Below, piece by piece: positions 1 through 64,000 of a DNA stretch of 64,000 bases. The stretch is from the NCBI RefSeq assembly GCF_014876185.1, contig NZ_JADALJ010000001.1, forward strand, positions 3,329,501 to 3,393,500, in the 5' to 3' direction. How positions within the stretch are numbered: position 1 is the first letter of the stretch; every line of letters starts with the position of its first letter. The stretch comes from Rufibacter sp. LB8. GTDB lineage: Bacteria; Bacteroidota; Bacteroidia; Cytophagales; Hymenobacteraceae. The translations under genes were made by a program, and so were the position numbers. The notes beneath the pieces are model-generated. The model was not told where the DNA came from. It saw only the letters and a list, made by a program, of their open reading frames with translations, and searched no databases.

Positions 1-81
1 AAAGCCAAGAATGCGAAAAACAAGGCTATAGTTAATCCACGGCCAGTAACTTTAAAAAGCCAAATCGCACCTCAGAAGTAG
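1..81 (+). CDS. C-terminal tail of an upstream gene (partial), possibly rbfA
   Basis: An open frame enters the window at base 1 and ends at a TAG at 79-81, giving 26 lysine-rich residues. Only the tail is visible, so no domain can be read. A basic tail in front of a LolC/FtsX-type permease gene fits ribosome-binding factor A, which often lies at this place in Cytophagales; that is an inference from gene order alone. The gap to the next start is 60 bp, so the two genes may be cotranscribed. Confidence 0.35.
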   Translation, partial: KAKNAKNKAIVNPRPVTLKSQIAPQK

Positions 82-141
82 TAAAAACACTTTTAAACGG
101 CTTGCCGTTAACCTCACAACCAACCCCACCAAACCCCAAAG

Positions 142-1365
142 ATGAACGTTGCCCTTCTGATCGCCCGGCGGTACTTCTTCTCCAAGAAGAAGCGCAACAT
201 CATCAACATCATCTCCATCATTGCCATGATTGGCGTGGGCGTGGGTACCATGGCGCTCATTGTGGTGCTGTCGGTGTTCAACGGGCTGGAAGATTTGATC
301 AAGTCCCTCTACGGCAAGTTTGACCCCGAAATAAAAATCACCGCGCTACAGGGCAAATCGTTTGAGGCGAACGCCGATTTTCTGGCCAAGATCAAGAACA
401 CGCCGGGCGTGGCGCTCTACACCGAAGTCATAGAAGATAACTGCCTGCTGCGCTACAATGACCGCCAGATGGTAGTTAAAATCAAAGGCGTGAGCGACAA
501 TTTCTTTCAGCAGAACCAGATTGACTCTGCCATTGTAGACGGCCATTACCGCCTCAAACGCGACAACCAGCAATACGCGCTCATTGGCCGTGGCGTGCAA
601 TACCAATTGTCCATCAGGCCAGAGAACCCATTCTCACCGTTGCAGTTTCTGTACCCCAAGGCTGGCAAGAAAACGGTAATCAACCCAGAGAACGCGTTTA
701 GGCAATTGGGCATTCAGGCGGGCGGCGTGTTCGCCATTGAGCGGCAGTATGACGACCAATACGTGTTTGTGCCCCTGACCTTCGCGCAGGAATTGCTGGG
801 CTATGAAAACAAGCGCACTTCCATTGAAGTCAAAACCAAAAACCCAGACCAAATTGACAAAGTAAAAGCCTCCCTGCAGAAAAGCCTGGGCCCCGACTTT
901 CAGGTGCTCAACAGCGAGGAACAGCACGTGAGTTTGCTGCGCGCCGTGAAAGTGGAGAAACTGTTTGTGTTTGTGACGTTTACCTTTGTCTTGCTCATCG
1001 CCTCTATCAACATTTTCTTCAGCCTCTCTATGCTGGTGCTGGATAAGCAGAAAGACATCGCCATTCTGGCCTCATTGGGTGCCGATGCCGGAACAATTAG
1101 GCGTATATTCCTCTTGGAGGGCGCCATTGTAGCCTTTACCGGTGCAATAGTGGGCTTGGTGGTGGGCGGAGCCATCTGCTGGGCGCAACAGACATTTGGC
1201 ATTGTGTCTATGGGCATGACCACCTCAGTGGTAGAAGCGTACCCGGTGCTTATGCGCCCTTCTGACTTTCTGCTCACGGCCACGGCTATTATTGTGATTA
1301 CGCTGCTGGTGTCCATCAGGCCCGCCCGCAAGGCCGCCGCACTTTCCATCAGAGACAATCTGTAA
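142..1365 (+). CDS. ABC transporter permease, LolC/LolE-FtsX family
   Basis: A 407-residue inner-membrane protein with the MacB/FtsX layout: one membrane helix at about residues 22-47, a large periplasmic domain to about residue 265, then three helices near 270-295, 325-347 and 375-395. In proteobacteria this family works with a LolD ATPase to release lipoproteins from the inner membrane or to drive other periplasmic events. No ATPase gene is adjacent, so the partner is encoded elsewhere. The N-terminus (ARRYFFSKKKRN) is typical of the Bacteroidetes branch. The ATG at 142 is chosen because the first helix follows directly. The exact substrate cannot be read from sequence. Confidence 0.9.
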   Translation: MNVALLIARRYFFSKKKRNIINIISIIAMIGVGVGTMALIVVLSVFNGLEDLIKSLYGKFDPEIKITALQGKSFEANADFLAKIKNTPGVALYTEVIEDNCLLRYNDRQMVVKIKGVSDNFFQQNQIDSAIVDGHYRLKRDNQQYALIGRGVQYQLSIRPENPFSPLQFLYPKAGKKTVINPENAFRQLGIQAGGVFAIERQYDDQYVFVPLTFAQELLGYENKRTSIEVKTKNPDQIDKVKASLQKSLGPDFQVLNSEEQHVSLLRAVKVEKLFVFVTFTFVLLIASINIFFSLSMLVLDKQKDIAILASLGADAGTIRRIFLLEGAIVAFTGAIVGLVVGGAICWAQQTFGIVSMGMTTSVVEAYPVLMRPSDFLLTATAIIVITLLVSIRPARKAAALSIRDNL

Positions 1366-1368
1366 AAG

Positions 1369-1409
1369 CCGTTTTGGGGCTCATTTTCAGAAATGAAGCC
1401 GAAAACGGG
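1369..1409. repeat. PAL palindrome copy 1
   Basis: Starts 3 bp after the permease stop codon. Arms CCGTTTTGGGGCTCATTT and its near-complement around a TTCAG centre. Member of the dispersed palindrome family described in the findings; may serve as a transcript 3' end. Confidence 0.85.
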
Positions 1410-1467
1410 AATTTTATATTCCAACCAATCTTCAAAGCCATTCCATTTCAAACCAGAATAGCGCAGT

Positions 1468-1755
1468 CCCTTCTCCCTCTGGGAGAAGGTTAGGATGAGG
1501 GCGAATTCATATTATAACACGCGCATTCCTGGTTTGTAGGGGCGTATTGCATACGCCCTACACATATCTGATTATATTCCATTTCCCATTGCTGGCCAAA
1601 GAAATCTGTGCACTCAATTTCAGGTGTTAATGCTTTCGCTTTAAGCTGACAGTATTACGGTGGCTAGCGCATTGGGCGTATGCAATACGCCCCTACAATT
1701 CAGGAATGCGTGAATAATTCATCCTCACCCAAGCCCTCTCCCAGAGGGAGAGGGA
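1468..1755. repeat. Nested inverted-repeat element (MITE-like), copy 1
   Basis: A 288-bp non-coding element made of three nested inverted repeats. The outer pair is CCTTCTCCCTCTGGGAGAAGG plus GGATGAGG near 1469-1500, answered at about 1721-1754. The middle pair is CGCATTCCTG / CAGGAATGCG. The inner pair is 1536-1558 and 1674-1696, each carrying a GGGCGTATTGCATACGCCC-type palindrome, with about 115 bp between them. The inner pair recurs at 62088-62212. No open frame is plausible inside. It fills most of the 500-bp gap before the SNF2 gene. Confidence 0.8.
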
Positions 1756-1767
1756 ATTTTTTGCATT

Positions 1768-1808
1768 CCCGTTTTCGGGCTCATTTTCGGAAACGGGGCC
1801 GAAAACGA
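1768..1808. repeat. PAL palindrome copy 2
   Basis: Arms CCCGTTTTCGGGCTCATTTTC and an imperfect partner containing GGGGCCGAAAACG. Lies between the nested element and the SNF2 gene, about 100 bp before the start codon. Confidence 0.75.
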
Positions 1809-1909
1809 GTATTGCTAACTTGAACAGAATCGGCTAAAATTTTTACTATTCTTTGTGGGCGTGCAAAGATTTTGTTGTACTTTCAAGATTGGGATAGTCA
1901 GACTCTACC

Positions 1910-4852
1910 ATGAAAGTATTCACCACGCAGCCTTTTCAAGTAGTTTATTCGCTCTTTGAGCATGAATACCTGGGCTATCTGTTTGAGTCTTTTGTGGTGC
2001 AAGTCAACTCTAAACGCCAGCTCACGCTCCAGCACCAGAACATCTCCAGCAAAAACGCCGCTGAGTTTTCGGCCCGCCTCAATGAAACCGACTATCAACT
2101 CATTGAGCTGATGGACCAGATTCAGCAGGACGCGGTGTTCAAGAAATTTGCCGTAAAGAAAACCACGCTGGCCGACTTCTTCTTCAAGACCTATGACCCC
2201 GCCAAAGGCGACAAGCTGCTGCAGGAAAGCATAGAGCATTACGTGCAGGGCCGCATGTCTAAGATTTTGGATTTGCTGCAGGACAAAATGGTGTTTGTGA
2301 TGGGCAAAGACGGCGAACCTACCTGGAAGAAGCTGCAGATGGCCACTGAAAAAGCCACGGTTTTATTCCACTTCCGGCGCAACGACGAAAACACCCACTA
2401 TTTCCCCACTATTAAGTACAAAGGTGAACTGCTGGAGTTTCAGTATAAAAATGCGGTGTTGGTCTGCAAAGAACCGGCCTGGCTGCTACTCAATGACGTG
2501 CTCTACAGTTTTGAGAAACAGGTAGATGGCAAGAAACTACAGCCGTTTCTGAACAAGAAATTCATTGTGGTGCCGCGCAACGTGGAGGAAAGCTATTACC
2601 GCAAGTTTGTGGCCCCGCTGGTAGAGCAGTTCGACGTGTTCGCCAAAGGTTTCCTGATAAAATCACAGCGCTTTGTGCCGCAGCCGCAGCTCCTGATTTC
2701 TGAACTGGCCATGGCAGAGCCCGCGCCTGTTTTGTTTTCTACCGTTGGCGAGGACGAAGAAGAGGAAAGGCCTAAGAGAGGTTCTTCAGACGGAGACAAA
2801 ATTGTGTTCCAGCTGCAGTTCCAGTACGGCGACTACAATTTGGGCACGCAGGAATCTAAGAAAATCAGTGTGAACGTGGAGAAAACCGAAGACTCTTACG
2901 TGTTTTACCGCCTGCACCGTGACCTGGAACTTGAGCGCTCGTTTCACCGGGAACTGGCCAGCCGTGGCCTGGAAATTAGAAACGGAAAAGCGGTGGTAGA
3001 CAAGCCCAAGGCGTTCGGGTGGCTGAATACTTACGCCAAGGCGCTGGAAGAACTGGGCTTCACGCTGCAGCAGAGCCAAACCGACAAGAACTATTTCATT
3101 GGCGAAACCAGCGTGAGCGTTGGCATCTCGGAGAGTAACGACTGGTTTGATATTTACGGAACGGTCAAATTCGGGCCGTATGAAATTCCGTTCATCAAGC
3201 TCCGGAACCACATTCTCACCAAGCGCCGCGAATACAAGCTGCCCAACGGCCAAATCGCCATCATCCCGGAGGAATGGTTTACGCAGTATCTGGAGCTCTT
3301 CGCGTTTTCTGAGGGCGAGGATGAACTGAAGCTTCGCAAGCACCACCTTTCTCTGGTAAGTGATTTGCAAAACGGAAACCTCGCCAGCGTGACCATGAGC
3401 CGCAAACTGGAGAAGCTCCGCGAGTTTGAGACCGTGGAAGACAAACCAATGCCGCTGGGCTTTAAAGGCGAACTCAGGCCGTACCAGAAAGCAGGCTATA
3501 ACTGGCTTCATTTTGTGCAGGAATTCCACTTCGGGGGTTGTCTGGCCGATGACATGGGCTTGGGGAAAACTGTGCAGACCTTGGCCATGCTGCAACACCG
3601 CAAAGAGAACGGCGCGCAAACGGCCTCATTGCTGGTCATGCCCACGTCTTTGATTTACAATTGGCTGGCCGAGGCCCAGAAGTTTACGCCGCAGCTTCGT
3701 ATTCTCACTTATACGGGCACGTACCGCAACAAAAGTGTGTCGCAGTTCAAGCACTATGACTTGATTCTGACCAGCTACGGAATTGTGCGCCTGGACCACC
3801 AAATCTTGCAGAAATACGTGTTTGACTACGTGATTCTGGACGAAAGCCAGGCCATCAAAAACCCCAATTCCAATACGTCCATCAGCATGCGCGAGCTCAA
3901 GTCCAAGCACCGCCTGATTTTGACCGGTACGCCCGTGGAGAACAGCACCCTGGATTTGTGGAGCCAGATGTCGTTCATCAATCCGGGCTTGTTGGGTACG
4001 CAGAATTTCTTCAAGAAAGAGTTTTTGCGGCCAATTGAAAAGCTGAAAGACGAACACAAAACCCGAAGACTGCACGCCTTGATAAAACCGTTCATTTTGC
4101 GCCGGCATAAAAGCCAGGTGGCCAAAGAACTTCCCGAGAAGATTGAGCACGTGACCTACTGCAAGATGACCGAAGAGCAGGAGCACGCCTACGAGGAAAC
4201 CAAGTCTTACTACCGCAACAAGATTCTGAAGAACATTGAGGAGCACGGCGCGGCCAAAAGTCAGTTCATGCTCTTGCAGGGCTTGATGAAACTCAGGCAG
4301 ATTGCCAACCACCCGCGCATGGCCGACCCTAACTCAGAAGCAGAATCTGGGAAGCTGGGCGAGGTGTTGCGTCTGACCAAGAACGTAGTCAGCAAAGGGC
4401 ACAAGGTGTTAATCTTCAGCCAATTTGTGAAGCATTTAGACATTGTGCGCGCCGCCCTGGATGAACGTAAAATCAAGTACGCCTATCTGGATGGTTCCAC
4501 CAAAGACCGCCAGGCGCAGGTCAACAACTTCCAGAATGACCCCAAACTGCCTATTTTTTTAATTTCGCTCAAAGCCGGGGGCGTGGGCCTCAACCTCACC
4601 GCCGCTGACTATGTGTTCATCCTAGACCCCTGGTGGAACCCCGCCGTAGAGGCCCAAGCCATTGACCGCGCCCACCGCATTGGGCAGCAGAACACCGTCT
4701 TCACCTACAAGTTCATCACTAAGAACAGCGTGGAAGAGAAAATCCTGGCCCTACAAGACAAGAAACTGGCTTTGGTGAATGACTTGATTTCTACGGATGA
4801 AGCCGTGATTAAAAAGCTCACCAAAGAAGATATTGAGAGTCTGTTGACGTAA
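1910..4852 (+). CDS. SNF2/Swi2-family DEAD-like ATP-dependent helicase
   Basis: A 980-residue RapA/SNF2-type protein. The N-terminal ~500 residues form a variable region with an acidic patch (GEDEEEERPKRG) near residue 285. The SNF2 ATPase lobe carries motif I DDMGLGKT at about 546 and motif II DESQ at about 643, followed by RLILTGTPVEN (motif III). The helicase C-terminal lobe ends with the motif V/VI region KAGGVGLNL and QAIDRAHRIGQ near 920. Such proteins translocate on double-stranded DNA and remodel protein-DNA or RNA polymerase complexes; the cellular target here is unknown. All helicase motifs are intact. The gene stands alone with a PAL palindrome 2 bp after its stop. Confidence 0.95.
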   Translation: MKVFTTQPFQVVYSLFEHEYLGYLFESFVVQVNSKRQLTLQHQNISSKNAAEFSARLNETDYQLIELMDQIQQDAVFKKFAVKKTTLADFFFKTYDPAKGDKLLQESIEHYVQGRMSKILDLLQDKMVFVMGKDGEPTWKKLQMATEKATVLFHFRRNDENTHYFPTIKYKGELLEFQYKNAVLVCKEPAWLLLNDVLYSFEKQVDGKKLQPFLNKKFIVVPRNVEESYYRKFVAPLVEQFDVFAKGFLIKSQRFVPQPQLLISELAMAEPAPVLFSTVGEDEEEERPKRGSSDGDKIVFQLQFQYGDYNLGTQESKKISVNVEKTEDSYVFYRLHRDLELERSFHRELASRGLEIRNGKAVVDKPKAFGWLNTYAKALEELGFTLQQSQTDKNYFIGETSVSVGISESNDWFDIYGTVKFGPYEIPFIKLRNHILTKRREYKLPNGQIAIIPEEWFTQYLELFAFSEGEDELKLRKHHLSLVSDLQNGNLASVTMSRKLEKLREFETVEDKPMPLGFKGELRPYQKAGYNWLHFVQEFHFGGCLADDMGLGKTVQTLAMLQHRKENGAQTASLLVMPTSLIYNWLAEAQKFTPQLRILTYTGTYRNKSVSQFKHYDLILTSYGIVRLDHQILQKYVFDYVILDESQAIKNPNSNTSISMRELKSKHRLILTGTPVENSTLDLWSQMSFINPGLLGTQNFFKKEFLRPIEKLKDEHKTRRLHALIKPFILRRHKSQVAKELPEKIEHVTYCKMTEEQEHAYEETKSYYRNKILKNIEEHGAAKSQFMLLQGLMKLRQIANHPRMADPNSEAESGKLGEVLRLTKNVVSKGHKVLIFSQFVKHLDIVRAALDERKIKYAYLDGSTKDRQAQVNNFQNDPKLPIFLISLKAGGVGLNLTAADYVFILDPWWNPAVEAQAIDRAHRIGQQNTVFTYKFITKNSVEEKILALQDKKLALVNDLISTDEAVIKKLTKEDIESLLT

Positions 4853-4853
4853 T

Positions 4854-4892
4854 GCGTTTTGGGCTTTGTTTGGGGAAATGAGACTCAAAACG
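4854..4892. repeat. PAL palindrome copy 3 (degenerate)
   Basis: Begins directly after the SNF2 stop codon. Arms GCGTTTTGGGCTTTGTTT and AAATGAGACTCAAAACG pair imperfectly, the most diverged copy so far. Confidence 0.6.
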
Positions 4893-5062
4893 TAGTAAAC
4901 GATTTAGTTAACAGCTAATCCTCTTCCTTATGTTGTATTCTTGAGGTTGGTTATAAAACATCATAGGAAATCTATAGGTAGTTAATGGGGAAATTGCTGT
5001 TTTTGCTCGGTTAGTCATTTATAGAAATTACATATCAATAACTCTTAACCAGATTTAACCAC

Positions 5063-5788
5063 TTGGCAATAAATACAAAATATTACTTCTGCATTCTTTT
5101 TGCTGTGTCAATGTATCTGACTGCTTGTAATGACGCTACCAAATTGGAGACCGGTGAAAAGTCGCTTGCCACTATGGAGTCAAACGTGGACAGTAGCGAT
5201 ATCTCATCCAGCCTTAGACCCAGCGAAAAGAAATTTCCTGCTACTGGTAAAACTAAAGACAGTTTGGAATTAACAGCACTTGTTAGGGCAGTATATACTT
5301 GGCATGAGACTAAAAGGACAGACGATTTTCCCTATAAATACAGAAAACAGAATGACAGTATTTTCACTGGAATTGACTGGGGGGAATTTAATAAGAACTT
5401 AAAAGAATTCAGGAAAACACAATTATTTTCAGAGGCATTTCTATTGAATCACAAAGACATAGCTGTAAGCATTGATTCCTCTATAAAGAAAACAGACATC
5501 ACTTACAGAAACATACGAGACGGCATAACTATATGGGAGTCAGGCGCAGATGATTGGTGTCTTTGCCAAGATTATCCAGACGATTATTGGGAGTTGATTA
5601 CTATTGATAGCTTAACAGTCAAAAATACCACCGCTTCTTTTTATTGGACTTGGGATAAGAAGTCAAGCCCTAATCAGCATAAAGTTAGAGCAACTGCAAT
5701 CAAATCAGCCGACAAATGGCAGTTAAACTCTTTAGAAGGTTTCAAGCCATTCCTTAATGGATCTGACATTGACACAGCCATGAAATAA
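5063..5788 (+). CDS. Hypothetical lipoprotein
   Basis: A 241-residue protein with an export signal ending in a lipobox (YLTAC, cysteine near residue 22), so it should be an outer-membrane or periplasmic lipoprotein. The frame begins with TTG at 5063; the first in-frame ATG lies at 5110 and would leave almost no signal sequence, so the TTG or another weak start is preferred. The remainder has a WHETKRTDDFPYKY segment and CLCQDYPDDYW near the middle but no family I recognise. Base composition is visibly more AT-rich than the flanking genes, which suggests a recent arrival. It may be related to DUF-type stress lipoproteins; function unknown. Confidence 0.75.
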   Translation: MAINTKYYFCILFAVSMYLTACNDATKLETGEKSLATMESNVDSSDISSSLRPSEKKFPATGKTKDSLELTALVRAVYTWHETKRTDDFPYKYRKQNDSIFTGIDWGEFNKNLKEFRKTQLFSEAFLLNHKDIAVSIDSSIKKTDITYRNIRDGITIWESGADDWCLCQDYPDDYWELITIDSLTVKNTTASFYWTWDKKSSPNQHKVRATAIKSADKWQLNSLEGFKPFLNGSDIDTAMK

Positions 5789-5946
5789 GATGACCTGCTA
5801 ACACCATATAGATTAATAGCCTTGCTTGTCATTGGTAAAAGACCAGATTCTCCAAAATAAATTGTCCCTTTATCAGCAAGCCCAATAAACCCATCTCCCA
5901 AACTTGTAGCCACCTTCCCGGTTATCATGCAAACCACACACCTTGC

Positions 5947-6642
5947 ATGAAAAATTACTTAATCATAGGCGGCTCCTCCGGCATTGGTCAGGCATTAACC
6001 CAACTACTGGCTGCAGAAGGACACCGCGTTTTTGGTACCTATTTCCAAAATGAACCCCAAACTGGAAGTGCTGGTGTCACCTTTCATCCCTTAGACGTAT
6101 TGGCCGACACACTGGATCTTTCCTTTCTACCGGAAACGCTGGACGGCGTGGCGTACTGCCCGGGCAGTGTGAATTTGCTGCCCTTCGCGCGCATAAAACC
6201 AGAGGCGTTTGTGCAGGATTTCCAGTTGCAGGTGGGCGGGGCTATCAAAGTGTTGCAGGCGGTGCTGCCGCGGTTAAAGGCAGCCGGTTTTGCCTCGGTG
6301 GTGTTCTTCTCTACGGTGGCGGTGCAGACAGGCTTTACCTTTCATGCGCAGGTGGCAGCATCTAAAGGTGCTATTGAAGGACTGACCCGCGCTCTGGCAG
6401 CGGAGTTAGCGCCCACTATACGCGTGAACGCCGTGGCGCCCTCTATCACAGACACGCCCCTGGCCGCCAAATTCCTGAACACCGAAGACAAGAAACAAGC
6501 CAATGCCCAGCGCCACCCGCTCAAGAAAATTGGTTCGCCAGAAGACGTGGCTTCGGCCGCCTTGTTTCTATTAACCGATAAATCATCTTGGATGACCGGA
6601 CAAATTCTGGCGATAGATGGCGGCATGTCCAGCATCAGATAA
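5947..6642 (+). CDS. Short-chain dehydrogenase/reductase (SDR), atypical active site
   Basis: A 231-residue Rossmann-fold protein. The cofactor-binding glycine motif GGSSGIG is at residues 8-14 and the structural NAPS-like segment appears as NAVAPS. The catalytic serine is S122 and the lysine K140, but the position where the classical YxxxK tyrosine belongs holds valine (VAASK, V136). The C-terminal TGQILAIDGGMS is standard. SDRs reduce or oxidise carbonyl or alcohol groups with NAD(P)H; without the tyrosine the chemistry may differ or histidine H133 may substitute. The ATG at 5947 places the glycine motif at its normal distance. Substrate unknown. Confidence 0.9.
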   Translation: MKNYLIIGGSSGIGQALTQLLAAEGHRVFGTYFQNEPQTGSAGVTFHPLDVLADTLDLSFLPETLDGVAYCPGSVNLLPFARIKPEAFVQDFQLQVGGAIKVLQAVLPRLKAAGFASVVFFSTVAVQTGFTFHAQVAASKGAIEGLTRALAAELAPTIRVNAVAPSITDTPLAAKFLNTEDKKQANAQRHPLKKIGSPEDVASAALFLLTDKSSWMTGQILAIDGGMSSIR

Positions 6643-6685
6643 CAGCGCAATCAAAATTCTTTCAGATAAAGGCGCTTTGGTATTT

Positions 6686-6726
6686 CCCGTTTTCAGGCTC
6701 ATTTACAGAAATGAGCCCGAAAACGG
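6686..6726. repeat. PAL palindrome copy 4
   Basis: Lies 43 bp after the SDR stop. Arms CCCGTTTTCAGGCTCATTT and AAATGAGCCCGAAAACGG around ACAG. Confidence 0.8.
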
Positions 6727-6874
6727 AATTGCGTTTTCCTGGCGTTCCCTTCTTTATAAATAAAATCACTTAAACAGGCTAGCTCCTCTTGGCATTCTGA
6801 AAGGAAACAGTCATATTTAACATATTCTATATTTCATTCCGCGGTACACCTTCATCCATTTCAAACCACCTCCC

Positions 6875-7504
6875 ATGACCACCACCAAAAACCTCTTGCT
6901 GTGGCTTGCCTTTCTCTGCGTGTTTACGGCCTGCTCAGACAAAGAAGAAGACCCCGCGCCTGAAGAAACCACTACTGCCGCGGCCGGACTGGACTATTTC
7001 CCTACCACTGCGGGTTCTACCTGGTCTTATGAAGGGGATTTGACGTATTCTTACAAGTCATTGGGCACTAAAAAAGTCATCAATGGCAAATCATATACTG
7101 AGTTTGAGCAGAACCAGAACGGTACCATTAGTACAATTTATGTTTTCAAGGAAGCTGGTTCATATACCCTCTATACAGCTGTCGCTGGTGTAGGGAACAT
7201 TGAGTTGACCGTTTTAAAGGAGAACGAGCCCGAAGGCGGTAGCTGGAGCACCACTACTGTAATAAACGGTCTTACTACCAGGTACACGTATACACTTGTA
7301 AAAAAAGGTCTCACCAAAACCGTGTTGGGTAAGGAATATAAAAATGTGATTCAGGTAAAATTGGCGACGGTGGTACTTTTCCAGGGCATGGAGATTCCGT
7401 TTGACCAACCGTTCAATTACTACTTCGCCAAAGGGGTGGGCCAGATCATGTCTGAGTTAGGATCTTCAGGAACGGTTTCGCTCAAAAGCTATACCATCAA
7501 ATAA
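6875..7504 (+). CDS. Hypothetical lipoprotein
   Basis: A 209-residue lipoprotein: signal peptide 1-18, lipobox FTAC, then an acidic stretch (SDKEEDPAPEE) of the kind that acts as a surface-export signal for lipoproteins in Bacteroidetes. The mature part starts with DYFPTTAGSTWSYEG, a pattern seen in many secreted Bacteroidetes proteins of unknown role, and is rich in beta-strand-like alternation. No enzymatic motif is visible. It is the last gene before a strong bidirectional terminator shared with the ABC-F gene on the other strand. Confidence 0.8.
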   Translation: MTTTKNLLLWLAFLCVFTACSDKEEDPAPEETTTAAAGLDYFPTTAGSTWSYEGDLTYSYKSLGTKKVINGKSYTEFEQNQNGTISTIYVFKEAGSYTLYTAVAGVGNIELTVLKENEPEGGSWSTTTVINGLTTRYTYTLVKKGLTKTVLGKEYKNVIQVKLATVVLFQGMEIPFDQPFNYYFAKGVGQIMSELGSSGTVSLKSYTIK

Positions 7505-7512
7505 ACCGTCTA

Positions 7513-7557
7513 TTCCTGTTTTCGGCTTCATTTCTAGAAATGAAGCCGAAAACAGGA
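7513..7557. repeat. PAL palindrome copy 5 (perfect)
   Basis: Starts 8 bp after the lipoprotein stop. Arms CCTGTTTTCGGCTTCATTTC and its exact complement flank a TAG-type centre: a perfect hairpin whose GGCTTC/GAAGCC variant changed on both arms. Confidence 0.85.
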
Positions 7558-7571
7558 ATCCACCAAAATAC

Positions 7572-7606
7572 AGAAGGCCCTTGCTACGCGGTAGCAAGGG
7601 CCTTCT
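7572..7606. terminator. Bidirectional terminator
   Basis: Perfect inverted repeat AGAAGGCCCTTGCTAC / GTAGCAAGGGCCTTCT between two convergent genes (lipoprotein and ABC-F). Short A/T tracts flank both sides. Confidence 0.8.
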
Positions 7607-7628
7607 TCATAACAAACAGTGCAAGTTT

Positions 7629-9272
7629 CTACTTCGCCACGGTACGTTCAATCTCGCGCAGGTTCTCCATTTTCTTGTTGCGCAGGAACCCGTTGATGTC
7701 CTCAAAGTGCTCCCGTATGCGCTTGTTCCCGAACTCAAATACTTTGGTAGCCAAACCGTCCAGGAAATCACGGTCGTGGGAAACCAGGATCAACGTACCG
7801 TCGAAGGATTTGAGAGCGTCTTTGAGTATGTCTTTGGTTTTGATGTCCAGGTGGTTGGTGGGCTCATCCAGAATGAGCAGGTTCACGGGTTGTAAGAGCA
7901 GCTTGATCATGGCTAGACGCGTTTTCTCCCCACCGGAAAGCATTTTTACTTTCTTCTCTACGGCATCGCCGCTGAACATGAAGGCACCTAGCAAATCTTT
8001 GATACGCGTGCGCATGTCGCCCACGGCAATCTGGTCAATGGTCTGGAAAATGGTGAGCTCGCCATCCAGCAAAGAAGCCTGGTTCTGCGCGAAGTAGCCA
8101 ATCATACAGTTATGCCCCAGCTGCAGCTTGCCTTCATAGTCAATCTCGCCCATAATGGCTTTGATGAGCGTAGATTTTCCTTCGCCGTTCTTGCCCACAA
8201 ACGCAATCTTTTCGCCGCGTTCAATGGTGAGCGACGCATCTTTGAACACGGTATGGTCGCCGTATTTTTTGGTGAGTTCCTCTACAATTACCGGGTAATT
8301 ACCGGAGCGCGGCGCCGGCGGAAACTTGAGGTTTAAGGCGCTGGTATCTACTTCGTCTACCTGAATAATCTCAATCTTCTCTAGCATCTTCACCCGTGAC
8401 TGTACCTGCAAGGTCTTGGAATACGTGCCTTTGAACCGGTCAATAAAGCCCTGAATATCAGCTATCTCTTTGGCCTGGTCTTCAAACTGACGCTGCTGCT
8501 GCTCGCGGCGTTCTTTGCGCAACTGTAAATACTGGCTGTAGTTTACTTTATAGTCATAGATGCGGCCCATGGTCACCTCAATGGTGCGGTTGGTGATGTT
8601 GTCCACAAAGGTCTTGTCGTGCGAAATCACAATCACGGCCTTGGCGTTGTTCACCAAGAAATCTTCCAGCCACTGCACAGATTCAATGTCTAAGTGGTTG
8701 GTGGGCTCATCCAGCAAAATCAAATCAGGCTTCTGCAACAAGATCTTGGCCAGTTCAATGCGCATGCGCCAGCCACCGGAGAACTCACTGGTTGACCGCG
8801 TGAAATCTGACCGCAGGAAACCGAGACCCAGAAGCGTTTTCTCCACCTCAGCGTCAAAGTTGATTTCCTCAATGGAGTAGTATTTTTCGCTCAGCTCAGA
8901 GACGTCCTCAATGAGTTTCATGTAGGCGTCAGACTCGTAGTCGGTGCGGGTTTCCAGCTGGTGGTTGAGGTCATCCATCTGGCGTTTCATCTCCAGAATC
9001 TGCCCGAACGCCTTGGACGCTTCCTCAAAAACGGTACTCTCGTCTTTGGTAAGCAAGTGCTGCGGTAAATAGGCAATCACCGCGTCTTTGGGCGCTGACA
9101 CTTTGCCGCGCGTGGGTTTGCTCACGCCGGCAATGATTTTAAGGAGGGTAGATTTACCAGCGCCGTTCTTGCCCATGAGGGCTATGCGGTCGGTTTCATT
9201 GATATTGAAGCCAATGTTGCTGAAAAGGGCCGAGCCGTTAAACTCAACGGTTACTGCGTCAACTGAGATCAT
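7629..9272 (-). CDS. ABC-F family ATP-binding protein
   Basis: A 547-residue soluble protein with two ABC ATPase domains and no membrane helices. The first domain has Walker A GKNGAGKS near residue 35, signature SGGWRM and Walker B LILLDEPTNHLD; the second has GKNGEGKS, signature SGGEKT and LLILDEPTNHLD. Between them is a charged helical linker, and a further charged stretch follows. ABC-F proteins act on ribosomes, for example in translation regulation or antibiotic protection; the sequence resembles the housekeeping Uup/YbiT/EttA-like members more than resistance determinants, but I cannot assign the subgroup. It ends at the bidirectional terminator. Confidence 0.93.
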   Translation of the reverse strand: MISVDAVTVEFNGSALFSNIGFNINETDRIALMGKNGAGKSTLLKIIAGVSKPTRGKVSAPKDAVIAYLPQHLLTKDESTVFEEASKAFGQILEMKRQMDDLNHQLETRTDYESDAYMKLIEDVSELSEKYYSIEEINFDAEVEKTLLGLGFLRSDFTRSTSEFSGGWRMRIELAKILLQKPDLILLDEPTNHLDIESVQWLEDFLVNNAKAVIVISHDKTFVDNITNRTIEVTMGRIYDYKVNYSQYLQLRKERREQQQRQFEDQAKEIADIQGFIDRFKGTYSKTLQVQSRVKMLEKIEIIQVDEVDTSALNLKFPPAPRSGNYPVIVEELTKKYGDHTVFKDASLTIERGEKIAFVGKNGEGKSTLIKAIMGEIDYEGKLQLGHNCMIGYFAQNQASLLDGELTIFQTIDQIAVGDMRTRIKDLLGAFMFSGDAVEKKVKMLSGGEKTRLAMIKLLLQPVNLLILDEPTNHLDIKTKDILKDALKSFDGTLILVSHDRDFLDGLATKVFEFGNKRIREHFEDINGFLRNKKMENLREIERTVAK

Positions 9273-9424
9273 GTAGTTCTGAAATAAGGGGGCAAAGATA
9301 CGAGATTATTTGAGCGCATCTTTTGGAATGGGCATCTCTCTTTCAGACAATTGCCTGCTGCTACAAGTTCACTTGCGCCCATGGCTGGAGATGTGTACCT
9401 TTCCTTGGTAGCTTCTGCCTTCCC

Positions 9425-10075
9425 ATGATATCAATGTTTGCTGCCCGTGCATGTTTTGCCAAAGTAATAGTTGGAATGGCCTTCTTTGTTGGGTTTCTGG
9501 TTTTGCCTTCCCAAGCGCAAGATTCCCTTCGCACGAACCCCGTCCTGTTCGGCGATTTTTTCTTGGGCGGTGCCACCGGTAAAATGGGAGGCTTTGCATC
9601 GGGGCTTGGCCTGTACCGGCAGCACAAGCAACATCTGTTTTCGGGTAAGTATCTGGGGCTGATCAATTGGTCGGTTGACTTTCCGGGAATGCCCTTTGTC
9701 CCTTTGCCGCTAGTCAAAGCCAGCAATACCGTTGAAGAGTTATCTCTGCTGTACGGCCTGCGGCTGACGGAAGGACCGGTTTCTGTGAGCCTCTCGGCAG
9801 GGGTTTCGCATGCTTGGTTTACGGCTACGGCCCGAGATGAAGAGAATAAAACGCATACGTTTCATGAGCGCTATTGGGGATTACCGGTAGAACTGGACTT
9901 TAAGCTTTTCAAAGCCGAAAAAGAGCAGTTCAGGATTCTGTACGGTTTGGTGCCTATTGGTAAACCAATTGGTTTTGGCCGAAGCATTGGCATCAAAGTC
10001 TTCGGGAATATCTCCAGAAGAAGTTATTATGGCGTAGGTGTGTCTTTTGGCTTGGGCTGGCACAAAGCGTATTAA
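9425..10075 (+). CDS. Hypothetical secreted or outer-membrane beta-barrel protein
   Basis: About 216 residues from the ATG at 9425, which gives a good signal peptide (VGMAFFVGFLVLPSQAQ). An upstream ATG at 9323 would add 34 residues of no export character and is rejected. The mature part alternates glycine-rich and aromatic segments (LGGATGKMGGFASGLGLY, GVGVSFGLGWHKAY) and ends in a tyrosine, which fits a small outer-membrane beta-barrel. No family is recognised. The neighbours give no functional hint. Confidence 0.7.
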   Translation: MISMFAARACFAKVIVGMAFFVGFLVLPSQAQDSLRTNPVLFGDFFLGGATGKMGGFASGLGLYRQHKQHLFSGKYLGLINWSVDFPGMPFVPLPLVKASNTVEELSLLYGLRLTEGPVSVSLSAGVSHAWFTATARDEENKTHTFHERYWGLPVELDFKLFKAEKEQFRILYGLVPIGKPIGFGRSIGIKVFGNISRRSYYGVGVSFGLGWHKAY

Positions 10076-10139
10076 AACCACTAACTAGACCCAGGGGTGT
10101 TATCTTTAGGGTTTCTGCCCGGTTTCTTATTTTCTACGC

Positions 10140-10955
10140 ATGTTCAACTTTATAAAGCGCAAGCTGCAGAAGCACCAACTCAAGAGAACGTTCCAGGAAT
10201 ATGGCGCGCAGGTCAAGACGTTCCAACTCCCCCATGACGGTGCCGTGCACTACGCCCAGTGGCTGCACCCGTTTGAGGGCGAAAAGGAAATCAATGCCCA
10301 GGAAGTGGCCTTCATCCGGCAATTCATACAGCCCGGCGATCTTGCCCTTGACATTGGCGCGCACACCGGCGACACGGCAGTGCCCATGGCGCTGGCCTGC
10401 GGGAAAACCGGCACCTTGCTGGCGCTGGAACCCAACCCTTACGTATTCAAGATTCTGCAGCAGAATGCGGCGCTCAACCCAGAGAAAACCAACATCGTTC
10501 CACTTAACTTCGCCGCTACTGCCACAGACGGACCCGTGGTGTTCCATTACTCAGACGCCTCGTTCTGCAACGGCGGCGACCCCGGCCGCATCAACAAGAA
10601 GCAGCATGCCTACACGCTGGAGGTAACCGGCAAGAACCTGCTTTCTTACCTGCAGGCCAACTATGCGCATCTCTTGCCCCGCTTCACCTTTCTCAAAGTA
10701 GACGCCGAAGGCTATGACAAGGAGATAGTACGCAGCCTGCAGCCCTTGCTGGCCCAGTTCCACCCCACCATCCTGGGTGAATGCTACCATGCCTTGTCTA
10801 AAGAAGAGCGCACCGACTATTTTAACCTGCTCACCGGCCTGGGTTACCAACTTTACCGCCTGGAAGGCTTGTTCAGCCATTCTATGACAAAGATTGAGAC
10901 GCCCGCCCAGATGCTAGACAAGAAGCATTTTGATTTTCTGGCAGTGGTGGAATAG
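10140..10955 (+). CDS. FkbM-family SAM-dependent methyltransferase
   Basis: A 271-residue cytosolic enzyme. The SAM-binding motif is DLALDIGAHTGDTAVPMA at about residues 62-79, followed by an acidic LALEPNPYVF motif. The FkbM signature FTFLKVDAEGYDKEIV is near residue 182. FkbM proteins O-methylate sugars, polyketides or other small molecules. The following GECYHALSKEER segment is consistent with the family. Substrate unknown; no glycan biosynthesis cluster is nearby. Confidence 0.88.
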   Translation: MFNFIKRKLQKHQLKRTFQEYGAQVKTFQLPHDGAVHYAQWLHPFEGEKEINAQEVAFIRQFIQPGDLALDIGAHTGDTAVPMALACGKTGTLLALEPNPYVFKILQQNAALNPEKTNIVPLNFAATATDGPVVFHYSDASFCNGGDPGRINKKQHAYTLEVTGKNLLSYLQANYAHLLPRFTFLKVDAEGYDKEIVRSLQPLLAQFHPTILGECYHALSKEERTDYFNLLTGLGYQLYRLEGLFSHSMTKIETPAQMLDKKHFDFLAVVE

Positions 10956-10960
10956 GGGTT

Positions 10961-11002
10961 TCCGTTTTTGGCTTCGTTTTGGCAAATGAGGCTGAAAACG
11001 GA
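10961..11002. repeat. PAL palindrome copy 6
   Basis: Starts 5 bp after the FkbM stop. Arms TCCGTTTTTGGCTTCGTTTT and AAATGAGGCTGAAAACGGA with one internal mismatch region. Confidence 0.75.
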
Positions 11003-11128
11003 GGATTGCTTTAGAATTGTTGATAGAGCATTGCAGAGGATTTGCTGGTTGTTAAATGTGGATTGTCTGCAAGGGCTTGGGCTTTCAATATCCAAAGCTG
11101 AATGCAGGATTAGCCCTTTGCCACGCGC

Positions 11129-11165
11129 AGATTCCCCCTTTGAAGGGGGCGAAGGGGGATGTTTA
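11129..11165. repeat. CCCCCTTTGAAGGGGG repeat, single end
   Basis: One arm of the family seen as paired ends at 42446-42600, here as ATTCCCCCTTTGAAGGGGG followed by CGAAGGGGGATGTTTAC. A diverged inverse copy is at 53712-53750. Confidence 0.65.
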
Positions 11166-11188
11166 CACAAACTGATTTACTTTCTCAC

Positions 11189-11562
11189 GGTCATCCTGAG
11201 CTTGTCGAAGGATCTAACGAAGATTTTTGCATTGATTTCCTTTCGTTTACTGCGCCGTTTTCTCCGCTGTTGTTGGTGTTCTCACCAACAACTAAGACTA
11301 CCTTTCGAATAAGCAACCACCACCTTCTTTAAACGGCGGTTCTAACTGCCATTGTGCATGCAGTTTGCCTTCCTTCCAAATGACCGCTGCATCCCGAGTT
11401 CTACAAGACGGCCTTTTCCATATCTGGGCTCCGAGCGCTCACGGCCGCGAGGCCCCGCCTTCCCCTCTCGCACTGCCCGTCTTGGCCATAACTGATGTTT
11501 GTTTCATCGCCCCTGCTATTCAAGGCCAACCCGCGAGGCGCTCGAAGGAAAGGCTGGAAATG
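11189..11562 (+). repeat. Composite intergenic repeat block, copy A
   Basis: About 370 bp without a credible gene, repeated in the same order and orientation at 50869-51211. Shared pieces are CTGAGCTTGTCGAAGGATCT (a common Bacteroidetes repeat), the hairpin GTTGTTGGTGTT/ACCAACAAC, GAGTTCTACAAGACGG, a 60-bp GC-rich core beginning GGCTCCGAGCGCTCACGG, and CAACCCGCGAGGCGCTCGA. The open frames through the core are not similar in composition to neighbouring proteins and differ in their ends, so I do not call them genes. Confidence 0.8.
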
Positions 11563-11613
11563 GTAACCACCCCCAGCCCCTCCTGCAACAGGAGGGGAGC
11601 CTTTCTGTAAATT

Positions 11614-11652
11614 GCGTTTTCGGGCTCTGGATTGGAAATGGAGGCGGAAACG
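11614..11652. repeat. PAL palindrome copy 7 (variant)
   Basis: Variant with GCGTTTTCGGGCTCTGGATTGG and a weak right arm GGAGGCGGAAACGC. The same unusual variant occurs at 51278-51315 after the second composite block, so it belongs to that block. Confidence 0.65.
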
Positions 11653-11668
11653 CGAGTATCATTCTCTA

Positions 11669-11698
11669 CCGCAAGTTTAGCGACAGCGTAACTTGCGG
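11669..11698. repeat. CCGCAAGTT palindrome
   Basis: Inverted repeat CCGCAAGTT / AACTTGCGG with a 12-bp loop. Non-coding; downstream of composite block A. Confidence 0.6.
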
Positions 11699-11709
11699 CA
11701 GATTACATA

Positions 11710-11738
11710 GTAGAGACCAGGCACTGCCTTGTCTCTAC
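11710..11738. repeat. GTAGAGAC palindrome
   Basis: GTAGAGAC / GTCTCTAC arms around AGGCACTGCCT, itself partly palindromic. A second copy with a damaged right arm lies at 51326-51352, again next to the composite block. Confidence 0.65.
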
Positions 11739-11875
11739 GGTGGAGGACCCGACAATCGCTCACTCAAAAGACCTCGTAGTGTGCGAAGCTCCTACGAGTG
11801 TCTTCTGCCAATCGCCTTTCGTGTAAAATACCAAAATCCAAAAACTCCGGAGACAGACAGAAACCCCTGAAACAA

Positions 11876-11903
11876 ACATAGGCTGCCCTGGGGCAGCCTA
11901 TGT
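11876..11903 (-). terminator. Terminator of rplU-rpmA
   Basis: Perfect inverted repeat ACATAGGCTGCCC / GGGCAGCCTATGT, 36 bp past the rpmA stop on the minus strand, followed on that strand by a T-rich tract. Confidence 0.7.
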
Positions 11904-11938
11904 TGTAATCTGAACCAGCCTTGCGGCCAGCAAATAAA

Positions 11939-12244
11939 TTAAGCAGTCACTTCTTCAGAAGGAGTGGTAGAAACCTGAGCGGCCTCTACTTCTCTTGGAA
12001 GCACTGATACGTAAGAGCGGTTTTTCGCACCTTTCTTGAAAGCCACCACGCCGTCTGTCATAGCAAACAGCGTATGGTCTTTGCCCATGCCTACGTTGGC
12101 ACCTGGGTGGTGGGCAGTACCGCGCTGACGCACGATGATGTTACCCGCAATGATGGTTTGACCACCAAAGATTTTAACGCCTAGACGTTTGGAATGTGAT
12201 TCGCGGCCGTTGTTAGAACTACCGACACCTTTTTTGTGAGCCAT
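11939..12244 (-). CDS. rpmA: 50S ribosomal protein L27
   Basis: A 101-residue L27. The N-terminus [20 protein letters not shown] and the [16 protein letters not shown] segment are diagnostic. L27 reaches into the peptidyl-transferase centre of the large subunit. The C-terminus carries a short extension rich in alanine, valine and glutamate, as in other Bacteroidetes. It lies 73 bp downstream of rplU on the same strand, the universal rplU-rpmA order. Confidence 0.97.
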
Positions 12245-12317
12245 TTCGTTTCTATTTTAATTCCGGTCAAAAACCCCGGAAATAGGTTCTACAATAATTT
12301 TCTGCTTCCTTCAAAAA

Positions 12318-12626
12318 TTAACCAATGGTGTTGATCAACACTTTGGTGTATTGTTGGCGGTGACCGTTTTTCTTCTTGTAGCCTTTTCTTCTTTTCTTCT
12401 TGAAAACAATCACTTTGTCACCCTTGGCGTGGCCTTGGATAGTACCAGTCACCTTGATGTTGTCAAGGAACGGGGCACCTACAGATAAAGAACCGTTGTC
12501 ATCAGTTAAAAGAACATTGGCGAACTCTACGGCGTCACCCTCATTGCCGGAAAGCTTGTTAGTGTAGAAGAACTTACCGCTCTCTACTTTCGTCTGGACC
12601 CCAGCGATTTCTACAATTGCGTACAT
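12318..12626 (-). CDS. rplU: 50S ribosomal protein L21
   Basis: About 102 residues from the ATG at 12626 (MYAIVEIAGVQTKVESGKF). A longer frame opening at 12689 is rejected because the promoter and its start site lie inside it. The KKKRRKGYKKKNGHRQ segment near the C-terminus is the L21 signature that contacts 23S rRNA. Transcription should start about 25 bp upstream from the promoter at 12659-12689, and rpmA follows in the same unit. Confidence 0.97.
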   Translation of the reverse strand: MYAIVEIAGVQTKVESGKFFYTNKLSGNEGDAVEFANVLLTDDNGSLSVGAPFLDNIKVTGTIQGHAKGDKVIVFKKKRRKGYKKKNGHRQQYTKVLINTIG

Positions 12627-12658
12627 CAGCTTACGATATTTTTTAAAAAATTGAACCG

Positions 12659-12689
12659 CAAAGGTAAAAACCTTAGCCGTAAGATGCAA
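12659..12689 (-). promoter_or_regulatory. Promoter of rplU-rpmA (Bacteroidetes type)
   Basis: On the minus strand TTG (12687-12689) is followed after exactly 20 bp by TACCTTTG (12659-12666), matching the Bacteroidetes primary sigma consensus TTG-N19/20-TAnnTTTG. It sits about 33 bp before the L21 start. Confidence 0.75.
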
Positions 12690-12768
12690 CCCCGTCTGCT
12701 TTTATTTTTAATGGAAGTGAGCCCCTCTAGCCGCTTGGTTTAGAACGCGTTGCCAGATTTCCACGGGC

Positions 12769-12790
12769 TGTGGATTAATCATGTGGATAA
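12769..12790. promoter_or_regulatory. DnaA-box-like pair
   Basis: TGTGGATTA at 12769 and a perfect TGTGGATAA (complement of TTATCCACA) at 12782, 13 bp apart in the same direction. A third TGTGGATTA is at 13302-13310. The 870-bp stretch between rplU and nrdB otherwise holds no gene I can support. Confidence 0.35.
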
Positions 12791-13070
12791 ACCAAATCAC
12801 TACTGATGCTCAGGCAGTTACACGTGGAAAAGTCAAAACAAAGACAGCTCCCCCAGAACGGGGCAGAAAAAAGACGGGCAATTTGTAAGACCAACGGCAC
12901 GGGCCAACCCCCAGTTGAGAGAGATAAACGTACTGGCTTTCAGGTAAAAAGTCAAGCGTTGGCGGCGTATTTTTTTCAGAGAAAGAAGCATTGAATTAAT
13001 TGCGAACTAAAAGCCGGCGGCCAGGCGAAAGAAAGAAAACAGGTTACGCAAAGGATACCTGCGCGCCAGG

Positions 13071-13110
13071 CCGTTTTTGCCCTCATTTTCAGAAACGGGC
13101 CGTAAAACAC
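13071..13110. repeat. PAL palindrome copy 8
   Basis: Arms GGCCGTTTTTGCCCTCATTT and AACGGGCCGTAAAACACGG; pairing is imperfect. Lies in the long gap between rplU and nrdB. Confidence 0.6.
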
Positions 13111-13225
13111 GGCCAGGCAATGGAGGCTTCTCGCAAACATCTTTTATATTGAAACCCCGCAAACAATTGGGCGCTGCTGACAACTGCCTCAGCAGCGCCA
13201 CAGGCGAGTTTCGGGGTGGAATTTA

Positions 13226-13249
13226 ACAATATAAGATTTGCTATATTGT
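13226..13249. promoter_or_regulatory. Dyad upstream of nrdB (possible NrdR-like operator)
   Basis: Perfect inverted repeat ACAATATA-N8-TATATTGT in an AT-rich stretch 250 bp before nrdB. The half-sites resemble the core of NrdR boxes (ACACTATATATAGTGT type) but the arrangement is not a canonical pair of boxes, so the assignment is tentative. Confidence 0.4.
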
Positions 13250-13371
13250 GGGTTTCTAATTTTGATAAATATTTAATAATCTGACTATCAATAGGTTGTA
13301 ATGTGGATTACGCGTGGGTAAAGTTTGTATAAAATCAACCTCCACTTTCAAGGGAACTACATATTTGTGCC

Positions 13372-13379
13372 TATATTTG
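13372..13379 (+). promoter_or_regulatory. -7 element upstream of nrdB
   Basis: TATATTTG fits TAnnTTTG; no convincing TTTG was found at the -33 distance. It would give a leader of about 115 nt before nrdB. Confidence 0.35.
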
Positions 13380-13500
13380 AATTCTCAAGCCCGCCGCACA
13401 GCTGCTTCCTCTAGAGAAGGTGCTTGCTAAGGCCCCCGGCAGAACCAGCGTTTTCTGGCCTATGCATCGTTAATAATTAAGAGTAATCAACCGTTGAGTT

Positions 13501-14460
13501 ATGGAGCCATTATTACAAGAGAACCCCAACCGCTTTGTGCTGTTCCCCATCCAGAATGATGCCGTGTGGCAGATGTACAAACAGGCCGAAGCCAGCTTCT
13601 GGACCGCCGAGGAGATTGACCTCACGCAAGACAACAAGGACTGGGAGAAACTGAACGACGGCGAGCGCCATTTCATCAGCCACGTGCTGGCCTTTTTTGC
13701 GGCCTCAGACGGAATTGTGAACGAGAATCTGGCCATCAACTTCATGCAGGAGGTGCAGTTACCCGAGGCGCGCTGCTTCTACGGTTTCCAGATCATGATG
13801 GAGAACATCCACTCTGAGACGTATTCGCTGTTGATTGACACCTACATCAAAGACCCGCAGGAGAAAGACCGCCTGTTCAACGCGCTGGAAACCATTGACT
13901 GCGTAAAGAAAAAAGGCGAGTGGGCCTTGAAATGGATTAACTCTGAGAATTTCACTGAGCGCCTGATTGCCTTTGCCGCCGTGGAGGGAATTTTCTTCTC
14001 GGGCTCGTTCTGCTCTTTGTTCTGGCTCAAGAAACGTGGCTTGATGCCGGGCCTTACCTTCTCCAATGAATTGATCTCCCGCGACGAAGGATTGCACTGT
14101 GATTTCGCGTGCCTGTTGTACAGCATGTTGCAGAACAAGTTGCCTGAGGAGCGCGTACATAGCATCATTAGAGACGCGGTGAGCATTGAGCAGGAATTTG
14201 TGACCAGTGCGCTGCCCGTTGACCTCATTGGCATGAACGCGAAACTGATGGCGCAATACATTGAGTTTGTGGCAGACCGCCTGCTGGTGTCTTTGGGCTA
14301 CAGCAAAATCTACAATTCCACCAATCCTTTCGACTTCATGGAGATGATCTCCCTGCAAGGCAAAACCAACTTCTTTGAGAAACGCGTAGCCGAGTACCAG
14401 AAATCTGGCGTCATGAGCGACCGCGATTCTAACGTGTTCTCTTTAGACGAAGATTTTTAG
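13501..14460 (+). CDS. nrdB: Ribonucleoside-diphosphate reductase, beta subunit (class Ia)
   Basis: A 319-residue di-iron radical protein that supplies the radical for ribonucleotide reduction. Metal ligands are visible in ENIHSETYS near residue 100-108, in AAVEGIFF, and in [10 protein letters not shown] near 197-206; the radical-bearing tyrosine region CFYGFQ precedes the first histidine ligand. The C-terminus (NVFSLDEDF) has the acidic aromatic tail that docks on the alpha subunit. It precedes nrdA by 465 bp, an unusually wide gap filled by a repeat element, so the two may be transcribed separately. Confidence 0.96.
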
Positions 14461-14481
14461 GCATCCCCCCATGGGCCCAAG

Positions 14482-14520
14482 GCGTTTTCGGGCTCATTTT
14501 CAGAAATGGAGCCAAAAACG
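14482..14520. repeat. PAL palindrome copy 9
   Basis: Starts 21 bp after the nrdB stop. Arms GCGTTTTCGGGCTCATTTTC and AAATGGAGCCAAAAACGC. Confidence 0.8.
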
Positions 14521-14583
14521 CCCGGCAACCGGTTGGGTTTCTGTTTAAGACAGAGTATTTACTTTCTAACTGTATTTTCTTTC

Positions 14584-14727
14584 TCGTCCCCCTTTGAAGG
14601 CCCGGGATGATAAAGGCAGTTACAAGAAGATAAAAGCGTAGGCTATTTTGAATGCAAGATTGATTCTCGGGAATGTGATTGATCAGCAAGAGTAAATCAT
14701 CCCCCTACCCCCTTCAAAGGGGACGAA
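14584..14727. repeat. MITE-like element with CCCCCTTTGAAGG ends, decayed copy
   Basis: Left end TCGTCCCCCTTTGAAGG and right end ATCATCCCCCTACCCCC...AAAGGGGACGAAA flank about 90 bp. The interior is a reversed, diverged copy of the interior of the intact element at 42446-42600 (shared TCTCGGGAA and GCAAGAGT strings). The left end has a small deletion. Lies between nrdB and nrdA. Confidence 0.7.
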
Positions 14728-14746
14728 AGAGTAGCAGAAATAAAAC

Positions 14747-14803
14747 CCCGTTTTCGGGCTTGTTTTCAGAAATGAGGCCAAAAACAGAAACGAAGCCGAA
14801 AAC
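14747..14803. repeat. PAL palindrome copy 10 (with duplicated right arm)
   Basis: Arms CCGTTTTCGGGCTTGTTTTC and AAATGAGGCCAAAAACAG, followed at once by a second right arm ACGAAGCCGAAAACG. Looks like a duplication or fusion of two copies. Confidence 0.7.
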
Positions 14804-14925
14804 GTCTGGCAGTTGGCCAGGCAACCCGTACAGAGTAAACCTATGAAAATGCCTTCGGCTTTAGCCGGAGGAGGAAAAGCATTTGAATGGCTCCCCCCAT
14901 TCATCACCCATATAGATAGAAGCGT

Positions 14926-17307
14926 ATGTTAGTAGTAAAGAGAGATGGCCGTCGGGAATCGGTCAAGTTTGATAAGATCACGGCCCGCATTGAGAAGTTG
15001 TGCTACGGCCTGAACATGAACTTCGTGAGCCCCATTGAGGTGGCCAAGAAGGTGATTGACGGCATTTATGACGGCGTGACCACGGTGGAACTGGACAACC
15101 TGGCGGCAGAGACGGCAGCGTCTATGACCACCAAGCACCCAGACTATGCTATTCTGGCGGCGCGTATTGCCATCTCCAGTCTGCACAAGGTGACCCAGAA
15201 GTCGTTCTTCAACACCATGAAGCAGCTCTACACCTACACAGACCCCAAGACGGGTGAGAATGCGTCATTGATCGCCAAAGAGGTTTTCGACATTATCAAG
15301 AAAAACGCGGCGGCGCTGGATTCCAGCATTATCTATGACCGTGACTACAACTATGACTACTTCGGGTATAAAACCCTGGAGCGTTCTTACTTGCTGCGCC
15401 TGCATGGCAAAGTAGTGGAGCGTCCGCAGCACATGCTCATGCGCGTGGCCGTGGGCATTCACAAAGAGGATATTGACGCGGCCATTATCACCTACAACTT
15501 AATGTCTGAGAAGTGGTTCACGCACGCTACGCCCACCCTTTTCAACGCCGGCACGCCTAAGCCGCAGTTGTCTAGCTGCTTCCTGTTGACCATGAAGGAA
15601 GACAGCATTCCGGGCATCTATGACACGCTTAAAAACTGTGCCTTGATTTCGCAGAGTGCGGGTGGTATTGGTTTGGCTGCCCACAACATCAGAGCCACGG
15701 GTTCTTACATCAAAGGCACCAACGGTACGTCTAACGGACTTGTACCAATGCTGAAGGTGTTCAATGACACGGCCCGTTACGTGGATCAAGGCGGCGGAAA
15801 ACGCAAAGGCGCCTTCGCTATTTACCTGGAGCCTTGGCATGCCGATATCTTTGATTTCCTGGAACTGCGCAAGAACCACGGCAAAGACGAGATGCGCGCC
15901 CGCGATTTGTTCCTGGCCCTCTGGACGCCAGACTTGTTCATGAAGCGCGTGGAAGCCAACGGTGACTGGAGCCTGATGTGCCCGAACGAATGCCCAGGCC
16001 TTTCTGACACCTGGGGCAAGGACTTCGAGCGTCTGTATGAAAAATACGAGAAAGAAGGCAAGGCCCGCAAAACCATCAAAGCGCAGGAACTGTGGTTCGC
16101 AATTCTAGAAGCACAGACTGAAACTGGTACGCCGTACATGCTGTTCAAGGACCACGCCAACGGCAAGTCTAACCAGCAGAACTTAGGCACCATCAAGAGC
16201 TCTAACCTGTGTACGGAGATTATTGAGTACACAGACGCAGACGAGATTGCGGTGTGTAACCTGGCGTCTCTGGCCCTTCCGCGCTACATCAAAGAAGAAA
16301 ACGGGGTTAAGAAATTTGACCACGACAAACTATACGAGGTTACCTACACCGTCACCAAGAACCTGAACAAGGTAATTGACGTGAACTACTATCCGGTGCC
16401 TGAAGCCAAGAAGTCTAACATGCGCCACCGCCCTATTGGGTTGGGTGTACAAGGCTTGGCAGATGCGTTCTTGTTGTTGAGAATGCCGTTTGAAAGCGAA
16501 GAAGCTGCCCGCCTGAACAAGGAAATCTTTGAGACCATCTACTTCGCGGCTATGACGGCCTCTAAGGATTTGGCTAAAGTAGAAGGCACCTATGAAACGT
16601 ATGAAGGCTCACCTATCAGCCGCGGTATCTTCCAGTTTGACATGTGGGGCGTGAAGCCAGAAAGCGGTCGTTGGGACTGGGAAGCCTTGCGCAATGAAGT
16701 ATTGGAGCACGGTGTGCGCAACTCTCTGTTGGTAGCGCCTATGCCTACGGCTTCTACCTCGCAGATTCTGGGGAACAACGAAGGGTTTGAGCCATACACG
16801 TCTAACATCTACGTGCGCCGTGTGCTGAGCGGTGAGTTCATGATTGTGAACAAGCACTTGCTCAATGACCTGATTGCGCTCAACCTCTGGAACGACCAGA
16901 TGAAGAACGCCATCATTTCGGCCAACGGTTCGGTGCAGAACATCCCTAACATTCCGCAGAACATCAAAGACCTGTACAAGACGGTGTGGGAAATCAGCCA
17001 GCGTACCATCATTGACATGTCTGCCGACCGCGGCGCGTACATCTGCCAAAGCCAAAGCCTGAACCTGCACGTGTCTAACGTGAACTTCGGGAAGCTGACG
17101 TCTATGCACTTCCACAGCTGGAAGCGCGGCCTCAAAACCGGTATGTACTACCTGCGCACCAAAGCCGCCGCCGACGCCATCAAGTTCACCGTGGAGAAAC
17201 AAGCCGCCGAGACTCTGGCGCCTATGTATAGCAACGTAGAGCAGAACCAAAGCGACATGGCGTGTAGCCTGGATAATCCGGATGCCTGCGAGGCTTGTGG
17301 ATCTTAA
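14926..17307 (+). CDS. nrdA: Ribonucleoside-diphosphate reductase, alpha subunit (class Ia)
   Basis: A 793-residue catalytic subunit that reduces ribonucleotides to deoxyribonucleotides. An ATP-cone allosteric domain occupies about residues 1-90 ([16 protein letters not shown]). Catalytic elements: [13 protein letters not shown], the SNLCTEI motif (Asn, Cys, Glu of the active site) near 428, and CNLASLAL with the partner cysteine. The thioredoxin-reducible pair is at the C-terminus (CEAC, C788 and C791). All essential residues are present. Strong terminator directly downstream. Confidence 0.97.
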
Positions 17308-17344
17308 AAAAGAAAGGGAGGCGATTTCGCCTCCCTTTCTTTTT
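17308..17344 (+). terminator. Terminator of nrdA
   Basis: AAGAAAGGGAGGCG / CGCCTCCCTTTCTT stem with loop ATTT and a following T-run, directly after the nrdA stop. Confidence 0.9.
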
Positions 17345-17454
17345 ACTTAAATCAATACTTTAACAATGGAAGGCTAATTAATTTAGTGACAGTGTATTAA
17401 AAGCTAAATAAAAATTAGCATTAAAGAAGTTTTTTTATTAATTTTAAAACAATA

Positions 17455-17605
17455 AGAAATAGAAAAGCCGGCAATCTTCTCAGGGACTCACCGGCTCTCC
17501 AGTTTCTTAACAATGTTGCACATGTTAAGCCAGAATCTATTCGATATCTGGGGCTTTGTATTATACGATACAAAGGTAAAAGGTTAGGTCACTTATCCTA
17601 ATCTT
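17455..17605 (-). ncRNA. Candidate structured RNA (hairpin array)
   Basis: Five consecutive inverted repeats in about 140 bp of non-coding AT-rich DNA: 17466-17496 (AGCCGG/CCGGCT), 17506-17529 (CTTAACA/TGTTAAG), 17530-17551 (CCAGA/TCTGG), 17554-17575 (CTTTGTAT/ATACAAAG) and 17580-17605 (AAGGTTAGG/CCTAATCTT). On the minus strand the last hairpin is followed by TTTTCTATTT, as in an intrinsic terminator, and TACCTTTG (a TAnnTTTG match) lies at about 17571-17578. A minus-strand transcript of roughly 110 nt ending near 17455 is therefore plausible; I cannot match it to a known RNA family. Confidence 0.35.
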
Positions 17606-17676
17606 TTATTCCCTCTCTTCGAGCCGATTCGTGCTTATCATTCCATCTTGGTTTTATTACTTATTAATAATGAAAA

Positions 17677-17698
17677 AGCCTCGGCAATGTCGAGGCCT
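17677..17698 (-). terminator. Minus-strand terminator-like hairpin
   Basis: GCCTCG / CGAGGC stem with a 7-nt loop; on the minus strand it is followed by TTTTTC. No minus-strand gene was identified upstream of it, so it may end an unrecognised RNA or serve the plus strand only as a block. Confidence 0.45.
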
Positions 17699-17750
17699 TG
17701 CCAAGTCAGCTTTGGCTTTATGTTAGCTGTGTAATTCTTACTACAAACAC

Positions 17751-17888
17751 ATGAAAGACAAAAGTCAGACATGCGGATGTCCTGAAGGATATGTGGAAGT
17801 TTTTTGCCGGTTCATAACCGTGAAAGGCAAAAAGATTTATCCAAAATCTAAAAAGTTCTTCAGGTTTTGCGCATTACCCAAGAAATAG
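17751..17888 (+). CDS. Small basic cysteine-containing protein (45 aa)
   Basis: ATG to TAG, 45 residues, running MKDKSQTCGCPEGY, then VEVFCRFITVKGKKIYPKSK and KFFRFCALPKK. The layout (aromatic-cysteine strand, then NGK/VKGKKIYPK turn, then FFRF strand) resembles small conserved Bacteroidetes proteins of unknown role. Four cysteines and 12 lysines or arginines in 45 residues suggest a nucleic-acid- or metal-binding miniprotein. It stands alone between the candidate RNA and the next small gene. No ribosome-binding site, as usual here. Confidence 0.55.
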   Translation: MKDKSQTCGCPEGYVEVFCRFITVKGKKIYPKSKKFFRFCALPKK

Positions 17889-18119
17889 GCCAAAGTCCTA
17901 GGCAATTCTCCATCTAGGATAGAGGATTGCCAAACTAGAAACAATTAGTTGATTGAAGTTTCGCACACTTAAATCAGCTAATCAGAAAGTAGGTGTTGGA
18001 ATTACTTCCACTCTTTCTGGACGCGTTACTAGCTCTTCCTTTGCGAATATACGCGTTTGTTTTAAAAAGAGAAATTCCTAGTACTGGCTAGGCGCAGGAA
18101 CCTTTAACTTTTTAAAGCT

Positions 18120-18230
18120 ATGGCTAAGACCCAAGGTGGCAAAAAGATTGTTTCAGTTCCTTCTTACACAAGAAGACAAAACGGTAAAACAATCAAAGTA
18201 GGACAACACAAACGTTCAACTCCTAACTAA
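18120..18230 (+). CDS. Small basic protein (36 aa) with SYTRR...GQHKRSTPN motif
   Basis: ATG to TAA, 36 residues: MAKTQGGKKIVSVP, SYTRRQNGKTIKVG, QHKRSTPN. The pattern Y-T-R-x-N-G-x-x-V-x-x-H-x-R-S-x-P-N is familiar from the ends of several Bacteroidetes proteins, here standing alone as a complete gene. It is followed 7 bp later by a strong terminator, and a small stem (CTTTAA/TTAAAG) covers the bases just before the start codon, which could affect translation. Strongly basic (10 K/R), so RNA or DNA binding is possible. Confidence 0.65.
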   Translation: MAKTQGGKKIVSVPSYTRRQNGKTIKVGQHKRSTPN

Positions 18231-18236
18231 AGTGAT

Positions 18237-18267
18237 AAAAGCCCCAGACTATGTTTGGGGCTTTTTA
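18237..18267 (+). terminator. Terminator of the 36-aa gene
   Basis: AAAGCCCCA / TGGGGCTTT stem followed by TTATTT, 7 bp after the small gene's stop. Supports that gene being real and expressed. Confidence 0.85.
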
Positions 18268-18283
18268 TTTATCTAAAACTTTT

Positions 18284-18320
18284 ACGTTTTCAGCCCCATT
18301 TCTGAAAATGAAGCCAAAAA
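18284..18320. repeat. PAL palindrome copy 11
   Basis: ACGTTTTCAGCCCCATTTC and AAAATGAAGCCAAAAAC; ends exactly at the stop codon of the Abi gene on the minus strand. Confidence 0.7.
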
Positions 18321-19223
18321 CTATTTAGACCATAAAACCTCGTGCTCCCAATTTTCATGGAACCCCATTCTGCTCAACGGTACCAATGGGTAAGAAACAG
18401 TTAATGCTTTGATTCTTGCAGCACAAGTATTTTCAGGGGCAATGGTCTGCAAGAGATAAAGCAAACAGCTAAGAAAGGCGTAGAGTTTGTGTGAAAGAAT
18501 ATCATCGTTAGCCAGCCAAGGCTTCAAGGGCTTGTTAGGTAGAGTAGGCTTAATTGTTAGAGTTCTATTCCACAGTCTACTATGATGCGCGCAGTTGTTT
18601 CGCACATACGTAATGCTTTGCATCCAGCTTTCTAATATATAGGGGCTCAAACCAAAATAAGCAGCAACGGCCTTCTTCTCTAGTGACATTTTCAAATTCC
18701 TAAAAATTTTAGAGAGTAGTCCCATGGTAGTCACTTCCAAAGACATCCAAGCCGGTGGACTTTGTGTTTGACTGTACTTATTACGGTAATGGTCAATGAA
18801 GACTTCATGGGAACGGTTCACTTCCTCCGCAAGCTTCTGTAAGTTCTGAGTTTGATGACTTGTATTGGTAAAAAGTGCAAGGTCTTCAAACCACCATGCG
18901 CCATGTACAATAGAAAGCTGGTAAATAATCTGTGTCCGTAGAGCCACTTCTATTTTCTCAATGGCATCAAAGATGATTAGACGTAATTCACGGTCAAATA
19001 CATATAAATCAAATACTTGGTCAAAGGTAGTACCCGGTAGAAATGTGTGATTGTTGTCCCCCTTCACCTGGAAAGGCAACATATAGGCACTTAACCGATA
19101 GTAGCTAACTGTAGAGAGACAATGATCTGCCTTGATACTGTCTGTAATCTTCAAGCCACGAGATTGCAACTTCTGAATCTGGTCAGCAATATGCAGTGGT
19201 GGTTTATTATAAGGAATAGACAT
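18321..19223 (-). CDS. Abi family protein (Abi_2/AbiD-AbiF, HEPN-type)
   Basis: About 300 residues. The N-terminus (PPLHIADQIQKLQSRGLKI) and VSYYRLSAYMLPF are typical of the Abi_2 family of phage-abortive-infection proteins. A HEPN nuclease motif R-x4-H is present as RNNCAH (R208, H213) in YVRNNCAHHSRLWNR. Such proteins are thought to cleave RNA and halt growth on phage attack. I prefer the ATG at 19223 over a TTG at 19235 because the longer start would overlap the U-tract of the upstream hairpin. Composition is AT-rich relative to neighbours, consistent with transfer. A hairpin with a U9 tract ends 11 bp before the start; see the RNA entry. Confidence 0.85.
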   Translation of the reverse strand: MSIPYNKPPLHIADQIQKLQSRGLKITDSIKADHCLSTVSYYRLSAYMLPFQVKGDNNHTFLPGTTFDQVFDLYVFDRELRLIIFDAIEKIEVALRTQIIYQLSIVHGAWWFEDLALFTNTSHQTQNLQKLAEEVNRSHEVFIDHYRNKYSQTQSPPAWMSLEVTTMGLLSKIFRNLKMSLEKKAVAAYFGLSPYILESWMQSITYVRNNCAHHSRLWNRTLTIKPTLPNKPLKPWLANDDILSHKLYAFLSCLLYLLQTIAPENTCAARIKALTVSYPLVPLSRMGFHENWEHEVLWSK

Positions 19224-19233
19224 AGGAAAGGGC

Positions 19234-19311
19234 AAAAAAAAACCTGCCCGGGTGCGCTTAAGTCAGAGGCGTGGCAGGTATTATTGATTCAAAAGAATAA
19301 CTTTCTTTCCT
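19234..19311 (-). ncRNA. Candidate Abi-associated small RNA or leader
   Basis: On the minus strand ACCTGCC (19279-19273) and GGCAGGT (19248-19242) close a 24-nt loop containing ACGCCTCTGACTTAAGCGCA, and the hairpin is followed at once by nine U. That is a Rho-independent terminator form placed between a promoter-like element (TAAATTTG, 19318-19325) and the abi gene. A transcript of about 75 nt would result, with a weaker AAAGAA/TTCTTT stem in its first half. It could be an RNA partner of the HEPN protein or an attenuator that keeps its expression low. Confidence 0.5.
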
Positions 19312-19317
19312 TAAATA

Positions 19318-19325
19318 CAAATTTA
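19318..19325 (-). promoter_or_regulatory. -7 element for the Abi-associated RNA
   Basis: TAAATTTG on the minus strand matches TAnnTTTG. No clear -33 element was found at 19-21 bp. Confidence 0.35.
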
Positions 19326-19410
19326 AGGTAGAAAATGTTTCATGTAATGCTTTCTTAAAAGTTTAATTCTGCAAATACCCTAAGTAGGCAAAGGCACCTT
19401 ACATCTAGCC

Positions 19411-19449
19411 CCGTTTTCGGCCCCATTTCCAGAAACGAGCCCGAAAACG
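19411..19449. repeat. PAL palindrome copy 12
   Basis: CCGTTTTCGGCCCCATTTC and GAAACGAGCCCGAAAACG. Between the Abi locus and the next plus-strand gene. Confidence 0.75.
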
Positions 19450-19535
19450 CCCGGCAACCTCAAAATTCCTTCCCCAGCCACACACGAAAACCGGCCTTTC
19501 TCCGTAGTAACCGCAGACCACGCCACCAACGTACC

Positions 19536-20366
19536 ATGAACAAATTCCAGTCGGCGGTGCTTCTGCTGGGGAGCGCCCTTGTGTTTTCCTGCCAGCCTAA
19601 GTCAGAGAGCCCTACCACTACGGCAGAACCACCAACCGCCACTTCGGCAGGGCTTACGTTTCAACCCAGGAGCGTGATGAAGCAGCAGGCCAATTGCCAG
19701 GGAGATTCATGCGCTACGGTGGCCTTGCAGTATCTGGTGGCGCAGGGCGAACCGGCGGTGCTCAGAGATTCCATCAACCGGTACGTGCAAGACTATTTGC
19801 TCAGGCTGCAGCTCACCAACAACCCAGACGCCAACCTGCAGCCTAACCCTAACGCCGCCGAATTAGTGGCAGCGGTTTTTCTAACCGAACAAGCCAAATT
19901 TCTGCGGGAGAACCCAGACGCCGGCGCCAGGGCGGGCTGGTACCTGAACGTAAACTCGCAGGTGCTTCACCAAACATCGGCATTGGTTTCCCTGGAGATC
20001 AAGAGCGAAGGCTACAGCGGCGGCGCGCACGGCTATGCCATGACCACGCTGCAAACGTTTTCTCCTGATGGGCACGCGCTGAAAGTCATCGAAATGGTGA
20101 CAGATACGCTGGCCCTGAAGGAACTGGTGGAGCAGGAATTCAGGAAGGAACGCCAACTGGAGGCCACCTCTTTGGAGGCGCAGGGCTTTTACACGCAGGC
20201 GGGTAGGTTGCCGTTCCCGGAGAACGCGGCGCTCACCAAAGAAGGCTTGCTGCTGTATTACAACGCTTATGAAGTGAATGCCTACGCCTTCGGGGCCACC
20301 AAGCTGCTGCTGCCGTATGACCGTTTGCAAGCTTTGCTTAAACCAGAATTCCAGCTAACTCTTTAA
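19536..20366 (+). CDS. DUF3298 domain-containing lipoprotein
   Basis: A 276-residue exported lipoprotein: signal peptide with lipobox VFSC near residue 19, then a threonine/proline-rich linker, then a DUF4163-like and DUF3298 region. The hallmark is SEGYSGGAHGYAMTTLQTFSPDG near residue 155-175, as in the extracellular part of the RsiV anti-sigma factor, which binds lysozyme in Bacillus. Here the domain is anchored by lipid rather than joined to an anti-sigma region, so a similar ligand-binding role is possible but not shown. Ends with a PAL palindrome. Confidence 0.82.
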   Translation: MNKFQSAVLLLGSALVFSCQPKSESPTTTAEPPTATSAGLTFQPRSVMKQQANCQGDSCATVALQYLVAQGEPAVLRDSINRYVQDYLLRLQLTNNPDANLQPNPNAAELVAAVFLTEQAKFLRENPDAGARAGWYLNVNSQVLHQTSALVSLEIKSEGYSGGAHGYAMTTLQTFSPDGHALKVIEMVTDTLALKELVEQEFRKERQLEATSLEAQGFYTQAGRLPFPENAALTKEGLLLYYNAYEVNAYAFGATKLLLPYDRLQALLKPEFQLTL

Positions 20367-20387
20367 AATCAACACTGCCTGGAAAAG

Positions 20388-20428
20388 CCGTTTTGGGGCT
20401 CATTTCTAAAAATGAGCCCTAAAATGGC
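20388..20428. repeat. PAL palindrome copy 13
   Basis: GCCGTTTTGGGGCTCATTTC and AAATGAGCCCTAAAATGGC with a TAA-type centre, between convergent genes. Confidence 0.8.
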
Positions 20429-20455
20429 TTCCTGGTTAGTATGCATGCCTGTTTC

Positions 20456-21259
20456 TTAGAACAGATACGTGTACTCGGTGGTGAAGGCGGTGCCCGTGCT
20501 GGGCGAAGTGGTTTTCTTTACGGGCAGGTTTTGCGCGTTGTAGTCATAGGTGTAAGTAGCCGTGTGCACCGAGCCGCCCACGTTGGTGGTGGTCACTTTG
20601 CCGGGGTTATTTTTGTGCAGCGTGATGGTGGGCGTGAACAAAAAGTCTGTGAGGTGCGCCACGCTGACCTTGGTGTCATAGTTTTCATATGTTCTGGTCT
20701 GGGTCAATTGCCAGTCCTGGGTGGCATCGGGTTTCTGGTAGACTTTGATTTCGGTAACGTTGCCTTCTGGGTTGTAAGTATAGGTGTATTTGTTGGTTTC
20801 GCGCAGGGCGGGGTTGGCGGCGGGGCCGGGGTAAAAACTGATGCGGGTGGCCAGGCGCTTCTGGGCGTCATAGGCAAAGGTGTGGTAACTCTGGAGCTGG
20901 TCATTGATGAGTTCATCCAGGCGGTAGAGTTTGTTGTCTGCGGTGTAGAAATAGGCGTTCTCGGTGTCCAGGTCGGGCCCGTCGGTTTGCAGGTAGGCCA
21001 GGCGGCCCCAATTGTCAAAGATAGGCGTGCTGGTAGACTGCTGGTTTTCATTGAGCGCCAGGTAGCCCGTGCCTTTGATCTGAGTGAGCCAGCCCTGGTT
21101 GTTGTAGACAAATTCGCGGCTGTCGCCAGATGAGGTGGTGGCTTTCTGGAGCAAGATGGCGCCCGGTTTCTGGGGTTGGGGATCGGGGTCCTGGAGGCAA
21201 CCGGTCAAGAGAACTACGGCCAAGAAGGCAGGCAACACACCCGTGAAAAGATGTTTCAT
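20456..21259 (-). CDS. Hypothetical lipoprotein with YD/RHS-like strand repeats
   Basis: A 267-residue lipoprotein (signal peptide 1-20, lipobox LLTGC). The mature part has repeating strand-turn units such as FVYNNQGWLTQIKGTGY, FAYDAQKRLATRI, YTYNPEGNVTEIKVY and YTYDYNAQNLPVKKTT, which resemble the YD-type repeats of RHS proteins and DUF4595-like secreted Bacteroidetes proteins. No catalytic residues are apparent. Probably a cell-surface beta-rich protein. Convergent with the DUF3298 gene. Confidence 0.8.
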   Translation of the reverse strand: MKHLFTGVLPAFLAVVLLTGCLQDPDPQPQKPGAILLQKATTSSGDSREFVYNNQGWLTQIKGTGYLALNENQQSTSTPIFDNWGRLAYLQTDGPDLDTENAYFYTADNKLYRLDELINDQLQSYHTFAYDAQKRLATRISFYPGPAANPALRETNKYTYTYNPEGNVTEIKVYQKPDATQDWQLTQTRTYENYDTKVSVAHLTDFLFTPTITLHKNNPGKVTTTNVGGSVHTATYTYDYNAQNLPVKKTTSPSTGTAFTTEYTYLF

Positions 21260-21356
21260 GTGATAAAAGGAATAAGGTATCTCTTAACAGGATTCTAAAA
21301 CGGGGGCAAAGGTTGCACGGGCATGTTTTTTCTCCATGTTTGGGCCGCACAGATTC

Positions 21357-21395
21357 GCGTTTTGGGGCTCATTTCCAGAACGGAGGCCAAAAACA
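21357..21395. repeat. PAL palindrome copy 14
   Basis: GCGTTTTGGGGCTCATTTCC and ACGGAGGCCAAAAACAGG. Lies between divergent genes, a minority location. Confidence 0.7.
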
Positions 21396-21492
21396 GGAAC
21401 GGTTGTTTTGTCTTTCAAGAATACCATGAAGCAGGTATTGCTTTCCTCCAAACGTTCCTGCAATTTTAGCCTGAACTCACCAACCTACACCC

Positions 21493-21930
21493 ATGCCTAA
21501 ACTCATAAACCTGCAGGGCCACGGCGCCACCGAGGACCACGAAATCACCGAAGGCGAGCTGATCCAGATGGCCCTGGACTACCGCAACCACCGGCACGCC
21601 CTCATTGCCAAACACGGCAACAACCCCAACGACGCCCGCACCTGTTACCTGGCCGCCGAGGTGTACGCCAAAATACTGGAGAAATGTGACGGCATCAGGA
21701 CCTATTACGGCCTTCGGCAGGAGAAAGACGGCAAGTACTACCACACGCTCATGCTGGTGGGCACCAGAAACAAGCAAGACGCCCTCAATGATGATGACTA
21801 CGTGGCGCTTGTCAAAAACCCGGGCAAAGACGAAGACCCCGATCTGCTCTATGACTGGGGCTCTCTCTGCCCACCAGACTGCGGCGACCATGACACCAAT
21901 TCCTTCCTGCACAAAGTAGACAAGCTGTAG
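21493..21930 (+). CDS. Hypothetical cytoplasmic protein, first gene of the sensor operon
   Basis: A 145-residue acidic soluble protein with no signal peptide. It begins MPKLINLQGHGATEDHEITE, has an alpha-helical middle (DARTCYLAAEVYAKILEKCDGI) and a C-terminus CPPDCGDHDTNSFLHKVDKL with a CPPDC pair. I do not recognise the family. Only 5 bp separate it from the seven-helix gene, so it is probably cotranscribed with the kinase and regulator and may belong to the same signalling pathway. Confidence 0.75.
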   Translation: MPKLINLQGHGATEDHEITEGELIQMALDYRNHRHALIAKHGNNPNDARTCYLAAEVYAKILEKCDGIRTYYGLRQEKDGKYYHTLMLVGTRNKQDALNDDDYVALVKNPGKDEDPDLLYDWGSLCPPDCGDHDTNSFLHKVDKL

Positions 21931-21935
21931 CCTCA

Positions 21936-22589
21936 ATGTATGATATTTTAAAGACAGTCTACTATTGCCTGTTGTTTTCAGTGACGCTCTATGCCCTCAT
22001 TACATTCAAAACCATCAGAAAGAACGGGGGGCAGCTGTTGGCGTTCGCGTTGATTTTAAGTGCTGGGGTAGAGATAGTGGCCTTGGCAGCCAGATGGTAC
22101 AAGATCAAGTACCTGGTGGTGTATAACCTGTATAACCTGGCCATTGTGCCGCTTTATTTGTGGCTGTTGCTGGAAAGCCTGCCAGCCAAATACAGAAAAC
22201 TCACGGTGTATGTGATAGGCCTGTTCCTGCTGGCGGGTTTGGCTAATTTTGCGGTGCTGCAGGGCATGCGGCAGTTCAACAACTACACCATTCTGCTGGG
22301 GGCCACGCTCATTATTCTGTTCTGCATGCTGTATTTCAAGAGCCGCTTTGAGACGCCCCAGGAAGACCTGTTAAAAAGCTGGCGGTTCTGGGCCAGCACC
22401 GGCCTAATCATGTATTTTACGGGCACCTTGCTTTACTTCGGGTTTCTGCATTACTTACACCGGTTGGGCCCAGACTGGCTGGTGCGGGTGGCCATTATCC
22501 TGCAGCTCATGAACATCATGCTTTACACTATCTTCGGAATTGCGCTGCTATGCTTGAGACGCCCTCAGAAGTTGTCACCGTCTTACTAG
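21936..22589 (+). CDS. Seven-transmembrane-helix protein
   Basis: A 217-residue integral membrane protein with about seven hydrophobic helices (near residues 8-25, 33-52, 60-78, 88-107, 116-133, 150-170 and 183-206) and short loops. No enzymatic domain is attached. Its 3' end overlaps the histidine kinase by 40 bp, which indicates translational coupling. The simplest reading is that it forms the membrane sensor for the kinase that has only one helix of its own. Confidence 0.8.
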   Translation: MYDILKTVYYCLLFSVTLYALITFKTIRKNGGQLLAFALILSAGVEIVALAARWYKIKYLVVYNLYNLAIVPLYLWLLLESLPAKYRKLTVYVIGLFLLAGLANFAVLQGMRQFNNYTILLGATLIILFCMLYFKSRFETPQEDLLKSWRFWASTGLIMYFTGTLLYFGFLHYLHRLGPDWLVRVAIILQLMNIMLYTIFGIALLCLRRPQKLSPSY

Positions 22590-23353
22590 CGGGCACCGCC
22601 ATTCTGCTGCTGCTGGTCTTTTTCATTGTGTCTTTCCTGTTCATTTACCAGAAACGGCAGCTGCTGCACATCAAAGAGAAACAGCAGCTCAAGCTGGACT
22701 ATGAACGGGCCATCAATGAGTCACAGCTGGAGATACAGGAAGAAACCCTGCGCTACGTGGGCCGTGAGCTGCATGACAACATTGGCCAGATTCTCTCCCT
22801 GGTAAAACTGCACTTGCATGATTCGCAGAACCCAGACCAGGTGGGCCACGCCAAAGACCTGCTCTCCGGGGCCATTGCCGACGTGCGCGGGCTCTCCAAA
22901 ACGCTCAACACAGACTGGGCCGAAGACATCTCCCTGCCCGAGCTGCTTTCACGGGAACTGGACAAGCTGGAGAAAAGCAACGTGCTCAAAACCGAGTTCC
23001 TCTATGACGGCTTTGACTGCCCGCTGCACAGCAAAAACAAGCTCATTGTGTTTCGGGTGTTTCAGGAAAGTCTCAACAACTGCATCAAGCACGCGCAGGC
23101 CACCTGGGTCACCGTGAATTTCCATTTGGCAGAAGGGGAAGAATCCTGTATCTTGGAGATCACAGACAACGGCGTGGGCTTTGAGCCGGCGCAGGCGTCT
23201 GCGGGCTCTGGCCTCACCAACATGCGCAAACGCATGGAGGTCATACAGGGCCAGGTAGAGATTGTTTCCCGGCTCCAGCGCGGCACCCGTGTAGAAGTTC
23301 GATTCCCGTGTCAGCAGACCACCACTGCCCCACCGTTACATGAGCAAAATTGA
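22550..23353 (+). CDS. Sensor histidine kinase, HisKA_3/NarL type
   Basis: A 267-residue kinase: one membrane helix at about residues 10-33, a coiled linker (KEKQQLKLDYERAINES), then the HisKA_3 dimerisation region with phospho-acceptor RELHDNIGQ near residue 73-81, and a HATPase domain with SLNNCIKHAQATWVTV (N box), DNGVGF and GSGLTNMRKRM. There is almost no extracellular sensor domain, so input probably comes through the overlapping seven-helix protein. It overlaps the regulator gene by 14 bp. Start is ATG at 22550. Confidence 0.92.
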   Translation: MLETPSEVVTVLLAGTAILLLLVFFIVSFLFIYQKRQLLHIKEKQQLKLDYERAINESQLEIQEETLRYVGRELHDNIGQILSLVKLHLHDSQNPDQVGHAKDLLSGAIADVRGLSKTLNTDWAEDISLPELLSRELDKLEKSNVLKTEFLYDGFDCPLHSKNKLIVFRVFQESLNNCIKHAQATWVTVNFHLAEGEESCILEITDNGVGFEPAQASAGSGLTNMRKRMEVIQGQVEIVSRLQRGTRVEVRFPCQQTTTAPPLHEQN

Positions 23354-24002
23354 GATTGTCATAGCCGATGACCACAAACTGTTTGCCCAAGGCCTGGCCA
23401 ACATCCTGAACAAGGACCCTGACCTGGAAGTGAAAGCTATTTTCAATGATGGCCGGTCCATGATTGACTACCTGCAGAACCAGAAAGCCCAGGTGGCGCT
23501 CATAGACCTCAACATGCCCCTGTTCAACGGCGAAAGCACGCTGGCCAGAATGAATGAGGTGGGCCTTGCCTGCAAGAAAATAGTGATCACCATGTACGCC
23601 GATGAAGGCCTGCTCAAGAGCTGCATCTCCCTGGGCATTGACGCCTACCTGCTCAAAGACCAGGAGCCCGACACCGTGATCCAGACCATTAAAGAAGTGG
23701 TGGGCGGCACCTACCAGTTCAAACACTACCTGCCCACCACGGCAGACACCCAGAAAGAAGCGTTTAAAGATGATTTCGTGAATGCCTACAAGCTGTCTAA
23801 GCGTGAGGTGGAGGTGTTGCAACTGGTGATCAAGGGCCTTACCAGCGGCGAGATCGCAGACAAGCTGTTTCTGTCTGTGTTCACGGTAGAGACGCACCGC
23901 CGCAACATTCACCAGAAACTCAAGGTCAAGAACACCGCCGAATTGGTGAAACTGGCCATGCAGCAGAAACTAGTGGAGCAGCTTCCGTTGTCCTCAAGCT
24001 AA
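23340..24002 (+). CDS. Response regulator, LuxR/NarL family
   Basis: A 220-residue two-domain regulator. The receiver has the acidic pair DDHKLF near residue 9, phospho-acceptor aspartate in ALIDLNMPLFNGES near 57, and the conserved lysine in LLKDQEPD. The C-terminal LuxR helix-turn-helix is LSKREVEVLQLVIKGLTSGEIADKLFLS followed by the recognition helix FTVETHRRNI. It should bind DNA when phosphorylated by the kinase encoded just upstream. Target genes are not identifiable, though four paralogous genes follow it. Confidence 0.93.
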   Translation: MSKIEIVIADDHKLFAQGLANILNKDPDLEVKAIFNDGRSMIDYLQNQKAQVALIDLNMPLFNGESTLARMNEVGLACKKIVITMYADEGLLKSCISLGIDAYLLKDQEPDTVIQTIKEVVGGTYQFKHYLPTTADTQKEAFKDDFVNAYKLSKREVEVLQLVIKGLTSGEIADKLFLSVFTVETHRRNIHQKLKVKNTAELVKLAMQQKLVEQLPLSSS

Positions 24003-24116
24003 GGCAAGTTCTTTTCGTTTTTTCTCAGCCCGGTCGTTCAGACTTCCCGTTCAACAGTTTTCACGGCAACCGTTTAGACACAGTTCTGACAGTGCTTAGT
24101 TCAACCCAGGCGCATT

Positions 24117-24156
24117 TCTGTTTTTAGGCTCATTTCTGGAAATGAGCCCGAAAACG
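24117..24156. repeat. PAL palindrome copy 15
   Basis: CTGTTTTTAGGCTCATTTC and GAAATGAGCCCGAAAACG with a TGG centre, between the convergent regulator and paralog-1 genes. Confidence 0.75.
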
Positions 24157-24196
24157 CCTTTCCCCCCTTTCCTGCCTTACGAGTAGTTGGTAAAAG

Positions 24197-24610
24197 TTAG
24201 TCTTGCATAAGCCACTGGCGGGCTTCTTCCTCATCTGTGAAATCGCGCAGGCTCAAGTCTGGCAGGGTGCCGGCCCGCTGCACCAGTTGTTCAAGGGCAG
24301 CTACCTGTTCTTCGTCTTCAGAGACCAGGGTGGCCATGCGGCGCAAGGAACTGTTTATGATGTGGGGTACAATGTTGTCGGCCATCCATTGCTGGTCATC
24401 TGGGGTGAAGGCCTTCATCTTGCGGTTGTCGGCTAGCCAGCGGGTGAGTTTGTAGTGGTCTGTCACGTGCGTGCAGAGCAGCAGCGCCTCGCGCAGTTCC
24501 TGGCCATTGACGTGCCCGGTCCAGACTGCCATGCCCAAACGCTCATCGGCATCAAAACAAATGGTAATGCACGGGCTTTCAAAATAGACCTGCGGGAGCG
24601 TTAAGGGCAT
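24197..24610 (-). CDS. STAS/SpoIIAA-like protein, paralog 1
   Basis: About 137 residues from the ATG at 24610 (MPLTLPQVYFESPC). It shares with the three following genes a fold-like pattern: an aromatic first strand, W-x-G-x-x-x-x-x-E-x-R, LADNRKMKAF near residue 72, W...I.P, an RRMATLVSED strand, an EQ..QRAG helix and a final E.ARQWL helix. This fits the SpoIIAA-like/STAS family in outline, proteins that bind partner regulators or lipids, but I cannot prove it. The conserved serine or aspartate of anti-anti-sigma factors is not clear. Function unknown. Confidence 0.8.
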   Translation of the reverse strand: MPLTLPQVYFESPCITICFDADERLGMAVWTGHVNGQELREALLLCTHVTDHYKLTRWLADNRKMKAFTPDDQQWMADNIVPHIINSSLRRMATLVSEDEEQVAALEQLVQRAGTLPDLSLRDFTDEEEARQWLMQD

Positions 24611-24653
24611 AAAAGTATGTTCTTGTAAAATTTTGGGGTAAATGCGGCGCTGC

Positions 24654-25082
24654 TTAGAGAACCTGAGGAGCCGAGTCCACCGCGTGTGCCGCCGACAGCC
24701 AGGCCAGGGCCAGGGCTTCGTCCTCAAAATCACAGAGCATTAAATTACCCAGGTCGCCTGCCCGTGAGATCATCTGCTCCACCGCCATTTTGTTGAACAC
24801 ATCTTCAGAGACCAGCGTGGCCATGCGTTTGAGGTGCCGGAAGATAATAGGCCAGATGTGCTCCATGAACCAAACCTGGTCGGCCTGCTTGATGGCTTTC
24901 ATCTTGCGGTTGTCGGCTAGCCAGAACTGTATGTGGTGCTCCTGCAGAAGCTTGGCACAGACAAGGGTAGCCTCCCTGAACTCATCTGTGGAAAGAAAAC
25001 CATTCCAGACGGCGTAGGCAGTGCCGGTCTCTTTGTTAAAAGACAGGTCAAGTACATGGTTCTGGAAATATGTCTGTTTCAA
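24654..25082 (-). CDS. STAS/SpoIIAA-like protein, paralog 2
   Basis: About 142 residues. No ATG is available at the N-terminus; the frame can start with TTG at 25082 (LKQTYFQNHVLDLSF, which aligns with paralog 3) or at TTG 25109. It shares FWLADNRKMKAIKQADQVWF, RHLKRMATLVSEDVFNKMAVEQM and DFEDEALALAWL with paralogs 1 and 3. It ends 43 bp from the start of paralog 1, so the two are probably cotranscribed. Poor start codons suggest low expression. Confidence 0.8.
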   Translation of the reverse strand: MKQTYFQNHVLDLSFNKETGTAYAVWNGFLSTDEFREATLVCAKLLQEHHIQFWLADNRKMKAIKQADQVWFMEHIWPIIFRHLKRMATLVSEDVFNKMAVEQMISRAGDLGNLMLCDFEDEALALAWLSAAHAVDSAPQVL

Positions 25083-25388
25083 AGCGCTGATTACTAAGGT
25101 GTATGGCAAACGCCGGAACGCCCTTTCACAAGGGCCGTGGTTGGCAGAACTGTCTTCCGCAGAACCGTGGAACCCCTGTAGGGTTTGCTAAATTATGAAC
25201 TGGCGAGCAGTTTAAGAAATTTTGGTGGTGGTATAAAATGTCTGATGGATAGTTCTGCCTGAATTTCCGCTGCCAAAAGTCACTCTTCTAAAGGCTCCTG
25301 ACAGCGCAGGACAGATGATGCTATTTGTTCAAATATTGAAAACCAGACACCTGAAATCCTCCTTCAATTTATACCACAGTTGAAGGTT

Positions 25389-25823
25389 TTAGCCTTGTTG
25401 TTGCTCCTGGGCCCGGGGCAAGGCCGCTTCTGACAGCCACTGCAGCGCGTCTAGCCGGGTTTGGAACTCCCTGGTGACCAGATCTCCCAGGCCGGCGGCG
25501 CGTTTGTACATCTGTTCTACGGCTGCCCTGTTGAAAAAATCCTCAGACACCACCACCGCGTTCCGGAGCAGGGAACTGGCATGCAGCTTGGGCATGATTT
25601 CCGTCACAAACCATTCCTGGTCTGCCTGGCGCATGGCCTTCATCTTTCTGTTGTCGCCCAGCCACCGCAGGGGTTTGTGCTCTTCCATGAGTTGCAGGCA
25701 GGCGGTAATGGCTTCCCTGAATTCCTGGCCATTGAGAAAACCGTTCCATTCTGCAATGCCCAGCTGCTGCTGCTCATCATAGGTAATGGTTACCCCGTGG
25801 TTCTGAAAGTAGGTTATAGTCAT
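25389..25823 (-). CDS. STAS/SpoIIAA-like protein, paralog 3
   Basis: About 144 residues from the ATG at 25823 (MTITYFQNHGVTITYD), chosen because it aligns with the other paralogs; the longer frame to 25904 has no similarity to them. Shared elements: EWNGFLNGQEFREA, RWLGDNRKMKAMRQADQEWF, LRNAVVVSEDFFNRAAVEQMYKRAAGL and a final DALQWL. It is closest to paralog 2, and short strings upstream of both genes (GTGGTTGGCAG) also match, pointing to tandem duplication. Confidence 0.85.
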   Translation of the reverse strand: MTITYFQNHGVTITYDEQQQLGIAEWNGFLNGQEFREAITACLQLMEEHKPLRWLGDNRKMKAMRQADQEWFVTEIMPKLHASSLLRNAVVVSEDFFNRAAVEQMYKRAAGLGDLVTREFQTRLDALQWLSEAALPRAQEQQQG

Positions 25824-26031
25824 GGCACTGTGGTTGGCAGCGGGTAAAGATTGATCTTCTGCGTATACGTGTAAATACGTAGGAGAACTACCAATTTTTT
25901 CCAAAAAACCATAGATTTTTTAGCCTGAAGAAAGTATTGGCCCAAAATTATTCCAGAGGCGGATTCTGGAAAGACGCCAGACGCAAAACAATGGCTGCGT
26001 TCAACGGTTTTGCATGGGGGCAGGTGTGGTT

Positions 26032-26070
26032 CCGTTTTCGGGCTCATTTCCAGAAATGAGGGCAAAAACG
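26032..26070. repeat. PAL palindrome copy 16
   Basis: CCGTTTTCGGGCTCATTTCC and GAAATGAGGGCAAAAACG, between divergent paralogs 3 and 4. Confidence 0.75.
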
Positions 26071-26151
26071 CCTGTAAAACCCTTGAAAGGCGTATTACCC
26101 GCCTCTTCAGATTTTCAACCTTAAAATTCTTTGCGTACCTTTCTTGCCATC

Positions 26152-26565
26152 ATGGACCTTCAGGAAAAAGCAACTACCCTTACTTATGGCCAAGCCTCTG
26201 TTACGCTTAGCTACAACCTTAACCAAAACTGGATTTACGCCGATTGGATAGGGGTGCACTCGCTGGTGAGCATACAAAAAGGCATGGGCGTGCTGCTGGA
26301 GTGGTTTCAGGAGACGGGCGCCCCCAAGTACCTCAGTGACAACTCCAACCTGGTGGGTGGCTGGGACACTGCCAATGACTGGCTGGCCGAAGAATGGACT
26401 CCCAGAGCCGTTGATGCGGGCATGCGCTACGTGGCCCACGTGCTGGCCCCCGGTTTTTACGGCAAGCTCTCCATGGAAGCCCTGCAACCCCGCCTGGTAG
26501 ACAAAGTGACCATTAGGCTCTTTGAATTCAAGGCAGACGCCGAGGAGTGGTTGGCCAGTCTGTAA
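26152..26565 (+). CDS. STAS/SpoIIAA-like protein, divergent paralog 4
   Basis: About 137 residues from the ATG at 26152 (MDLQEKATTLTYGQASV). It keeps the outline of paralogs 1-3 (tryptophan-glycine strand ADWIGVHS, YLSDNSNLVGGWDTANDWLAEEW in place of LADNRKMKA..W, then RYVAHVLAPGFYGKLSMEAL and a C-terminal ADAEEWLASL) but is diverged and on the opposite strand. The shared position of SDN and of the W-rich helix supports common descent. Function unknown. Confidence 0.75.
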   Translation: MDLQEKATTLTYGQASVTLSYNLNQNWIYADWIGVHSLVSIQKGMGVLLEWFQETGAPKYLSDNSNLVGGWDTANDWLAEEWTPRAVDAGMRYVAHVLAPGFYGKLSMEALQPRLVDKVTIRLFEFKADAEEWLASL

Positions 26566-26633
26566 TCCTCAATTTCCTTCTTATTTCATGTTTAGTTCGC
26601 TTTTACTAGGCCAGGCTCCTGCGGGCGCGTGGG

Positions 26634-26679
26634 TTTCTGTTTTTGCCTTCATTTCCAGAATTGAGGCCTAAAACGGAAA
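26634..26679. repeat. PAL palindrome copy 17
   Basis: TTTCTGTTTTTGCCTTCATTT and GAATTGAGGCCTAAAACGG, 68 bp after the paralog-4 stop. TGCCTTC pairs with GAGGCC. Confidence 0.7.
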
Positions 26680-26818
26680 TCCTGACAAAATGCCATTTTG
26701 GGTGGTAGGGTTGTTTGTCAATCTGTCTGGGTAACGTGGTTTAAAAGCGTGCTCTCTGCCTTGGCACCCGCTTTGCTTTGTGGTACGCAGGTGAACAACC
26801 AGAAAGAGAAGATACCCC

Positions 26819-27199
26819 ATGAAACTGATAAAAGATAAAAAGTTCTTACATAACATAGCGCAGTTCATAGACATCACCAATACGTTGGGTGGTGGTATTG
26901 CGCAACCCCAGGTAAAGGTAGACAAGCGCGAAAAAGGAGCGGTGCTGCAAGTCTTGCTGCCAGGCGTGCACGCCGAACAGTTCCAGGTTACCTTAGATAA
27001 AAACCAACTCACGGTGGCGGCTTTTGTGCAAAGCGAGCCAAACCCGGCCACGCACATCCCGTTGTTCCATCACAACTTTTTGTTGCCGCCGCACATAGAT
27101 TATCAGCGGCTGCGGGTGGAGCATGCAGGGGCCGAGTTGCGGGTGATTATGCCGTATTTGCCCAAAGGCCCACGCGTGTTGCCCATAGAACAGCTGTAA
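26819..27199 (+). CDS. Hsp20/alpha-crystallin-like protein, divergent
   Basis: A 126-residue small heat-shock-like protein. The crystallin core runs from KVDKREKGAVLQVLLPGVHAEQFQVTLDKNQLTVAA to ELRVIMPYLP, with the beta-sandwich pattern and the L-P-G turn, but the usual A-x-x-x-n-G-v-L and I-x-I ending are altered (HAGAELRVIMPYL). It probably buffers unfolding proteins, alone or mixed with the typical Hsp20 encoded 290 bp downstream. The N-terminus (KDKKFLHNIAQFID) replaces the usual variable arm. Confidence 0.8.
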   Translation: MKLIKDKKFLHNIAQFIDITNTLGGGIAQPQVKVDKREKGAVLQVLLPGVHAEQFQVTLDKNQLTVAAFVQSEPNPATHIPLFHHNFLLPPHIDYQRLRVEHAGAELRVIMPYLPKGPRVLPIEQL

Positions 27200-27210
27200 T
27201 TGATTCTTCT

Positions 27211-27238
27211 CCCTGCCAGGTGTCAAAACCTGGCGGGG
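27211..27238. terminator. Possible terminator hairpin
   Basis: CCTGCCAGG / CCTGGCGGG stem with loop TGTCAAAA directly after the Hsp20-like gene; no strong T-run. Confidence 0.4.
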
Positions 27239-27304
27239 AAATAAGTCTCCTGGCCCGCGCGGCCCCCGTGTTCATTGGCGTTGCAGTTTTTCAATTCAAT
27301 TCTC

Positions 27305-27470
27305 TTAGAGCTTGTTTACATTTTGATTTTGTAGGCGAAAAAAGGTAGCAAAAGGTTCTGGCGAAGCGTTTTTTGAGCAGCATAGCAGCGCTATGGTGCG
27401 AGAAAAAGGCAAAGTCAGGTTCTTGTGATGCCTTTTTGCAGCGCAAAAGACAAATTTAAACATGCTCTTA
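27305..27470. repeat. MITE-like long hairpin before hsp20
   Basis: A 165-bp element whose ends are near-inverted (TTAGAGCTTGTTTACATTTTG at the left, its diverged complement ending AAACATGCTCTTAA at the right) and whose interior continues to pair (TTTTGTAGGCGAAAAAAGG against CCTTTTTGCAGCGCAAAA) to a centre GCATAGCAGCGCTATG. It reaches to 18 bp before the hsp20 start, so the hsp20 promoter must lie in or above it. Confidence 0.65.
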
Positions 27471-27476
27471 ACCAAG

Positions 27477-27483
27477 AAAGGAG
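27477..27483 (+). promoter_or_regulatory. Shine-Dalgarno site of hsp20
   Basis: AAAGGAG 5 bp before the ATG at 27489; it decides the start against the upstream ATG at 27462. Such sites are uncommon among the neighbouring genes. Confidence 0.6.
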
Positions 27484-27488
27484 TTGTT

Positions 27489-28052
27489 ATGGCTATCCAG
27501 AGAACAGGAAGCGGCTTTGAGGACTTCATGCCGCAATCCTTCAGCAGTATGTTGGACCGCTTTTTCCAGGATTCAGTGAATTCCAGGGAGCGCATGAACC
27601 GGTTCCAGCCTTTAGTAGACACCTGTGAAACCCAAGACGGGTACCAGATTGACGTGGCCTTGCCCGGTCTCAAGAAAGAAGACATTACCCTAGACGTTAG
27701 GCAAGGGCAACTGACCATCTCCGGTGAACGGCAGTTCAAGAAAGAAGAGAAGGACAAGAAGTACCACCTTATTGAGAGCCAGTACGGCACATTCTCGCGG
27801 TCTTTCCAACTCCCCGACACCATTGACCCGGAGCGCATAGAAGCGGTTTTTGAGGAAGGCATTTTGCATGTGACCGTCCCGAAAGACGAACGCAAGACCG
27901 CCACCCGCCGCATTGAGGTGCGGGACGGCAGCGCCCACACGGTGCAGCTGTCGCAAGACAACACCTTGCGCACCGCCTCTAAAAAGAACGGCACCCCTTC
28001 TTTGAACGGCGAAAAGAAAGAGCCGCAGACGCTCACTCAAAACGGCCAGTAA
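27489..28052 (+). CDS. Hsp20/alpha-crystallin family small heat-shock protein
   Basis: About 187 residues. The ATG at 27489 (MAIQRTGSGFEDF) is preceded 5 bp away by AAAGGAG, a real Shine-Dalgarno sequence, rare in this phylum. The crystallin domain includes CETQDGYQIDVALPGLKKEDITLDV, GRYGTFSRSF-type QYGTFSRSFQLPDTID and AVFEEGILHVTVPK. A charged 40-residue tail follows. It prevents aggregation of unfolding proteins. A terminator follows 20 bp after the stop. Confidence 0.93.
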   Translation: MAIQRTGSGFEDFMPQSFSSMLDRFFQDSVNSRERMNRFQPLVDTCETQDGYQIDVALPGLKKEDITLDVRQGQLTISGERQFKKEEKDKKYHLIESQYGTFSRSFQLPDTIDPERIEAVFEEGILHVTVPKDERKTATRRIEVRDGSAHTVQLSQDNTLRTASKKNGTPSLNGEKKEPQTLTQNGQ

Positions 28053-28071
28053 CGGCTACTTCTTTATAAGG

Positions 28072-28106
28072 AAAGCAGGCTTGGGAATACCGGGCCTGCT
28101 TTTTTG
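28072..28106 (+). terminator. Terminator of hsp20
   Basis: AAGCAGGC / GCCTGCTT stem followed by TTTTTGCTTTTT. Confidence 0.85.
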
Positions 28107-28200
28107 CTTTTTACAGCGCCTACCTCATAAGTGGGCGGGCAACCTGTGATTTTTTCAGGCGTTTTATCAATAGTTTGGCCTTCCTGTACGTTTACATACC

Positions 28201-28956
28201 ATGATCAAGAGAAAACTCACTTTACTCATAATGATAGCCTGGGGAATGGCGGTTAGCAGCGCCTGGGCCCAGGAAATTGGCACCAGCAGTGGCACGCCCT
28301 ATTACGTGGAACTGCACAACGGCGAGCGCGTGTACGCCAGCAAGATACAGTACCGAAGCCCCGTCTTTAAGCAGAATTTCTTTCAGCTAGATGATTCCCT
28401 GAAATACGCCCCGGAGTCTGTAAAGTATTTTTACAACCAGGACGGCTTCTTCGCGCGGCTGAATGCCGGACGGCGCTACAGTGATTTCGCGCAGCGTGAA
28501 CGGGCCGGTAAAGTCTCCACCTATTTTGTGCTGCGCACCGAGTATAACAGCATGGGTCCTGGGTTTGGCATGGGCATGGGCGGCGTGGGAGTAGGAATGG
28601 GCGGCGGCTACGGTTACCCCAGCCAGCGCCGGGTCTATTACTTCTCTAAAGATGATGGTCCGCTGGAGCCCATGAATTACCGCAACCTGCGTACCGCCCT
28701 GGCAGACAACCCCGGAAGCCTGGAAAGCCTGCAGCAATACAAACGCGGGCAGAACATACAGACGGCCGCCTACGTGCTGGGTGCCGGGCTTATCTTTGCC
28801 GGGTTGCAGCAGCAGTTCAAGGGCAATGGCGGCGGCACTTCGCCGTTGCTGTTTGTGGGCCTGGGCGTGACCTTGCTGCCTACGTTGATCAACTTCGGGA
28901 AGAAGGACCGGCTCACCGAGGCCATTGAGGTCTACAACTTTACCCCGTCCAACTAA
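28201..28956 (+). CDS. Hypothetical secreted glycine-rich protein
   Basis: A 251-residue protein with a signal peptide ending SSAWAQ (about residue 24). Two thirds in, a glycine/methionine-rich loop (GPGFGMGMGGVGVGMGGGYGY) splits a beta-rich N-terminal part (YVELHNGERVYASKIQYRSP) from a C-terminal part with two short hydrophobic stretches (AYVLGAGLIFAGL, PLLFVGLGVTLLP) that may be membrane helices. It probably sits in the cell envelope. Family not recognised. Confidence 0.75.
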   Translation: MIKRKLTLLIMIAWGMAVSSAWAQEIGTSSGTPYYVELHNGERVYASKIQYRSPVFKQNFFQLDDSLKYAPESVKYFYNQDGFFARLNAGRRYSDFAQRERAGKVSTYFVLRTEYNSMGPGFGMGMGGVGVGMGGGYGYPSQRRVYYFSKDDGPLEPMNYRNLRTALADNPGSLESLQQYKRGQNIQTAAYVLGAGLIFAGLQQQFKGNGGGTSPLLFVGLGVTLLPTLINFGKKDRLTEAIEVYNFTPSN

Positions 28957-28976
28957 GAAAAAAGTATGCTGCTTAA

Positions 28977-29016
28977 CAGCAGAAAGGGCCAGCGCATGCG
29001 CTGGCCCTTTCTGCTG
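28977..29016. terminator. Perfect 40-bp palindrome, bidirectional terminator
   Basis: CAGCAGAAAGGGCCAGCGC and its exact complement meet at ATGC without a loop, between the convergent secreted-protein and SH3 genes. Likely transcription stop for both. Confidence 0.7.
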
Positions 29017-29035
29017 TAAGAGAGTTTTAGTAGGC

Positions 29036-29347
29036 TTAAAGGCTGGCTCTGGAAGCATCTGCGGCGGCTTTGGCGGCTGTGGCTTTCTTGCCTTTCCTGG
29101 CTTTGAGATACGCGTTGAGCACATACCCGCCTTCGCCGTCAATCTGGACCAAAGACCAGTCACTGTTGAGCTTGCGCACTACTTTGATTTCGTCTTCCAC
29201 GTTCAAGAGGCGCATTACTTCACCTTTAGCGTCTGGCTGACGGTACATTCCTACTTTGTTGGTGTTCACATGGGTGGCGGGCTCTTGCGCAAATACAAAC
29301 ATTACTTGCATTAACAGCATGGCAGAAAGAAGGATAATACGTTTCAT
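29036..29347 (-). CDS. Small secreted SH3-domain protein
   Basis: A 103-residue protein: signal peptide 1-20 (LLMQVMFVFAQ), then a bacterial SH3 fold (KVGMYRQPDAKGEVMRLLNVEDEIKVVRKLNSDWSLVQIDGEGGYVLNAYL) and a basic alanine/lysine tail (KARKGKKATAAKAAADAS). Bacterial SH3 domains bind peptidoglycan or peptides in the envelope. The basic tail resembles those of DNA-binding or cell-wall-binding proteins. The 700 bp upstream hold no gene. Confidence 0.85.
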   Translation of the reverse strand: MKRIILLSAMLLMQVMFVFAQEPATHVNTNKVGMYRQPDAKGEVMRLLNVEDEIKVVRKLNSDWSLVQIDGEGGYVLNAYLKARKGKKATAAKAAADASRASL

Positions 29348-29993
29348 AGCGGTAAAAATAAATTAGGTTAGAAATAAATAACGAACAATTGAAAGTGGCA
29401 CTAAAAGACAAACACAACAGGTTTCACTAAAGAAAAGGGCGCGCGCATAAAGGGCAATAATTGCCTGGTAACTATTTAAGTGTATGTGGTAGTAGGAGTT
29501 TAATTAATAGATGCAGAAATTTTAAAAGAGTTGCTTGGCATAAGAAAAAAACTTCTAAAAATATTCTGCGCTTGGCATTGAATTTTTATTTAGGTTACTG
29601 AATACGTAATCAAAGAATCTTTCAAGTAGATTACAAGCCGCGTGCCAGGTTTTTAACTAACTGTAAACCAATAATTTGCCTCTGTAGTCATGTTGAGCTA
29701 TAGTTCATTTGTGAACACTGTTGTTTTACTTCCGAACGCTTTTAAATTCCTGGTTCAATTCCATGCCATTTAACATAAAACCGGACTGAAAATTTTTATG
29801 TATTTGAATGAAATAAACTCATATAGCACGCCGTTAATTATTGTTTGCATCAATCCCTTATTCCTTGAAAATAGGAGTTATTGACGTGACAAATATAGCG
29901 GCCTAAATTGCCAAAACAGCAGGCGTTTGCTTGATTAACAATTATTTAACCTTGAGCACCTAATCTGTTAAATTCCTTAACATTTGGCGGGTC
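29348..29993. other. AT-rich intergenic region without recognisable gene
   Basis: About 650 bp between the divergent SH3 and GNAT genes. Strongly AT-rich, with no plausible frame over 40 codons, no PAL palindrome and no clear hairpin. It should contain the SH3-gene promoter. It is the longest stretch in the window free of repeats. Confidence 0.6.
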
Positions 29994-30023
29994 TTTGGGC
30001 GTGCCTTCTTCTGTGTATCTTTG
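29994..30023 (+). promoter_or_regulatory. Promoter of the GNAT gene
   Basis: TTTG (29994-29997), 18 bp, TATCTTTG (30016-30023): Bacteroidetes type. It excludes a start codon at 29984 and supports the ATG at 30044. Confidence 0.65.
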
Positions 30024-30043
30024 CTGCTTCATTAGTTGTTGCC

Positions 30044-30475
30044 ATGCACCCTTCCTTACAGATTCATGAAATCACGGACCTCCGGCAGATGCTGGCGCAG
30101 TTCCCGCTTATTCAATACCTGAACCCCAAGATGACGCCGGCCCGCTACCAGGAACTGCTGGAGCAAATGCTGCCGCACCGCTACCACATGGTGGGTGTTT
30201 TTGCCGCCGATGCCTGCGTGGGGTTGTCGGGGTTTTGGCTGGGCACCAAACTCTACAGCGGGCCTTACCTGGAGGTGGACAATTTTGTGGTGCATGAGGC
30301 GTACCGGTCCAAGGGTGTAGGCAAACTTTTGCTGGATTGGCTCACCGCCCACGCCCAAAACCAAGGCTGTGAAACCATGATGCTGGATGCGTACGTGGTT
30401 AACCACGCCGCCCATAAATTCTACCTGCGTGAAGGGTTTGTGATCAAAGGCTTCCATTTCCTGAAAAGCCTCTAG
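30044..30475 (+). CDS. GNAT family N-acetyltransferase
   Basis: A 143-residue acetyltransferase starting MHPSLQIHEITDLRQM. The acetyl-CoA pyrophosphate-binding loop is RSKGVGKLLLDWL near residue 90, preceded by VDNFVVHEAYR (strand 4), and the C-terminal NHAAHKFYLREGFVIKGFHF is typical. It transfers an acetyl group from acetyl-CoA to an unidentified amine. A PAL palindrome follows the stop by 38 bp. Confidence 0.9.
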   Translation: MHPSLQIHEITDLRQMLAQFPLIQYLNPKMTPARYQELLEQMLPHRYHMVGVFAADACVGLSGFWLGTKLYSGPYLEVDNFVVHEAYRSKGVGKLLLDWLTAHAQNQGCETMMLDAYVVNHAAHKFYLREGFVIKGFHFLKSL

Positions 30476-30513
30476 CTTGTTTTGTACTCAGGCAGCAGCT
30501 GCGGTAGGGCTAT

Positions 30514-30555
30514 TTCTGTTTTTGGCTTCGTTTCTGAAAATGAGCCCGAAAACGG
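30514..30555. repeat. PAL palindrome copy 18
   Basis: CTGTTTTTGGCTTCGTTTCTG and AAATGAGCCCGAAAACGG; centre reads TTTCTGAAAA, the reverse orientation of most copies. Confidence 0.75.
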
Positions 30556-30599
30556 CATGCACGCACCCGGCTTCCGCCAGAAAAAAGTAACTTGACCGT

Positions 30600-31292
30600 A
30601 TGAAACCTCTTTTGCTCCTGCATGGCGCGCTGGGTGCCCAGAACCAGTTTGACCCTTTGCTGCCGTTGTTGCCTGCCCAGTTGCCGGTGTACACGTTCAA
30701 CTTACCCGGGCACGGTGGCACTGTTTTGCCGGAAGGTCCTTTTCAGATGAAGACGTTTGTAGCGAAGTTGTTGGCGTGGCTGGAAGAGAAAAACCTGCCC
30801 CCAGTGAATGTTTTTGGCTACAGCATGGGTGGGTACGTTGCCCTGGAGGCCGCCCGGCAGCAGCCAGACAAGTTTGCAGCCCTTTTCACGCTGGCCACCA
30901 AATTTGCATGGTACCCAGAAAGTGCCCGGCATGAAACCAGTCGCCTGAACCCCGAGGTCCTTCAGCAGAAAGTGCCCGCCTTTGCCCAGGCGCTCCAAGA
31001 CCGGCATGCCCCGCAAGACTGGGCCGAGGTGATGCGGAAAACGGCGCAGATGATGCTGGACCTGGGCCAGAACCCGGTGCTTACCCATGAGGCGTTGCAG
31101 CAGATTTTGGTGCCGGTGCGCGTAGCCGTGGGCGACCGTGACCAGATGGTGACCCTGGAGGAAACTCTACACGCTTACCAGAATCTGCCCCAAGCCCAGT
31201 TGCAGGTTTTTCCAGACACAAAACACCCATTGGAGCAAGTACACTGGCCGCAGTTGGCCCAGGCGCTGCTCCATTTTTTCAATTATGCGTAA
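30600..31292 (+). CDS. Alpha/beta hydrolase
   Basis: A 230-residue hydrolase of the MenH/BioH type. The oxyanion region is LLHGALGAQNQF (residues 6-17), the nucleophile elbow GYSMGGY near residue 80, the acid in VGDRDQMV and the histidine in FPDTKHPLEQVHW. Substrate unknown; a role as esterase or thioesterase is possible. Its stop overlaps the RlpA start by 8 bp, so the two genes are translationally coupled. Confidence 0.9.
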   Translation: MKPLLLLHGALGAQNQFDPLLPLLPAQLPVYTFNLPGHGGTVLPEGPFQMKTFVAKLLAWLEEKNLPPVNVFGYSMGGYVALEAARQQPDKFAALFTLATKFAWYPESARHETSRLNPEVLQQKVPAFAQALQDRHAPQDWAEVMRKTAQMMLDLGQNPVLTHEALQQILVPVRVAVGDRDQMVTLEETLHAYQNLPQAQLQVFPDTKHPLEQVHWPQLAQALLHFFNYA

Positions 31293-31701
31293 TTCTATGC
31301 TTACTTTCCCCCGCTTTTTCTCCTTTTTTGGCTTGGCCTTACTGTTGTGGCTAACGTCTTGCTCCGCCAGTAAACCCGCTTTTGGCGAACGTGGCTACAC
31401 CGAAACCGGTAAGGCTTCTTACTACTCAGACAAACTCAAAGGCAACAAAATGGCCAACGGCGACCGCTACCAACCCGGCAAGAAAACGGCGGCGCACAAG
31501 AAACTCCCCTTTGGCACGCGGGTGAAAGTGGTGAACCCCACCAACGGCAAATCTGTGAAAGTGAAAATCACCGACCGTGGCCCGTTTGTGAGCGGCCGCA
31601 TCATTGACCTCTCCAAATATGCCGCCAAAAAACTGGACATGATGGGCGCAGGCGTCACCCCCGTAGAGATGAAAGTGCTCAAACCCGCACGTAAGAAATA
31701 G
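31285..31701 (+). CDS. rlpA: RlpA-like double-psi beta-barrel lipoprotein
   Basis: A 138-residue lipoprotein: signal peptide with lipobox WLTSC near residue 26, then the RlpA barrel ETGKASYYSDKLKGNKMANGD, KLPFGTRVKVVNPTNGK, VKITDRGPFVSGRIIDLS. The catalytic-type aspartate in TDRGPF is present. RlpA cleaves glycan strands lacking stem peptides at the division septum in some bacteria. The SPOR domain of longer RlpA proteins is absent here. A PAL palindrome follows. Confidence 0.9.
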   Translation: MRNSMLTFPRFFSFFGLALLLWLTSCSASKPAFGERGYTETGKASYYSDKLKGNKMANGDRYQPGKKTAAHKKLPFGTRVKVVNPTNGKSVKVKITDRGPFVSGRIIDLSKYAAKKLDMMGAGVTPVEMKVLKPARKK

Positions 31702-31742
31702 CCAAATCCCGTAATTCCCTCTAAAGTTCTCTCCGCAAGATT

Positions 31743-31785
31743 TCCCGTTTTCGGGCTCATTTTCAGAAATGAGGCTCAAAACGGA
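31743..31785. repeat. PAL palindrome copy 19
   Basis: TCCCGTTTTCGGGCTCATTTTC and AAATGAGGCTCAAAACGGA, 42 bp after the RlpA stop. Confidence 0.8.
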
Positions 31786-31803
31786 ATGTCCAGCTTCGGC
31801 TTG

Positions 31804-31840
31804 AAAACAAAATCCCCGGCACAGCGCGTACCGGGGATTT
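31804..31840 (-). terminator. Terminator of the GIN-domain gene
   Basis: AATCCCCGG / CCGGGGATT stem; on the minus strand it is followed by TTTGTTTTC. Confidence 0.8.
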
Positions 31841-31868
31841 CTGTTGTAGAGTTTACAGGAAGCAAGAA

Positions 31869-32573
31869 TTACATTGGTCTCACTTTGCCCATGCCAGAGT
31901 GGTTGATTTTGGGTGATCCTTTGTAGTCCACGCTTACAATGCCGGCGGCGTCTACGTTTAGTTGCTTGGTCACATGCACTTCGGCGTGGCTGGCACCAGC
32001 GGCGTCCAGGGTGAAAACTTCGGTTTTGAGGTCCGCGGCTTTAAAGGTGGAAGCCCCGGCCAGGTCCAGGCGCACGGTTTGGGCTTGTCCGGTTAAGGTG
32101 ATGTTGGTGCCACCGGCCACATCGGCTACAAGTTCTTTCACCTGCAGGGCCATCTGTACGTCTATGCCGCCGGCAAATTCAAACTTCAGGGTACCGCCGG
32201 TAAGCGTGTTGGTGCCTCTCAGTTTAATGCCGCCGGCCAGTCTCAGGCTGTTGAGGTCGCGCACGGTGACGTAGGCTTTGAGGCGCTTGGCGTTTCTGAT
32301 GTTCTTGGAACTGATGCGCAGCACGCCGTTCTCCACCTCAGAGGTAATGCGGGGCAGCACGTTTTCATCGGCCTCCAGTTTCAGGCTTTCGGTGTTGCCT
32401 TGGGTGAGCACCACCTCAAAGCCGCCACTAATGCTCAGGACGGTAAAGGTGCCCACTTGCCTGGTTTGGGTAGAGATTTTTCCGTTGCCTTCTATTTTGT
32501 CATTCTGGGCGAAGCCTGTAAAAGCGCAGGTGCAGAGGAGCAAGGTGAACAGCAGGGCGAAGGTCTTTTTCAT
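31869..32573 (-). CDS. GIN domain (DUF2807) secreted protein
   Basis: A 234-residue protein with signal peptide 1-22 (CTCAFTGFAQ) and a single-stranded right-handed beta-helix-like GIN domain. Short repeats such as LRLAGGIKLRGTNTLTGG, VADVAGGTNITLTG, VRLDLAGASTFKA and LDAAGASHAEV mark the coils. GIN proteins are exported and probably act as adhesins or structural proteins; no enzyme site is expected. It stands alone. Confidence 0.88.
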   Translation of the reverse strand: MKKTFALLFTLLLCTCAFTGFAQNDKIEGNGKISTQTRQVGTFTVLSISGGFEVVLTQGNTESLKLEADENVLPRITSEVENGVLRISSKNIRNAKRLKAYVTVRDLNSLRLAGGIKLRGTNTLTGGTLKFEFAGGIDVQMALQVKELVADVAGGTNITLTGQAQTVRLDLAGASTFKAADLKTEVFTLDAAGASHAEVHVTKQLNVDAAGIVSVDYKGSPKINHSGMGKVRPM

Positions 32574-32687
32574 GGGTTGGTTTCTAGGTTCTTTCTTTCA
32601 TAGATGCAGAAACCACCAGATGGTTGCTTGGCTTGGGTAAGAATTTTTCACGCCACCGCCGGCAAAACCCCACCTCGCGCCGCCTAT

Positions 32688-33713
32688 CTAAAACGCCACG
32701 CTTACCACCAAGCCCAGCGTCAACGTGGTCAGGCCCACCAACGAGTACAACAACAGCACCAGGCCCATATTCCCGAAGGTGCGCAGATTGCTTCTCTTAA
32801 ACACGCGTTTCAAGCCCAGGAACAGGTACAGCAGCCCTAGCAAGAAAAACCAGCCTTCCAGATCCAGCGGCAGGTGCAGAAACTGCAGCAGCAAGTACAC
32901 GCTCATGACCATGAACAGAAAGCTGTGCAGGTGAATGCTGAACATGAGGTGCTCCATGTAAAACCGACGGGCTCTGAAGAACACCAGCTTGAGCACCAGC
33001 GCGAACAGCGGCATAAGCACAAACATCATGATTGACAGATATTTGAGCGCCTTTAAGACCAGTTCTTTTTTAGTTAACCGCTGAAAATCAGCGAATTTCT
33101 GTAAGACCCCGCGCGTAAACCAAGTGTGATTAGTAACCTCAAACGTTGTAAGGGCAGCGTTTAACTGAGCGGTGGAGGCATGCGGCGGAATGCTGTCCAG
33201 CGTTGAAAAATTAATTAGTTCTTCCTGTGAATCTGCCACCAAGAGACTGTCCATCTTGAGATCGTTCTGTTCCAGGTTCCTCCGGAGGGAATCTGTCGCT
33301 TGAGGTCCGGCCTTCACCATGAGGCTGTCTACCTGCATTGGAAACTTTCTTAATTGGCTTCCTAAGACTTGCTCTCCACCTTTAATCTGGCCAACGCGCA
33401 CAGACAGCAGAAAGAAAAACAGGAAACTGATGAACACATACAGCCTGATGGGCGGCACGTAGCCCATGCGCCGGCCGCGGTGGAACTCATTGGTGAGTCT
33501 GCCCGGGTAAAAGAGCAGATACTTGACCGTGGTCCAGAACTTGGAGTCATAGTGTACCGTGCCTTCCAGCAGTTCCAGGGCCACGTGCTGGAACGGCACG
33601 TTCAGGTCATGGTTCTCCTGCCCGCACTTGGGGCAGAAATTATCTGGTTGGGTTTCTGTGAACGCGAATTCGCAATTGGTGCAGACAGGGTATTTCCGCC
33701 GATGCTTGGCCAT
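32688..33713 (-). CDS. DUF3667 zinc-ribbon membrane protein
   Basis: A 341-residue protein. The N-terminus holds a zinc ribbon (CTNCEFAFTE...FCPKCGQ), then the DUF3667 stretch YDSKFWTTVKYLLFYPGRLTNEFHRGRRMGYVPPIRLYVF, a first membrane helix, a soluble loop of about 110 residues, and four or five helices toward the C-terminus. It is an inner-membrane protein of unknown function common in Bacteroidetes. A PAL palindrome lies 80 bp upstream of its start. Confidence 0.9.
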   Translation of the reverse strand: MAKHRRKYPVCTNCEFAFTETQPDNFCPKCGQENHDLNVPFQHVALELLEGTVHYDSKFWTTVKYLLFYPGRLTNEFHRGRRMGYVPPIRLYVFISFLFFFLLSVRVGQIKGGEQVLGSQLRKFPMQVDSLMVKAGPQATDSLRRNLEQNDLKMDSLLVADSQEELINFSTLDSIPPHASTAQLNAALTTFEVTNHTWFTRGVLQKFADFQRLTKKELVLKALKYLSIMMFVLMPLFALVLKLVFFRARRFYMEHLMFSIHLHSFLFMVMSVYLLLQFLHLPLDLEGWFFLLGLLYLFLGLKRVFKRSNLRTFGNMGLVLLLYSLVGLTTLTLGLVVSVAF

Positions 33714-33793
33714 GGCTTAATCTATGACAATATATATAGAACAAGCAATATACCTAATCACGCGCAAGGCGCAAGGAGCCCCCTTTCATTATG

Positions 33794-33833
33794 TCCGTTT
33801 TCAGGCTCATTTCCAGAAACGAGGCCAAAAACG
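33794..33833. repeat. PAL palindrome copy 20
   Basis: CCGTTTTCAGGCTCATTTCC and GAAACGAGGCCAAAAACG, 10 bp past the stop of the minus-strand hypothetical gene. Confidence 0.75.
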
Positions 33834-33843
33834 CAGTAGCTTA

Positions 33844-34362
33844 TCAGGAAGGCTGGGCGCCGTCTAGTCCGAAGGCTAAGGTTTGGTTTGTGCCGGTGTT
33901 GGAGAAAAGTCGCCAGAAATAGGTGGTTTCCTTTTGAATGCCTTGGCTGGGGGCAACGCGCAACACCAGATCAGCGCCCAATGAAATCAGAACCTCCCCA
34001 GCGGGCGAGGCGGTGACTTTTGATACTTTTACATGGGTTTCGCCCTGGCGCACCAGTTCCTGCAGTTTTCGGTCTCTGAGGTTGCTGCCGGGCACCAGCG
34101 GGTCAAAGTCTGGGTTGGCGAGGGCCTGGGCGTCACGGGCAATGGCGGCGTCTTGGTAGGCAATGGCCACTTTGCCGGCTTTCTCCAGTTGCCAGAAACA
34201 GGCTACCTCCAGGGTCCAGGCGCCTACATCCAGAATAAGGCCCTGCGCGTTGGTCACGTGCGCCCGCCCGAAGTGGAAAAACTGGACCTGGCCCAGGCGG
34301 GTGGCCTTGGTGAACGGCAAACCTGGTAAATTCTCTAATTCCTGAAAGGTGTTCTCGCGCAT
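33844..34362 (-). CDS. Hypothetical cytoplasmic protein
   Basis: A 172-residue soluble protein without export signal or membrane segment. It starts MRENTFQELENLPGLPF. Notable stretches are GLILDVGAWTLEVACFWQLEK, DFDPLVPGSNLRDRKLQEL and EVLISLGADLVLRVAP, which look like a mixed alpha/beta fold. I do not recognise a family. It lies alone between two PAL palindromes. Confidence 0.7.
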   Translation of the reverse strand: MRENTFQELENLPGLPFTKATRLGQVQFFHFGRAHVTNAQGLILDVGAWTLEVACFWQLEKAGKVAIAYQDAAIARDAQALANPDFDPLVPGSNLRDRKLQELVRQGETHVKVSKVTASPAGEVLISLGADLVLRVAPSQGIQKETTYFWRLFSNTGTNQTLAFGLDGAQPS

Positions 34363-34418
34363 ACAATCTCCTGTAAAACCAAGGGCAAAGGTACAGATTT
34401 ACCCGTAGGCGCGTACGT

Positions 34419-34459
34419 GCGTTTTGGGGCTCATTTCTGAAAACGAAGCCAAAAACGCA
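34419..34459. repeat. PAL palindrome copy 21
   Basis: GCGTTTTGGGGCTCATTTC and AAAACGAAGCCAAAAACGC, reverse-type centre TTTCTGAAAA. Confidence 0.75.
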
Positions 34460-34483
34460 CTTTTAGACATGGGCTGAAAGCAA

Positions 34484-34543
34484 AAAGCCCTTCCGGTTGG
34501 GGTTCTGCTCTGTTGAGGAGAAAACCCGGCCGGAAGGACTTTG
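34484..34543 (-). terminator. Terminator of the BlaI/M56 cassette
   Basis: AGCCCTTCCGG / CCGGAAGGACTTT stem, 18 bp past the stop of the last gene of the cassette; on the minus strand followed by GCTTTTTGC. Confidence 0.7.
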
Positions 34544-34560
34544 CAGTAATGGATAATCCG

Positions 34561-35559
34561 TTACTTTTTGGTGGAGGTGTTGTTGTTAGACCTGATGGTG
34601 AAACTGCTGCCTTCTTTCTTGAACATGAGGTCCACGTCTTCGCCGGTGGTGCGCTGCATGAGGGCTTTGTACTTCTGGAAAAGGGCCTCTGACTGCTTCT
34701 TCTCGTTCACGTACAGGCCGGTCTTGTCCATCTTGAACGTGTAGTCTGCCTCCGGCGAAGTGATGAGTCCGTCGGCTGCCAGGGCGGCTTTGAGTTCGGT
34801 CATCATGGCCTCGTGCTTTTTCATGCGTTCGTTGTGCAGCACCATGCGTTTCTCGTGCTCCTTCATTCTAATGGCATGTTCGGCCTGCCGCTTTTCATGG
34901 TCTTTCATCCGGAGGGCGTGCTCGGCGGCGCGGCGTATTTGGGCTTCCTGGCGGTTGGTGTGGGTAGCCTCCTGCCTGGCATGGAATTCTTCCTGGCGGT
35001 CATGGTATTGCTCCATTCTGGCGTGGTAGTCCTGCATGCGGTCTTCGTAGCGCTTCATGGAATCCTTGAACCGCCGAAGGCCGTCTTCGTCATCGGGGCG
35101 CGGCGTAACCGGCGGCACGGGAGGCGTGGGCGGATTTCCCAACCTATTTGGGGCGACGGGTGCAGGCGGCGCTTCTGCCATGCCGTGCATGGGCGGCATG
35201 GGTGGCATAGGCGGGAGCGGTGCCATGCGGGCGGTGCCATCGGCCAATCGTTCCAGAGAGGCTTCGGCGCGGTCCATGGCTTCTTCAATCTCTTCTTTGT
35301 TGCGCAGCGGTTTGGCGTTTTTAGCGGCGGTCAGTTGGCGGTCAATGCGGTCCTGGTATTTGCTGATCTGGTCTTTGGGCACGCGGCGGCCGTTCACGTA
35401 CAGGTCTACCACCTTGCCTTTCTTGTTCTGCACAATCACCAAGCCATCGCCTAAATCTTGCAGCCCTAAATCCTCGTCCTGGGGTTCTGCCGCAAGTTGC
35501 GTGATTATCGGCGCAGCCGAATCTTTTATGGCGGGGGCAGTCTGCTTCTCAGTGACCAC
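34561..35559 (-). CDS. C-terminal part of an M56/BlaR1-like protein, or separate His-rich coiled-coil protein
   Basis: A 332-residue frame without an ATG; the first usable start is GTG at 35559. It has a beta segment GDGLVIVQNKKGKVVDLYVNGRRV, a proline-rich stretch (PLPPMPPMPPMHGM), and a long charged coiled coil with repeating HALRMKDHEKR, HAIRMKEHEKR and HNERMKKHE units rich in histidine. It overlaps the M56 gene by 34 bp in the -1 frame. The start lacks a promoter or start codon of its own, and its sequence reads as the periplasmic tail that follows the last helix in Bacteroidetes M56 proteins. A one-base deletion in the A-run at 35567-35570 would explain the split. Confidence 0.7.
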   Translation of the reverse strand: MVTEKQTAPAIKDSAAPIITQLAAEPQDEDLGLQDLGDGLVIVQNKKGKVVDLYVNGRRVPKDQISKYQDRIDRQLTAAKNAKPLRNKEEIEEAMDRAEASLERLADGTARMAPLPPMPPMPPMHGMAEAPPAPVAPNRLGNPPTPPVPPVTPRPDDEDGLRRFKDSMKRYEDRMQDYHARMEQYHDRQEEFHARQEATHTNRQEAQIRRAAEHALRMKDHEKRQAEHAIRMKEHEKRMVLHNERMKKHEAMMTELKAALAADGLITSPEADYTFKMDKTGLYVNEKKQSEALFQKYKALMQRTTGEDVDLMFKKEGSSFTIRSNNNTSTKK

Positions 35560-36644
35560 TTCTCCATTTTGGCAGGGTACTTAGCCCAGGCACTGGCCGA
35601 GAACACCAGCACACCTGCAATCACGGCGCAGCTGGCCAGAAAGCCTTCAGAAAACGAAGGTCTTAAAGTAGATTTCTGCACCACGCGGGTGATGCGGCTC
35701 AGCAGGGAGCGGCGGCGGCCAGAAAACGCCATAGCCATACGGGGCGATTTTTCATTCTTTTTCATGGTGAGTTCTTCTAAGGTGGTTAAGGCATAGGCAT
35801 AAGTGAGCGAATCGCCGCAGAGAGCAATGGCCAGGTCATCACAGGCGTGCTCGCGCTCGGTGCGCACGCAGTCTGAGATCCACCACACGGCCGGGTGAAA
35901 GAAAAACAAGGTTTCCACCAGGCTCTGCAACAGGTTCATGAGGTAGTCGCGGCGGTGCACGTGGGCCAGTTCATGGGCCAGCACAGCTTCAATCTGCGCC
36001 GTGGAAAGGCCGGTTAAGGCACCAATGGGCAGCAGCACAATGGGTTTGAAATGACCGATCACCAAGGGCACTTTCACCATGGCAGACTCCACCACGCGCA
36101 CCAGCTGCGTAATGCCCAGCTGGCGGCTCAGTTCTTGCGCTTTGTGCTGCCAGGCCTCGGGTACGGGACGGGTTCTGTAGGTCTTGAGCCGCTGCACGTA
36201 CGCCCAGCCACCAAGCAAACGCAGCCCCATCATGACCATGCCCAGAAGCCAGAGCGCCACCACGGCCGGCAAATGCTGGTTGAAATACGCCTGGCTCTGC
36301 GCCCAGACAGAAGCGAAATAGCCGCTGGAAGCCTCAGCATCTGGCAAACTCACGGTGGCGGTAACACTTCCCGCAGCACCTTCGGCGTGGTTCATCAGAT
36401 AGGCGCCGCCATTCGGTTCATACACTTGTAGAAATGTGATAACGGCAAGACCCAGCAACACCACCAGCCCGGCCCCGGCTACGTAGTAGCGCGTGGCCGC
36501 CGAATGCCGGTGCATGAGCGCCAACACCGCCGCCAGCACCACGGCAAGAAGCGCGCCTTGCCACAAAGAGTGCAGCAGGGTCCAGCCCAGGGCGTGCATG
36601 ACGGCCTGCGGCAACAGATCAAAGACGAGGTTCTGAGGAGTCAT
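35526..36644 (-). CDS. M56 family (BlaR1/MecR1-like) membrane metallopeptidase, possibly truncated by frameshift
   Basis: A 372-residue protein with several membrane helices near the N-terminus, the zinc-peptidase motif HELAHVHRRD near residue 223, and a further helix near the C-terminus (SCAVIAGVLVFSASAWA). In beta-lactam signalling this family senses a ligand outside and cleaves the BlaI repressor inside; in Bacteroidetes the signal is usually unknown. The last ten residues (WSLRSRLPPP) look like out-of-frame sequence, because the -1 frame continues sensibly (VVTEKQTAPAIKDS). The start overlaps the repressor gene by 26 bp. Confidence 0.88.
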   Translation of the reverse strand: MTPQNLVFDLLPQAVMHALGWTLLHSLWQGALLAVVLAAVLALMHRHSAATRYYVAGAGLVVLLGLAVITFLQVYEPNGGAYLMNHAEGAAGSVTATVSLPDAEASSGYFASVWAQSQAYFNQHLPAVVALWLLGMVMMGLRLLGGWAYVQRLKTYRTRPVPEAWQHKAQELSRQLGITQLVRVVESAMVKVPLVIGHFKPIVLLPIGALTGLSTAQIEAVLAHELAHVHRRDYLMNLLQSLVETLFFFHPAVWWISDCVRTEREHACDDLAIALCGDSLTYAYALTTLEELTMKKNEKSPRMAMAFSGRRRSLLSRITRVVQKSTLRPSFSEGFLASCAVIAGVLVFSASAWAKYPAKMEKWSLRSRLPPP

Positions 36645-37020
36645 CTTCCAGTTTCTTTAAAAGGTTTCTGATTTGGTCTAGTTCTGCTGAGGTGGTTTTT
36701 CGGTTTCCCAGGGCTTGCATGACCAGTTTCATGGCCGATCCCCGGAACGTGGTGTCTAAAAAGCGGTCCAGCAAGTGTTTCTGCGTGTCTTCCTCGGTGA
36801 CGGCGGCTTGGTAGAGGTGCGACCGGCTTTCTTCGTCACGGGTGACAAGGTTTTTCTCAAACATGATCTGCAGCAGCTTGAGGGTAGTGGTGTAGCCGGT
36901 TTCCTTGGTTTTGTTCTGTTCTTCGTTCACCAGGCGCACTGTGCAGGGGCCGTGCTGCCAGAGAATCTGTAATATCTCCAGCTCGGTGTCCGTTGGTTTC
37001 AATGGGGTCTTGTTCTCCAT
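36619..37020 (-). CDS. BlaI/MecI/CopY family transcriptional repressor
   Basis: A 133-residue winged-helix repressor. The N-terminal DNA-binding domain includes TDTELEILQILWQHGPCTVRLVNEEQNKTKETGYTTTLKLLQIMFEKNLV with the recognition helix GYTTTLKLL; the C-terminal part forms the dimer and contains the likely cleavage region. It should repress its own cassette from the three dyads at 37043-37114 and be inactivated by the M56 protein encoded next. Confidence 0.95.
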   Translation of the reverse strand: MENKTPLKPTDTELEILQILWQHGPCTVRLVNEEQNKTKETGYTTTLKLLQIMFEKNLVTRDEESRSHLYQAAVTEEDTQKHLLDRFLDTTFRGSAMKLVMQALGNRKTTSAELDQIRNLLKKLEDDSSEPRL

Positions 37021-37042
37021 GGTATCTTGCGCTCTCCGTTAT

Positions 37043-37060
37043 CTACGACTTGTTTCGTAG
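37043..37060. promoter_or_regulatory. BlaI-type operator 1
   Basis: CTACGACTTGTTTCGTAG, inverted repeat CTACGA-N6-TCGTAG, 23 bp before the repressor start. Confidence 0.7.
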
Positions 37061-37068
37061 CAAGTATA
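37061..37068 (-). promoter_or_regulatory. -7 element of the BlaI cassette
   Basis: TATACTTG on the minus strand, one base from TAnnTTTG, between operators 1 and 2, so bound repressor would cover the promoter. Confidence 0.45.
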
Positions 37069-37082
37069 CGAACAGTTTCGTA
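37067..37082. promoter_or_regulatory. BlaI-type operator 2
   Basis: TACGAACAGTTTCGTA, inverted repeat TACGAA / TTTCGTA with one central mismatch. Confidence 0.65.
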
Positions 37083-37097
37083 AAAAGAAAATTTTAA

Positions 37098-37114
37098 CAC
37101 GAAATATTTCGTAG
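37098..37114. promoter_or_regulatory. BlaI-type operator 3
   Basis: CACGAAATATTTCGTAG, a near-perfect dyad with the same TCGTA half-site. Spaced about 31 bp from operator 2. Confidence 0.65.
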
Positions 37115-37282
37115 ATGAGGTTTAAAAATCCTTCAACCATTCTAAAAGTGCGTGCAACCCAACTATTTATGACGAAGAAAAACCGAAAGGAAATGAAAAT
37201 GTGGTCACCGCTAGCCAACTTGCCCAACCGAAAACCAACAGGAATCATTGGCTGCGTGCCCCGTTCCTGCGTACCCTTTTTT

Positions 37283-37798
37283 ATGAATAAGAAATTAGCG
37301 GTTTTGCTCTTTTGCGGCCTGATGGGCAGTTTGCCGGCCCTGGCGCAGCGTTACAAAACGGCGGCGGGCATACGCCTGGGTGGCGAAGAGATTGGGTTCA
37401 CGCTGCAGCAAAAGGTCTGGGAGAAAACCACCATTGAAGGCATTGCCTCGGCGGCTCCGCGCGAGATTAAGCTCACAGCCCTGGCCCAGCGGCATTGGCC
37501 CATGCTGGGGCAGCGGTTTAATTATTACCTGGGCGCCGGCGCGCACGGCGGAAGACTGAAAGACTACGGCGCCATTTACGGGTTTGACGGCATCATGGGC
37601 ATTGAGTACAAAATCAACGGCCTGCCGTTTCTGCTGTCCGGCGACATTAAACCGGCCTTTCATGTAAAGCACGAGGAGTGGTTCAATCTGGGCGCGGCGT
37701 TCTCCATTAGGTACGTGCTGGTGAAGGAAAAAGCCCCCACCCCGCTGGAGATCATCAAAGGCATTTTTACACCCGGCAAGAAGAAAAAGAAAGACTAA
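37283..37798 (+). CDS. Hypothetical small outer-membrane beta-barrel protein
   Basis: About 171 residues from the ATG at 37283, which starts a clean signal peptide (KLAVLLFCGLMGSLPALAQ). The longer frame from 37115 crosses the repressor operators and is rejected. The mature part (AGIRLGGEEIGFTLQQKV, LGAGAHGGRL, FDGIMGIEYKINGLPFLLSGDIKPAF, LGAAFSIRYVLV) alternates like an eight-strand barrel, with a lysine-rich end. It shares the promoter region with the BlaI cassette and could respond to the same repressor. Confidence 0.75.
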   Translation: MNKKLAVLLFCGLMGSLPALAQRYKTAAGIRLGGEEIGFTLQQKVWEKTTIEGIASAAPREIKLTALAQRHWPMLGQRFNYYLGAGAHGGRLKDYGAIYGFDGIMGIEYKINGLPFLLSGDIKPAFHVKHEEWFNLGAAFSIRYVLVKEKAPTPLEIIKGIFTPGKKKKKD

Positions 37799-37812
37799 GC
37801 CAGACGGGTGGC

Positions 37813-37855
37813 AAGCGTTTTTGGCTTCATTTTCAGAAATGAGCCCCAAAACGCC
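37813..37855. repeat. PAL palindrome copy 22
   Basis: GCGTTTTTGGCTTCATTTTC and AAATGAGCCCCAAAACGC, 14 bp after the barrel-protein stop. Confidence 0.8.
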
Positions 37856-37879
37856 TACAGAATAAGCGTTACGCTCAGC

Positions 37880-38044
37880 TTACGCAGCCTCTACGTAAGT
37901 GGTGATGCCGTAAGAAGGAGGCACCGGATTTCCGTACTGGTCCACGTAAATGATTTCTTGCTTGGGCGCGGGCACGCTCAAAGAATCTTGCAGGGCGTAA
38001 CCGGTTCCAGCACAAATGGCGAATAAAAGGACGATGATTTTCAT
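37880..38044 (-). CDS. Small secreted protein (54 aa)
   Basis: ATG to TAA, 54 residues. An export signal (MKIIVLLFAICAGTGYA) is followed by LQDSLSVPAPKQEIIYVDQ and YGNPVPPSYGITTYVEAA. Small enough to be missed by usual gene calling. The mature peptide of about 37 residues is rich in proline and tyrosine with no cysteine. No similar protein is recognised; the clear signal peptide and the convergent position after a PAL palindrome are the support. Confidence 0.55.
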   Translation of the reverse strand: MKIIVLLFAICAGTGYALQDSLSVPAPKQEIIYVDQYGNPVPPSYGITTYVEAA

Positions 38045-38388
38045 GACTTGTTTTATGTTTGAGAGATAGACTTTCTGGTTTTAGAAGGGTTGCATCTGCC
38101 ACACTTCTATGTTTTTAAACTGGCAAGTTCGCTTCCTTGCCAGCCTCACTTGAAAGATGCAGAACAAGCGTTAGCCGTTGCCTCCTGTGCCAACTATATT
38201 TGCCAAACACATGCCACGTTTATAAATGATTGAAATTCAGTTTATTGTAAATTTATCTGCTGATTTGGGGCGTGTAGAATTGTCCAGCGTCGGACAGAAT
38301 TCGTTCAGAAGTGAACAGGTGTGCGGGCAGAATGCACCCTGTATTTTGTAAGCCGCTACAGGAAAAAGAGAATTGCCCAGAGAAAATT

Positions 38389-38793
38389 ATGCTACCAGAC
38401 TTAACCACAGAATTGGCGTTCCAGACATCAAGGAGCAGCGGGCCGGGCGGGCAGAACGTGAACAAGGTGGCCAGCCGCGTGGAAGTGTGGTTCCATATTG
38501 CGAACTCGGCGCTGCTGAGCCAGGAACAGAAAGACCTGCTGCTGGAGAAACTGAGCGGAAAATTGAACAAAGAAGGATTTCTGCACCTGGCCAGCCAGGA
38601 AGATAGAAGCCAGCTCGCCAACAAAGAATTGGTGGTAGCCAAGCTCTATGAAACGCTAGAAAAAGCATTGCATCGGCCCAAACCTAGAAAGAAAACCAGA
38701 CCTTCTAAGTCAGCGGTGCAGAAACGTTTGGCTAGCAAACAGAAACAAGGCCAGAAGAAAGCCAACCGCCGCGCCGGGCCGTCAGATGAGTAA
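38389..38793 (+). CDS. arfB: Alternative ribosome-rescue factor ArfB (peptidyl-tRNA hydrolase)
   Basis: A 134-residue release-factor-like protein. The catalytic GGQ motif is at residues 20-22 in SRSSGPGGQNVNKV, which hydrolyses peptidyl-tRNA on stalled ribosomes. The C-terminal tail is very basic (KPRKKTRPSKSAVQKRL...KKANRRAG), as needed to enter an empty mRNA channel. Start ATG at 38389 (MLPDLTTELAF); an upstream frame is not conserved-looking. PAL palindrome starts 4 bp after its stop. Confidence 0.93.
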   Translation: MLPDLTTELAFQTSRSSGPGGQNVNKVASRVEVWFHIANSALLSQEQKDLLLEKLSGKLNKEGFLHLASQEDRSQLANKELVVAKLYETLEKALHRPKPRKKTRPSKSAVQKRLASKQKQGQKKANRRAGPSDE

Positions 38794-38796
38794 GAG

Positions 38797-38835
38797 CCGT
38801 TTTTGCCCTCGTTTCCAGAAATGAGCCCGAAAACA
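38797..38835. repeat. PAL palindrome copy 23
   Basis: GCCGTTTTTGCCCTCGTTTCC and GAAATGAGCCCGAAAACAG, between convergent arfB and DUF481 genes. Confidence 0.75.
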
Positions 38836-38862
38836 GAACTTCGACGTCAATAAAAACCCGCG

Positions 38863-39666
38863 TTAGAAACTGACCTGAATGCCGTTATTGAGGCTGTAGA
38901 GGTAATTGGGAATGGGCACCAGCGGTCGGTTCTCGTAGGAATGGCTGAACGTGTTCACCAGCTGGAACCGCGTGTTAATCTTCATGGTCACCGACACATC
39001 GCCCGAGAAGCGGTGCCGCATCATGCCGTCTGGCTGGTCATAGCCCACCTGGTAGTAATGAATGGTGCTCACCTCCAGAAACGGATTCACCGGCCACCGC
39101 ACGCTGGCGTAATTAGAGAGCTTGGGAATGTGTTTTTTGAGGTAGAAATCTTCCTGCAGGTTGCGCCAGCGCTCATGCTCGTACATTAGGCCGGTGCCCA
39201 CGTTAAACCTGATGTTCTCTTTTCGTACCACCGCAAACCTGATGCCCGCGCCACCCAAAGCCCTGAGTTCCAGGCCCCGGTTATAGTCATACTGCACCTG
39301 CCCGAAGGCTTCATACGACAGCCGCTTCTTGCGCTGGAACGTGACGCGCCCGTGCACGTAACCGGTTTCTATCTGGGTTTCGCCGCGCAGGCGCACGTAG
39401 TTGTAGGAGCCTAACAGCAGATACGTGTTGTGCTCAGACACGTAGCCAATGTTGCCCACGCCGTTCAGGCCAATGAAATGATCGGTCTGGCCTTCACGGC
39501 CCACGGGGCGGTTGAACAGGTTGAGGTTCACGCCCAGCTTGCCCGTGAAATAGTTAGAGGAATCCCGTTCCACCCGCACTTTCTCCACATTCAGAATCTG
39601 GGCTGGCGCCCGAAATACAAACAGCAGAAAACAAAACAAGAAAAGGCAAAAACGGGCAAAAGACAT
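38863..39666 (-). CDS. DUF481-like outer-membrane protein
   Basis: About 267 residues from the ATG at 39666 (MSFARFCLFLFCFLLFVFRAPAQ, a signal peptide). The frame reaching to 39801 runs through a PAL palindrome and is rejected. The mature part has barrel-like strands (FTGKLGVNLNLFNRPVGREGQ, NVGTGLMYEHERWRN) and ends with the phenylalanine typical of outer-membrane proteins (LNNGIQVSF). DUF481 proteins are salt-induced or uncharacterised barrels. Function unknown. Confidence 0.82.
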   Translation of the reverse strand: MSFARFCLFLFCFLLFVFRAPAQILNVEKVRVERDSSNYFTGKLGVNLNLFNRPVGREGQTDHFIGLNGVGNIGYVSEHNTYLLLGSYNYVRLRGETQIETGYVHGRVTFQRKKRLSYEAFGQVQYDYNRGLELRALGGAGIRFAVVRKENIRFNVGTGLMYEHERWRNLQEDFYLKKHIPKLSNYASVRWPVNPFLEVSTIHYYQVGYDQPDGMMRHRFSGDVSVTMKINTRFQLVNTFSHSYENRPLVPIPNYLYSLNNGIQVSF

Positions 39667-39731
39667 ACGCACTAAAAGCCGAGGAAGGCGGAACTGATTC
39701 GCCGCAAAGATACGCCCCGCCGCCCAAGAAT

Positions 39732-39756
39732 AAAAAAAGCCGCTGTGAACGCGGCT
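39732..39756 (-). terminator. Terminator of the persulfide dioxygenase gene
   Basis: AGCCGC / GCGGCT stem; on the minus strand followed by TTTTTTTATT, 110 bp beyond the stop and after a PAL palindrome. Confidence 0.75.
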
Positions 39757-39765
39757 CAACATGGC

Positions 39766-39806
39766 GCCGTTTTGGGGCTCATTTCCAGAAATGAGCCCCA
39801 AAACGA
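39766..39806. repeat. PAL palindrome copy 24
   Basis: CGTTTTGGGGCTCATTTCC and GAAATGAGCCCCAAAACG, near-perfect with the GGGGCTC/GAGCCCC variant on both arms. Confidence 0.85.
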
Positions 39807-39869
39807 AAATGGAATACTAGATGAACCAGCCGACTTGTTTCCAGCTTTTATAAAACCGGTGAAGGGAGG

Positions 39870-41222
39870 TTACGCTTGGCCCGAGCTAGGCATAAACTGA
39901 GTCACGGCATCGCCTAAATCATACACGGACACGTCTTCTACCACGGCGGTCAAAATGCTGGCCCCTACGGCAGACCGGTAGCCGCTGGCGCAGTGCACCA
40001 CAATGGGCTTGTCGGTGGGGACTTCCTGCAGATGCTCCCGTAGTTCTGGCAACGGAATGGCCAGGGCGTTGGCAAAAATGGGTTTCTCCTTTACCTCATT
40101 GGTGTTTCTTATGTCCAGGATGGTGTAGTGGTCTGGGTTGGCTTTGAAGTGGGCCAAATCTAAAGTAGGGGCGGTTTCCACGGCGGCCGGCGGCGTGAGA
40201 ATGGCACCGCGTATGTTGCCTTCATAGCCAATGCTGGCCGTGCGGCAAATGAGTTCGCGCAGCTGGTCTTCGTCTCTGGCAATAAGGTAGAACGGTTCAT
40301 CTGGCCACACCACTGATCCCAGCCAGGTCTCAAACTTGGGCCCGTCTGGCAGGTTGATGGAGCTGTCCAGGTGGCCTTGTCTGAACTGGTCCTGGGGCCG
40401 CGTGTCAATGACCAAAGGCTCTTGTTCCAGTTTGTGGTCTGGACCCAGAATAGGCACTTTTTTGATAGCCGAGTCATATTTGGGCGCGCCGGTTCGGTTC
40501 AGTTCCACGGCGTGGCCAAAGTACTTGGGCACAAACGGAAGCTCAGAGGTGAGGTAGGTCACAAACTCGTCTTGGGTCATGGGTTGCAGCGCGGCGTTGG
40601 TTGCTTTCTCTTCCCCAATGGTGCTGGATTTGGCTTTGCTCATGGATTTTCCGCAGAGGCTGCCAGCGCCGTGGGCGGGGTACACCAGCACGTCATCGGG
40701 CAGTTTCATGAAGATCTCACGGGTGGTGTGGTACATCTGGCGGGCCAACTGGTCGCGTGAGCTGGTTTCATGGCCCACCGTTTCCCGTAAATCTGGCCGG
40801 CCAACATCACCCAGCAAGAGGGCGTCGCCGGTGAACACAGCTTGTTCTTTTCCGTTTTCGTCCAGCACCAACACAGAAATGCTGTCGGGCGAATGGCCGG
40901 GCGTTTCCAGGGCGCGCAGCGTGAGGTTGCCAATCTTCAGTTCATCGCCGTGGTTAAAAGGTGTGTGTTTGTAGGTGGCTCCCAGCTTGGAACTCACGTA
41001 AATGGGCGTCTGCTTGGCCTCAGAGAGCTCCAGGTGGCCGCTCACGAAGTCGGCGTGCGGGTGCGTTTCTATGATGGCGGTGATCTTGGCGTCATGCAGC
41101 ATGGCGTATTCCTCATAGGGCTTGGGGTCCCTGGCCGGGTCAATGACCGCAATCTCGGCGTCGCTCATGAGAATGTAAGAGAACTGGGCCAGGTTTTTAT
41201 CTTCAAACTGCTCTATTTTCAT
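39870..41222 (-). CDS. Persulfide dioxygenase-like MBL-fold protein with two rhodanese domains
   Basis: About 450 residues from the ATG at 41222 (MKIEQFEDKNLAQFSYIL). The metallo-beta-lactamase domain binds iron through THPHADFVSGH near residue 59, ALETPGHSPDS, and the distal TGDALLLGDVGRPDL. Then comes a rhodanese-like domain without the active cysteine, and a second one with an intact loop CASGYRS near residue 424. In this family the dioxygenase oxidises glutathione- or coenzyme-persulfide to sulfite, and the rhodanese moves the sulfur. It is a single gene with its own terminator. Confidence 0.92.
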   Translation of the reverse strand: MKIEQFEDKNLAQFSYILMSDAEIAVIDPARDPKPYEEYAMLHDAKITAIIETHPHADFVSGHLELSEAKQTPIYVSSKLGATYKHTPFNHGDELKIGNLTLRALETPGHSPDSISVLVLDENGKEQAVFTGDALLLGDVGRPDLRETVGHETSSRDQLARQMYHTTREIFMKLPDDVLVYPAHGAGSLCGKSMSKAKSSTIGEEKATNAALQPMTQDEFVTYLTSELPFVPKYFGHAVELNRTGAPKYDSAIKKVPILGPDHKLEQEPLVIDTRPQDQFRQGHLDSSINLPDGPKFETWLGSVVWPDEPFYLIARDEDQLRELICRTASIGYEGNIRGAILTPPAAVETAPTLDLAHFKANPDHYTILDIRNTNEVKEKPIFANALAIPLPELREHLQEVPTDKPIVVHCASGYRSAVGASILTAVVEDVSVYDLGDAVTQFMPSSGQA

Positions 41223-41508
41223 AACCGTAGGGGGATTGCGCCGCGCGTAAGGCTGGCTGTGGACATTAAACGTGAATGTCAGAAATTTGATGGTCATCTG
41301 CCACTGGTTTTTTAGGCGAGGTGGGTGCGCCAGGGTTTTCGTACCTTCGGCCTTGCCGAAAGCAATGGTGGGTTTTCCTTCATGATTTTGTAACATGCGC
41401 CTCTGTTTGCCGGTTATACCTGGTGGTGCCAGGCGCCAGACCCGTTTATTTCCCTCAGGTGGTTCTTTCAATTTCAGAAGCGCCCACCTTTATTTTTAGT
41501 TTGACACA

Positions 41509-42330
41509 ATGGAAAATGCCAAAGGAACCCTCATTGCCCTGGGCGGCGGCGATGACGACGGATTGATTCAACTCATCAGGTCAGAGATCTGCAGCATAGA
41601 CTCGCACATAGAAGTGATCACTACCGCCACGCTGGAACCCATGGAATCTGGCCAGGCCTACAAAGAAGCCTTTGAGGAACTGGGCTGCAGCAGCGTGCGC
41701 TTCATGCACATTGATGAAGACAACCTGGCCGACAAACCAGAGAACCTGGCCCGCATAGCCCGCGCCGAAGTCATTTTTTTCACCGGCGGCAACCAACTCA
41801 GGTTAAAGGAATTCTTGAGCGGCACCCAACTGCACCAACTCATGCAAAAGCGGTTCCAGGAAGAGGAAATCACCATTTCGGGTACCAGCGCCGGCGCGGC
41901 GGCCATGTCAAACCGCATGATTTATGAAGGCTACGGTTCTTATTCTCTCATGAAAGGCGAAGTAAAAACCACCGACGGCCTCTCTTTTATTGAGAACGTG
42001 TTTATTGACACGCATTTCACCGAGCGCGGCCGGTTTGGCCGGTTGGCGCACGCGGTCTCTAAAAGGCCCGAGTTTGTGGGCATTGGCTTAGGCGAGGAAA
42101 CGGGCATCATCATCAAGAACGGCAACCACGTAGAGGTGTTTGGTACCGGTGTGGTCACCATCATGGACGGCTCCAAGGTGCGCTACTCTAATTTAAGCGA
42201 AGTGGACGAAGGCGACCCCATTGCCATTGAGAACCTCACCATGCACCTGCTGGTGGAAGGCCACGAATACTGCCTCACAGACCGAAGCTTCCGCAAACTT
42301 TCCCAACAGAAAAAGAACGTACAAGCCTAG
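41509..42330 (+). CDS. Cyanophycinase-like peptidase (S51 family)
   Basis: A 273-residue serine peptidase. The nucleophile is in ISGTSAGAAAMSN (serine near residue 127), with the acidic triad partner regions FFTGGNQLRL and DTHFTERGRFGRL, all typical of cyanophycinase. The enzyme cleaves the arginine-aspartate polymer cyanophycin into beta-Asp-Arg dipeptides. No cyanophycin synthetase gene is in the window, so it may act on imported polymer or on a related isopeptide. Start ATG at 41509. A PAL palindrome follows by 9 bp. Confidence 0.9.
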   Translation: MENAKGTLIALGGGDDDGLIQLIRSEICSIDSHIEVITTATLEPMESGQAYKEAFEELGCSSVRFMHIDEDNLADKPENLARIARAEVIFFTGGNQLRLKEFLSGTQLHQLMQKRFQEEEITISGTSAGAAAMSNRMIYEGYGSYSLMKGEVKTTDGLSFIENVFIDTHFTERGRFGRLAHAVSKRPEFVGIGLGEETGIIIKNGNHVEVFGTGVVTIMDGSKVRYSNLSEVDEGDPIAIENLTMHLLVEGHEYCLTDRSFRKLSQQKKNVQA

Positions 42331-42338
42331 ATTGAATT

Positions 42339-42382
42339 TCCTGTTTTCGGGCTCATTTTCAGAAATGAGCCCGAAAACGGGA
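42339..42382. repeat. PAL palindrome copy 25 (perfect)
   Basis: TCCTGTTTTCGGGCTCATTTTC and GAAATGAGCCCGAAAACGG, the closest match to the family consensus. Confidence 0.85.
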
Positions 42383-42445
42383 AGTTGAAATTCAAAATAC
42401 TAATGGCAACTTTTTCCCTTGAGTATTGCCCTAACGGGAGTTTTA

Positions 42446-42600
42446 CGCATTTCGTCCCCCTTTGAAGGGGGTAGGGGGATGATGACTCTTGCAGATGTTG
42501 GGATTTCCCGAGAATCATTTTCTTTTAGAATTTCTTTAGCTGATGGTTTTCCAAGCGTCCTTTTCATCCCCCTACCCCCTTCAAAGGGGGACGAAATGCG
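42446..42600. repeat. MITE-like element with perfect 37-bp terminal inverted repeats
   Basis: Bases 42446-42482 and 42564-42600 are exact complements (37 bp, containing CCCCCTTTGAAGGGGGTAGG), enclosing 81 bp without a gene. Each end also holds the short palindrome CCCCTTTGAAGGGG. Related elements: decayed copy at 14584-14727, single ends at 11129-11165 and 53712-53750. No target-site duplication is evident. Confidence 0.85.
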
Positions 42601-42660
42601 TGTTATTCCTGGGAAATAAAGATGTTCTATTGCGCGGAATCTGGCCAAGAATAAAAGAAA

Positions 42661-42709
42661 ATTCCCGTTTTCGGGCTCATTTCTGGAAATGAAGCCGAAA
42701 ACGGGAATT
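42661..42709. repeat. PAL palindrome copy 26 (perfect)
   Basis: ATTCCCGTTTTCGGGCTCATTTC and GAAATGAAGCCGAAAACGGGAAT, stem of about 21 bp with one mismatch, 25 bp past the stop of the minus-strand flavoprotein gene. Confidence 0.85.
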
Positions 42710-42734
42710 CCTTGAAAGCATCAGTCTATAAAAC

Positions 42735-43628
42735 TCAGCACCTGAATTCCTGTTGCAGTTCCATGTTGATGGCCACGCCGGCTTTGGTGCCTTCGGCGGC
42801 GGCTACAATCACTAATTGCATGTCACGGGCGGCATCGCCGGCTACGTAGAGGCCGGGTACGTTGGTCTGCTGGTGCTTGTAGGTTTTGACTACGCCTTTG
42901 CTGGTGAAGTCGCAGTTGAGTTGCCGGGCCAGGTCTGAGTGCTGGTCAGAACCGGTGGCGAAGAACAGGGCCTCGCGGTTTTCTACGGTGCCGTTCTTGA
43001 GCACAATGCGTTTGAGTTCGGTGCCTTCGCCCTCTAAACGTTCAATGGCGGTGGTGCAGATGTCTACTTTGTTGCGGGCCAGCAGGTCACGGTCTTCGCG
43101 GGTGAGTTTGTTGGTGCCGTCTGTGAAGAGCATTACGTCACTGCTCCAGGTTTTCAGGGACAAAGACAATCCTATGGCTTTCCGGTCAAGGCCGTAGGCG
43201 GCCAACGGCTTGTTCTTCGACTCAAAACCGTCACAGTACGGGCAGTGGTGAATGCTGGTACCGTAAAAAGGTTCGGCGCCCTCTAGTTTGGGCCAGCGGT
43301 CGCAGAGGCCGGTGGCCAGCAGCACTTTGCGCGAAAGGTAGACTTGTTCGTCCTCGTCATAAGCCTGGAACATATCGCCTTCCTTGGTGATTTTCATGAT
43401 GCGCTTCTGCTTGAAAGCCACCTCGTACTTGACCAAGTCTTCGCGGGCCAGTTGCAGGAACTCCTGGGGCGGGGTGCCGTCACGGGTAATGAACCCGTTC
43501 ATAGCGTGCGAATAGGAGTTTCTATAGACCCCGGTGTCAAACAGCGCCACTTTGCGCATGCAGCGGCCCAGCAGCATGGCCGCGCTCAGGCCGGCGGGTC
43601 CGCCCCCTACAATAAGAACATCATACAT
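42735..43628 (-). CDS. Thioredoxin reductase-like NAD(P)/FAD-dependent oxidoreductase
   Basis: A 297-residue flavoprotein. FAD binds to VGGGPAGLSAA (residues 7-17) and the closing motif VPGLYVAGDAARDMQLV. The redox pair is present as HHCPYCDGFE near residue 130, where classical thioredoxin reductases have CATC. It lacks an obvious NADPH GxGxxA motif, so its electron source is uncertain; related Bacteroidetes and Firmicutes proteins act as ferredoxin- or bacillithiol-type disulfide reductases. It stands alone with a palindrome after it. Confidence 0.88.
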   Translation of the reverse strand: MYDVLIVGGGPAGLSAAMLLGRCMRKVALFDTGVYRNSYSHAMNGFITRDGTPPQEFLQLAREDLVKYEVAFKQKRIMKITKEGDMFQAYDEDEQVYLSRKVLLATGLCDRWPKLEGAEPFYGTSIHHCPYCDGFESKNKPLAAYGLDRKAIGLSLSLKTWSSDVMLFTDGTNKLTREDRDLLARNKVDICTTAIERLEGEGTELKRIVLKNGTVENREALFFATGSDQHSDLARQLNCDFTSKGVVKTYKHQQTNVPGLYVAGDAARDMQLVIVAAAEGTKAGVAINMELQQEFRC

Positions 43629-43827
43629 ACCTTTTCATCTTTACCAGACCATGGTTAACGCAACTGGTTTAAAAGAGATGGGCTGCGGTTCTTTTTTTTC
43701 CAGGAAAACGGAAATAAGCGGGGGCAGACCAGCCGGCGCACCAGTGACGGAAAGCGGGTAAAAAATTAAATTCAAAAAAAAGATAGTGCCCATGCATACT
43801 ATTATTAGAAAATCTATTCCGTTTTTC

Positions 43828-43835
43828 TATATTTG
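43828..43835 (+). promoter_or_regulatory. -7 element upstream of the FadL porin gene
   Basis: TATATTTG (TAnnTTTG) 52 bp before the start codon, in an A-rich stretch. No convincing -33 element. Confidence 0.45.
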
Positions 43836-43887
43836 ATTAACAAATTGTCAAGACCTGTAAACACGTATCTTTTAACAGAATAAGCGC

Positions 43888-45135
43888 ATGAAAAGTAAAT
43901 TTTTAGCCTTTTTAGGGGGCGCAATGCTCACGGCGGGCGTAGTGAACGCCGGCGGTTACCAGGCCAACCTGCAAGGGCAGAAGCAAATAGGCATGGGCCA
44001 CGCAGGTACCGGCCTGGCCTTGGACCAGAGCAGTATCTTCTTTAACCCTGGGGCGTTGGCCCATTTGCGCCAGAACGGTATTCAGCTGGGCATCAGTGCG
44101 CTGAATGCCAAAATAGCGTACCGCGAGCCTAGCCCCGGCATTGCACAATCTTACACAGACAACCCTTTGAGCACGCCGTTTCAGGTGTATGCCTCCTTTG
44201 GGCAGGCAGAGAGCGCTTTGCGTTTTGGTTTGGGCGTGTACACACCGTACGGTTCTTCTGTGAACTGGGGAGACTCCTGGCAGGGCCGTTTCGGTCTGAA
44301 TGAACTGACATTGCAGGCTATTTTTGTGCAGCCAACCGTAAGTTACCGCATTTCTGACAAGTTGGGGATTGGCGCCGGGTTTGTGTACGCCCTGGGCGGC
44401 GTGAACCTGCAACGCAGCATTCCGCTGGATTTGGCCAATGGCCAGGAAGGCGGTTTGGAGTTGGACGGTTCGGCCAGCGGCATCGGGTTTAACCTGGGGG
44501 TGTACTTTGCCCCGTCAGAGAAAATCTCTGTGGGTTTGAATTACCGCTCCAGAGTTGACATGAAAGTAGACGAAGGCGATGTGACGTTTAGAATTCCTAG
44601 CGCCGCGCCGGTGGCTTCTAACTTCACCGCTACCCAATTCAACGCGGAACTACCCATGCCTGCTAATATCACCTTGGGCGTGGGCATTAAACCAACCGAC
44701 AAATTGACGTTTGCCTTTGACGTGCAACGCGTGGAGTGGAGCGCCTACAAAGCCCTTACGTTTGAGTTCAACGGCAACGCCGGTGGCCAAGGAGTGACCA
44801 GCAGCACCAGTGCCCGTAACTATGAAGATGCCTTCATCTTTAGAGGTGGTGTGCAGTACCAGGCTTCTGACCTGCTTACTGTGCGGGCCGGTGCTTATTA
44901 TGACCAGTCACCAGTACAAGACGGTTACCTCACCCCAGAAACCCCAGACGCTGACTCCAGAGGTGTTTCTGTAGGTTTAACCCTGGCCTTGACTGAGAAA
45001 ATTGACCTTGACGCTTCTTTCCTGTACCTCAACAAAAAAGAGCGTTCAGACAGAGCTGACCTTTCTGGCGGCGTGGCGGGTACCTACAAATCTGTGGCGT
45101 ACATCCCTGGCTTGGGCGTGAACTATAAGTTTTAA
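43888..45135 (+). CDS. OmpP1/FadL family outer-membrane transporter
   Basis: A 415-residue barrel with signal peptide 1-20 (GGAMLTAGVVNAGG). The N-terminal GGYQANLQGQKQIGMGHAGTGLALDQSSIFFNPGAL is the FadL plug motif with the NPA-like element, and the C-terminal strand ends ...VNYKF. FadL-type channels carry hydrophobic molecules such as fatty acids across the outer membrane. It is followed after 20 bp by a GDSL lipoprotein, and the pair may cooperate in lipid or ester uptake. Confidence 0.93.
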   Translation: MKSKFLAFLGGAMLTAGVVNAGGYQANLQGQKQIGMGHAGTGLALDQSSIFFNPGALAHLRQNGIQLGISALNAKIAYREPSPGIAQSYTDNPLSTPFQVYASFGQAESALRFGLGVYTPYGSSVNWGDSWQGRFGLNELTLQAIFVQPTVSYRISDKLGIGAGFVYALGGVNLQRSIPLDLANGQEGGLELDGSASGIGFNLGVYFAPSEKISVGLNYRSRVDMKVDEGDVTFRIPSAAPVASNFTATQFNAELPMPANITLGVGIKPTDKLTFAFDVQRVEWSAYKALTFEFNGNAGGQGVTSSTSARNYEDAFIFRGGVQYQASDLLTVRAGAYYDQSPVQDGYLTPETPDADSRGVSVGLTLALTEKIDLDASFLYLNKKERSDRADLSGGVAGTYKSVAYIPGLGVNYKF

Positions 45136-45155
45136 TTTCTTTCCTGTAAGACACC

Positions 45156-46442
45156 ATGAAAAATTTATTCCATAAAATAGGCACGGCCACCTTACTGTCT
45201 GCCGCCTTTCTGTTTGCCGGTTGTGAGCCGGAATTTGAAGACGATGTTGTTGTAAGCCAAGGGTCCCTGGACCTGAGCAAGTATGTGGCCATCGGTAACT
45301 CGCTGACCGCGGGTTACCAAGACAACGGGCTTTATTTAGAAGGACAGCTGCAGTCTTACCCTAACATTCTGGCTAACCAGTTCAGGTATGTTGGCGGCGG
45401 CGACTTTACGCAGCCGCTGTTTTCGGCGGGGCAAGAAAATGGCTCAGGCTATATTCGGCTTTCGGGTTTCACCTCTTCTGGCTTGCCTATTTTGCAGCCG
45501 GTTACCAATAACTTAGCCACTGAGTCTGCCAGCAATCCTTTCTTCAAAGATGAGTATACCGGCCCCGTACAGAATCTAGGCATACCAGGCATTAGAATGG
45601 AGCACGTGACCGTGGCAGGCTACGGCAGTTCACAGGGCAATCCGTATTTTGAGAGAATTACGGCAGACGGTACGGCTACTAATCCTACGGCCCCTTTGCA
45701 ATCTTATGTGCAGCGAGTTGCCGCCAGCGGTGCTACTTTCTTTACCATGTGGTTAGGCAACAATGACGTGTTAGGCTACGCTACCTCTGGTGGACAAGTA
45801 GCTATCACCTCAGACGCCAATTTCCAGGGAAGTTTAAATGCCATCATGTCTGTGCTTCCTGCCAAAGGCGTGGTAATCAATATTCCAGATGTGACGTCGG
45901 TTCCTTTCTTTACCACCAAAGCCACGGCTGCCATTATGGCCCAAGCCCAGGCGGCCGGAACCCGGTTGTTCATCACCGCCGGTGACGGTGCCGTGAGACC
46001 AGCCACCGCTGAAGATTATGTGCTGCTTACCTCCAGAGTGGGAGAGCCAGACAACTTAGGAGGTACCCAGGTTCCGCACGGTTTCACGCCAAACAACCCG
46101 CTAGGCAACGGCGAGGTATTAGACGCGGCAGAGGTGACCAACGTGAAAAACGCCACTACGCGGTTCAATACCATGCTTTCTACCGCTGCCACTGCTAAAA
46201 ATGTAGCCTACGCAGACATGAACGCGTATTTTAACTCCATTAAACCCGGTTTGGTAATCAACGGCGTAAGACATACACCGGCTTTCATTACTGGCAATAT
46301 CTTCTCTTTAGACGGAGTACACCTTACGCCTAGAGGCTATGCCATTGTTGCCAATGAGTTGCTGAAAATCATAAATGCCAAATACGGTGCTACCGTGCCT
46401 ACCATTGACGTAACCCAGTTCAGAGCGGTGCGCATTCCTTAG
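45156..46442 (+). CDS. SGNH/GDSL hydrolase lipoprotein
   Basis: A 428-residue lipoprotein: signal peptide with lipobox LFAGC near residue 23 and acidic residues after it (EPEFEDD, surface-export type). The SGNH esterase has block I AIGNSLTAGYQDNGLY (nucleophile serine near residue 51), block III with LGNNDV, and block V DGVHLTPRGYAIVAN. Its likely role is to hydrolyse esters at the cell surface for the adjacent FadL channel. A terminator lies 26 bp after its stop. Confidence 0.92.
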   Translation: MKNLFHKIGTATLLSAAFLFAGCEPEFEDDVVVSQGSLDLSKYVAIGNSLTAGYQDNGLYLEGQLQSYPNILANQFRYVGGGDFTQPLFSAGQENGSGYIRLSGFTSSGLPILQPVTNNLATESASNPFFKDEYTGPVQNLGIPGIRMEHVTVAGYGSSQGNPYFERITADGTATNPTAPLQSYVQRVAASGATFFTMWLGNNDVLGYATSGGQVAITSDANFQGSLNAIMSVLPAKGVVINIPDVTSVPFFTTKATAAIMAQAQAAGTRLFITAGDGAVRPATAEDYVLLTSRVGEPDNLGGTQVPHGFTPNNPLGNGEVLDAAEVTNVKNATTRFNTMLSTAATAKNVAYADMNAYFNSIKPGLVINGVRHTPAFITGNIFSLDGVHLTPRGYAIVANELLKIINAKYGATVPTIDVTQFRAVRIP

Positions 46443-46467
46443 GCAGACACCAACTTCCTATTCAAAT

Positions 46468-46496
46468 AAAAACCCGGCCAGTGCCGGGTTTTTTTA
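46468..46496 (+). terminator. Terminator of the FadL-GDSL operon
   Basis: AACCCGGC / GCCGGGTT stem with loop CAGT and T-run TTTTTTT. Confidence 0.9.
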
Positions 46497-46664
46497 TGGG
46501 CCTATGTCAGAATAAGAACCGAGGAATGGATACCTATAAGTAGGTATTTTTAAGGCATTTATGAAAAAAGGGAGCATTATGTTAAGAAGGGAAAGAGAGA
46601 GATTTCTATCTTGTAACACAAACAACTCTTTCAGAAACATTGCTCACCTATTAACCGCAACCCC

Positions 46665-47078
46665 ATGAAAAAGAACTACTTGTTTTTGTTGCTCACGGCC
46701 TTCGCGCTGGTGTTTTCCGCCTGCGGCGATGATGACGACGACGAGGATGATGATGTAAAAACATCAAACATTGAAGGCCGTTGGCAGATGACTGCCTTCA
46801 CGCTCTCTGTGGGAACCAACACCGCAGACATGCTGGAAGGGGAAGACGTTATCTTTGAATTCAAAAACGGAAAGGCCACCATCTACAATGAGGGCGTTCC
46901 GGATGACCCCGCGCCGTACACCATTAGCGGTGACAAAATCACCATCAAGCCCACAGATGGCAGCCCTGCGCAAACCTGGACCATTGACTCCGTGTCTAGC
47001 ACTTCGTTAAAACTCAGTTTTATTGTGTCAGGCGGAGGGCAAACGGGCACGTATAGAATGACCTTCAGGAAACTGTAA
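46665..47078 (+). CDS. Lipocalin-like lipoprotein, twin 1
   Basis: A 137-residue lipoprotein. Signal peptide, lipobox VFSAC near residue 20, then the acidic run GDDDDDEDDDV that should direct it to the cell surface. The mature part SNIEGRWQMTAFTLS...YTISGDKITI...TGTYRMTFRKL fits the lipocalin-like families (beta strands ending in FRKL). It is a tandem paralog of the next gene. Ligand unknown. Confidence 0.85.
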   Translation: MKKNYLFLLLTAFALVFSACGDDDDDEDDDVKTSNIEGRWQMTAFTLSVGTNTADMLEGEDVIFEFKNGKATIYNEGVPDDPAPYTISGDKITIKPTDGSPAQTWTIDSVSSTSLKLSFIVSGGGQTGTYRMTFRKL

Positions 47079-47103
47079 GCAACACGCCTACACACAACCC
47101 ATA

Positions 47104-47138
47104 AAAGCGGGGCAGCCACCAGGTTGCCCCGCTTTGTT
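47104..47138 (+). terminator. Terminator between the twin lipoprotein genes
   Basis: AAAGCGGGGCA / TGCCCCGCTTT stem and TGTTT. Confidence 0.85.
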
Positions 47139-47148
47139 TAAAACCTTT

Positions 47149-47189
47149 CTCGTTTTGGGCTCATTTTCAGAATTGAGCCCAAAAACGGG
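47149..47189. repeat. PAL palindrome copy 27
   Basis: TCGTTTTGGGCTCATTTTCAG and AATTGAGCCCAAAAACGGGA, 70 bp after twin 1. Confidence 0.8.
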
Positions 47190-47368
47190 AGGCTTTCATT
47201 GCTATGGTAAAGGCACCATATTTAGCGTTTCCATTACTCAGAAGTAGGTATTTTGCTGCCGGGCAGGCACATTTGCCTCTTGGTTCTTTTTAGCTTTCTG
47301 TAAAATATTTCATATTTGGGCTCTCTTCAAAAGAGACCAAAACTGTCACACTTTAAAGTACTTATGCT

Positions 47369-47734
47369 ATGAAAAAGAATTTACTTTTTATGTTGCTAGC
47401 GGCGTTTGCCCTGGTCTTCACGGCCTGCAGCAAAGACGATGATGAAGATGATGACATCAACGCGTCTGCCATTGAAGGCGAATGGTTGATCACCCAGGAA
47501 ACCGACGGGGTAGATGAATCTGACAACTATACCTGGGTTTTTGATGACGGCGAACTGACCTGGTATGATGACGGAGATTTTGACGAGTCCTTTGAATATT
47601 CAATCAGCGGGAAAAAGCTAACCATCTCAGACGGGCCAGACCGGGAAACCTTCACCATTAACACGCTCACAAGTTCTAAGCTTGACATAAGTTCCAGTGA
47701 TGGGTATAGAATTGCTTTCAGGAAATTAAGATAG
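47369..47734 (+). CDS. Lipocalin-like lipoprotein, twin 2
   Basis: A 121-residue lipoprotein paralogous to the gene before it: signal KNLLFMLLAAFALVFTAC, then KDDDEDDDI, then AIEGEWLITQETDG, YSISGKKLTIS, SDGYRIAFRKLR. The charged stretch after the cysteine (SKDDDEDD) matches the lysine-plus-acidic export signal described for surface lipoproteins in Capnocytophaga and Bacteroides. The core is shorter and aspartate-rich. Each twin has its own terminator, so they are separate transcripts. Confidence 0.85.
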   Translation: MKKNLLFMLLAAFALVFTACSKDDDEDDDINASAIEGEWLITQETDGVDESDNYTWVFDDGELTWYDDGDFDESFEYSISGKKLTISDGPDRETFTINTLTSSKLDISSSDGYRIAFRKLR

Positions 47735-47739
47735 CTTAC

Positions 47740-47780
47740 AAACAGGAAGAGGCGACCTTTGGGGTCGCCTCTTCCTGTTT
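47740..47780. terminator. Bidirectional terminator, twin 2 / polA
   Basis: AACAGGAAGAGGCGACC / GGTCGCCTCTTCCTGTT perfect stem between convergent genes. Confidence 0.85.
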
Positions 47781-47787
47781 AGGTAAT

Positions 47788-47830
47788 TCCTGTTTTCGGG
47801 CTCATTTCCAGAAATGAGCCCGAAAACGCC
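47788..47830. repeat. PAL palindrome copy 28 (perfect)
   Basis: CCTGTTTTCGGGCTCATTTCC and GAAATGAGCCCGAAAACG. Its last base coincides with the polA stop. Confidence 0.85.
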
Positions 47831-50697
47831 TAGTGCGCCTGCAGCCAGTTCTCACCGGTGCCCAGGCCCACTTCCATGGGTACGGTCAGCGGGAAGGCGT
47901 TTTTCATCAGTTCCTCCACTTTGGCCTGTACCAGCGGCAATTCCTCTTTGAGCACGTCAAACACCAATTCATCATGTACCTGCAGGATCATGCGGCTGGC
48001 CAGTTTCTCATCTCTCAGCCACTGGTCAATGTTGATCATGGCAATCTTGATGATGTCGGCGGCCGTTCCTTGAATAGGCGCGTTGATGGCGTTGCGTTCG
48101 GCGTAGCCGCGCACGTTCTGGTTGCGACTGTTGATGTCTCTGAGGTAGCGTCTCCGGCCTAGCAAAGTTTCCACAAACTCCTGCTCGCGGGCTTCATTGA
48201 TGGCGCTGTCCATGTACTGTTTCACGGCAGGGAATTCCTGAAAATAGGCTTCAATAATCTCCGCGGCTTCGCGGCGCGGAATGGCTAATCTTTCAGCCAA
48301 ACCAAACGCTGAAATACCGTAGATAATCCCGAAGTTGATGGTCTTGGCTTTCCGGCGCATATCAGAATCTACCTGGTCAACGGGCACATGAAAAACTTTG
48401 GCCGCGGTGCTGGCGTGAATGTCCAACCCGTTCTGGAAAGCCTCTTTCATGGTAGCGTCATTGCTGAAATGCGCCATGATTCTCAATTCAATCTGCGAGT
48501 AATCCGCGGAAAGCAGCACGTGGTTTTCATCCCTGGGCACAAACGCTTTCCTGATTTCGCGGCCTTTCTCGGTTCTGATAGGAATGTTCTGCAGGTTGGG
48601 GTTAGTAGAACTTAAACGGCCCGTAGCGGCTACGGCTTGGTTGTACGACGTATGCAGACGGTTATCCTCGCGGCAAATCAATTGCGGAAGCGCATCTACG
48701 TACGTGCTCTTGAGTTTGGTCAGCTGCCGATGGTCCAGAATCAGCTGCACTATCTCGTGCTCAAAGGCCAGTTTAGACAAGATTTCCTCACCGGTGGCGT
48801 ATTGGCCGGTCTTGGTTTTCTTGATTTTGCTTCCGCCCAGGTTCATGCGGTCAAACAAGACTTCGCCCAGTTGTTTAGGTGACCCGATGTTGAACTCCAT
48901 GCCCGCGTGCTCAAAAATCTTCTGCTCAATCTCCTTAATGCTGCTTTCCAGGGAAATGGAGGACTCGGCCAAGGCTTCGGCGTCAATGCTTACGCCGGCG
49001 CGCTCCATGTGACCCAGCACGCGCAGCAGCGGATTTTCCACTTCGTTAAACAGCTTTTTCAGGCCTTGTTTTTCCAGCAGCGGGTCAAAGTAATTCTTGA
49101 GTTGCAGGGTGACATCGGCGTCTTCACAGGCATATTCATAGACCTGCAGCGGCGGCAATTTGTCCATGGTGAGTTGGTGTTTGCCTTTGCCCAGCAGCGT
49201 CTCAATAGAAATGGGTGTGTAATGCAGATAGGTCTCTGACAGCAAATCCATGTTGTGGCGCATGTCGGGCTCCAGCAGGTAGTGCGCCAGCATGGTGTCA
49301 TAGAGCGGGCCCTGCACGTCAATGCCGTAGCGCTGCAACACCACCAGGTCATACTTTATGTTCTGGCCAATCTTGGTGATGCTGGGGCTTTCCAACACTT
49401 CCTTGAACTCCTGCACTATCTCCAGGGTGGTTTCATAATCATCGGCCGGCACGGGAATATAGTACGCCTCACCGGGGATATAGCAGAACGAGATTCCCAC
49501 CAAACGCGCCGTAATGGCGTCAATGCTGGTGGTTTCGGTGTCAAAGGAGACTTCTTTCTGCAGTTTTAGGTATTTCAGAAGCTGCGCGCGTTGCTCGGGC
49601 GTGGTGAGCAGATGGTATTCGTGCAGCGTGGTGTCAATGGTTTTGCGGGTGCCCGTGACGTAGCCGGAATTGTCAGCCTCTACGGTACCGTCTTCAAAGG
49701 CCACGGTCTCGGCGGCAGGCATGTCAAACAGCGAGGTTTGTCCCATGGGTTTGTCTGACTTGACGCCTTTGCCCACGGTGGGTTTGTTGGAAATGGGCTT
49801 CGGGACGGCCGGCGAAGCCGTGCCCAACACGCGCGTCGCCAACTGCCGGAACTCCAGTTCGTCAAACAGCGCGGCCAGTTTGTCCATATCCGGGCCGTCA
49901 TAGCGCAGGCCGTCTTCGTCGAAGTCAATGGGCACGTCTAGGTGAATAGTGGCCAATTCCTTGGACATTAAACCCTGCTCCGCGAAGGTCTCAACGTTCT
50001 CCTTCTGCTTGCCTTTCAGTTCATGGGAGTGCGCAATTAGGTTTTCCACGGAGCCATATTTCTGAATCAACGTCTTGGCCGTTTTCTCACCGATGCCTGG
50101 GATTCCGGGAATATTATCCACCGCATCGCCCTGCAAGCCTAGAATGTCAATGACCTGTTTCACGTCACTGATTTCCCAGCGCTCTAAGACTTTGGGTTTG
50201 TCAATAATCTCGATGGCATTGCCTAGAAACGCAGGTTTGTAGACAAACACATGGTCGGTGACCAGTTGGTAATAGTCTTTGTCGGGCGTCATCATGAAGA
50301 CGTCAAACCCGGCTTTCTCGGCCTTACAGGAAAGCGTTCCTATGATGTCATCGGCCTCAAACCCGTCCATCATCATGCCGGGGATTCCGAACGCCTCCAC
50401 AATCTTTTTCACGTACGGAATGGCGATGGAAATATCCTCGGGCATGGCCTGGCGGTTGGCCTTGTATTCCACAAAGTTGTCGTGCCGGAAGGTCTTGCTG
50501 GGCGCATCATAACAGACACCAATGTGGGTGGGCTTTTCGCGGTTGAGCAAGTCTACCAGGGTGTTGGTGAAACCCAGCGCGGCGCCGGTGTTCATGCCCT
50601 TGGAATTGATGCGGGGGTTCTTGCTGAACGCGAAGTGGGCGCGGTAGATGAGCGCCATGGCGTCTAAGAGAAAAAGGCGTTTGTCTGGTGTACTCAT
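47830..50697 (-). CDS. polA: DNA polymerase I
   Basis: A 955-residue replication and repair polymerase. The 5' exonuclease domain (residues 1-290) holds GFEADDIIGTL, MTPDKDYYQL and GIPGIGEKTA. The 3'-5' exonuclease is active by motif: SFDTETTSID (Exo I) near residue 389 and YDLVVLQRY-type Exo II/III. The polymerase has SADYSQIELRIMAH (motif A), KTINFGIIYG (motif B) and VHDELVF (motif C). It fills Okazaki gaps and removes RNA primers. Start ATG at 50697. Confidence 0.97.
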   Translation of the reverse strand: MSTPDKRLFLLDAMALIYRAHFAFSKNPRINSKGMNTGAALGFTNTLVDLLNREKPTHIGVCYDAPSKTFRHDNFVEYKANRQAMPEDISIAIPYVKKIVEAFGIPGMMMDGFEADDIIGTLSCKAEKAGFDVFMMTPDKDYYQLVTDHVFVYKPAFLGNAIEIIDKPKVLERWEISDVKQVIDILGLQGDAVDNIPGIPGIGEKTAKTLIQKYGSVENLIAHSHELKGKQKENVETFAEQGLMSKELATIHLDVPIDFDEDGLRYDGPDMDKLAALFDELEFRQLATRVLGTASPAVPKPISNKPTVGKGVKSDKPMGQTSLFDMPAAETVAFEDGTVEADNSGYVTGTRKTIDTTLHEYHLLTTPEQRAQLLKYLKLQKEVSFDTETTSIDAITARLVGISFCYIPGEAYYIPVPADDYETTLEIVQEFKEVLESPSITKIGQNIKYDLVVLQRYGIDVQGPLYDTMLAHYLLEPDMRHNMDLLSETYLHYTPISIETLLGKGKHQLTMDKLPPLQVYEYACEDADVTLQLKNYFDPLLEKQGLKKLFNEVENPLLRVLGHMERAGVSIDAEALAESSISLESSIKEIEQKIFEHAGMEFNIGSPKQLGEVLFDRMNLGGSKIKKTKTGQYATGEEILSKLAFEHEIVQLILDHRQLTKLKSTYVDALPQLICREDNRLHTSYNQAVAATGRLSSTNPNLQNIPIRTEKGREIRKAFVPRDENHVLLSADYSQIELRIMAHFSNDATMKEAFQNGLDIHASTAAKVFHVPVDQVDSDMRRKAKTINFGIIYGISAFGLAERLAIPRREAAEIIEAYFQEFPAVKQYMDSAINEAREQEFVETLLGRRRYLRDINSRNQNVRGYAERNAINAPIQGTAADIIKIAMINIDQWLRDEKLASRMILQVHDELVFDVLKEELPLVQAKVEELMKNAFPLTVPMEVGLGTGENWLQAH

Positions 50698-50779
50698 AGG
50701 CTAGCGAAGGTACGGGCAAAGCAGAAGCTGTGCAACGGGTTTGATTCTTTTAACTGATGCTTGTAGGAAAGGTTTGGGT

Positions 50780-50820
50780 TGCATTTTCGGGCTCGTTTCC
50801 GGAAATGAAGCCGAAAACGA
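50780..50820. repeat. PAL palindrome copy 29
   Basis: TTGCATTTTCGGGCTCGTTTCC and GGAAATGAAGCCGAAAACGAG, upstream of polA and just before composite block B. Confidence 0.75.
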
Positions 50821-50868
50821 GAATTTCTTTTCCGCTGTTATTCTGAGCAGCTTCAATTAACCCAAAAA

Positions 50869-51211
50869 TGTCATTCTGAGCTTGTCGAAGGATCTAACGA
50901 AGATTCTTGCTTTCCACCTTCGCAATTTCTATAGTAGTGCAGGCAATCCTTCGCCGTTGTTGGTGTTATCACCAACAACCAAAACTGCGGTTCAATCAGC
51001 TTTTGTGCACGCAATACACCTTCCTTCCAAATAACAGTTTGATCCTGAGTTCTACAAGACGGCTTGTTCCATAGCTGGGCTCCGAGCGCTCACGGCCGCG
51101 AGGCCCCGCCTTCCCCTCTCGCACTGCCCGTCTTGGCCAACTCTGATATTTGTTTCATCGCACTGCCTTACAAGGCCAACCCGCGAGGCGCTCGAGGGAA
51201 AGCCTGGAAAG
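50869..51211 (+). repeat. Composite intergenic repeat block, copy B
   Basis: About 340 bp matching 11189-11562 in order and orientation: CTGAGCTTGTCGAAGGATCT, GTTGTTGGTGTT hairpin, GAGTTCTACAAGACGG, a 60-bp near-identical GC-rich core (GGCTCCGAGCGCTCACGG...), and CAACCCGCGAGGCGCTCGA. It sits between divergent polA and the 2TM gene. I see no gene in it. Confidence 0.8.
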
Positions 51212-51242
51212 GTGCGCGCTTAGCAGGCAGTCTGCAAGGAAA

Positions 51243-51273
51243 GACCTCACAGGTTTTGGACACCTGTGAGGTC
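51243..51273. repeat. GACCTCACAGGT palindrome
   Basis: Perfect inverted repeat GACCTCACAGGT / ACCTGTGAGGTC with a 7-bp loop; a repeat type seen in other Bacteroidetes. Confidence 0.7.
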
Positions 51274-51277
51274 TGGT

Positions 51278-51315
51278 GCGTTTTCGGGCTCTGGATTGGA
51301 AATGGCGGCGAAACT
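51278..51315. repeat. PAL palindrome copy 30 (variant)
   Basis: GCGTTTTCGGGCTCTGGATTGG and a decayed right arm GGCGGCGAAAC; the same variant as copy 7, in the same place relative to its composite block. Confidence 0.6.
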
Positions 51316-51325
51316 AGGATTGTGT

Positions 51326-51352
51326 GTAGAGACCAGGCACCGCCTTGTCTCC
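51326..51352. repeat. GTAGAGAC palindrome, decayed
   Basis: GTAGAGACCAGGCACCGCCTT then GTCTCC; right arm damaged compared with 11710-11738. Confidence 0.55.
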
Positions 51353-51424
51353 CACGCATTGTGTCCGATCACACCCTCGTATTCCAGAGAACTCCCCTCC
51401 TGTTCTAGGAGGGGTTGGGGGTGG

Positions 51425-51465
51425 TGCGTTTTCGGGCTCATTTCCGGAAACGAGGCCAAAAACGA
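51425..51465. repeat. PAL palindrome copy 31
   Basis: GCGTTTTCGGGCTCATTTCC and GGAAACGAGGCCAAAAACG, before the 2TM gene. Confidence 0.75.
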
Positions 51466-51544
51466 AATCCATATTCTTCTTTCTGTCGCACAACTTTATC
51501 CTAAATTCTTATATATTTACTCTTCACTATATAAACTTTCGGCT

Positions 51545-51826
51545 ATGGAAATGGAAAAAGACAAAACGCTGTGGCGCATCGCCAAGAAACGGGTGGGGTT
51601 CAAGCGGCACCTGTTCACGTACGCGGTGGTGAATCTTTTCCTGTGGGCCGTGTGGTACTTCAACAAAGACTGGGGCAACCAGAACGCGGGCGTGCCGTGG
51701 CCGGTGTGGGGCACGTTTGGCTGGGGCATGGCCGTGTTGTTCAGTTACTTTGACGCCTACCACAGCCACGGCGAAGACGCCACTGAGCGTGAATACGCCA
51801 AACTCACCAACAAGAAGAATTCTTGA
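51545..51826 (+). CDS. 2TM domain protein
   Basis: A 93-residue membrane protein from the ATG at 51545. The 2TM pattern is WRIAKKRVGFKRHLFTYAVVNLFLWAVWYF (helix 1 with a charged lead), then WPVWGTFGWGMAVLFSYFDAY (helix 2), then a charged tail. Such small proteins are common in Bacteroidetes, sometimes fused to LytTR regulators; alone they are of unknown role. The fba promoter overlaps its 3' end. Confidence 0.88.
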   Translation: MEMEKDKTLWRIAKKRVGFKRHLFTYAVVNLFLWAVWYFNKDWGNQNAGVPWPVWGTFGWGMAVLFSYFDAYHSHGEDATEREYAKLTNKKNS

Positions 51827-51854
51827 AAACCTAAAGGTAATTTTGGTAGTTTTG
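51823..51854 (+). promoter_or_regulatory. Promoter of fba (Bacteroidetes type)
   Basis: TTG (51823-51825), 21 bp, TAGTTTTG (51847-51854); a second TAATTTTG at 51838-51845 partly precedes it. It overlaps the stop of the 2TM gene. Transcription should begin near 51861, about 17 nt before the start codon. Confidence 0.6.
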
Positions 51855-51877
51855 TACATAGACCAAAATAGCTAACC

Positions 51878-52945
51878 ATGCCTACATTTAGATCTGGGGT
51901 TCTGTTCGGAGACGAAGTACAGGACCTGTTCAAGTACGCCAACGACAATAACTTTGCGCTGCCCGCTGTCAACGTGATTGGTACCAACTCCATCAACGCG
52001 GTCTTGGAAACAGCCAAAGCGGTGAATTCCCCGGTTATCATCCAGTTCTCTCAAGGCGGAGCCCAGTTCTTTGCCGGTAAAGGCTTAAACAATGACGGTC
52101 AGGCCGCCGCTATTGCCGGGGCCATCTCCGGTGCGCAGCACGTGCATTTGATGGCCGAGGCCTACGGCGTTCCCGTGGTCCTGCACACCGACCATGCCGC
52201 CCGTAAATTGCTTCCTTGGATTGACGGTCTCTTAGATGCCGGCGAGAAATTCCACGCGCAGCACGGCAAACCGCTGTTCAGCTCGCACATGCTGGATCTT
52301 TCTGAGGAAGACCTGGAAGAGAATATCTCTACCTGCGTTTCTTACCTGGAGCGCATGAACAAACTGGGCATGACCATTGAGATTGAACTGGGCGTGACCG
52401 GCGGCGAAGAAGATGGCGTGGACAACTCAGACGTAGACAGCGAGCACCTTTATACCCAGCCCGAGCACGTGGCTCACGCCTACGAGCAATTAGGCAAAGT
52501 GAGCAACCGCTTTACCGTGGCCGCCGCTTTCGGGAACGTGCACGGCGTGTACAAGCCTGGTAATGTTGAATTACGCCCTGAAATCCTGCGTAACTCACAG
52601 GAATATATTCAGGAGAAATTCAAGACAGGCCCTAACCCGGTAGACTTTGTGTTCCACGGCGGCTCTGGCTCTGAGAAGGAGAAAATCAAGGAAGCCATTG
52701 AGTACGGTGCTATCAAAATGAACATTGACACCGACATGCAATGGGCGTTCTGGGACGGCATCAAGAATTACTATGAAGGCAAGCGCGATTACCTGCAAGG
52801 CCAGATCGGTAACCCAGACGGCGAAGACAGCCCCAACAAGAAGCACTATGACCCGCGTGTCTGGCTGCGCAAAGGCGAAGAAACCTTCATCGCCCGCCTG
52901 AAAGAAGCCTTCGAGGATTTGAACTGCATCAACCGCAACGCCTAA
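51878..52945 (+). CDS. fbaA: Class II fructose-1,6-bisphosphate aldolase
   Basis: A 355-residue glycolytic enzyme, long class IIA type. Zinc and substrate residues appear in VVLHTDHAARKLLPWID (first zinc histidine), HGGSGS and GAIKMNIDTDMQWAF near residue 285-300, with the catalytic aspartate in the HTDHA loop. It cleaves fructose 1,6-bisphosphate to dihydroxyacetone phosphate and glyceraldehyde 3-phosphate and works in reverse in gluconeogenesis. The intact motif set and high lysine/asparagine start (PTFRSGVLFGDEVQDLF) are typical. Terminator 56 bp downstream. Confidence 0.96.
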   Translation: MPTFRSGVLFGDEVQDLFKYANDNNFALPAVNVIGTNSINAVLETAKAVNSPVIIQFSQGGAQFFAGKGLNNDGQAAAIAGAISGAQHVHLMAEAYGVPVVLHTDHAARKLLPWIDGLLDAGEKFHAQHGKPLFSSHMLDLSEEDLEENISTCVSYLERMNKLGMTIEIELGVTGGEEDGVDNSDVDSEHLYTQPEHVAHAYEQLGKVSNRFTVAAAFGNVHGVYKPGNVELRPEILRNSQEYIQEKFKTGPNPVDFVFHGGSGSEKEKIKEAIEYGAIKMNIDTDMQWAFWDGIKNYYEGKRDYLQGQIGNPDGEDSPNKKHYDPRVWLRKGEETFIARLKEAFEDLNCINRNA

Positions 52946-53000
52946 TTCAGGTGCTGATTTTTTCATGTGCTGATGTGCGAATGGAAAAGTCTCAGCCAGC

Positions 53001-53032
53001 AAAAAGCCGATCCTTTGGGAGCGGCTTTTTTA
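53001..53032. terminator. Terminator of fbaA
   Basis: AAAAAGCCG / CGGCTTTTT stem, 56 bp after the fba stop; also suited to end the minus-strand lipoprotein gene, whose stop is at 53030. Confidence 0.8.
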
Positions 53033-53653
53033 TTCAAAATAGGTTATTTCCTTATGCACAACTCGCCATTTACCTTTCTCATTTTTTAAGCTAAAGGAAT
53101 GGCCATAGCCACACAGCCTGTCACAAGCAAAAGTTAATTCTATATAAGCTTTAGTTTGATCTTGTGAGAAAACCGGATTTGAGAAAATGAAGAATGCATT
53201 CGCCTTCTCTTGTGATTCATTTAATGCTTCTTCCAAAAGCAAAAGTGATTCAACTTTTACGCCATTTTCTCTCAGGTTTGTGATAGCCGTACGCTTTCTT
53301 AACCATGCTTTCTCTAGAAACCTGAAATATGTCGAATCCTTGTGTGAGAAAAGATAATGGTTTCCTGAAGAATCAGCTTTGACTAACAATAAATCCTTCA
53401 ATTTAATCCCTGTCCCAGGCATGATAGGTGGAGTAATAGAATCACTTGTAAGAAGTTTAAATTCCAATATATCAGAACTTAGCGCATAAGAATCTTTGTG
53501 ATTTAACAGTACAGGAAGACTATCATGTTTAATGATAGCTGTTATTATTGCTTGAACGTCAGAATTAGATGGCAAATGAAATTCCACATTCTTCTCTTTA
53601 CTGCAGGATATTAGAAGAAAAATCCCGAAGCAAAATGTGAGTAGTTTAGGCAT
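53030..53653 (-). CDS. Hypothetical lipoprotein
   Basis: About 207 residues from the ATG at 53653 (KLLTFCFGIFLLISCSKEKN, lipobox ISC with SKEKN after it). It has AT-rich composition unlike its neighbours. Visible pieces are VQAIITAIIKHDSLPVLLNHKDSYALS in the N-terminal half and SFLLEEALNESQEKANAFFIFSNPVF, then CDRLCGYGHSFSLKNEKGKWRVVHKEITYF. The ending recalls snoaL-like or DUF4878-type folds. Function unknown. Confidence 0.75.
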   Translation of the reverse strand: MPKLLTFCFGIFLLISCSKEKNVEFHLPSNSDVQAIITAIIKHDSLPVLLNHKDSYALSSDILEFKLLTSDSITPPIMPGTGIKLKDLLLVKADSSGNHYLFSHKDSTYFRFLEKAWLRKRTAITNLRENGVKVESLLLLEEALNESQEKANAFFIFSNPVFSQDQTKAYIELTFACDRLCGYGHSFSLKNEKGKWRVVHKEITYFE

Positions 53654-53711
53654 GATTTTATCATTTAATGGTAGATGCCTTACAAAAGGCAAATCCATAA
53701 AACCATTTAGT

Positions 53712-53750
53712 GTAAACATCCCCTTCACCCTCTTCAAAGGGGGAATCCCC
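53712..53750. repeat. CCCCCTTTGAAGGGGG repeat, diverged single end
   Basis: GTAAACATCCCCTTCACCC and TCTTCAAAGGGGGAATCC, inverse of the copy at 11129-11165. Confidence 0.6.
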
Positions 53751-53793
53751 ATGTAGGCAGAGCTATAGCCTTTGCTAGCTATTCAAAAAAACC

Positions 53794-54603
53794 TTAATGC
53801 GGAGGTTGGTCAAAGGAAACGACGCCTTCAGCAGGCACTGGCCGCAAGGCATACAACACGGGCTTGCTGGGGCTCGCATCCATCACCAAACTGGTCACCT
53901 GCAAGTTCAATAAATACCATCCATCTTCCACGGCATCTGGCACAAAAATTAATTCAGTAATAGTAGCAGAATCCCGTGTAGCAGCAGGATATTGCCAGAA
54001 CGCATGATGCGCCAGCAAAGCCCCGCCGTCTTCTTCCCGGTCCACAGAGGGCAAGTCCACGAGCAAATGTTCTATGCCATTAACAGCTAGAAATGCAGCC
54101 AAGGCAGGTTCTAAATAACAAGGATTGGTGCCGGAGTACTGCGCGGTGCGTTTGCTTTCTGAGTTTGGCAACGAACGCAACACTAAGGCCTCTGGCAGGT
54201 AATCAATGTCTAATGCGGTCAAAACATCAGATGCCATCACTACCAAATCGCCGTTCTTCTGAACTCGAGGTTCAACAGACACCACTTGCCCGGCAAACAG
54301 AAACCGTTTCAAACATTGGTCTAAGGTAGCCGCGGGATCTGGCGAGATGTGGCCGTAGCACTCGGTGTGGGTGCCGTTGCCGTGCGGGGTAAGGTGCACG
54401 CGCTGGTAATTGGTGGAGCCGCCCAAGGCCACGCTTCCCACAAAATCCCCGACTACTATGGTGTCCACCTTCACGGGCTCGGCCCAGAAACAGTTTACGT
54501 TCTCTGGCCCCGGCGCTAAGGGCAGGGAAATATCCAGCGGTTTCAGTGGGTTGAACTGATAAACTTTGTCTCTGAACGTGATGGTGGCGGAGGTTGAAAG
54601 CAT
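53794..54603 (-). CDS. Cyclase family protein (kynurenine formamidase-like)
   Basis: About 269 residues from the ATG at 54603, chosen over 54624 because a PAL palindrome spans 54608-54649. The metal-binding motif is VHLTPHGNGTHTECYGHIS, where the usual HxGTHxD has glutamate in place of aspartate. Downstream elements: RSLPNSESKRTAQYSGTNPCYLEPA and LLVDLPSVDREEDGGALLAHHAFW. Family members hydrolyse N-formylkynurenine or act on other amides or lactones. The substrate here cannot be stated. It is expressed from upstream of the repeat. Confidence 0.85.
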   Translation of the reverse strand: MLSTSATITFRDKVYQFNPLKPLDISLPLAPGPENVNCFWAEPVKVDTIVVGDFVGSVALGGSTNYQRVHLTPHGNGTHTECYGHISPDPAATLDQCLKRFLFAGQVVSVEPRVQKNGDLVVMASDVLTALDIDYLPEALVLRSLPNSESKRTAQYSGTNPCYLEPALAAFLAVNGIEHLLVDLPSVDREEDGGALLAHHAFWQYPAATRDSATITELIFVPDAVEDGWYLLNLQVTSLVMDASPSKPVLYALRPVPAEGVVSFDQPPH

Positions 54604-54607
54604 GGCC

Positions 54608-54649
54608 GTCGTTTTGGTGCTCATTTCACGAATCTAAGCCAAAAACGGG
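54608..54649. repeat. PAL palindrome copy 32
   Basis: CGTTTTGGTGCTCATTTCACG and GAATCTAAGCCAAAAACGGG with weak pairing; between the cyclase start and the esterase-like gene's terminator. Confidence 0.6.
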
Positions 54650-54670
54650 AGCAGCGCCAGCCACTCCCGC
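54645..54670 (-). terminator. Terminator of the erythromycin-esterase-like gene
   Basis: CGGGAG / CTCCCG stem; on the minus strand followed by TTTTTGG supplied by the PAL copy. Stop codon is 12 bp away. Confidence 0.6.
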
Positions 54671-54681
54671 AAAAATTCAGG

Positions 54682-55971
54682 TTACAGCCTAGCCGTGTAC
54701 GGCGTGGTGGCCTCTGATTTCTGCACCAGGCACACATACGGGAACACCTTGGTGATGCTGGGATTTGCCTCGGCGAAGGCAATGCTTTGGTTGGGCATCA
54801 ACACTTCAAAACTGGCCAGCCGTGTCGAGGTTAAATAAGGAGAACCGGCAGCGTCGGTTTTAAACATGGTCATGGGGCTGTCCCCGGCGGCGGCGCGCAG
54901 GTCTTTGATGCCGTTCACAAAGACCATGGGACCATCATTGTTCGCCCAGGTGGTGTTCACGAAGCGCTGGCCTTTGCTCAGGAACGCCGGAAGTGCGGCG
55001 GCCGGCATCATGCTTTCGCTGTCTAGGGTGTACACGCCAATAGACACCGTTTTGCCTTTGAAGCTAGATTCTGGTTGTTGCAACAGATACGCCAACGGAA
55101 GGCCGCGCTCCACCTTCACCGGAATGGTATGGAAAATGCCCCACATGCCGTACAGTTTCTCCTGCTGCAAGCCTTGCTCCTGCACCAACGTGTGCAAATT
55201 CAGGTACATCACGCTGTCGCGCTTTACTTTCTGGTCTAGGTACACCACGTTTTGGAGGGTGTGTCTGAGATCGGCGTTGGCGGTGTCGGTGGTTAAACCA
55301 GGCAGCACTTGGTTGGCGGCTTGTACCAAAGAGTCAAGGTTAAGCGTGTCAGTATCAATCAGTTGGGCTACGGGTGACAGTTCAGGTGAAGCCGTCTCTG
55401 GTAACAGCGTTTTCAGGTGAAGGTGCAGGGTTTCGGTGTCCTGAATTCTATCTATGCCCAGGAACTGGATCTGTTGGTCTTGCGGAAGGGTCTGGTTGAA
55501 GGCATGGATCTTTTTGACTTTGTCATAGAAATTCTGATTGCCCCACTGCGCATTGATCTTCGCCCAGAAGTTGAATACCTGCTGCAGGTTTTCTTCCTGT
55601 CCGGTGCGCAGGTATTGGTTCAGGAAATAAGCCTGACTTTGGTCTACTTCGGCGAGGTAATAGCGCAGGCCCACTTTCTGGTGCAGGTGCTGGAGCAAGG
55701 CAAAATCCAGTTCCTGCGGGGCGGCCGTGCCGTGGGCCTCACCCAGAAAGAAAACCTGGTTCTGGTAGAAGGCTTCGTCAAAAATAGGGAACGAAGGCGT
55801 GCCCGAGAAAGACACATTTTGCTTGTGCTGGTTCAGGTAGGCTTGGTGCGGAGTGCTTTCGCCGCCCACGGCCACCAGGCCATAGACCACGTACGCCAGA
55901 CCGGCCAGCAGGAGTAATACAACGGGGGTGAGAACAAGGAAGAGGGCGATTTTTTTAAGTACTTTTTTCAT
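54682..55971 (-). CDS. Membrane-anchored erythromycin-esterase/ChaN-like protein
   Basis: About 429 residues from the ATG at 55971 (MKKVLKKIALFLVLTPVVLLLLAGL, a single membrane anchor). The soluble part carries VFFLGEAHGTAAPQELDFALLQHLHQKVGLRYYLAEVDQ, the glutamate-histidine motif of the EreA/ChaN/TIKI superfamily, and later FLGIDRIQDTE. It probably faces the periplasm. Related proteins hydrolyse macrolides or bind haem, but neither activity is implied by sequence alone; most members are uncharacterised. The frame extending to 56358 crosses the LytTR gene and is not used. Confidence 0.8.
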   Translation of the reverse strand: MKKVLKKIALFLVLTPVVLLLLAGLAYVVYGLVAVGGESTPHQAYLNQHKQNVSFSGTPSFPIFDEAFYQNQVFFLGEAHGTAAPQELDFALLQHLHQKVGLRYYLAEVDQSQAYFLNQYLRTGQEENLQQVFNFWAKINAQWGNQNFYDKVKKIHAFNQTLPQDQQIQFLGIDRIQDTETLHLHLKTLLPETASPELSPVAQLIDTDTLNLDSLVQAANQVLPGLTTDTANADLRHTLQNVVYLDQKVKRDSVMYLNLHTLVQEQGLQQEKLYGMWGIFHTIPVKVERGLPLAYLLQQPESSFKGKTVSIGVYTLDSESMMPAAALPAFLSKGQRFVNTTWANNDGPMVFVNGIKDLRAAAGDSPMTMFKTDAAGSPYLTSTRLASFEVLMPNQSIAFAEANPSITKVFPYVCLVQKSEATTPYTARL

Positions 55972-56102
55972 GACGAAGGGTTGGTGAATCGTTTCGTCAA
56001 AAGTACGGCGGCCCAGAACGCAACGCTTGGCAATGGGGCAAAATGCGCCTTTTTTGGGGCTATAGGCACGTTTTGGGGCGAACGGCACGCCGCTTGGGGC
56101 GA

Positions 56103-56963
56103 TTAGATAGGCGCAAACGCCGCCTTCACCACACCAGAAGATGCCCTTGCCACCGGCACCGTGCCCGGCGTGTGCGGGAAGTGAAGCCGGTAACCCTGCG
56201 CGTTGCCGCTCACCGATTCCACTTTGTCTAAATTCACCAGGTAAGACCGGTGGCAGCGCACAATGTTTAACGCACTTGTCTGGCTCTCTAGTCGGCTCAG
56301 GCTGGTGCGCAACAGTTTCTTGTGCACGCTGCCCTGCTCCAGGTAGACCACGGTGCAATAGTTGTCATCGGCTTCAATGAACAGCAGGTTATGCGCAGGC
56401 AAGGTAAGGGCGTCTTTCTCGTTTTCAGAGGTGAGCAACAGGTCTTGGGCGGGCGTGGCCAGCGGTGGCGCAGGTTCTTTGTGCGGAAGCGGCGTGAGCG
56501 GCTTGTATCTCTGCAGCATGAACACGTAGTTGATCAGCACCAGCAGCACCGCCGGCACCAGACCCATGAAAAACGCGATCATGGTCATGTAACTGATCTG
56601 CGCCAGCGAGAACGGCATCACCTTCACGGCCGCGCCGTACGCCGTGCACAGAAATCCGGCCGTCCCGAAGTGGGCCAGATTCCAGATGATTTCCTTGGCT
56701 ACCGTCCAGCGGGCTTCCACAAAGAGCGTAGGTAACAGGCGCCGCAGCGCATAGAAATTGAGGAAAACGGACACGGCTGCCACCAACCCGTAGCCAGCCA
56801 GAATCAGGTTCTTAGACGGGTCATGCCAGTTGTAGGAACCGAACGGCTGAAACACAATCAAGGTAAACGCAATAATGACCCCAAACAGCACCGACAACAC
56901 CAGGGTTCTGGAAAGGGTCAATTCACTCAAAGGGTACGGCTGCCGGAAAAACGAAAGCATCAT
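56103..56963 (-). CDS. Membrane LytTR-family transcriptional regulator
   Basis: A 286-residue protein with four membrane helices in its N-terminal 160 residues (VLSVLFGVIIAFTLIVF, LAGYGLVAAVSVFLNF, FGTAGFLCTAYGA, LVPAVLLVLINYVFML) and a LytTR DNA-binding domain at the C-terminus: HNLLFIEADDNYCTVVYLEQG, LLRTSLSRLE, VRCHRSYLVNLDKVE. It should sense a signal in the membrane and bind a direct repeat in DNA. No kinase partner is adjacent. Confidence 0.9.
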   Translation of the reverse strand: MMLSFFRQPYPLSELTLSRTLVLSVLFGVIIAFTLIVFQPFGSYNWHDPSKNLILAGYGLVAAVSVFLNFYALRRLLPTLFVEARWTVAKEIIWNLAHFGTAGFLCTAYGAAVKVMPFSLAQISYMTMIAFFMGLVPAVLLVLINYVFMLQRYKPLTPLPHKEPAPPLATPAQDLLLTSENEKDALTLPAHNLLFIEADDNYCTVVYLEQGSVHKKLLRTSLSRLESQTSALNIVRCHRSYLVNLDKVESVSGNAQGYRLHFPHTPGTVPVARASSGVVKAAFAPI

Positions 56964-57048
56964 CTCAACTTCTACAGGAATAAGATGTTAAAGATAAGCA
57001 GTTTCTGGCGGGGAAAGGCTTCTGCGGCCAGGGATTAATTTCTGAATG

Positions 57049-57090
57049 TCCGTTTTCGGCCTCGTTTCTGGAAATGAAGCCGAAAACGGA
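57049..57090. repeat. PAL palindrome copy 33
   Basis: TCCGTTTTCGGCCTCGTTTC and GAAATGAAGCCGAAAACGGA with a TGG centre, 20 bp past the pentapeptide gene stop (minus strand). Confidence 0.8.
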
Positions 57091-57110
57091 AAAATCAGCG
57101 TACACGAACT

Positions 57111-57683
57111 TTACTTGATGATAATGTCATATTTGGCCAGCAACCCCAGCGCGCCTTGTTGGGAGAATTTGGCTTTCTTGATGCGGTTGAGGTCTGGGTC
57201 CAGGGCGTAGTTAATCGCCGAGGTGAAATCTGCTTTCTCCAGGTTACTCCGCTGGAACACGGTGCGCTGCAGGTCACAGTCCAGGAAAACGGCGCTGGTC
57301 AAGTCGGTGTCAGTGAAGTTGGCTTCCTTGATGCTACAGCTTTTGAACGTGGTTTTCTTGAAATTCTTCTTCCCGAAGTACGCGTAATCCAGCGTACAAC
57401 CCGTGAACGCCACCGAAAACAGAAAGTCATGGCAACCGCTGAAATCCACGCCCATCAGTTTGCAGTTCAGAAAGCGCACGTCTTGCAATTTGGCGTCTGC
57501 GAACTTGACCATGCTCAGGTTGCACGCCTCAAACACGCACTCAGAAAACCCGTTACGCGACAGGTCTGTGTGGGAGAAATCACAGTTTTTGAACGTGCAG
57601 CCGTCAAACTCGCGGCCGGTAATGCCCTGGTTGGCGTAGGTGATGTTCTCAAATACCTTGTTTTCGTGCAGGATTTCTTTCAT
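57111..57683 (-). CDS. Pentapeptide-repeat protein (Qnr/MfpA-like)
   Basis: A 190-residue protein built from about 30 A(D/N)LxX five-residue repeats, for example FDGCTFKNCDFSHTDLSRNGF, LMGVDFSGCHDFLFSVAFTGC, and CSIKEANFTDTDLTSAVFLDC. Such proteins fold into a right-handed quadrilateral helix that can mimic DNA; relatives protect gyrase from quinolones. A C-terminal helix breaks the repeat (YALDPDLNRIKKAKFSQQGALGLLAKY), as in Qnr proteins. Whether this one protects gyrase is not known. Its start lies 9 bp after the SIMPL stop, so the two form an operon. Confidence 0.88.
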   Translation of the reverse strand: MKEILHENKVFENITYANQGITGREFDGCTFKNCDFSHTDLSRNGFSECVFEACNLSMVKFADAKLQDVRFLNCKLMGVDFSGCHDFLFSVAFTGCTLDYAYFGKKNFKKTTFKSCSIKEANFTDTDLTSAVFLDCDLQRTVFQRSNLEKADFTSAINYALDPDLNRIKKAKFSQQGALGLLAKYDIIIK

Positions 57684-57692
57684 GGGGAAAGC

Positions 57693-58424
57693 CTATTTTA
57701 TTGACCAGATGATAGACACATTATCAATAAATACCAAATCATTTGGGGTGAAGCCCATCATTGGTCCAGTTCCTACAGCATTTGCCTCAACCATATCTGC
57801 GCTAGTAGCCTTGTCTTCCAAATCCTGCATACCACCATAGTAGCGGTTGCCATAACTGATGTCTATAATTTTGCCTAACCGAACTCCGGTAGACTGAGCC
57901 ATTAATTGTGCTTTGTGTTTAGAGTTTTCAATAGCAAGTTTTATCAGTTCGTCCTGAACTTTTGTTCTCAGTTCATCAGAGAGCTTAAAGTCGAAATTCA
58001 GGGTGAAGTCTGTTCTGCTCTTGGCAAACGTATTGAGGATTTTCGTAATAGTTTCCTTGTTGTTTTTGAAATCGACTTTGATTCTCTGCATAGCCACGTA
58101 CCCACTGTCCACTTCCATCTCTTTTTCCTTTACATAGACCGTGTGCTTATTGATAGTAAAGTCAGTGGTCTTAATATCGTCTTCCTTAAATCCGATGGAG
58201 GCAATTTGACTTGTAATGTCTTTTGTCTTGGTATTTAAACCGGTAATTGCTTCACTGAAGTTGAGGTGATTGTTTTTGATACTGATAATCAAAACGCCCA
58301 CGTCTGGCTTCACCGTGATTTTTGCGCTGCCAATAACATCAATAGTTGGGTTCTTTTTATCTGCCTGGCAAAAGGCAGAAAGGGTAAGAAAAAACAATGG
58401 CAGGGCTAGCAAAAAAAATTTCAT
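57693..58424 (-). CDS. SIMPL domain (DUF541) protein
   Basis: A 243-residue secreted protein: signal peptide 1-18 (FFLTLSAFCQA), then PTIDVIGSAKITVKPDVGVLIISIKN and the SIMPL repeats up to LGKIIDISYGNRYYGG. SIMPL proteins form cell-surface oligomers of unclear role; the E. coli relative YggE lowers oxidative damage. AT-rich composition compared with the genes on either side. It is followed 9 bp later by the pentapeptide gene. Confidence 0.9.
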   Translation of the reverse strand: MKFFLLALPLFFLTLSAFCQADKKNPTIDVIGSAKITVKPDVGVLIISIKNNHLNFSEAITGLNTKTKDITSQIASIGFKEDDIKTTDFTINKHTVYVKEKEMEVDSGYVAMQRIKVDFKNNKETITKILNTFAKSRTDFTLNFDFKLSDELRTKVQDELIKLAIENSKHKAQLMAQSTGVRLGKIIDISYGNRYYGGMQDLEDKATSADMVEANAVGTGPMMGFTPNDLVFIDNVSIIWSIK

Positions 58425-58460
58425 GGGATTTTTTTAACGATGTAAACAAAACCAGCGGTC

Positions 58461-59573
58461 TTACCACTGTATCTTCTCTTCAATAAAGGTAATCAACTGA
58501 TTGGCCATGGCCTGCTGTTCTTCCACCCGCGGGTGGCCCGGCGTATTTTTGTAAGGCATGACCAAGGTGTGGATTTTAGAATCCTGCAAATCTTCCACGG
58601 CTTTCTGCACCAGGGCTGGCCACACCGAGCCAGATTTAACAATGTCCATGTTGCCCAGCGCGGCGATGATGTGGGCGTTGGGGTACACGGCGCGTATCTG
58701 CTTCACGAAGTTCTGGTACGCCGCCGCCACGGTTTCAGGCGAAGGCCGCGCGTTCCCAAACCGACGTTTGTGTTCGGCGTTGTTGGGCAGGTTGATGATC
58801 CAAGAATCGTTCTGGAGCAGGTTGATGACCACAATATCTGGCGCGGGGTTTCGGCTGAAATCATATTGGCTGGCGGGGTCAGACGGGTTGAGGCGGTTAA
58901 ACAGCTCTGGCATAATATCCTTCTCCCAACTAACGGTAATACCGATGCCGCTTTTGCAGATGCAGGTGTAATCAGCGTTAAAGCGGCGGGCGGTGAGGGC
59001 GGCGTAACTCACGTAATTGTCGGTGTTGAGGCCGCGCCACGAGTCTTTGCCCGAGTAGTCATGCACCGCGTAGCCGGCTGTGATGGAGTTGCCGTAGAAC
59101 TCAATTCGGCGTTTGGGCGGGGCAGGCGCGGGCAGCAGTTTGGTGTTGGGCGCCAGTTCCAAGCCATAAAACGTGGTGGTGCCTTTGTCCCATTCGGTGC
59201 GTTTGAACAGTTCCAGCGTGTGTTTGCCGGGTTGTAGCTGCGCGGCCAAGTCATAGAGTTTCTGCACGGTGTCTGGCTGAATAACAGTAATGCTGTCGCC
59301 GTCCAGAATCACGTTGTAGTAGCTGTTGCCGGTGTTGTCTTTCAGGCGCGCCTGCACGCCTGTTCCCTCAAAATTAAGTTTGACAGACGTGCCCGACCAA
59401 TACAGTTCCGTAGTTTCTGCCGTTGGTTTGCCCACCCGGCCCATATAGGCTAATCTTTCGTCTTGCGCGGAAACAGAAACTGATTTAGAGCCTGCACACC
59501 CGCCAAGAAACGCGCCGCACCAAAGCAGCAGCGGCAAGGAGTATTTTCTAAAACTCGAATTGAGAAAAATCAT
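58461..59573 (-). CDS. SGNH/GDSL hydrolase lipoprotein (carbohydrate-esterase-2 type)
   Basis: A 370-residue lipoprotein: signal peptide, lipobox FLGGC near residue 26. The N-terminal jelly-roll (YWSGTSVKLNFEGTGVQARLKD...HTLELFKRTEW) and C-terminal SGNH domain match carbohydrate esterase family 2. Catalytic serine is in EFYGNSITAGYAV near residue 162; the histidine is in NTPGHPRVEEQQ. It probably removes acetyl groups from polysaccharides at the cell surface. It is 36 bp upstream of SIMPL on the same strand and could be cotranscribed. Confidence 0.9.
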   Translation of the reverse strand: MIFLNSSFRKYSLPLLLWCGAFLGGCAGSKSVSVSAQDERLAYMGRVGKPTAETTELYWSGTSVKLNFEGTGVQARLKDNTGNSYYNVILDGDSITVIQPDTVQKLYDLAAQLQPGKHTLELFKRTEWDKGTTTFYGLELAPNTKLLPAPAPPKRRIEFYGNSITAGYAVHDYSGKDSWRGLNTDNYVSYAALTARRFNADYTCICKSGIGITVSWEKDIMPELFNRLNPSDPASQYDFSRNPAPDIVVINLLQNDSWIINLPNNAEHKRRFGNARPSPETVAAAYQNFVKQIRAVYPNAHIIAALGNMDIVKSGSVWPALVQKAVEDLQDSKIHTLVMPYKNTPGHPRVEEQQAMANQLITFIEEKIQW

Positions 59574-59669
59574 AAGAAACCGGAAAAGCCAGGGAAACCC
59601 AACAGTTCAAAACTACAGATTCTCCCCACATGTCGGTGCAGCCATGACCAAGAATTTTCAGAAAAAGAA

Positions 59670-59712
59670 ACCCGTTTTGGGGCTCATTTCCAGAAACGAG
59701 CCCCAAAACGGG
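59670..59712. repeat. PAL palindrome copy 34
   Basis: CCCGTTTTGGGGCTCATTTCC and GAAACGAGCCCCAAAACGGG, nearly perfect GGGGCTC variant. Confidence 0.85.
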
Positions 59713-59741
59713 TTTGCGTAAAAGGTATAAACGCTAGTGAA

Positions 59742-60653
59742 TTACATCAGGAAATAACCGTCTGGCTTGAGCGGCTCAGGTATTTCTTTTTCGCCTAAGA
59801 TTTGCTTGAGGTTGATCTCAATAGTGCGGGCGATGGCAGTTACAGGCGTGTCTGTGGGTTTGTTCCGGAAGGGATCTTGCATGTGGCGGGCCGTTTTCTC
59901 CACCAGAAAGAACGTGGAAGCCACCGCCGTGAGCACAGGAATCTCATACACACCAATAGTTTCCACCAGCGTGATGGACAGAATCACCAGAAACAGGTAG
60001 ATGAAAAAGTGGATGAACATGCTGTACGTGGCCGGGAAAACCGTGGAATTGATGCGTTCAGCCTTGCCCATAGAATCACAGAGCCGTGAGATAATGGCGG
60101 CCAACTGGGTCTGTTGCATGTGGTTGAGCACCTTGTGCCTAAACAACTGGTTCAGGTCTTCCATGTGCAGCACCTGCAAGGCCAGCGGCTTGTTTAAATG
60201 GGGTTGAATGTACTCAATTTCCTGCGGAGAGAGGAATTGGTGCAGGTTTTCCAGCGGGTCTAGCTTGCGCAAACTCTGGCCCAGGCTGTAACACCACGCC
60301 ATTTGCCTAAACGCCATGCCCCTGAAAATGCCCTGTATATGCGGCCGTTCGGCGTCTTCGGGTGAAATGAAGGCCTTGAGTTCCAGCACCAGCGCGCGCG
60401 AGTCATTCACAATGGCGCCCCAGACTATGCGGGCCTCCCACCAACGCTCGTACGACTGGTTCAGGTTAAAGGCCAGCAGCAAAGAAATGCCCGTACCTAA
60501 CACAGATGGCAGCGCCGAGGGAATGGGAGGCCAGTTGTCGGCCCAGATGGATTTGATAATGTGAAAAGTTATGGAGAACAGCAGCACCCGCAGCACATCT
60601 ACCCGTATTTTTTGGAAGATGTACCTAAAGGGGATATTTTCTGATAAAAGCAT
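59742..60653 (-). CDS. Bestrophin family chloride-channel-like protein
   Basis: A 303-residue membrane protein. The bestrophin signature is FNLNQSYERWWEARIVWGAIVNDSRAL near residue 60-86, followed by helices around FIHFFIYLFLVILSITLV and VLTAVASTFFLVEKTA. Bacterial bestrophins form pentameric channels, often for cations. The pore residues lie in the first helices. No partner gene is next to it. PAL palindromes flank both its ends. Confidence 0.93.
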   Translation of the reverse strand: MLLSENIPFRYIFQKIRVDVLRVLLFSITFHIIKSIWADNWPPIPSALPSVLGTGISLLLAFNLNQSYERWWEARIVWGAIVNDSRALVLELKAFISPEDAERPHIQGIFRGMAFRQMAWCYSLGQSLRKLDPLENLHQFLSPQEIEYIQPHLNKPLALQVLHMEDLNQLFRHKVLNHMQQTQLAAIISRLCDSMGKAERINSTVFPATYSMFIHFFIYLFLVILSITLVETIGVYEIPVLTAVASTFFLVEKTARHMQDPFRNKPTDTPVTAIARTIEINLKQILGEKEIPEPLKPDGYFLM

Positions 60654-60697
60654 GGCCAGCTAATTGTTGTTTGCAAAAGTTAACCGGTTTGTGGCCT

Positions 60698-60741
60698 TTC
60701 TGTTTTGGGGCTCATTTCCAGAAACAAGGCCTAAAACAGGA
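60698..60741. repeat. PAL palindrome copy 35
   Basis: TTCTGTTTTGGGGCTCATTTCC and GAAACAAGGCCTAAAACAGG, 4 bp past the stop of the MBL gene (minus strand). Confidence 0.75.
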
Positions 60742-60745
60742 ATTT

Positions 60746-61873
60746 CTACTCAAGCGTAGCCCACCATTTCTTAAAGAGCGTCACTTCGCCCACTGCCCAG
60801 CGCTGCCCAATAATGGGTGTGGCCAGTTGTATGTTCTGTTGCGCGGCGGCTTTGCTTAGGCGGTCAATAGGTTCTTTCCAGGGGTGCAAGGCCAGGGAGA
60901 AAGCGCCCCAGTGCGTGGGCATTAAGACTTTTCCTTTCAAATCAAGGTGCGCCTGCGCGGTCTGCTCGGGCATCATGTGTATGTACTGCCAGGCTTTATT
61001 ATATTGCCCGCACTCCAACATTGTCAAATCAAAAGGCCCGTATTTGTCGCCAATCTCTTTGAAGTGCGTGTCATAGCCAGAATCTCCGCCGAAGTAAATA
61101 GAATGGTTCTGACCCTTGACCACATAAGAACACCAAAGCGTCTTGTTTCTATCGGTGAGGCTACGGCCAGAGAAATGCCGCGCCGGCGTGGCCACAAACT
61201 CAATGCCTGCCGCCGAGGTGTTTTCCCACCAGTCCAGCTCCGTGATTTTGTTTTCGGGCACACCCCATTTCACCAGATGCGCCTTCACGCCCAGCGGCAC
61301 CACAAAATGGCCGGTCTTGTCTTTAAGCTTGCGAATGGAGCCGCGGTCCAGGTGGTCATAATGGTCATGCGAGAGCAGAACCACATCCAGCGGCGGCAGG
61401 TCTTCTATCTTGATGGGCAATTCGTCACTGAACCGCTTGGAACCCACAAACGACACCGGCGACGGCCGTTTCCCCAGCATAGGATCTGCAAAAATGCGTT
61501 TCCCGTCCAGTTCAATCAACACTGCCGAATGCCCAAACCACGTAATCTCAGGCGCTGCACTACTAGAAGGTGCCAGATACTCCGCCTGCGTGGGCCGCAT
61601 CATGGGCAATTGGTCTATGGGCGATGAATTTTCCACGCCCTTCATGAACGAAACGAAAATCTTGGCCTTCTCCCCAAACGACGACTCGTCCATCATAGGC
61701 GTGTAGTGCACATTCTCAAACCGGCCGTCTTTGTATTGCTTCGATTTCTTGATTCTATCCAGGCTCTGGCCCTGCGCCGCGGCCCCAAACTCCGGCGCAA
61801 ACGCCATAAACAAGGCCCCGCCCGCCGCCACCGACCCTAGTATGGAAAAGAGAATAATCATAAATTTCTTCAT
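60746..61873 (-). CDS. MBL-fold hydrolase (NAPE-PLD/UlaG-like)
   Basis: About 375 residues from the ATG at 61873. An N-terminal hydrophobic segment (FMIILFSILGSVAAGGALFMAF) suggests export or anchoring. The zinc motif is LLSHDHYDHLD near residue 162, with a second histidine in ATPARHFSGRS, GGDSGYD, and MPTHWGAFSLA toward the end. Relatives hydrolyse N-acyl phosphatidylethanolamine or act as lactonases. Substrate unknown. Confidence 0.92.
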   Translation of the reverse strand: MKKFMIILFSILGSVAAGGALFMAFAPEFGAAAQGQSLDRIKKSKQYKDGRFENVHYTPMMDESSFGEKAKIFVSFMKGVENSSPIDQLPMMRPTQAEYLAPSSSAAPEITWFGHSAVLIELDGKRIFADPMLGKRPSPVSFVGSKRFSDELPIKIEDLPPLDVVLLSHDHYDHLDRGSIRKLKDKTGHFVVPLGVKAHLVKWGVPENKITELDWWENTSAAGIEFVATPARHFSGRSLTDRNKTLWCSYVVKGQNHSIYFGGDSGYDTHFKEIGDKYGPFDLTMLECGQYNKAWQYIHMMPEQTAQAHLDLKGKVLMPTHWGAFSLALHPWKEPIDRLSKAAAQQNIQLATPIIGQRWAVGEVTLFKKWWATLE

Positions 61874-62087
61874 TACACTTGAATGTTTCTTGACATACTG
61901 GCAGCAAGGCAAAATGTTTACCCCCTGCAAGATACCAGGTACGTTGGTTTTAAGGCTGGCTTTTATTTGTATGCATTCCGACTTTCTCTAAAGAAGTTGG
62001 GGCATAAAGGTGATTTCAAGAAACAAAGGCATTTGGAAAAGCAAAGATTATCAAAGCGTACAAATTAAGGAGCCTTTGTAGAAAACT

Positions 62088-62212
62088 GTAGGGGCGTATT
62101 GCATACGCCCTGCGCATTCCCGGTCAATTGATGCTCGTAATTGAACTGTATTTTAGAAATGACTTGGAACATTACTGCTGCCACCGCAAGGGCGTATGCA
62201 ATACGCCCCTAC
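62088..62212. repeat. Nested inverted-repeat element (MITE-like), copy 2
   Basis: Ends 62088-62110 and 62190-62212 are the same inverted pair as 1536-1558 and 1674-1696 (GTAGGGGCGTATTGCATACG type). The interior is about 80 bp and unlike the first copy, so only the ends are conserved. Confidence 0.8.
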
Positions 62213-62282
62213 ATGAAATGCGTGGGCAAATGAAAAAAAACATCTTGAGCCTTCTTAGGAGACGATCTGCGTGCCCCATGCT

Positions 62283-62331
62283 GTTCGGGATTTCTAATCC
62301 CGAACCACTCTGTCGGGGATTTACTAATCCC
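62283..62331. repeat. Twin hairpins (CGGGATT / AATCCCG type)
   Basis: GTTCGGGATT / AATCCCGAAC at 62283-62305 and CGGGGATT / AATCCCCG at 62312-62331, two related short palindromes in tandem. Confidence 0.6.
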
Positions 62332-62428
62332 CGTTGCTGGTCTATTGGGAAATCACATGCACGGGGGGATTGATAAATCTGAAAGTGTGATAGAGCGTTA
62401 AATATATCTCAATCATTATTAAAGTACT

Positions 62429-62464
62429 CCCTCACCCTAACCCTCTCCCAGGGGGAGAGGGGAT
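62429..62464. repeat. CCCTCACCCTAACCCTCTCCC repeat
   Basis: CCCTAACCCTCTCCC and GGGGGAGAGGG; same type as the outer arms of the element at 1468-1755. Confidence 0.65.
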
Positions 62465-62473
62465 TTATCAGGT

Positions 62474-62515
62474 TTCCCGTTTTTGGGCTCGTTTCTGGAA
62501 ATGAAGCCGAAAACT
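62474..62515. repeat. PAL palindrome copy 36
   Basis: TTCCCGTTTTTGGGCTCGTTTC and GAAATGAAGCCGAAAACTG with a TGG centre, 13 bp past the hemW stop (minus strand). Confidence 0.8.
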
Positions 62516-62527
62516 GAATGCCATATC

Positions 62528-63664
62528 TTACTCTTCTTTCAGTAAGAACAAATCCAGGGCGATTTCATCGGCCAGCAACTTCCCTTCCTCAGTTAAAAGC
62601 AACACGCCTTCGTTTTCTTGCATAAGGCCTTTGGCGATAATCTGCTGGAGGTACGACGCGTGCAAGGCTACTAAATCCACATTCCATTTCGACCTTATAT
62701 AATGCGTGTCACAGCCCCAGCTGGTTCTGAGGGTGGTCATCACATATTCGTTCACGCGGTCTTCTACGGTCAGTTCTTCTACGGTGCAGGGCAGTTGGCC
62801 CTGGCTCAGTGCCTGTACGTACTGTGGGTTGTGGGCCACGTTGAACTGCCGGCTTTTGCCATTGAAGGAATGCGCACTGGGCCCGATGCCGACGTACGGT
62901 GTCTGCCGCCAGTAGCTGCTGTTATGCTTGCTTTCAAAACCGGGCTGGCAGAAGTTGGAGATTTCGTAGTGCAGGAAGCCGTGGGTTTTGGCCTGGGTCA
63001 TTAAGAGTTCAAACTGCTGCGCCACGCTTTCTTCCTCGGCGGGTGTGAACGTTCCTTTTTTCAACCTGTGCCCCAGAACGGTGTTGGGCTCAATGGTGAG
63101 GGCGTAGCAGGAAAGGTGCTGTACGTTCAGCGCGAAGGCCTTGGCCAAATCCTGTTCCCAGAGCGCTTCGTCTTCGGCGGGAATTCCGTAGATCAAATCC
63201 AGAGATATGTTATCAAAACCTAGTTCCTGCGCCAGTTGAATGCACCCCTCGGCCTCCCCAGCGGTGTGCGGACGGTTCATCAACTGTAGATGCGGGTTGT
63301 GGAACGACTGCACGCCAATGCTTAATCTATTCACGGGTGATTGGCTGAGTAATAGCAGTTTTTCGGGCGTAAGGTCGTCGGGGTTGGCTTCCACTGTGAT
63401 TTCTGCGGCTGGATTTATCGGGAAGACGAGGTGAATGGTATCCAGCAGGCCTTGCAGTTCCGCTACTGATAAAATGGAAGGCGTGCCACCGCCGAAGTAA
63501 ATAGTGTCAATGGTTTCGCCGGACAGGTAATTTTGTTGCAGGCGAATTTCCTGGTGCATGGCAGCCAGCACGGCTTCTTTCAGCTTTAAGGACGTGCTGA
63601 AGTGGAAGTCGCAGTAATGGCAGGCTTGTTTACAGAAAGGGATGTGCAGATATATTCCGGCCAA
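62528..63664 (-). CDS. hemW: Radical SAM haem chaperone HemW
   Basis: A 378-residue radical SAM protein. The 4Fe-4S cluster cysteines are in YLHIPFCKQACHYCDF (C-x3-C-x2-C) at residues 11-18, with GGGTPS at about 54-59 and VEANPDDLT. HemW binds haem and delivers it to respiratory enzymes; it was long confused with the coproporphyrinogen oxidase HemN, from which it differs by the missing fourth cysteine-type residues. The start is TTG at 63664 because no ATG lies before the essential YLHIPF. Confidence 0.93.
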   Translation of the reverse strand: MAGIYLHIPFCKQACHYCDFHFSTSLKLKEAVLAAMHQEIRLQQNYLSGETIDTIYFGGGTPSILSVAELQGLLDTIHLVFPINPAAEITVEANPDDLTPEKLLLLSQSPVNRLSIGVQSFHNPHLQLMNRPHTAGEAEGCIQLAQELGFDNISLDLIYGIPAEDEALWEQDLAKAFALNVQHLSCYALTIEPNTVLGHRLKKGTFTPAEEESVAQQFELLMTQAKTHGFLHYEISNFCQPGFESKHNSSYWRQTPYVGIGPSAHSFNGKSRQFNVAHNPQYVQALSQGQLPCTVEELTVEDRVNEYVMTTLRTSWGCDTHYIRSKWNVDLVALHASYLQQIIAKGLMQENEGVLLLTEEGKLLADEIALDLFLLKEE

Positions 63665-63744
63665 AATGCGGTAATGGGGTTTTTAAACGTTGTATTCCAG
63701 CGGAGCGCCATCTAATGTAAGCGGCAACCCGTACCTTAGACACC

Positions 63745-64000
63745 ATGAAGGCAAGGCTGAGTTCCGGTTGCGTCCACAAGAAGTTTCGGCAAAGATACAG
63801 AATTACGGCTCTGTTTCTGGGCCTATGGCTGTGCGGCTTTCTGGCGCAGGCCCAGCAAGACCGCCGCGTGGTGCAGATTCTCGCTGAAACCCCGCAGGCC
63901 ATGACCGTCTGGAAGAAATGGCAACCCAAACTCACCGCCAAAGACTCTTTGGGCACGCGGCAGGAACTCCAGAACTGGGTCTTGCAACTGCACCAGGAAG
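63745..64000 (+). CDS. Start of a secreted/outer-membrane protein (partial)
   Basis: An ATG at 63745 opens 85 residues that run past the window end. It begins with a long basic lead (KARLSSGCVHKKFRQRYR), then a signal peptide (ITALFLGLWLCGFLAQAQ) and QDRRVVQILAETPQAMTVWKKWQPKLTAKDSLGTRQELQNWV. The start of the mature part could be a POTRA-type domain of a surface antigen, but too little is visible. It is divergent from hemW. Confidence 0.6.
   Translation, partial: MKARLSSGCVHKKFRQRYRITALFLGLWLCGFLAQAQQDRRVVQILAETPQAMTVWKKWQPKLTAKDSLGTRQELQNWVLQLHQE

What the first reader, a model, noticed from the sequence alone, without database searches (positions are those of the whole stretch)
1369..62515. 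A high-copy family of short covarying palindromes (PAL), about 36 copies in 64 kb
Seen directly: about 36 copies of a 38-45 bp palindrome with arms near GTTTTCGGGCTCATTTC / GAAATGAGCCCGAAAAC. Nearly all lie outside genes, and in about 25 cases the repeat starts or ends within 70 bp of a stop codon, sometimes 2-5 bp away. REP-like and terminator-like repeats exist in other bacteria, but this consensus, density and 3'-end preference stand out. It could be a lineage-specific terminator or mRNA-stabilising element spread by an unlinked transposase, or a nuclease or chaperone binding site. No RAYT-type transposase was seen in this window.
Basis: partly seen in the sequence, partly recalled or inferred. 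Interest (0 to 1): 0.8.

Follow-up and report, generated by a model that had tools for sequence, protein, structure and literature searches.

The report
Species-dialect palindromes at gene ends
Roughly two thousand similar short DNA palindromes sit between genes, mostly just behind gene ends, in one bacterium; related species carry them in largely the same places but often spelled differently, which suggests a conserved job and a partner molecule that changes with them.

Summary
The palindromes are real. A position model finds 37 in the window and 397 in 904 kb of the same genome, about 2,000 per chromosome, none in reversed sequence. The genome is a Rufibacter. They lie between genes, preferring convergent gaps and the first 70 bp after stop codons. 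In this genome the arms do NOT covary within a copy, except at one core pair and the flanks. Half-site spacing is rigid.

Resident RAYT transposases are flanked by other palindromes, and a relative without PF01797 genes has the same PAL density, so RAYT spread is not supported. A conjugative element and a 155-kb contig are nearly PAL-free.

The unexpected part is comparative. Eight Rufibacter genomes carry 4.25-6.0 PALs per 10 kb, several with clearly different consensus. Two species at 82% DNA identity agree at 56 of 57 orthologous gaps. Sampled genomes outside Rufibacter and Sabulibacter have 0 or 1 match.

My reading: a site at transcription-unit ends, recognised by a co-evolving factor, probably at DNA level. 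Factor, maintenance and DNA-versus-RNA are inferred.

The parts
1371..1406 (.). PAL core
   Evidence: PWM 66.1 bits, 5 bp after a stop
1771..1806 (.). PAL core
   Evidence: PWM 62.7
4856..4891 (.). PAL core, degenerate
   Evidence: PWM 30.4, 3 bp after a stop
6028..6063 (.). PAL-like, inside a called gene, doubtful
   Evidence: PWM 23.5
6689..6724 (.). PAL core
   Evidence: PWM 65.4, 46 bp after a stop
7518..7553 (.). PAL core, arms perfectly complementary
   Evidence: PWM 65.0; 24-nt arms 100% complementary
10964..10999 (.). PAL core
   Evidence: PWM 52.2, 8 bp after a stop
11616..11651 (.). PAL variant (CTCTGGAT form)
   Evidence: PWM 32.3
13073..13108 (.). PAL core, degenerate
   Evidence: PWM 34.8
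14484..14519 (.). PAL core; counterpart at a similar place in G009 and G013
   Evidence: PWM 48.6
14750..14785 (.). PAL core with an extra third arm to about 14804; counterpart at a similar place in G009 and G013
   Evidence: PWM 59.1
18286..18321 (.). PAL core
   Evidence: PWM 40.0
19413..19448 (.). PAL core
   Evidence: PWM 52.2
20390..20425 (.). PAL core
   Evidence: PWM 54.3, 23 bp after a stop
21359..21394 (.). PAL core
   Evidence: PWM 56.3
24120..24155 (.). PAL core
   Evidence: PWM 62.6, 41 bp after a stop
26034..26069 (.). PAL core
   Evidence: PWM 57.8
26639..26674 (.). PAL core
   Evidence: PWM 59.9
30518..30553 (.). PAL core; counterpart in the orthologous gap of G009 and G013
   Evidence: PWM 62.5
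31747..31782 (.). PAL core
   Evidence: PWM 65.5
33797..33832 (.). PAL core; counterpart in the orthologous gap of G009, G013, G006
   Evidence: PWM 58.7
34421..34456 (.). PAL core
   Evidence: PWM 54.6
37817..37852 (.). PAL core; counterpart in the orthologous gap of G009, G013, G006
   Evidence: PWM 50.6
38799..38834 (.). PAL core; PAL in the orthologous gap of five relatives
   Evidence: PWM 59.0
39769..39804 (.). PAL core, perfect arms; PAL elsewhere in the orthologous gap of several relatives
   Evidence: PWM 58.9
42343..42378 (.). PAL core, convergent gap
   Evidence: PWM 70.6, 12 bp after a stop
42667..42702 (.). PAL core, convergent gap
   Evidence: PWM 74.8, 32 bp after a stop
47151..47186 (.). 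PAL core, left arm altered at the foot
   Evidence: PWM 50.7
47792..47827 (.). PAL core, perfect consensus, 2 bp after the polA stop
   Evidence: PWM 66.9; polA by Pfam
50783..50818 (.). PAL core
   Evidence: PWM 58.2
51280..51315 (.). PAL variant (CTCTGGAT form)
   Evidence: PWM 19.4
51428..51463 (.). PAL core
   Evidence: PWM 59.3
54611..54646 (.). PAL core, degenerate
   Evidence: PWM 27.8
57052..57087 (.). PAL core
   Evidence: PWM 68.0, 23 bp after a stop
59674..59709 (.). PAL core
   Evidence: PWM 62.9, 32 bp after a stop
60702..60737 (.). PAL core
   Evidence: PWM 59.4, 8 bp after a stop
62479..62514 (.). PAL core
   Evidence: PWM 61.0, 13 bp after a stop

Best explanation
PAL is a Rufibacter/Sabulibacter-specific family of dyad-symmetric sites, about 2,000 on this chromosome. 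Each has two 17-20-bp half-sites at a fixed 2-bp spacing, placed mainly at the 3' ends of transcription units. Shown: between two relatives at 82% DNA identity they stay at orthologous places almost without exception, the own genome shares places with its relatives more than gap type and length predict, and several species use a clearly different consensus. Inferred: the sites are kept by selection or by a conversion-like drive, and are read by a trans-acting factor whose preference has changed between species. I think it most likely that a dimeric protein reads the site as double-stranded DNA (or an extruded cruciform), marking or insulating the ends of transcription units in both directions. 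Nothing found here points to a resident RAYT transposase as the cause.
For: Position. G009 and G013 (82.2% identity over aligned blocks): of 57 orthologous gaps 33 have PAL in both, 23 in neither, 1 in one only; median offset 1 bp in 28 single-copy pairs; 24.0 shared expected after stratifying by gap type and length, 0 of 1000 shuffles reach 33. Own genome against seven relatives pooled (150 comparisons): both 77, neither 48, discordant 25; 68.8 expected, 0 of 3000 shuffles. The 60-bp flanks of 10 own-G009 counterparts are hardly alike (0.55/0.53 against 0.50/0.48 control). Dialects. Species models differ at similar density, 4.25-6.0 per 10 kb in 8 genomes (models trained on the same stretches, thresholds set above reversed sequence). 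Cores of 10 own-G009 counterparts are no more alike than non-counterparts (25.1 against 24.8 of 36). Geometry. 349 of 350 partnered half-sites have exactly the 2-nt spacer; 12 of 362 are solitary, against 10 hits in the reversed control. DNA level. In tandem gaps (215 copies, six genomes) no clear excess of G-U over A-C mismatches on the sense strand (243 against 215, p 0.21) and no difference in sense/antisense folding energy (p 0.38). In tandem gaps PAL lies beyond a canonical terminator in 14 of 20 pairings. 56 of 386 copies lie in divergent gaps. Transcription-unit ends. PAL in 79 of 95 convergent, 135 of 260 tandem and 40 of 97 divergent gaps of 60-1000 bp; within 100 bp after the stop in 1 of 104 genes with a tandem gap under 30 bp, but 95 of 236 with one of 100 bp or more. 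Same order of gap types in six genomes.
Against: No binding factor was found or sought, and no expression data were available. Sabulibacter copies covary strongly at the outer free pairs (0.90-0.96 matched against 0.46-0.70 shuffled, 50 of 81 copies), and two low-copy Rufibacter genomes also do, which favours a hairpin over a simple pair of half-sites; subfamilies could give part of this. In convergent gaps G-U exceeds A-C (141 against 93, p 0.002) and sense folding is slightly stronger (p 0.012). Of the seven single-species stratified comparisons with the own genome only own-G006 is below 5% (25 of 1000 shuffles; own-G009 168, own-G013 244, the rest 240-1000); the pool is significant, but its rows reuse own gaps. 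The centre dinucleotide is oriented with the gene in own tandem gaps (CA 88, TG 45, p 0.0002), which a purely symmetric DNA site would not need; in G009 plus G013 it is 43:33, not significant. PAL density was not established for G001, G004, G007, G010 and G015 (models failed, drifted or were not made).
Confidence: 0.42

Rival explanations
1. RNA-level 3'-end hairpin: PAL is transcribed and folds at transcript ends, as an unusual terminator without a U-tract or as a 3' exonuclease block, with a conserved loop-proximal sequence read by an RNA-binding factor.
For: 3'-end preference; predicted RNA fold of own copies median -19.8 kcal/mol against -7.6 for base-shuffled sequence, and slightly better than arm-swapped copies (mean -20.9 against -19.3); strong arm covariation in Sabulibacter and in two Rufibacter genomes; compensatory double changes in the core between 52 orthologous copy pairs 21 against 9.0 expected, none above expectation in the flanks (10 against 10.0), mostly from one species pair; weak G-U excess in convergent gaps and centre orientation following the gene.
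Against: No U-tract after the stem and no exclusion or association with canonical terminators (tandem 15 of 125 gaps without PAL, 16 of 135 with; convergent 7 of 16 and 31 of 79). No clear sense-strand pairing preference in tandem gaps. Core arms independent within copies in the own genome. A loop length that practically never varies is unusual for a simple hairpin.
Confidence: 0.27
2. REP-like non-autonomous mobile family: copies were spread by a past or present transposase, and the dialects arose by repeated amplification of new master copies.
For: REP-like size, copy number and location; PF01797 hits in 15 of 16 Rufibacter genomes; PALs lie 127 and 422 bp from the L032 RAYT gene, 402 bp from L033's, and one overlaps the called start of L036's (one PAL per 2.2 kb is the background); a RAYT segment 97-99% identical between G000 and G009 carries a shared PAL; copies are oriented (centre CA/TG in 293 of 386).
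Against: RAYT genes are flanked by other palindromes. Skeleton PALs (3 mismatches or fewer) within 600 bp of 25 RAYT genes of relatives are 0.67 per kb against 0.27-0.30 elsewhere, about what their extra intergenic DNA could give (that normalisation is my estimate, not computed). G013 has no PF01797 hit but normal PAL density. No guide tetranucleotide, no target duplication, 56 of 57 concordant gaps, near absence from a conjugative element and a 155-kb contig.
Confidence: 0.2
3. Uptake-sequence-like signal: copies accumulate at permissive places because DNA carrying the species' own motif is preferentially taken up and recombined.
For: Species dialects with thousands of copies, intergenic placement and depletion in acquired DNA match published features of Neisseria DUS (PMC3630211 and PMC7371117, passages).
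Against: Half-sites almost never occur alone. No PilT-family (type IV pilus retraction ATPase) match over the cut-off in any of 50 genomes of the family, 11 of them Rufibacter; other competence genes were not searched.
Confidence: 0.05

Closest known systems
REP / BIME / REPIN elements with RAYT (PMC3733652, PMC6006769, PMC8049555; passages seen)
   Same: Short high-copy intergenic palindromes, preferring convergent and tandem gaps and 3' ends; species-specific sequences.
   Different: No GTAG/CGTC or other unpaired tetranucleotide at one foot; resident RAYTs are flanked by other palindromes; normal density in a genome without a PF01797 hit; places conserved between species at 82% DNA identity.
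Subclass 2.6 (group 5) RAYT 'atypical secondary structures' of Bacteroidetes (PMC6006769, passages)
   Same: Same phylum. L034's RAYT fits the published 2.6 motifs; L032's and L033's differ at one residue of the Y motif, L035's is degenerate (my comparison).
   Different: The palindromes beside these genes are unlike PAL and give only 1-10 BLAST hits per probe in the 864-kb sample.
DNA uptake sequence dialects of Neisseriaceae (PMC3630211, PMC7371117; passages)
   Same: Thousands of copies, one dominant dialect per species, depleted in acquired islands, inverted pairs near gene ends.
   Different: PAL is obligately a rigid dyad of long degenerate half-sites; no PilT-family hit over the cut-off in 11 Rufibacter genomes.
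Canonical bidirectional intrinsic terminators of the same genomes (e.g. behind polA)
   Same: Intergenic hairpin near gene ends.
   Different: Those have A-rich and T-rich edges round a GC-rich stem and copy-specific sequence; PAL has T on the 5' arm, A on the 3' arm, a shared sequence, and occurs independently of them.

Membership tests
REP element (GTAG/CGTC-tagged) | Unpaired conserved tetranucleotide at one foot of the hairpin | tested here: not met
   Oriented PWM of 386 copies shows only near-symmetric, palindromic flank signal
REP element (GTAG/CGTC-tagged) | Cognate repeats flank the resident RAYT gene (REPtron) | tested here: not met
   RAYT genes L032, L033/L034, L035 and L036 are flanked by other inverted repeats; PALs near three of them at about background spacing and no clear enrichment near 25 RAYT genes of relatives
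REP element (GTAG/CGTC-tagged) | Intergenic, mostly convergent/tandem, near 3' ends | tested here: met
REPIN / active non-autonomous transposon | Presence/absence polymorphism or scattered positions between relatives | tested here: not met
   56 of 57 orthologous gaps concordant between the species G009 and G013; strains of one species were not compared
MITE | Target-site duplication | tested here: not met
   Equal flank k-mers clearly exceed shuffled controls only at offsets 2-4 (e.g. k 4 at offset 3: 18 against 7.2), where the self-complementary AATT-like flank explains it (the explanation is mine)
Intrinsic terminator | GC-rich stem followed by a T-run on the transcribed strand | tested here: not met
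   PWM flanks; independence from canonical terminators, crude detector
DNA uptake sequence | Single sites abundant on their own | tested here: not met
   12 of 362 half-sites solitary, 10 hits in the reversed control
DNA uptake sequence | Competence pilus (PilT family as proxy) | tested here: not met
   0 of 50 family genomes (11 Rufibacter) over the cut-off; one sub-cut-off Rufibacter match
DNA uptake sequence | Uptake or transformation bias | not testable with these tools
   Needs an experiment
Known RNA family (Rfam 15) | Match at the gathering score | tested here: not met
   0 matches in the window; 22 matches below gathering, mostly miRNA hairpins, in the 461 bases 42300-42760
Dimeric DNA-binding-protein site | Rigid half-site spacing, half-sites varying independently round one consensus | tested here: met
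   Own genome, pair 4 excepted; but covarying pairs in Sabulibacter
Dimeric DNA-binding-protein site | A protein that binds it | not tested
   No candidate was sought

The most novel reading that the evidence does not exclude
A genome-wide system of about 2,000 punctuation sites at transcription-unit ends, read by a fast-evolving genus-specific factor, whose recognition sequence has been rewritten across the site family in several Rufibacter species while the sites kept their places: a naturally replicated co-evolution of a regulator with its whole set of sites.
Probability: 0.3. Interest if true: 0.87.

Novelty: new variant of a known kind. Interest (0 to 1): 0.66.

Why it matters
High-copy palindromes are usually explained as mobile REPs. 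Here copies keep their places between species while the intergenic DNA round them diverges, yet the shared spelling changes between species. That needs either selection at thousands of sites or a drive that rewrites them, and it makes the old question of what such palindromes do testable in a genus with several natural 'dialects'. PAL-poor stretches may also flag acquired DNA in these genomes.

Tried and rejected
RAYT mobilisation: tested by gene presence, flanking repeats and distribution; not supported. Canonical terminator: no U-tract, no association. Compensatory RNA pairing in the own genome: arm-shuffle, G-U/A-C and sense/antisense energy tests mostly negative. Target duplications: none credible. 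Replication-strand orientation: centre CA on the leading direction 168:127, p 0.02, origin and terminus placed by eye from GC skew; the gene effect is larger (tandem 89:46; co-directional 50:20, head-on 39:26). Uptake sequence: solitary half-sites and PilT. Rfam: nothing credible. The G015 iteration of the species model drifted to weak matches and G015 was left out of later counts; the models for G004, G007 and G001 stopped at 2-3 copies, so their density is unknown. Literature: 'Rufibacter' with 'palindrom' gave 2 papers, unrelated by title and abstract start; 'Hymenobacteraceae' + 'interspersed' + 'palindrom' gave 0; others (3 papers; 11 papers) showed no description of this family in titles and abstract starts. 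The library holds open-licence papers only.

Weak points: gene calls come from my own codon-usage caller (about 76% coding) and miss some genes; the terminator detector is crude; the 864-kb sample is about 18% of the genome; comparisons pooled over relatives are not independent; the skeleton pattern would miss palindromes spelled otherwise in other genera.

Full report
WHERE IT IS. The window is positions 3,329,501-3,393,500 of the main contig of a 4.75-Mb, two-contig genome. Its polA is 90-93% identical in protein to ten named Rufibacter loci, 91% to Sabulibacter ruber and 74% to Adhaeribacter rhizoryzae; the species was not identified. A plasmid search with a piece of contig 2 found only partial matches, in five Hymenobacter and one Adhaeribacter record.

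THE OBSERVATION. The half-arm matches 55 times in the window (0.9 expected) and 1,493 + 1,495 times in the genome, against 7 + 5 for the reversed pattern. I trained a symmetric position model on the window plus 40 stretches of 20 kb taken at even steps (864 kb). It finds 387 copies at 14 bits or more and none in reversed sequence. With two more stretches and a cut-off of 12 bits it finds 397 in 904 kb, 4.39 per 10 kb, about 2,000 on the main contig. The own consensus is tttCCGTTTTcGGgCTCaTTTc, a 2-bp centre, and its reverse complement. The window holds 37 copies.

ANATOMY. The half-sites have a fixed spacing: 349 of 350 partnered half-sites have 2 nt between them, one has 1 nt. Solitary half-sites (12 of 362) are about as many as reversed-control hits (10). 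The centre is CA or TG in 293 of 386 copies, so most copies have an orientation. Beyond position -8 the flanks carry little sequence conservation, but pairing continues: flank pairs -9 to -4 match more than shuffled (z 7.3), -12 to -7 (z 4.1) and -15 to -10 (z 2.4) too, -20 to -15 not. There is no credible target duplication.

COVARIATION. In this genome the two arms of a copy are no more alike than arms of different copies (3.74 against 3.67 mismatches in 17 pairs; 3.33 against 3.32 for 293 copies oriented by the centre). Pair 4 is the main exception (match 0.56 against 0.40 expected). G009 and G013 also show none overall, G003 and G002 a little (z 2.0 and 2.1). In contrast, 50 listed Sabulibacter copies match at the four outer free pairs in 0.90-0.96 against 0.46-0.70 shuffled, and the listed copies of G001 (21 of 21) and G002 (50 of 62) also covary. 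Those copies were selected by a skeleton pattern that fixes other positions; own copies selected by the same pattern still do not covary overall (174 copies, 2.80 against 2.60).

GENE CONTEXT. In the 864-kb sample: 105 copies in convergent gaps (3.26 per kb of gap), 177 in tandem (1.68), 56 in divergent (1.36), 28 inside called genes, 20 at stretch edges. Of gaps of 60-1000 bp, 79 of 95 convergent, 135 of 260 tandem and 40 of 97 divergent hold a PAL. In tandem gaps 123 are nearer the stop and 54 nearer the start. 187 of 347 intergenic copies lie within 70 bp after a stop, 140.6 expected. Genes with a tandem gap under 30 bp have one within 100 bp of the stop in 1 of 104 cases, genes with a gap of 100 bp or more in 95 of 236. 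Five relatives show the same order of densities, convergent over tandem over divergent. In the own tandem gaps the centre reads CA on the gene's sense strand 88 times, TG 45 times.

NOT A RAYT REP. The genome has six PF01797 hits: one IS200-size and five RAYT-like. L034's protein fits the subclass 2.6 motifs of PMC6006769 (passages), L032's and L033's differ at one residue of the Y motif, L035's is degenerate, and L036's fits subclass 2.4 (my comparison). These genes are flanked by inverted repeats of other sequence; four probes from L032, L034 and L035 (two) give 8, 10, 1 and 2 BLAST hits in the 864-kb sample. PALs do lie 127 and 422 bp from L032's gene, 402 bp from L033's and at the called start of L036's, none within the L035 locus; one per 2.2 kb is the background. 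Skeleton PALs (3 mismatches or fewer) number 20 in 30 kb next to 25 RAYT genes of relatives, 10 in 36 kb further out, 64 in 210 kb of polA loci; the excess is modest and those flanks contain more intergenic DNA. PF01797 hits are found in 15 of 16 genus genomes; the sixteenth, G013, has none but 124 PALs in 292 kb.

COMPARATIVE RESULT. A skeleton pattern is found in 16 of 16 Rufibacter genomes (14 to 940 copies; reversed control 0), in Sabulibacter ruber (81) but not Adhaeribacter rhizoryzae (0), in 6 of 134 other sampled genomes of the family with one copy each (that sample seems not to include Sabulibacter) and in none of 147 other genomes drawn from the order. Species models trained on fetched stretches give 4.25-6.0 copies per 10 kb in eight genomes, with different consensus: own GTTTTcGGgCTCaTTTc, G009 and G013 GTTTTTgGcCTgTTTTc, G003 (R. 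immobilis by its polA locus) GTTTaGgGgCtgTTTTt, G006 GTTTT.ggcCtGTTTT. The models of G002, G014 and G012 are weaker and resemble one another, so 'one dialect per species' is firm only for part of the genus. The centre is mostly CA/TG in the own genome (295 of 397), G009 (66 of 89) and G013 (78 of 124), most often CC/GG in G003 (21 of 40), and mixed in the other four. Of 57 orthologous gaps between G009 and G013, 56 agree, median offset 1 bp, at 82.2% DNA identity over aligned blocks. Between the own genome and seven relatives, 125 of 150 comparisons agree; shared presence exceeds a shuffle stratified by gap type and length (77 against 68.8, 0 of 3000), though of the single-species comparisons only own-G006 is below 5%. 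Ten own-G009 counterparts keep place but not sequence (core identity 25.1 against 24.8 for non-counterparts), while G009-G013 counterparts still share ancestry (30.4 against 27.3, 31 pairs). Shared place is thus firm for the close pair and moderate for the own genome.

ACQUIRED DNA LACKS PAL. A 20-kb stretch at 3.40 Mb with TraG and TraJ of a Bacteroidetes conjugative element and a TraM just under the cut-off (3 of 8 proteins matched) has none; contig 2 (155 kb) has 5.

DNA OR RNA. Evidence is mixed. Tandem gaps show no clear G-U over A-C preference on the sense strand (243 against 215, p 0.21) and no sense/antisense energy difference (n 215, p 0.38). Convergent gaps show a small one (141 against 93, p 0.002; energy p 0.012). 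Canonical terminators are independent of PAL, and 14 of 20 tandem pairings have PAL beyond the terminator. Between 52 orthologous copy pairs of four species pairs, compensatory double changes in the core number 21 against 9.0 expected and in the flanks 10 against 10.0; 22 of the 31 come from G002-G014.

MECHANISM. Shown: rigid dyad, 3'-end placement, conserved places, different consensus in several species, absence from a conjugative element. Inferred: a trans-acting reader, maintenance by selection or drive, and boundary, termination or insulation at transcription-unit ends. I favour double-stranded DNA recognition by a dimer because of rigid spacing, independent half-sites and lack of a clear strand preference; an RNA hairpin is the nearest rival.

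KNOWN KINDS. In location and size PAL works like REP elements, but it fails two tested REP features (tagged foot, RAYT-flanking). Dialects resemble those of Neisseria uptake sequences (PMC3630211, passages), but solitary sites and a PilT-family match over the cut-off are missing.

Noticed in passing
G000:C1 about 3,391,980-3,432,600 (window end, L065, L145): A PAL-free stretch of about 40 kb (6.5 kb of it not fetched) that includes a Bacteroidetes-type conjugative element (TraG, TraJ, TraM-like); PAL gaps may serve as markers of acquired DNA.
   Followed up: partly
L034:1239-1950 and 2752-3207 against L101 (G009): A RAYT segment 97-99% identical between two species whose polA is only 85% identical in DNA, carrying a PAL in the G000 spelling inside G009: looks like recent transfer.
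   Followed up: partly
window 62280-62337: A copy of the palindrome-rich stretch found upstream of the L034 RAYT gene (91.5% over 59 bp), a different repeat family from PAL.
   Followed up: no
L079 about 6535-6820 and 7045-7165 (query 1536-1819 and 2045-2166): Other dispersed short repeats, some nearly identical between Rufibacter species (stretches of about 40 bp at 96-100%), in contrast to the species-specific PAL.
   Followed up: no
window 11616-11651 and 51280-51315: Two copies of a PAL variant with CTCTGGATTGGAAATGG in place of the usual centre, not palindromic in the middle.
   Followed up: no
window 14750-14804: A composite PAL with three arms 18 bp apart, suggesting rearrangement between half-sites.
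   Followed up: no
window 47740-47780 and polA loci of relatives: Bidirectional A/T-edged terminator-like hairpin behind polA, also present behind polA in most relatives listed; in the window PAL lies between the polA stop and it.
   Followed up: partly
G000:C2 (155,127 bp, L137-L144): Second contig almost free of PAL (5 copies); probably plasmid-like, a multicopper oxidase region is similar to Hymenobacter plasmids.
   Followed up: partly
window 35526-36644: BlaR1/M56-like membrane protein (match below the curated cut-off); not pursued.
   Followed up: no
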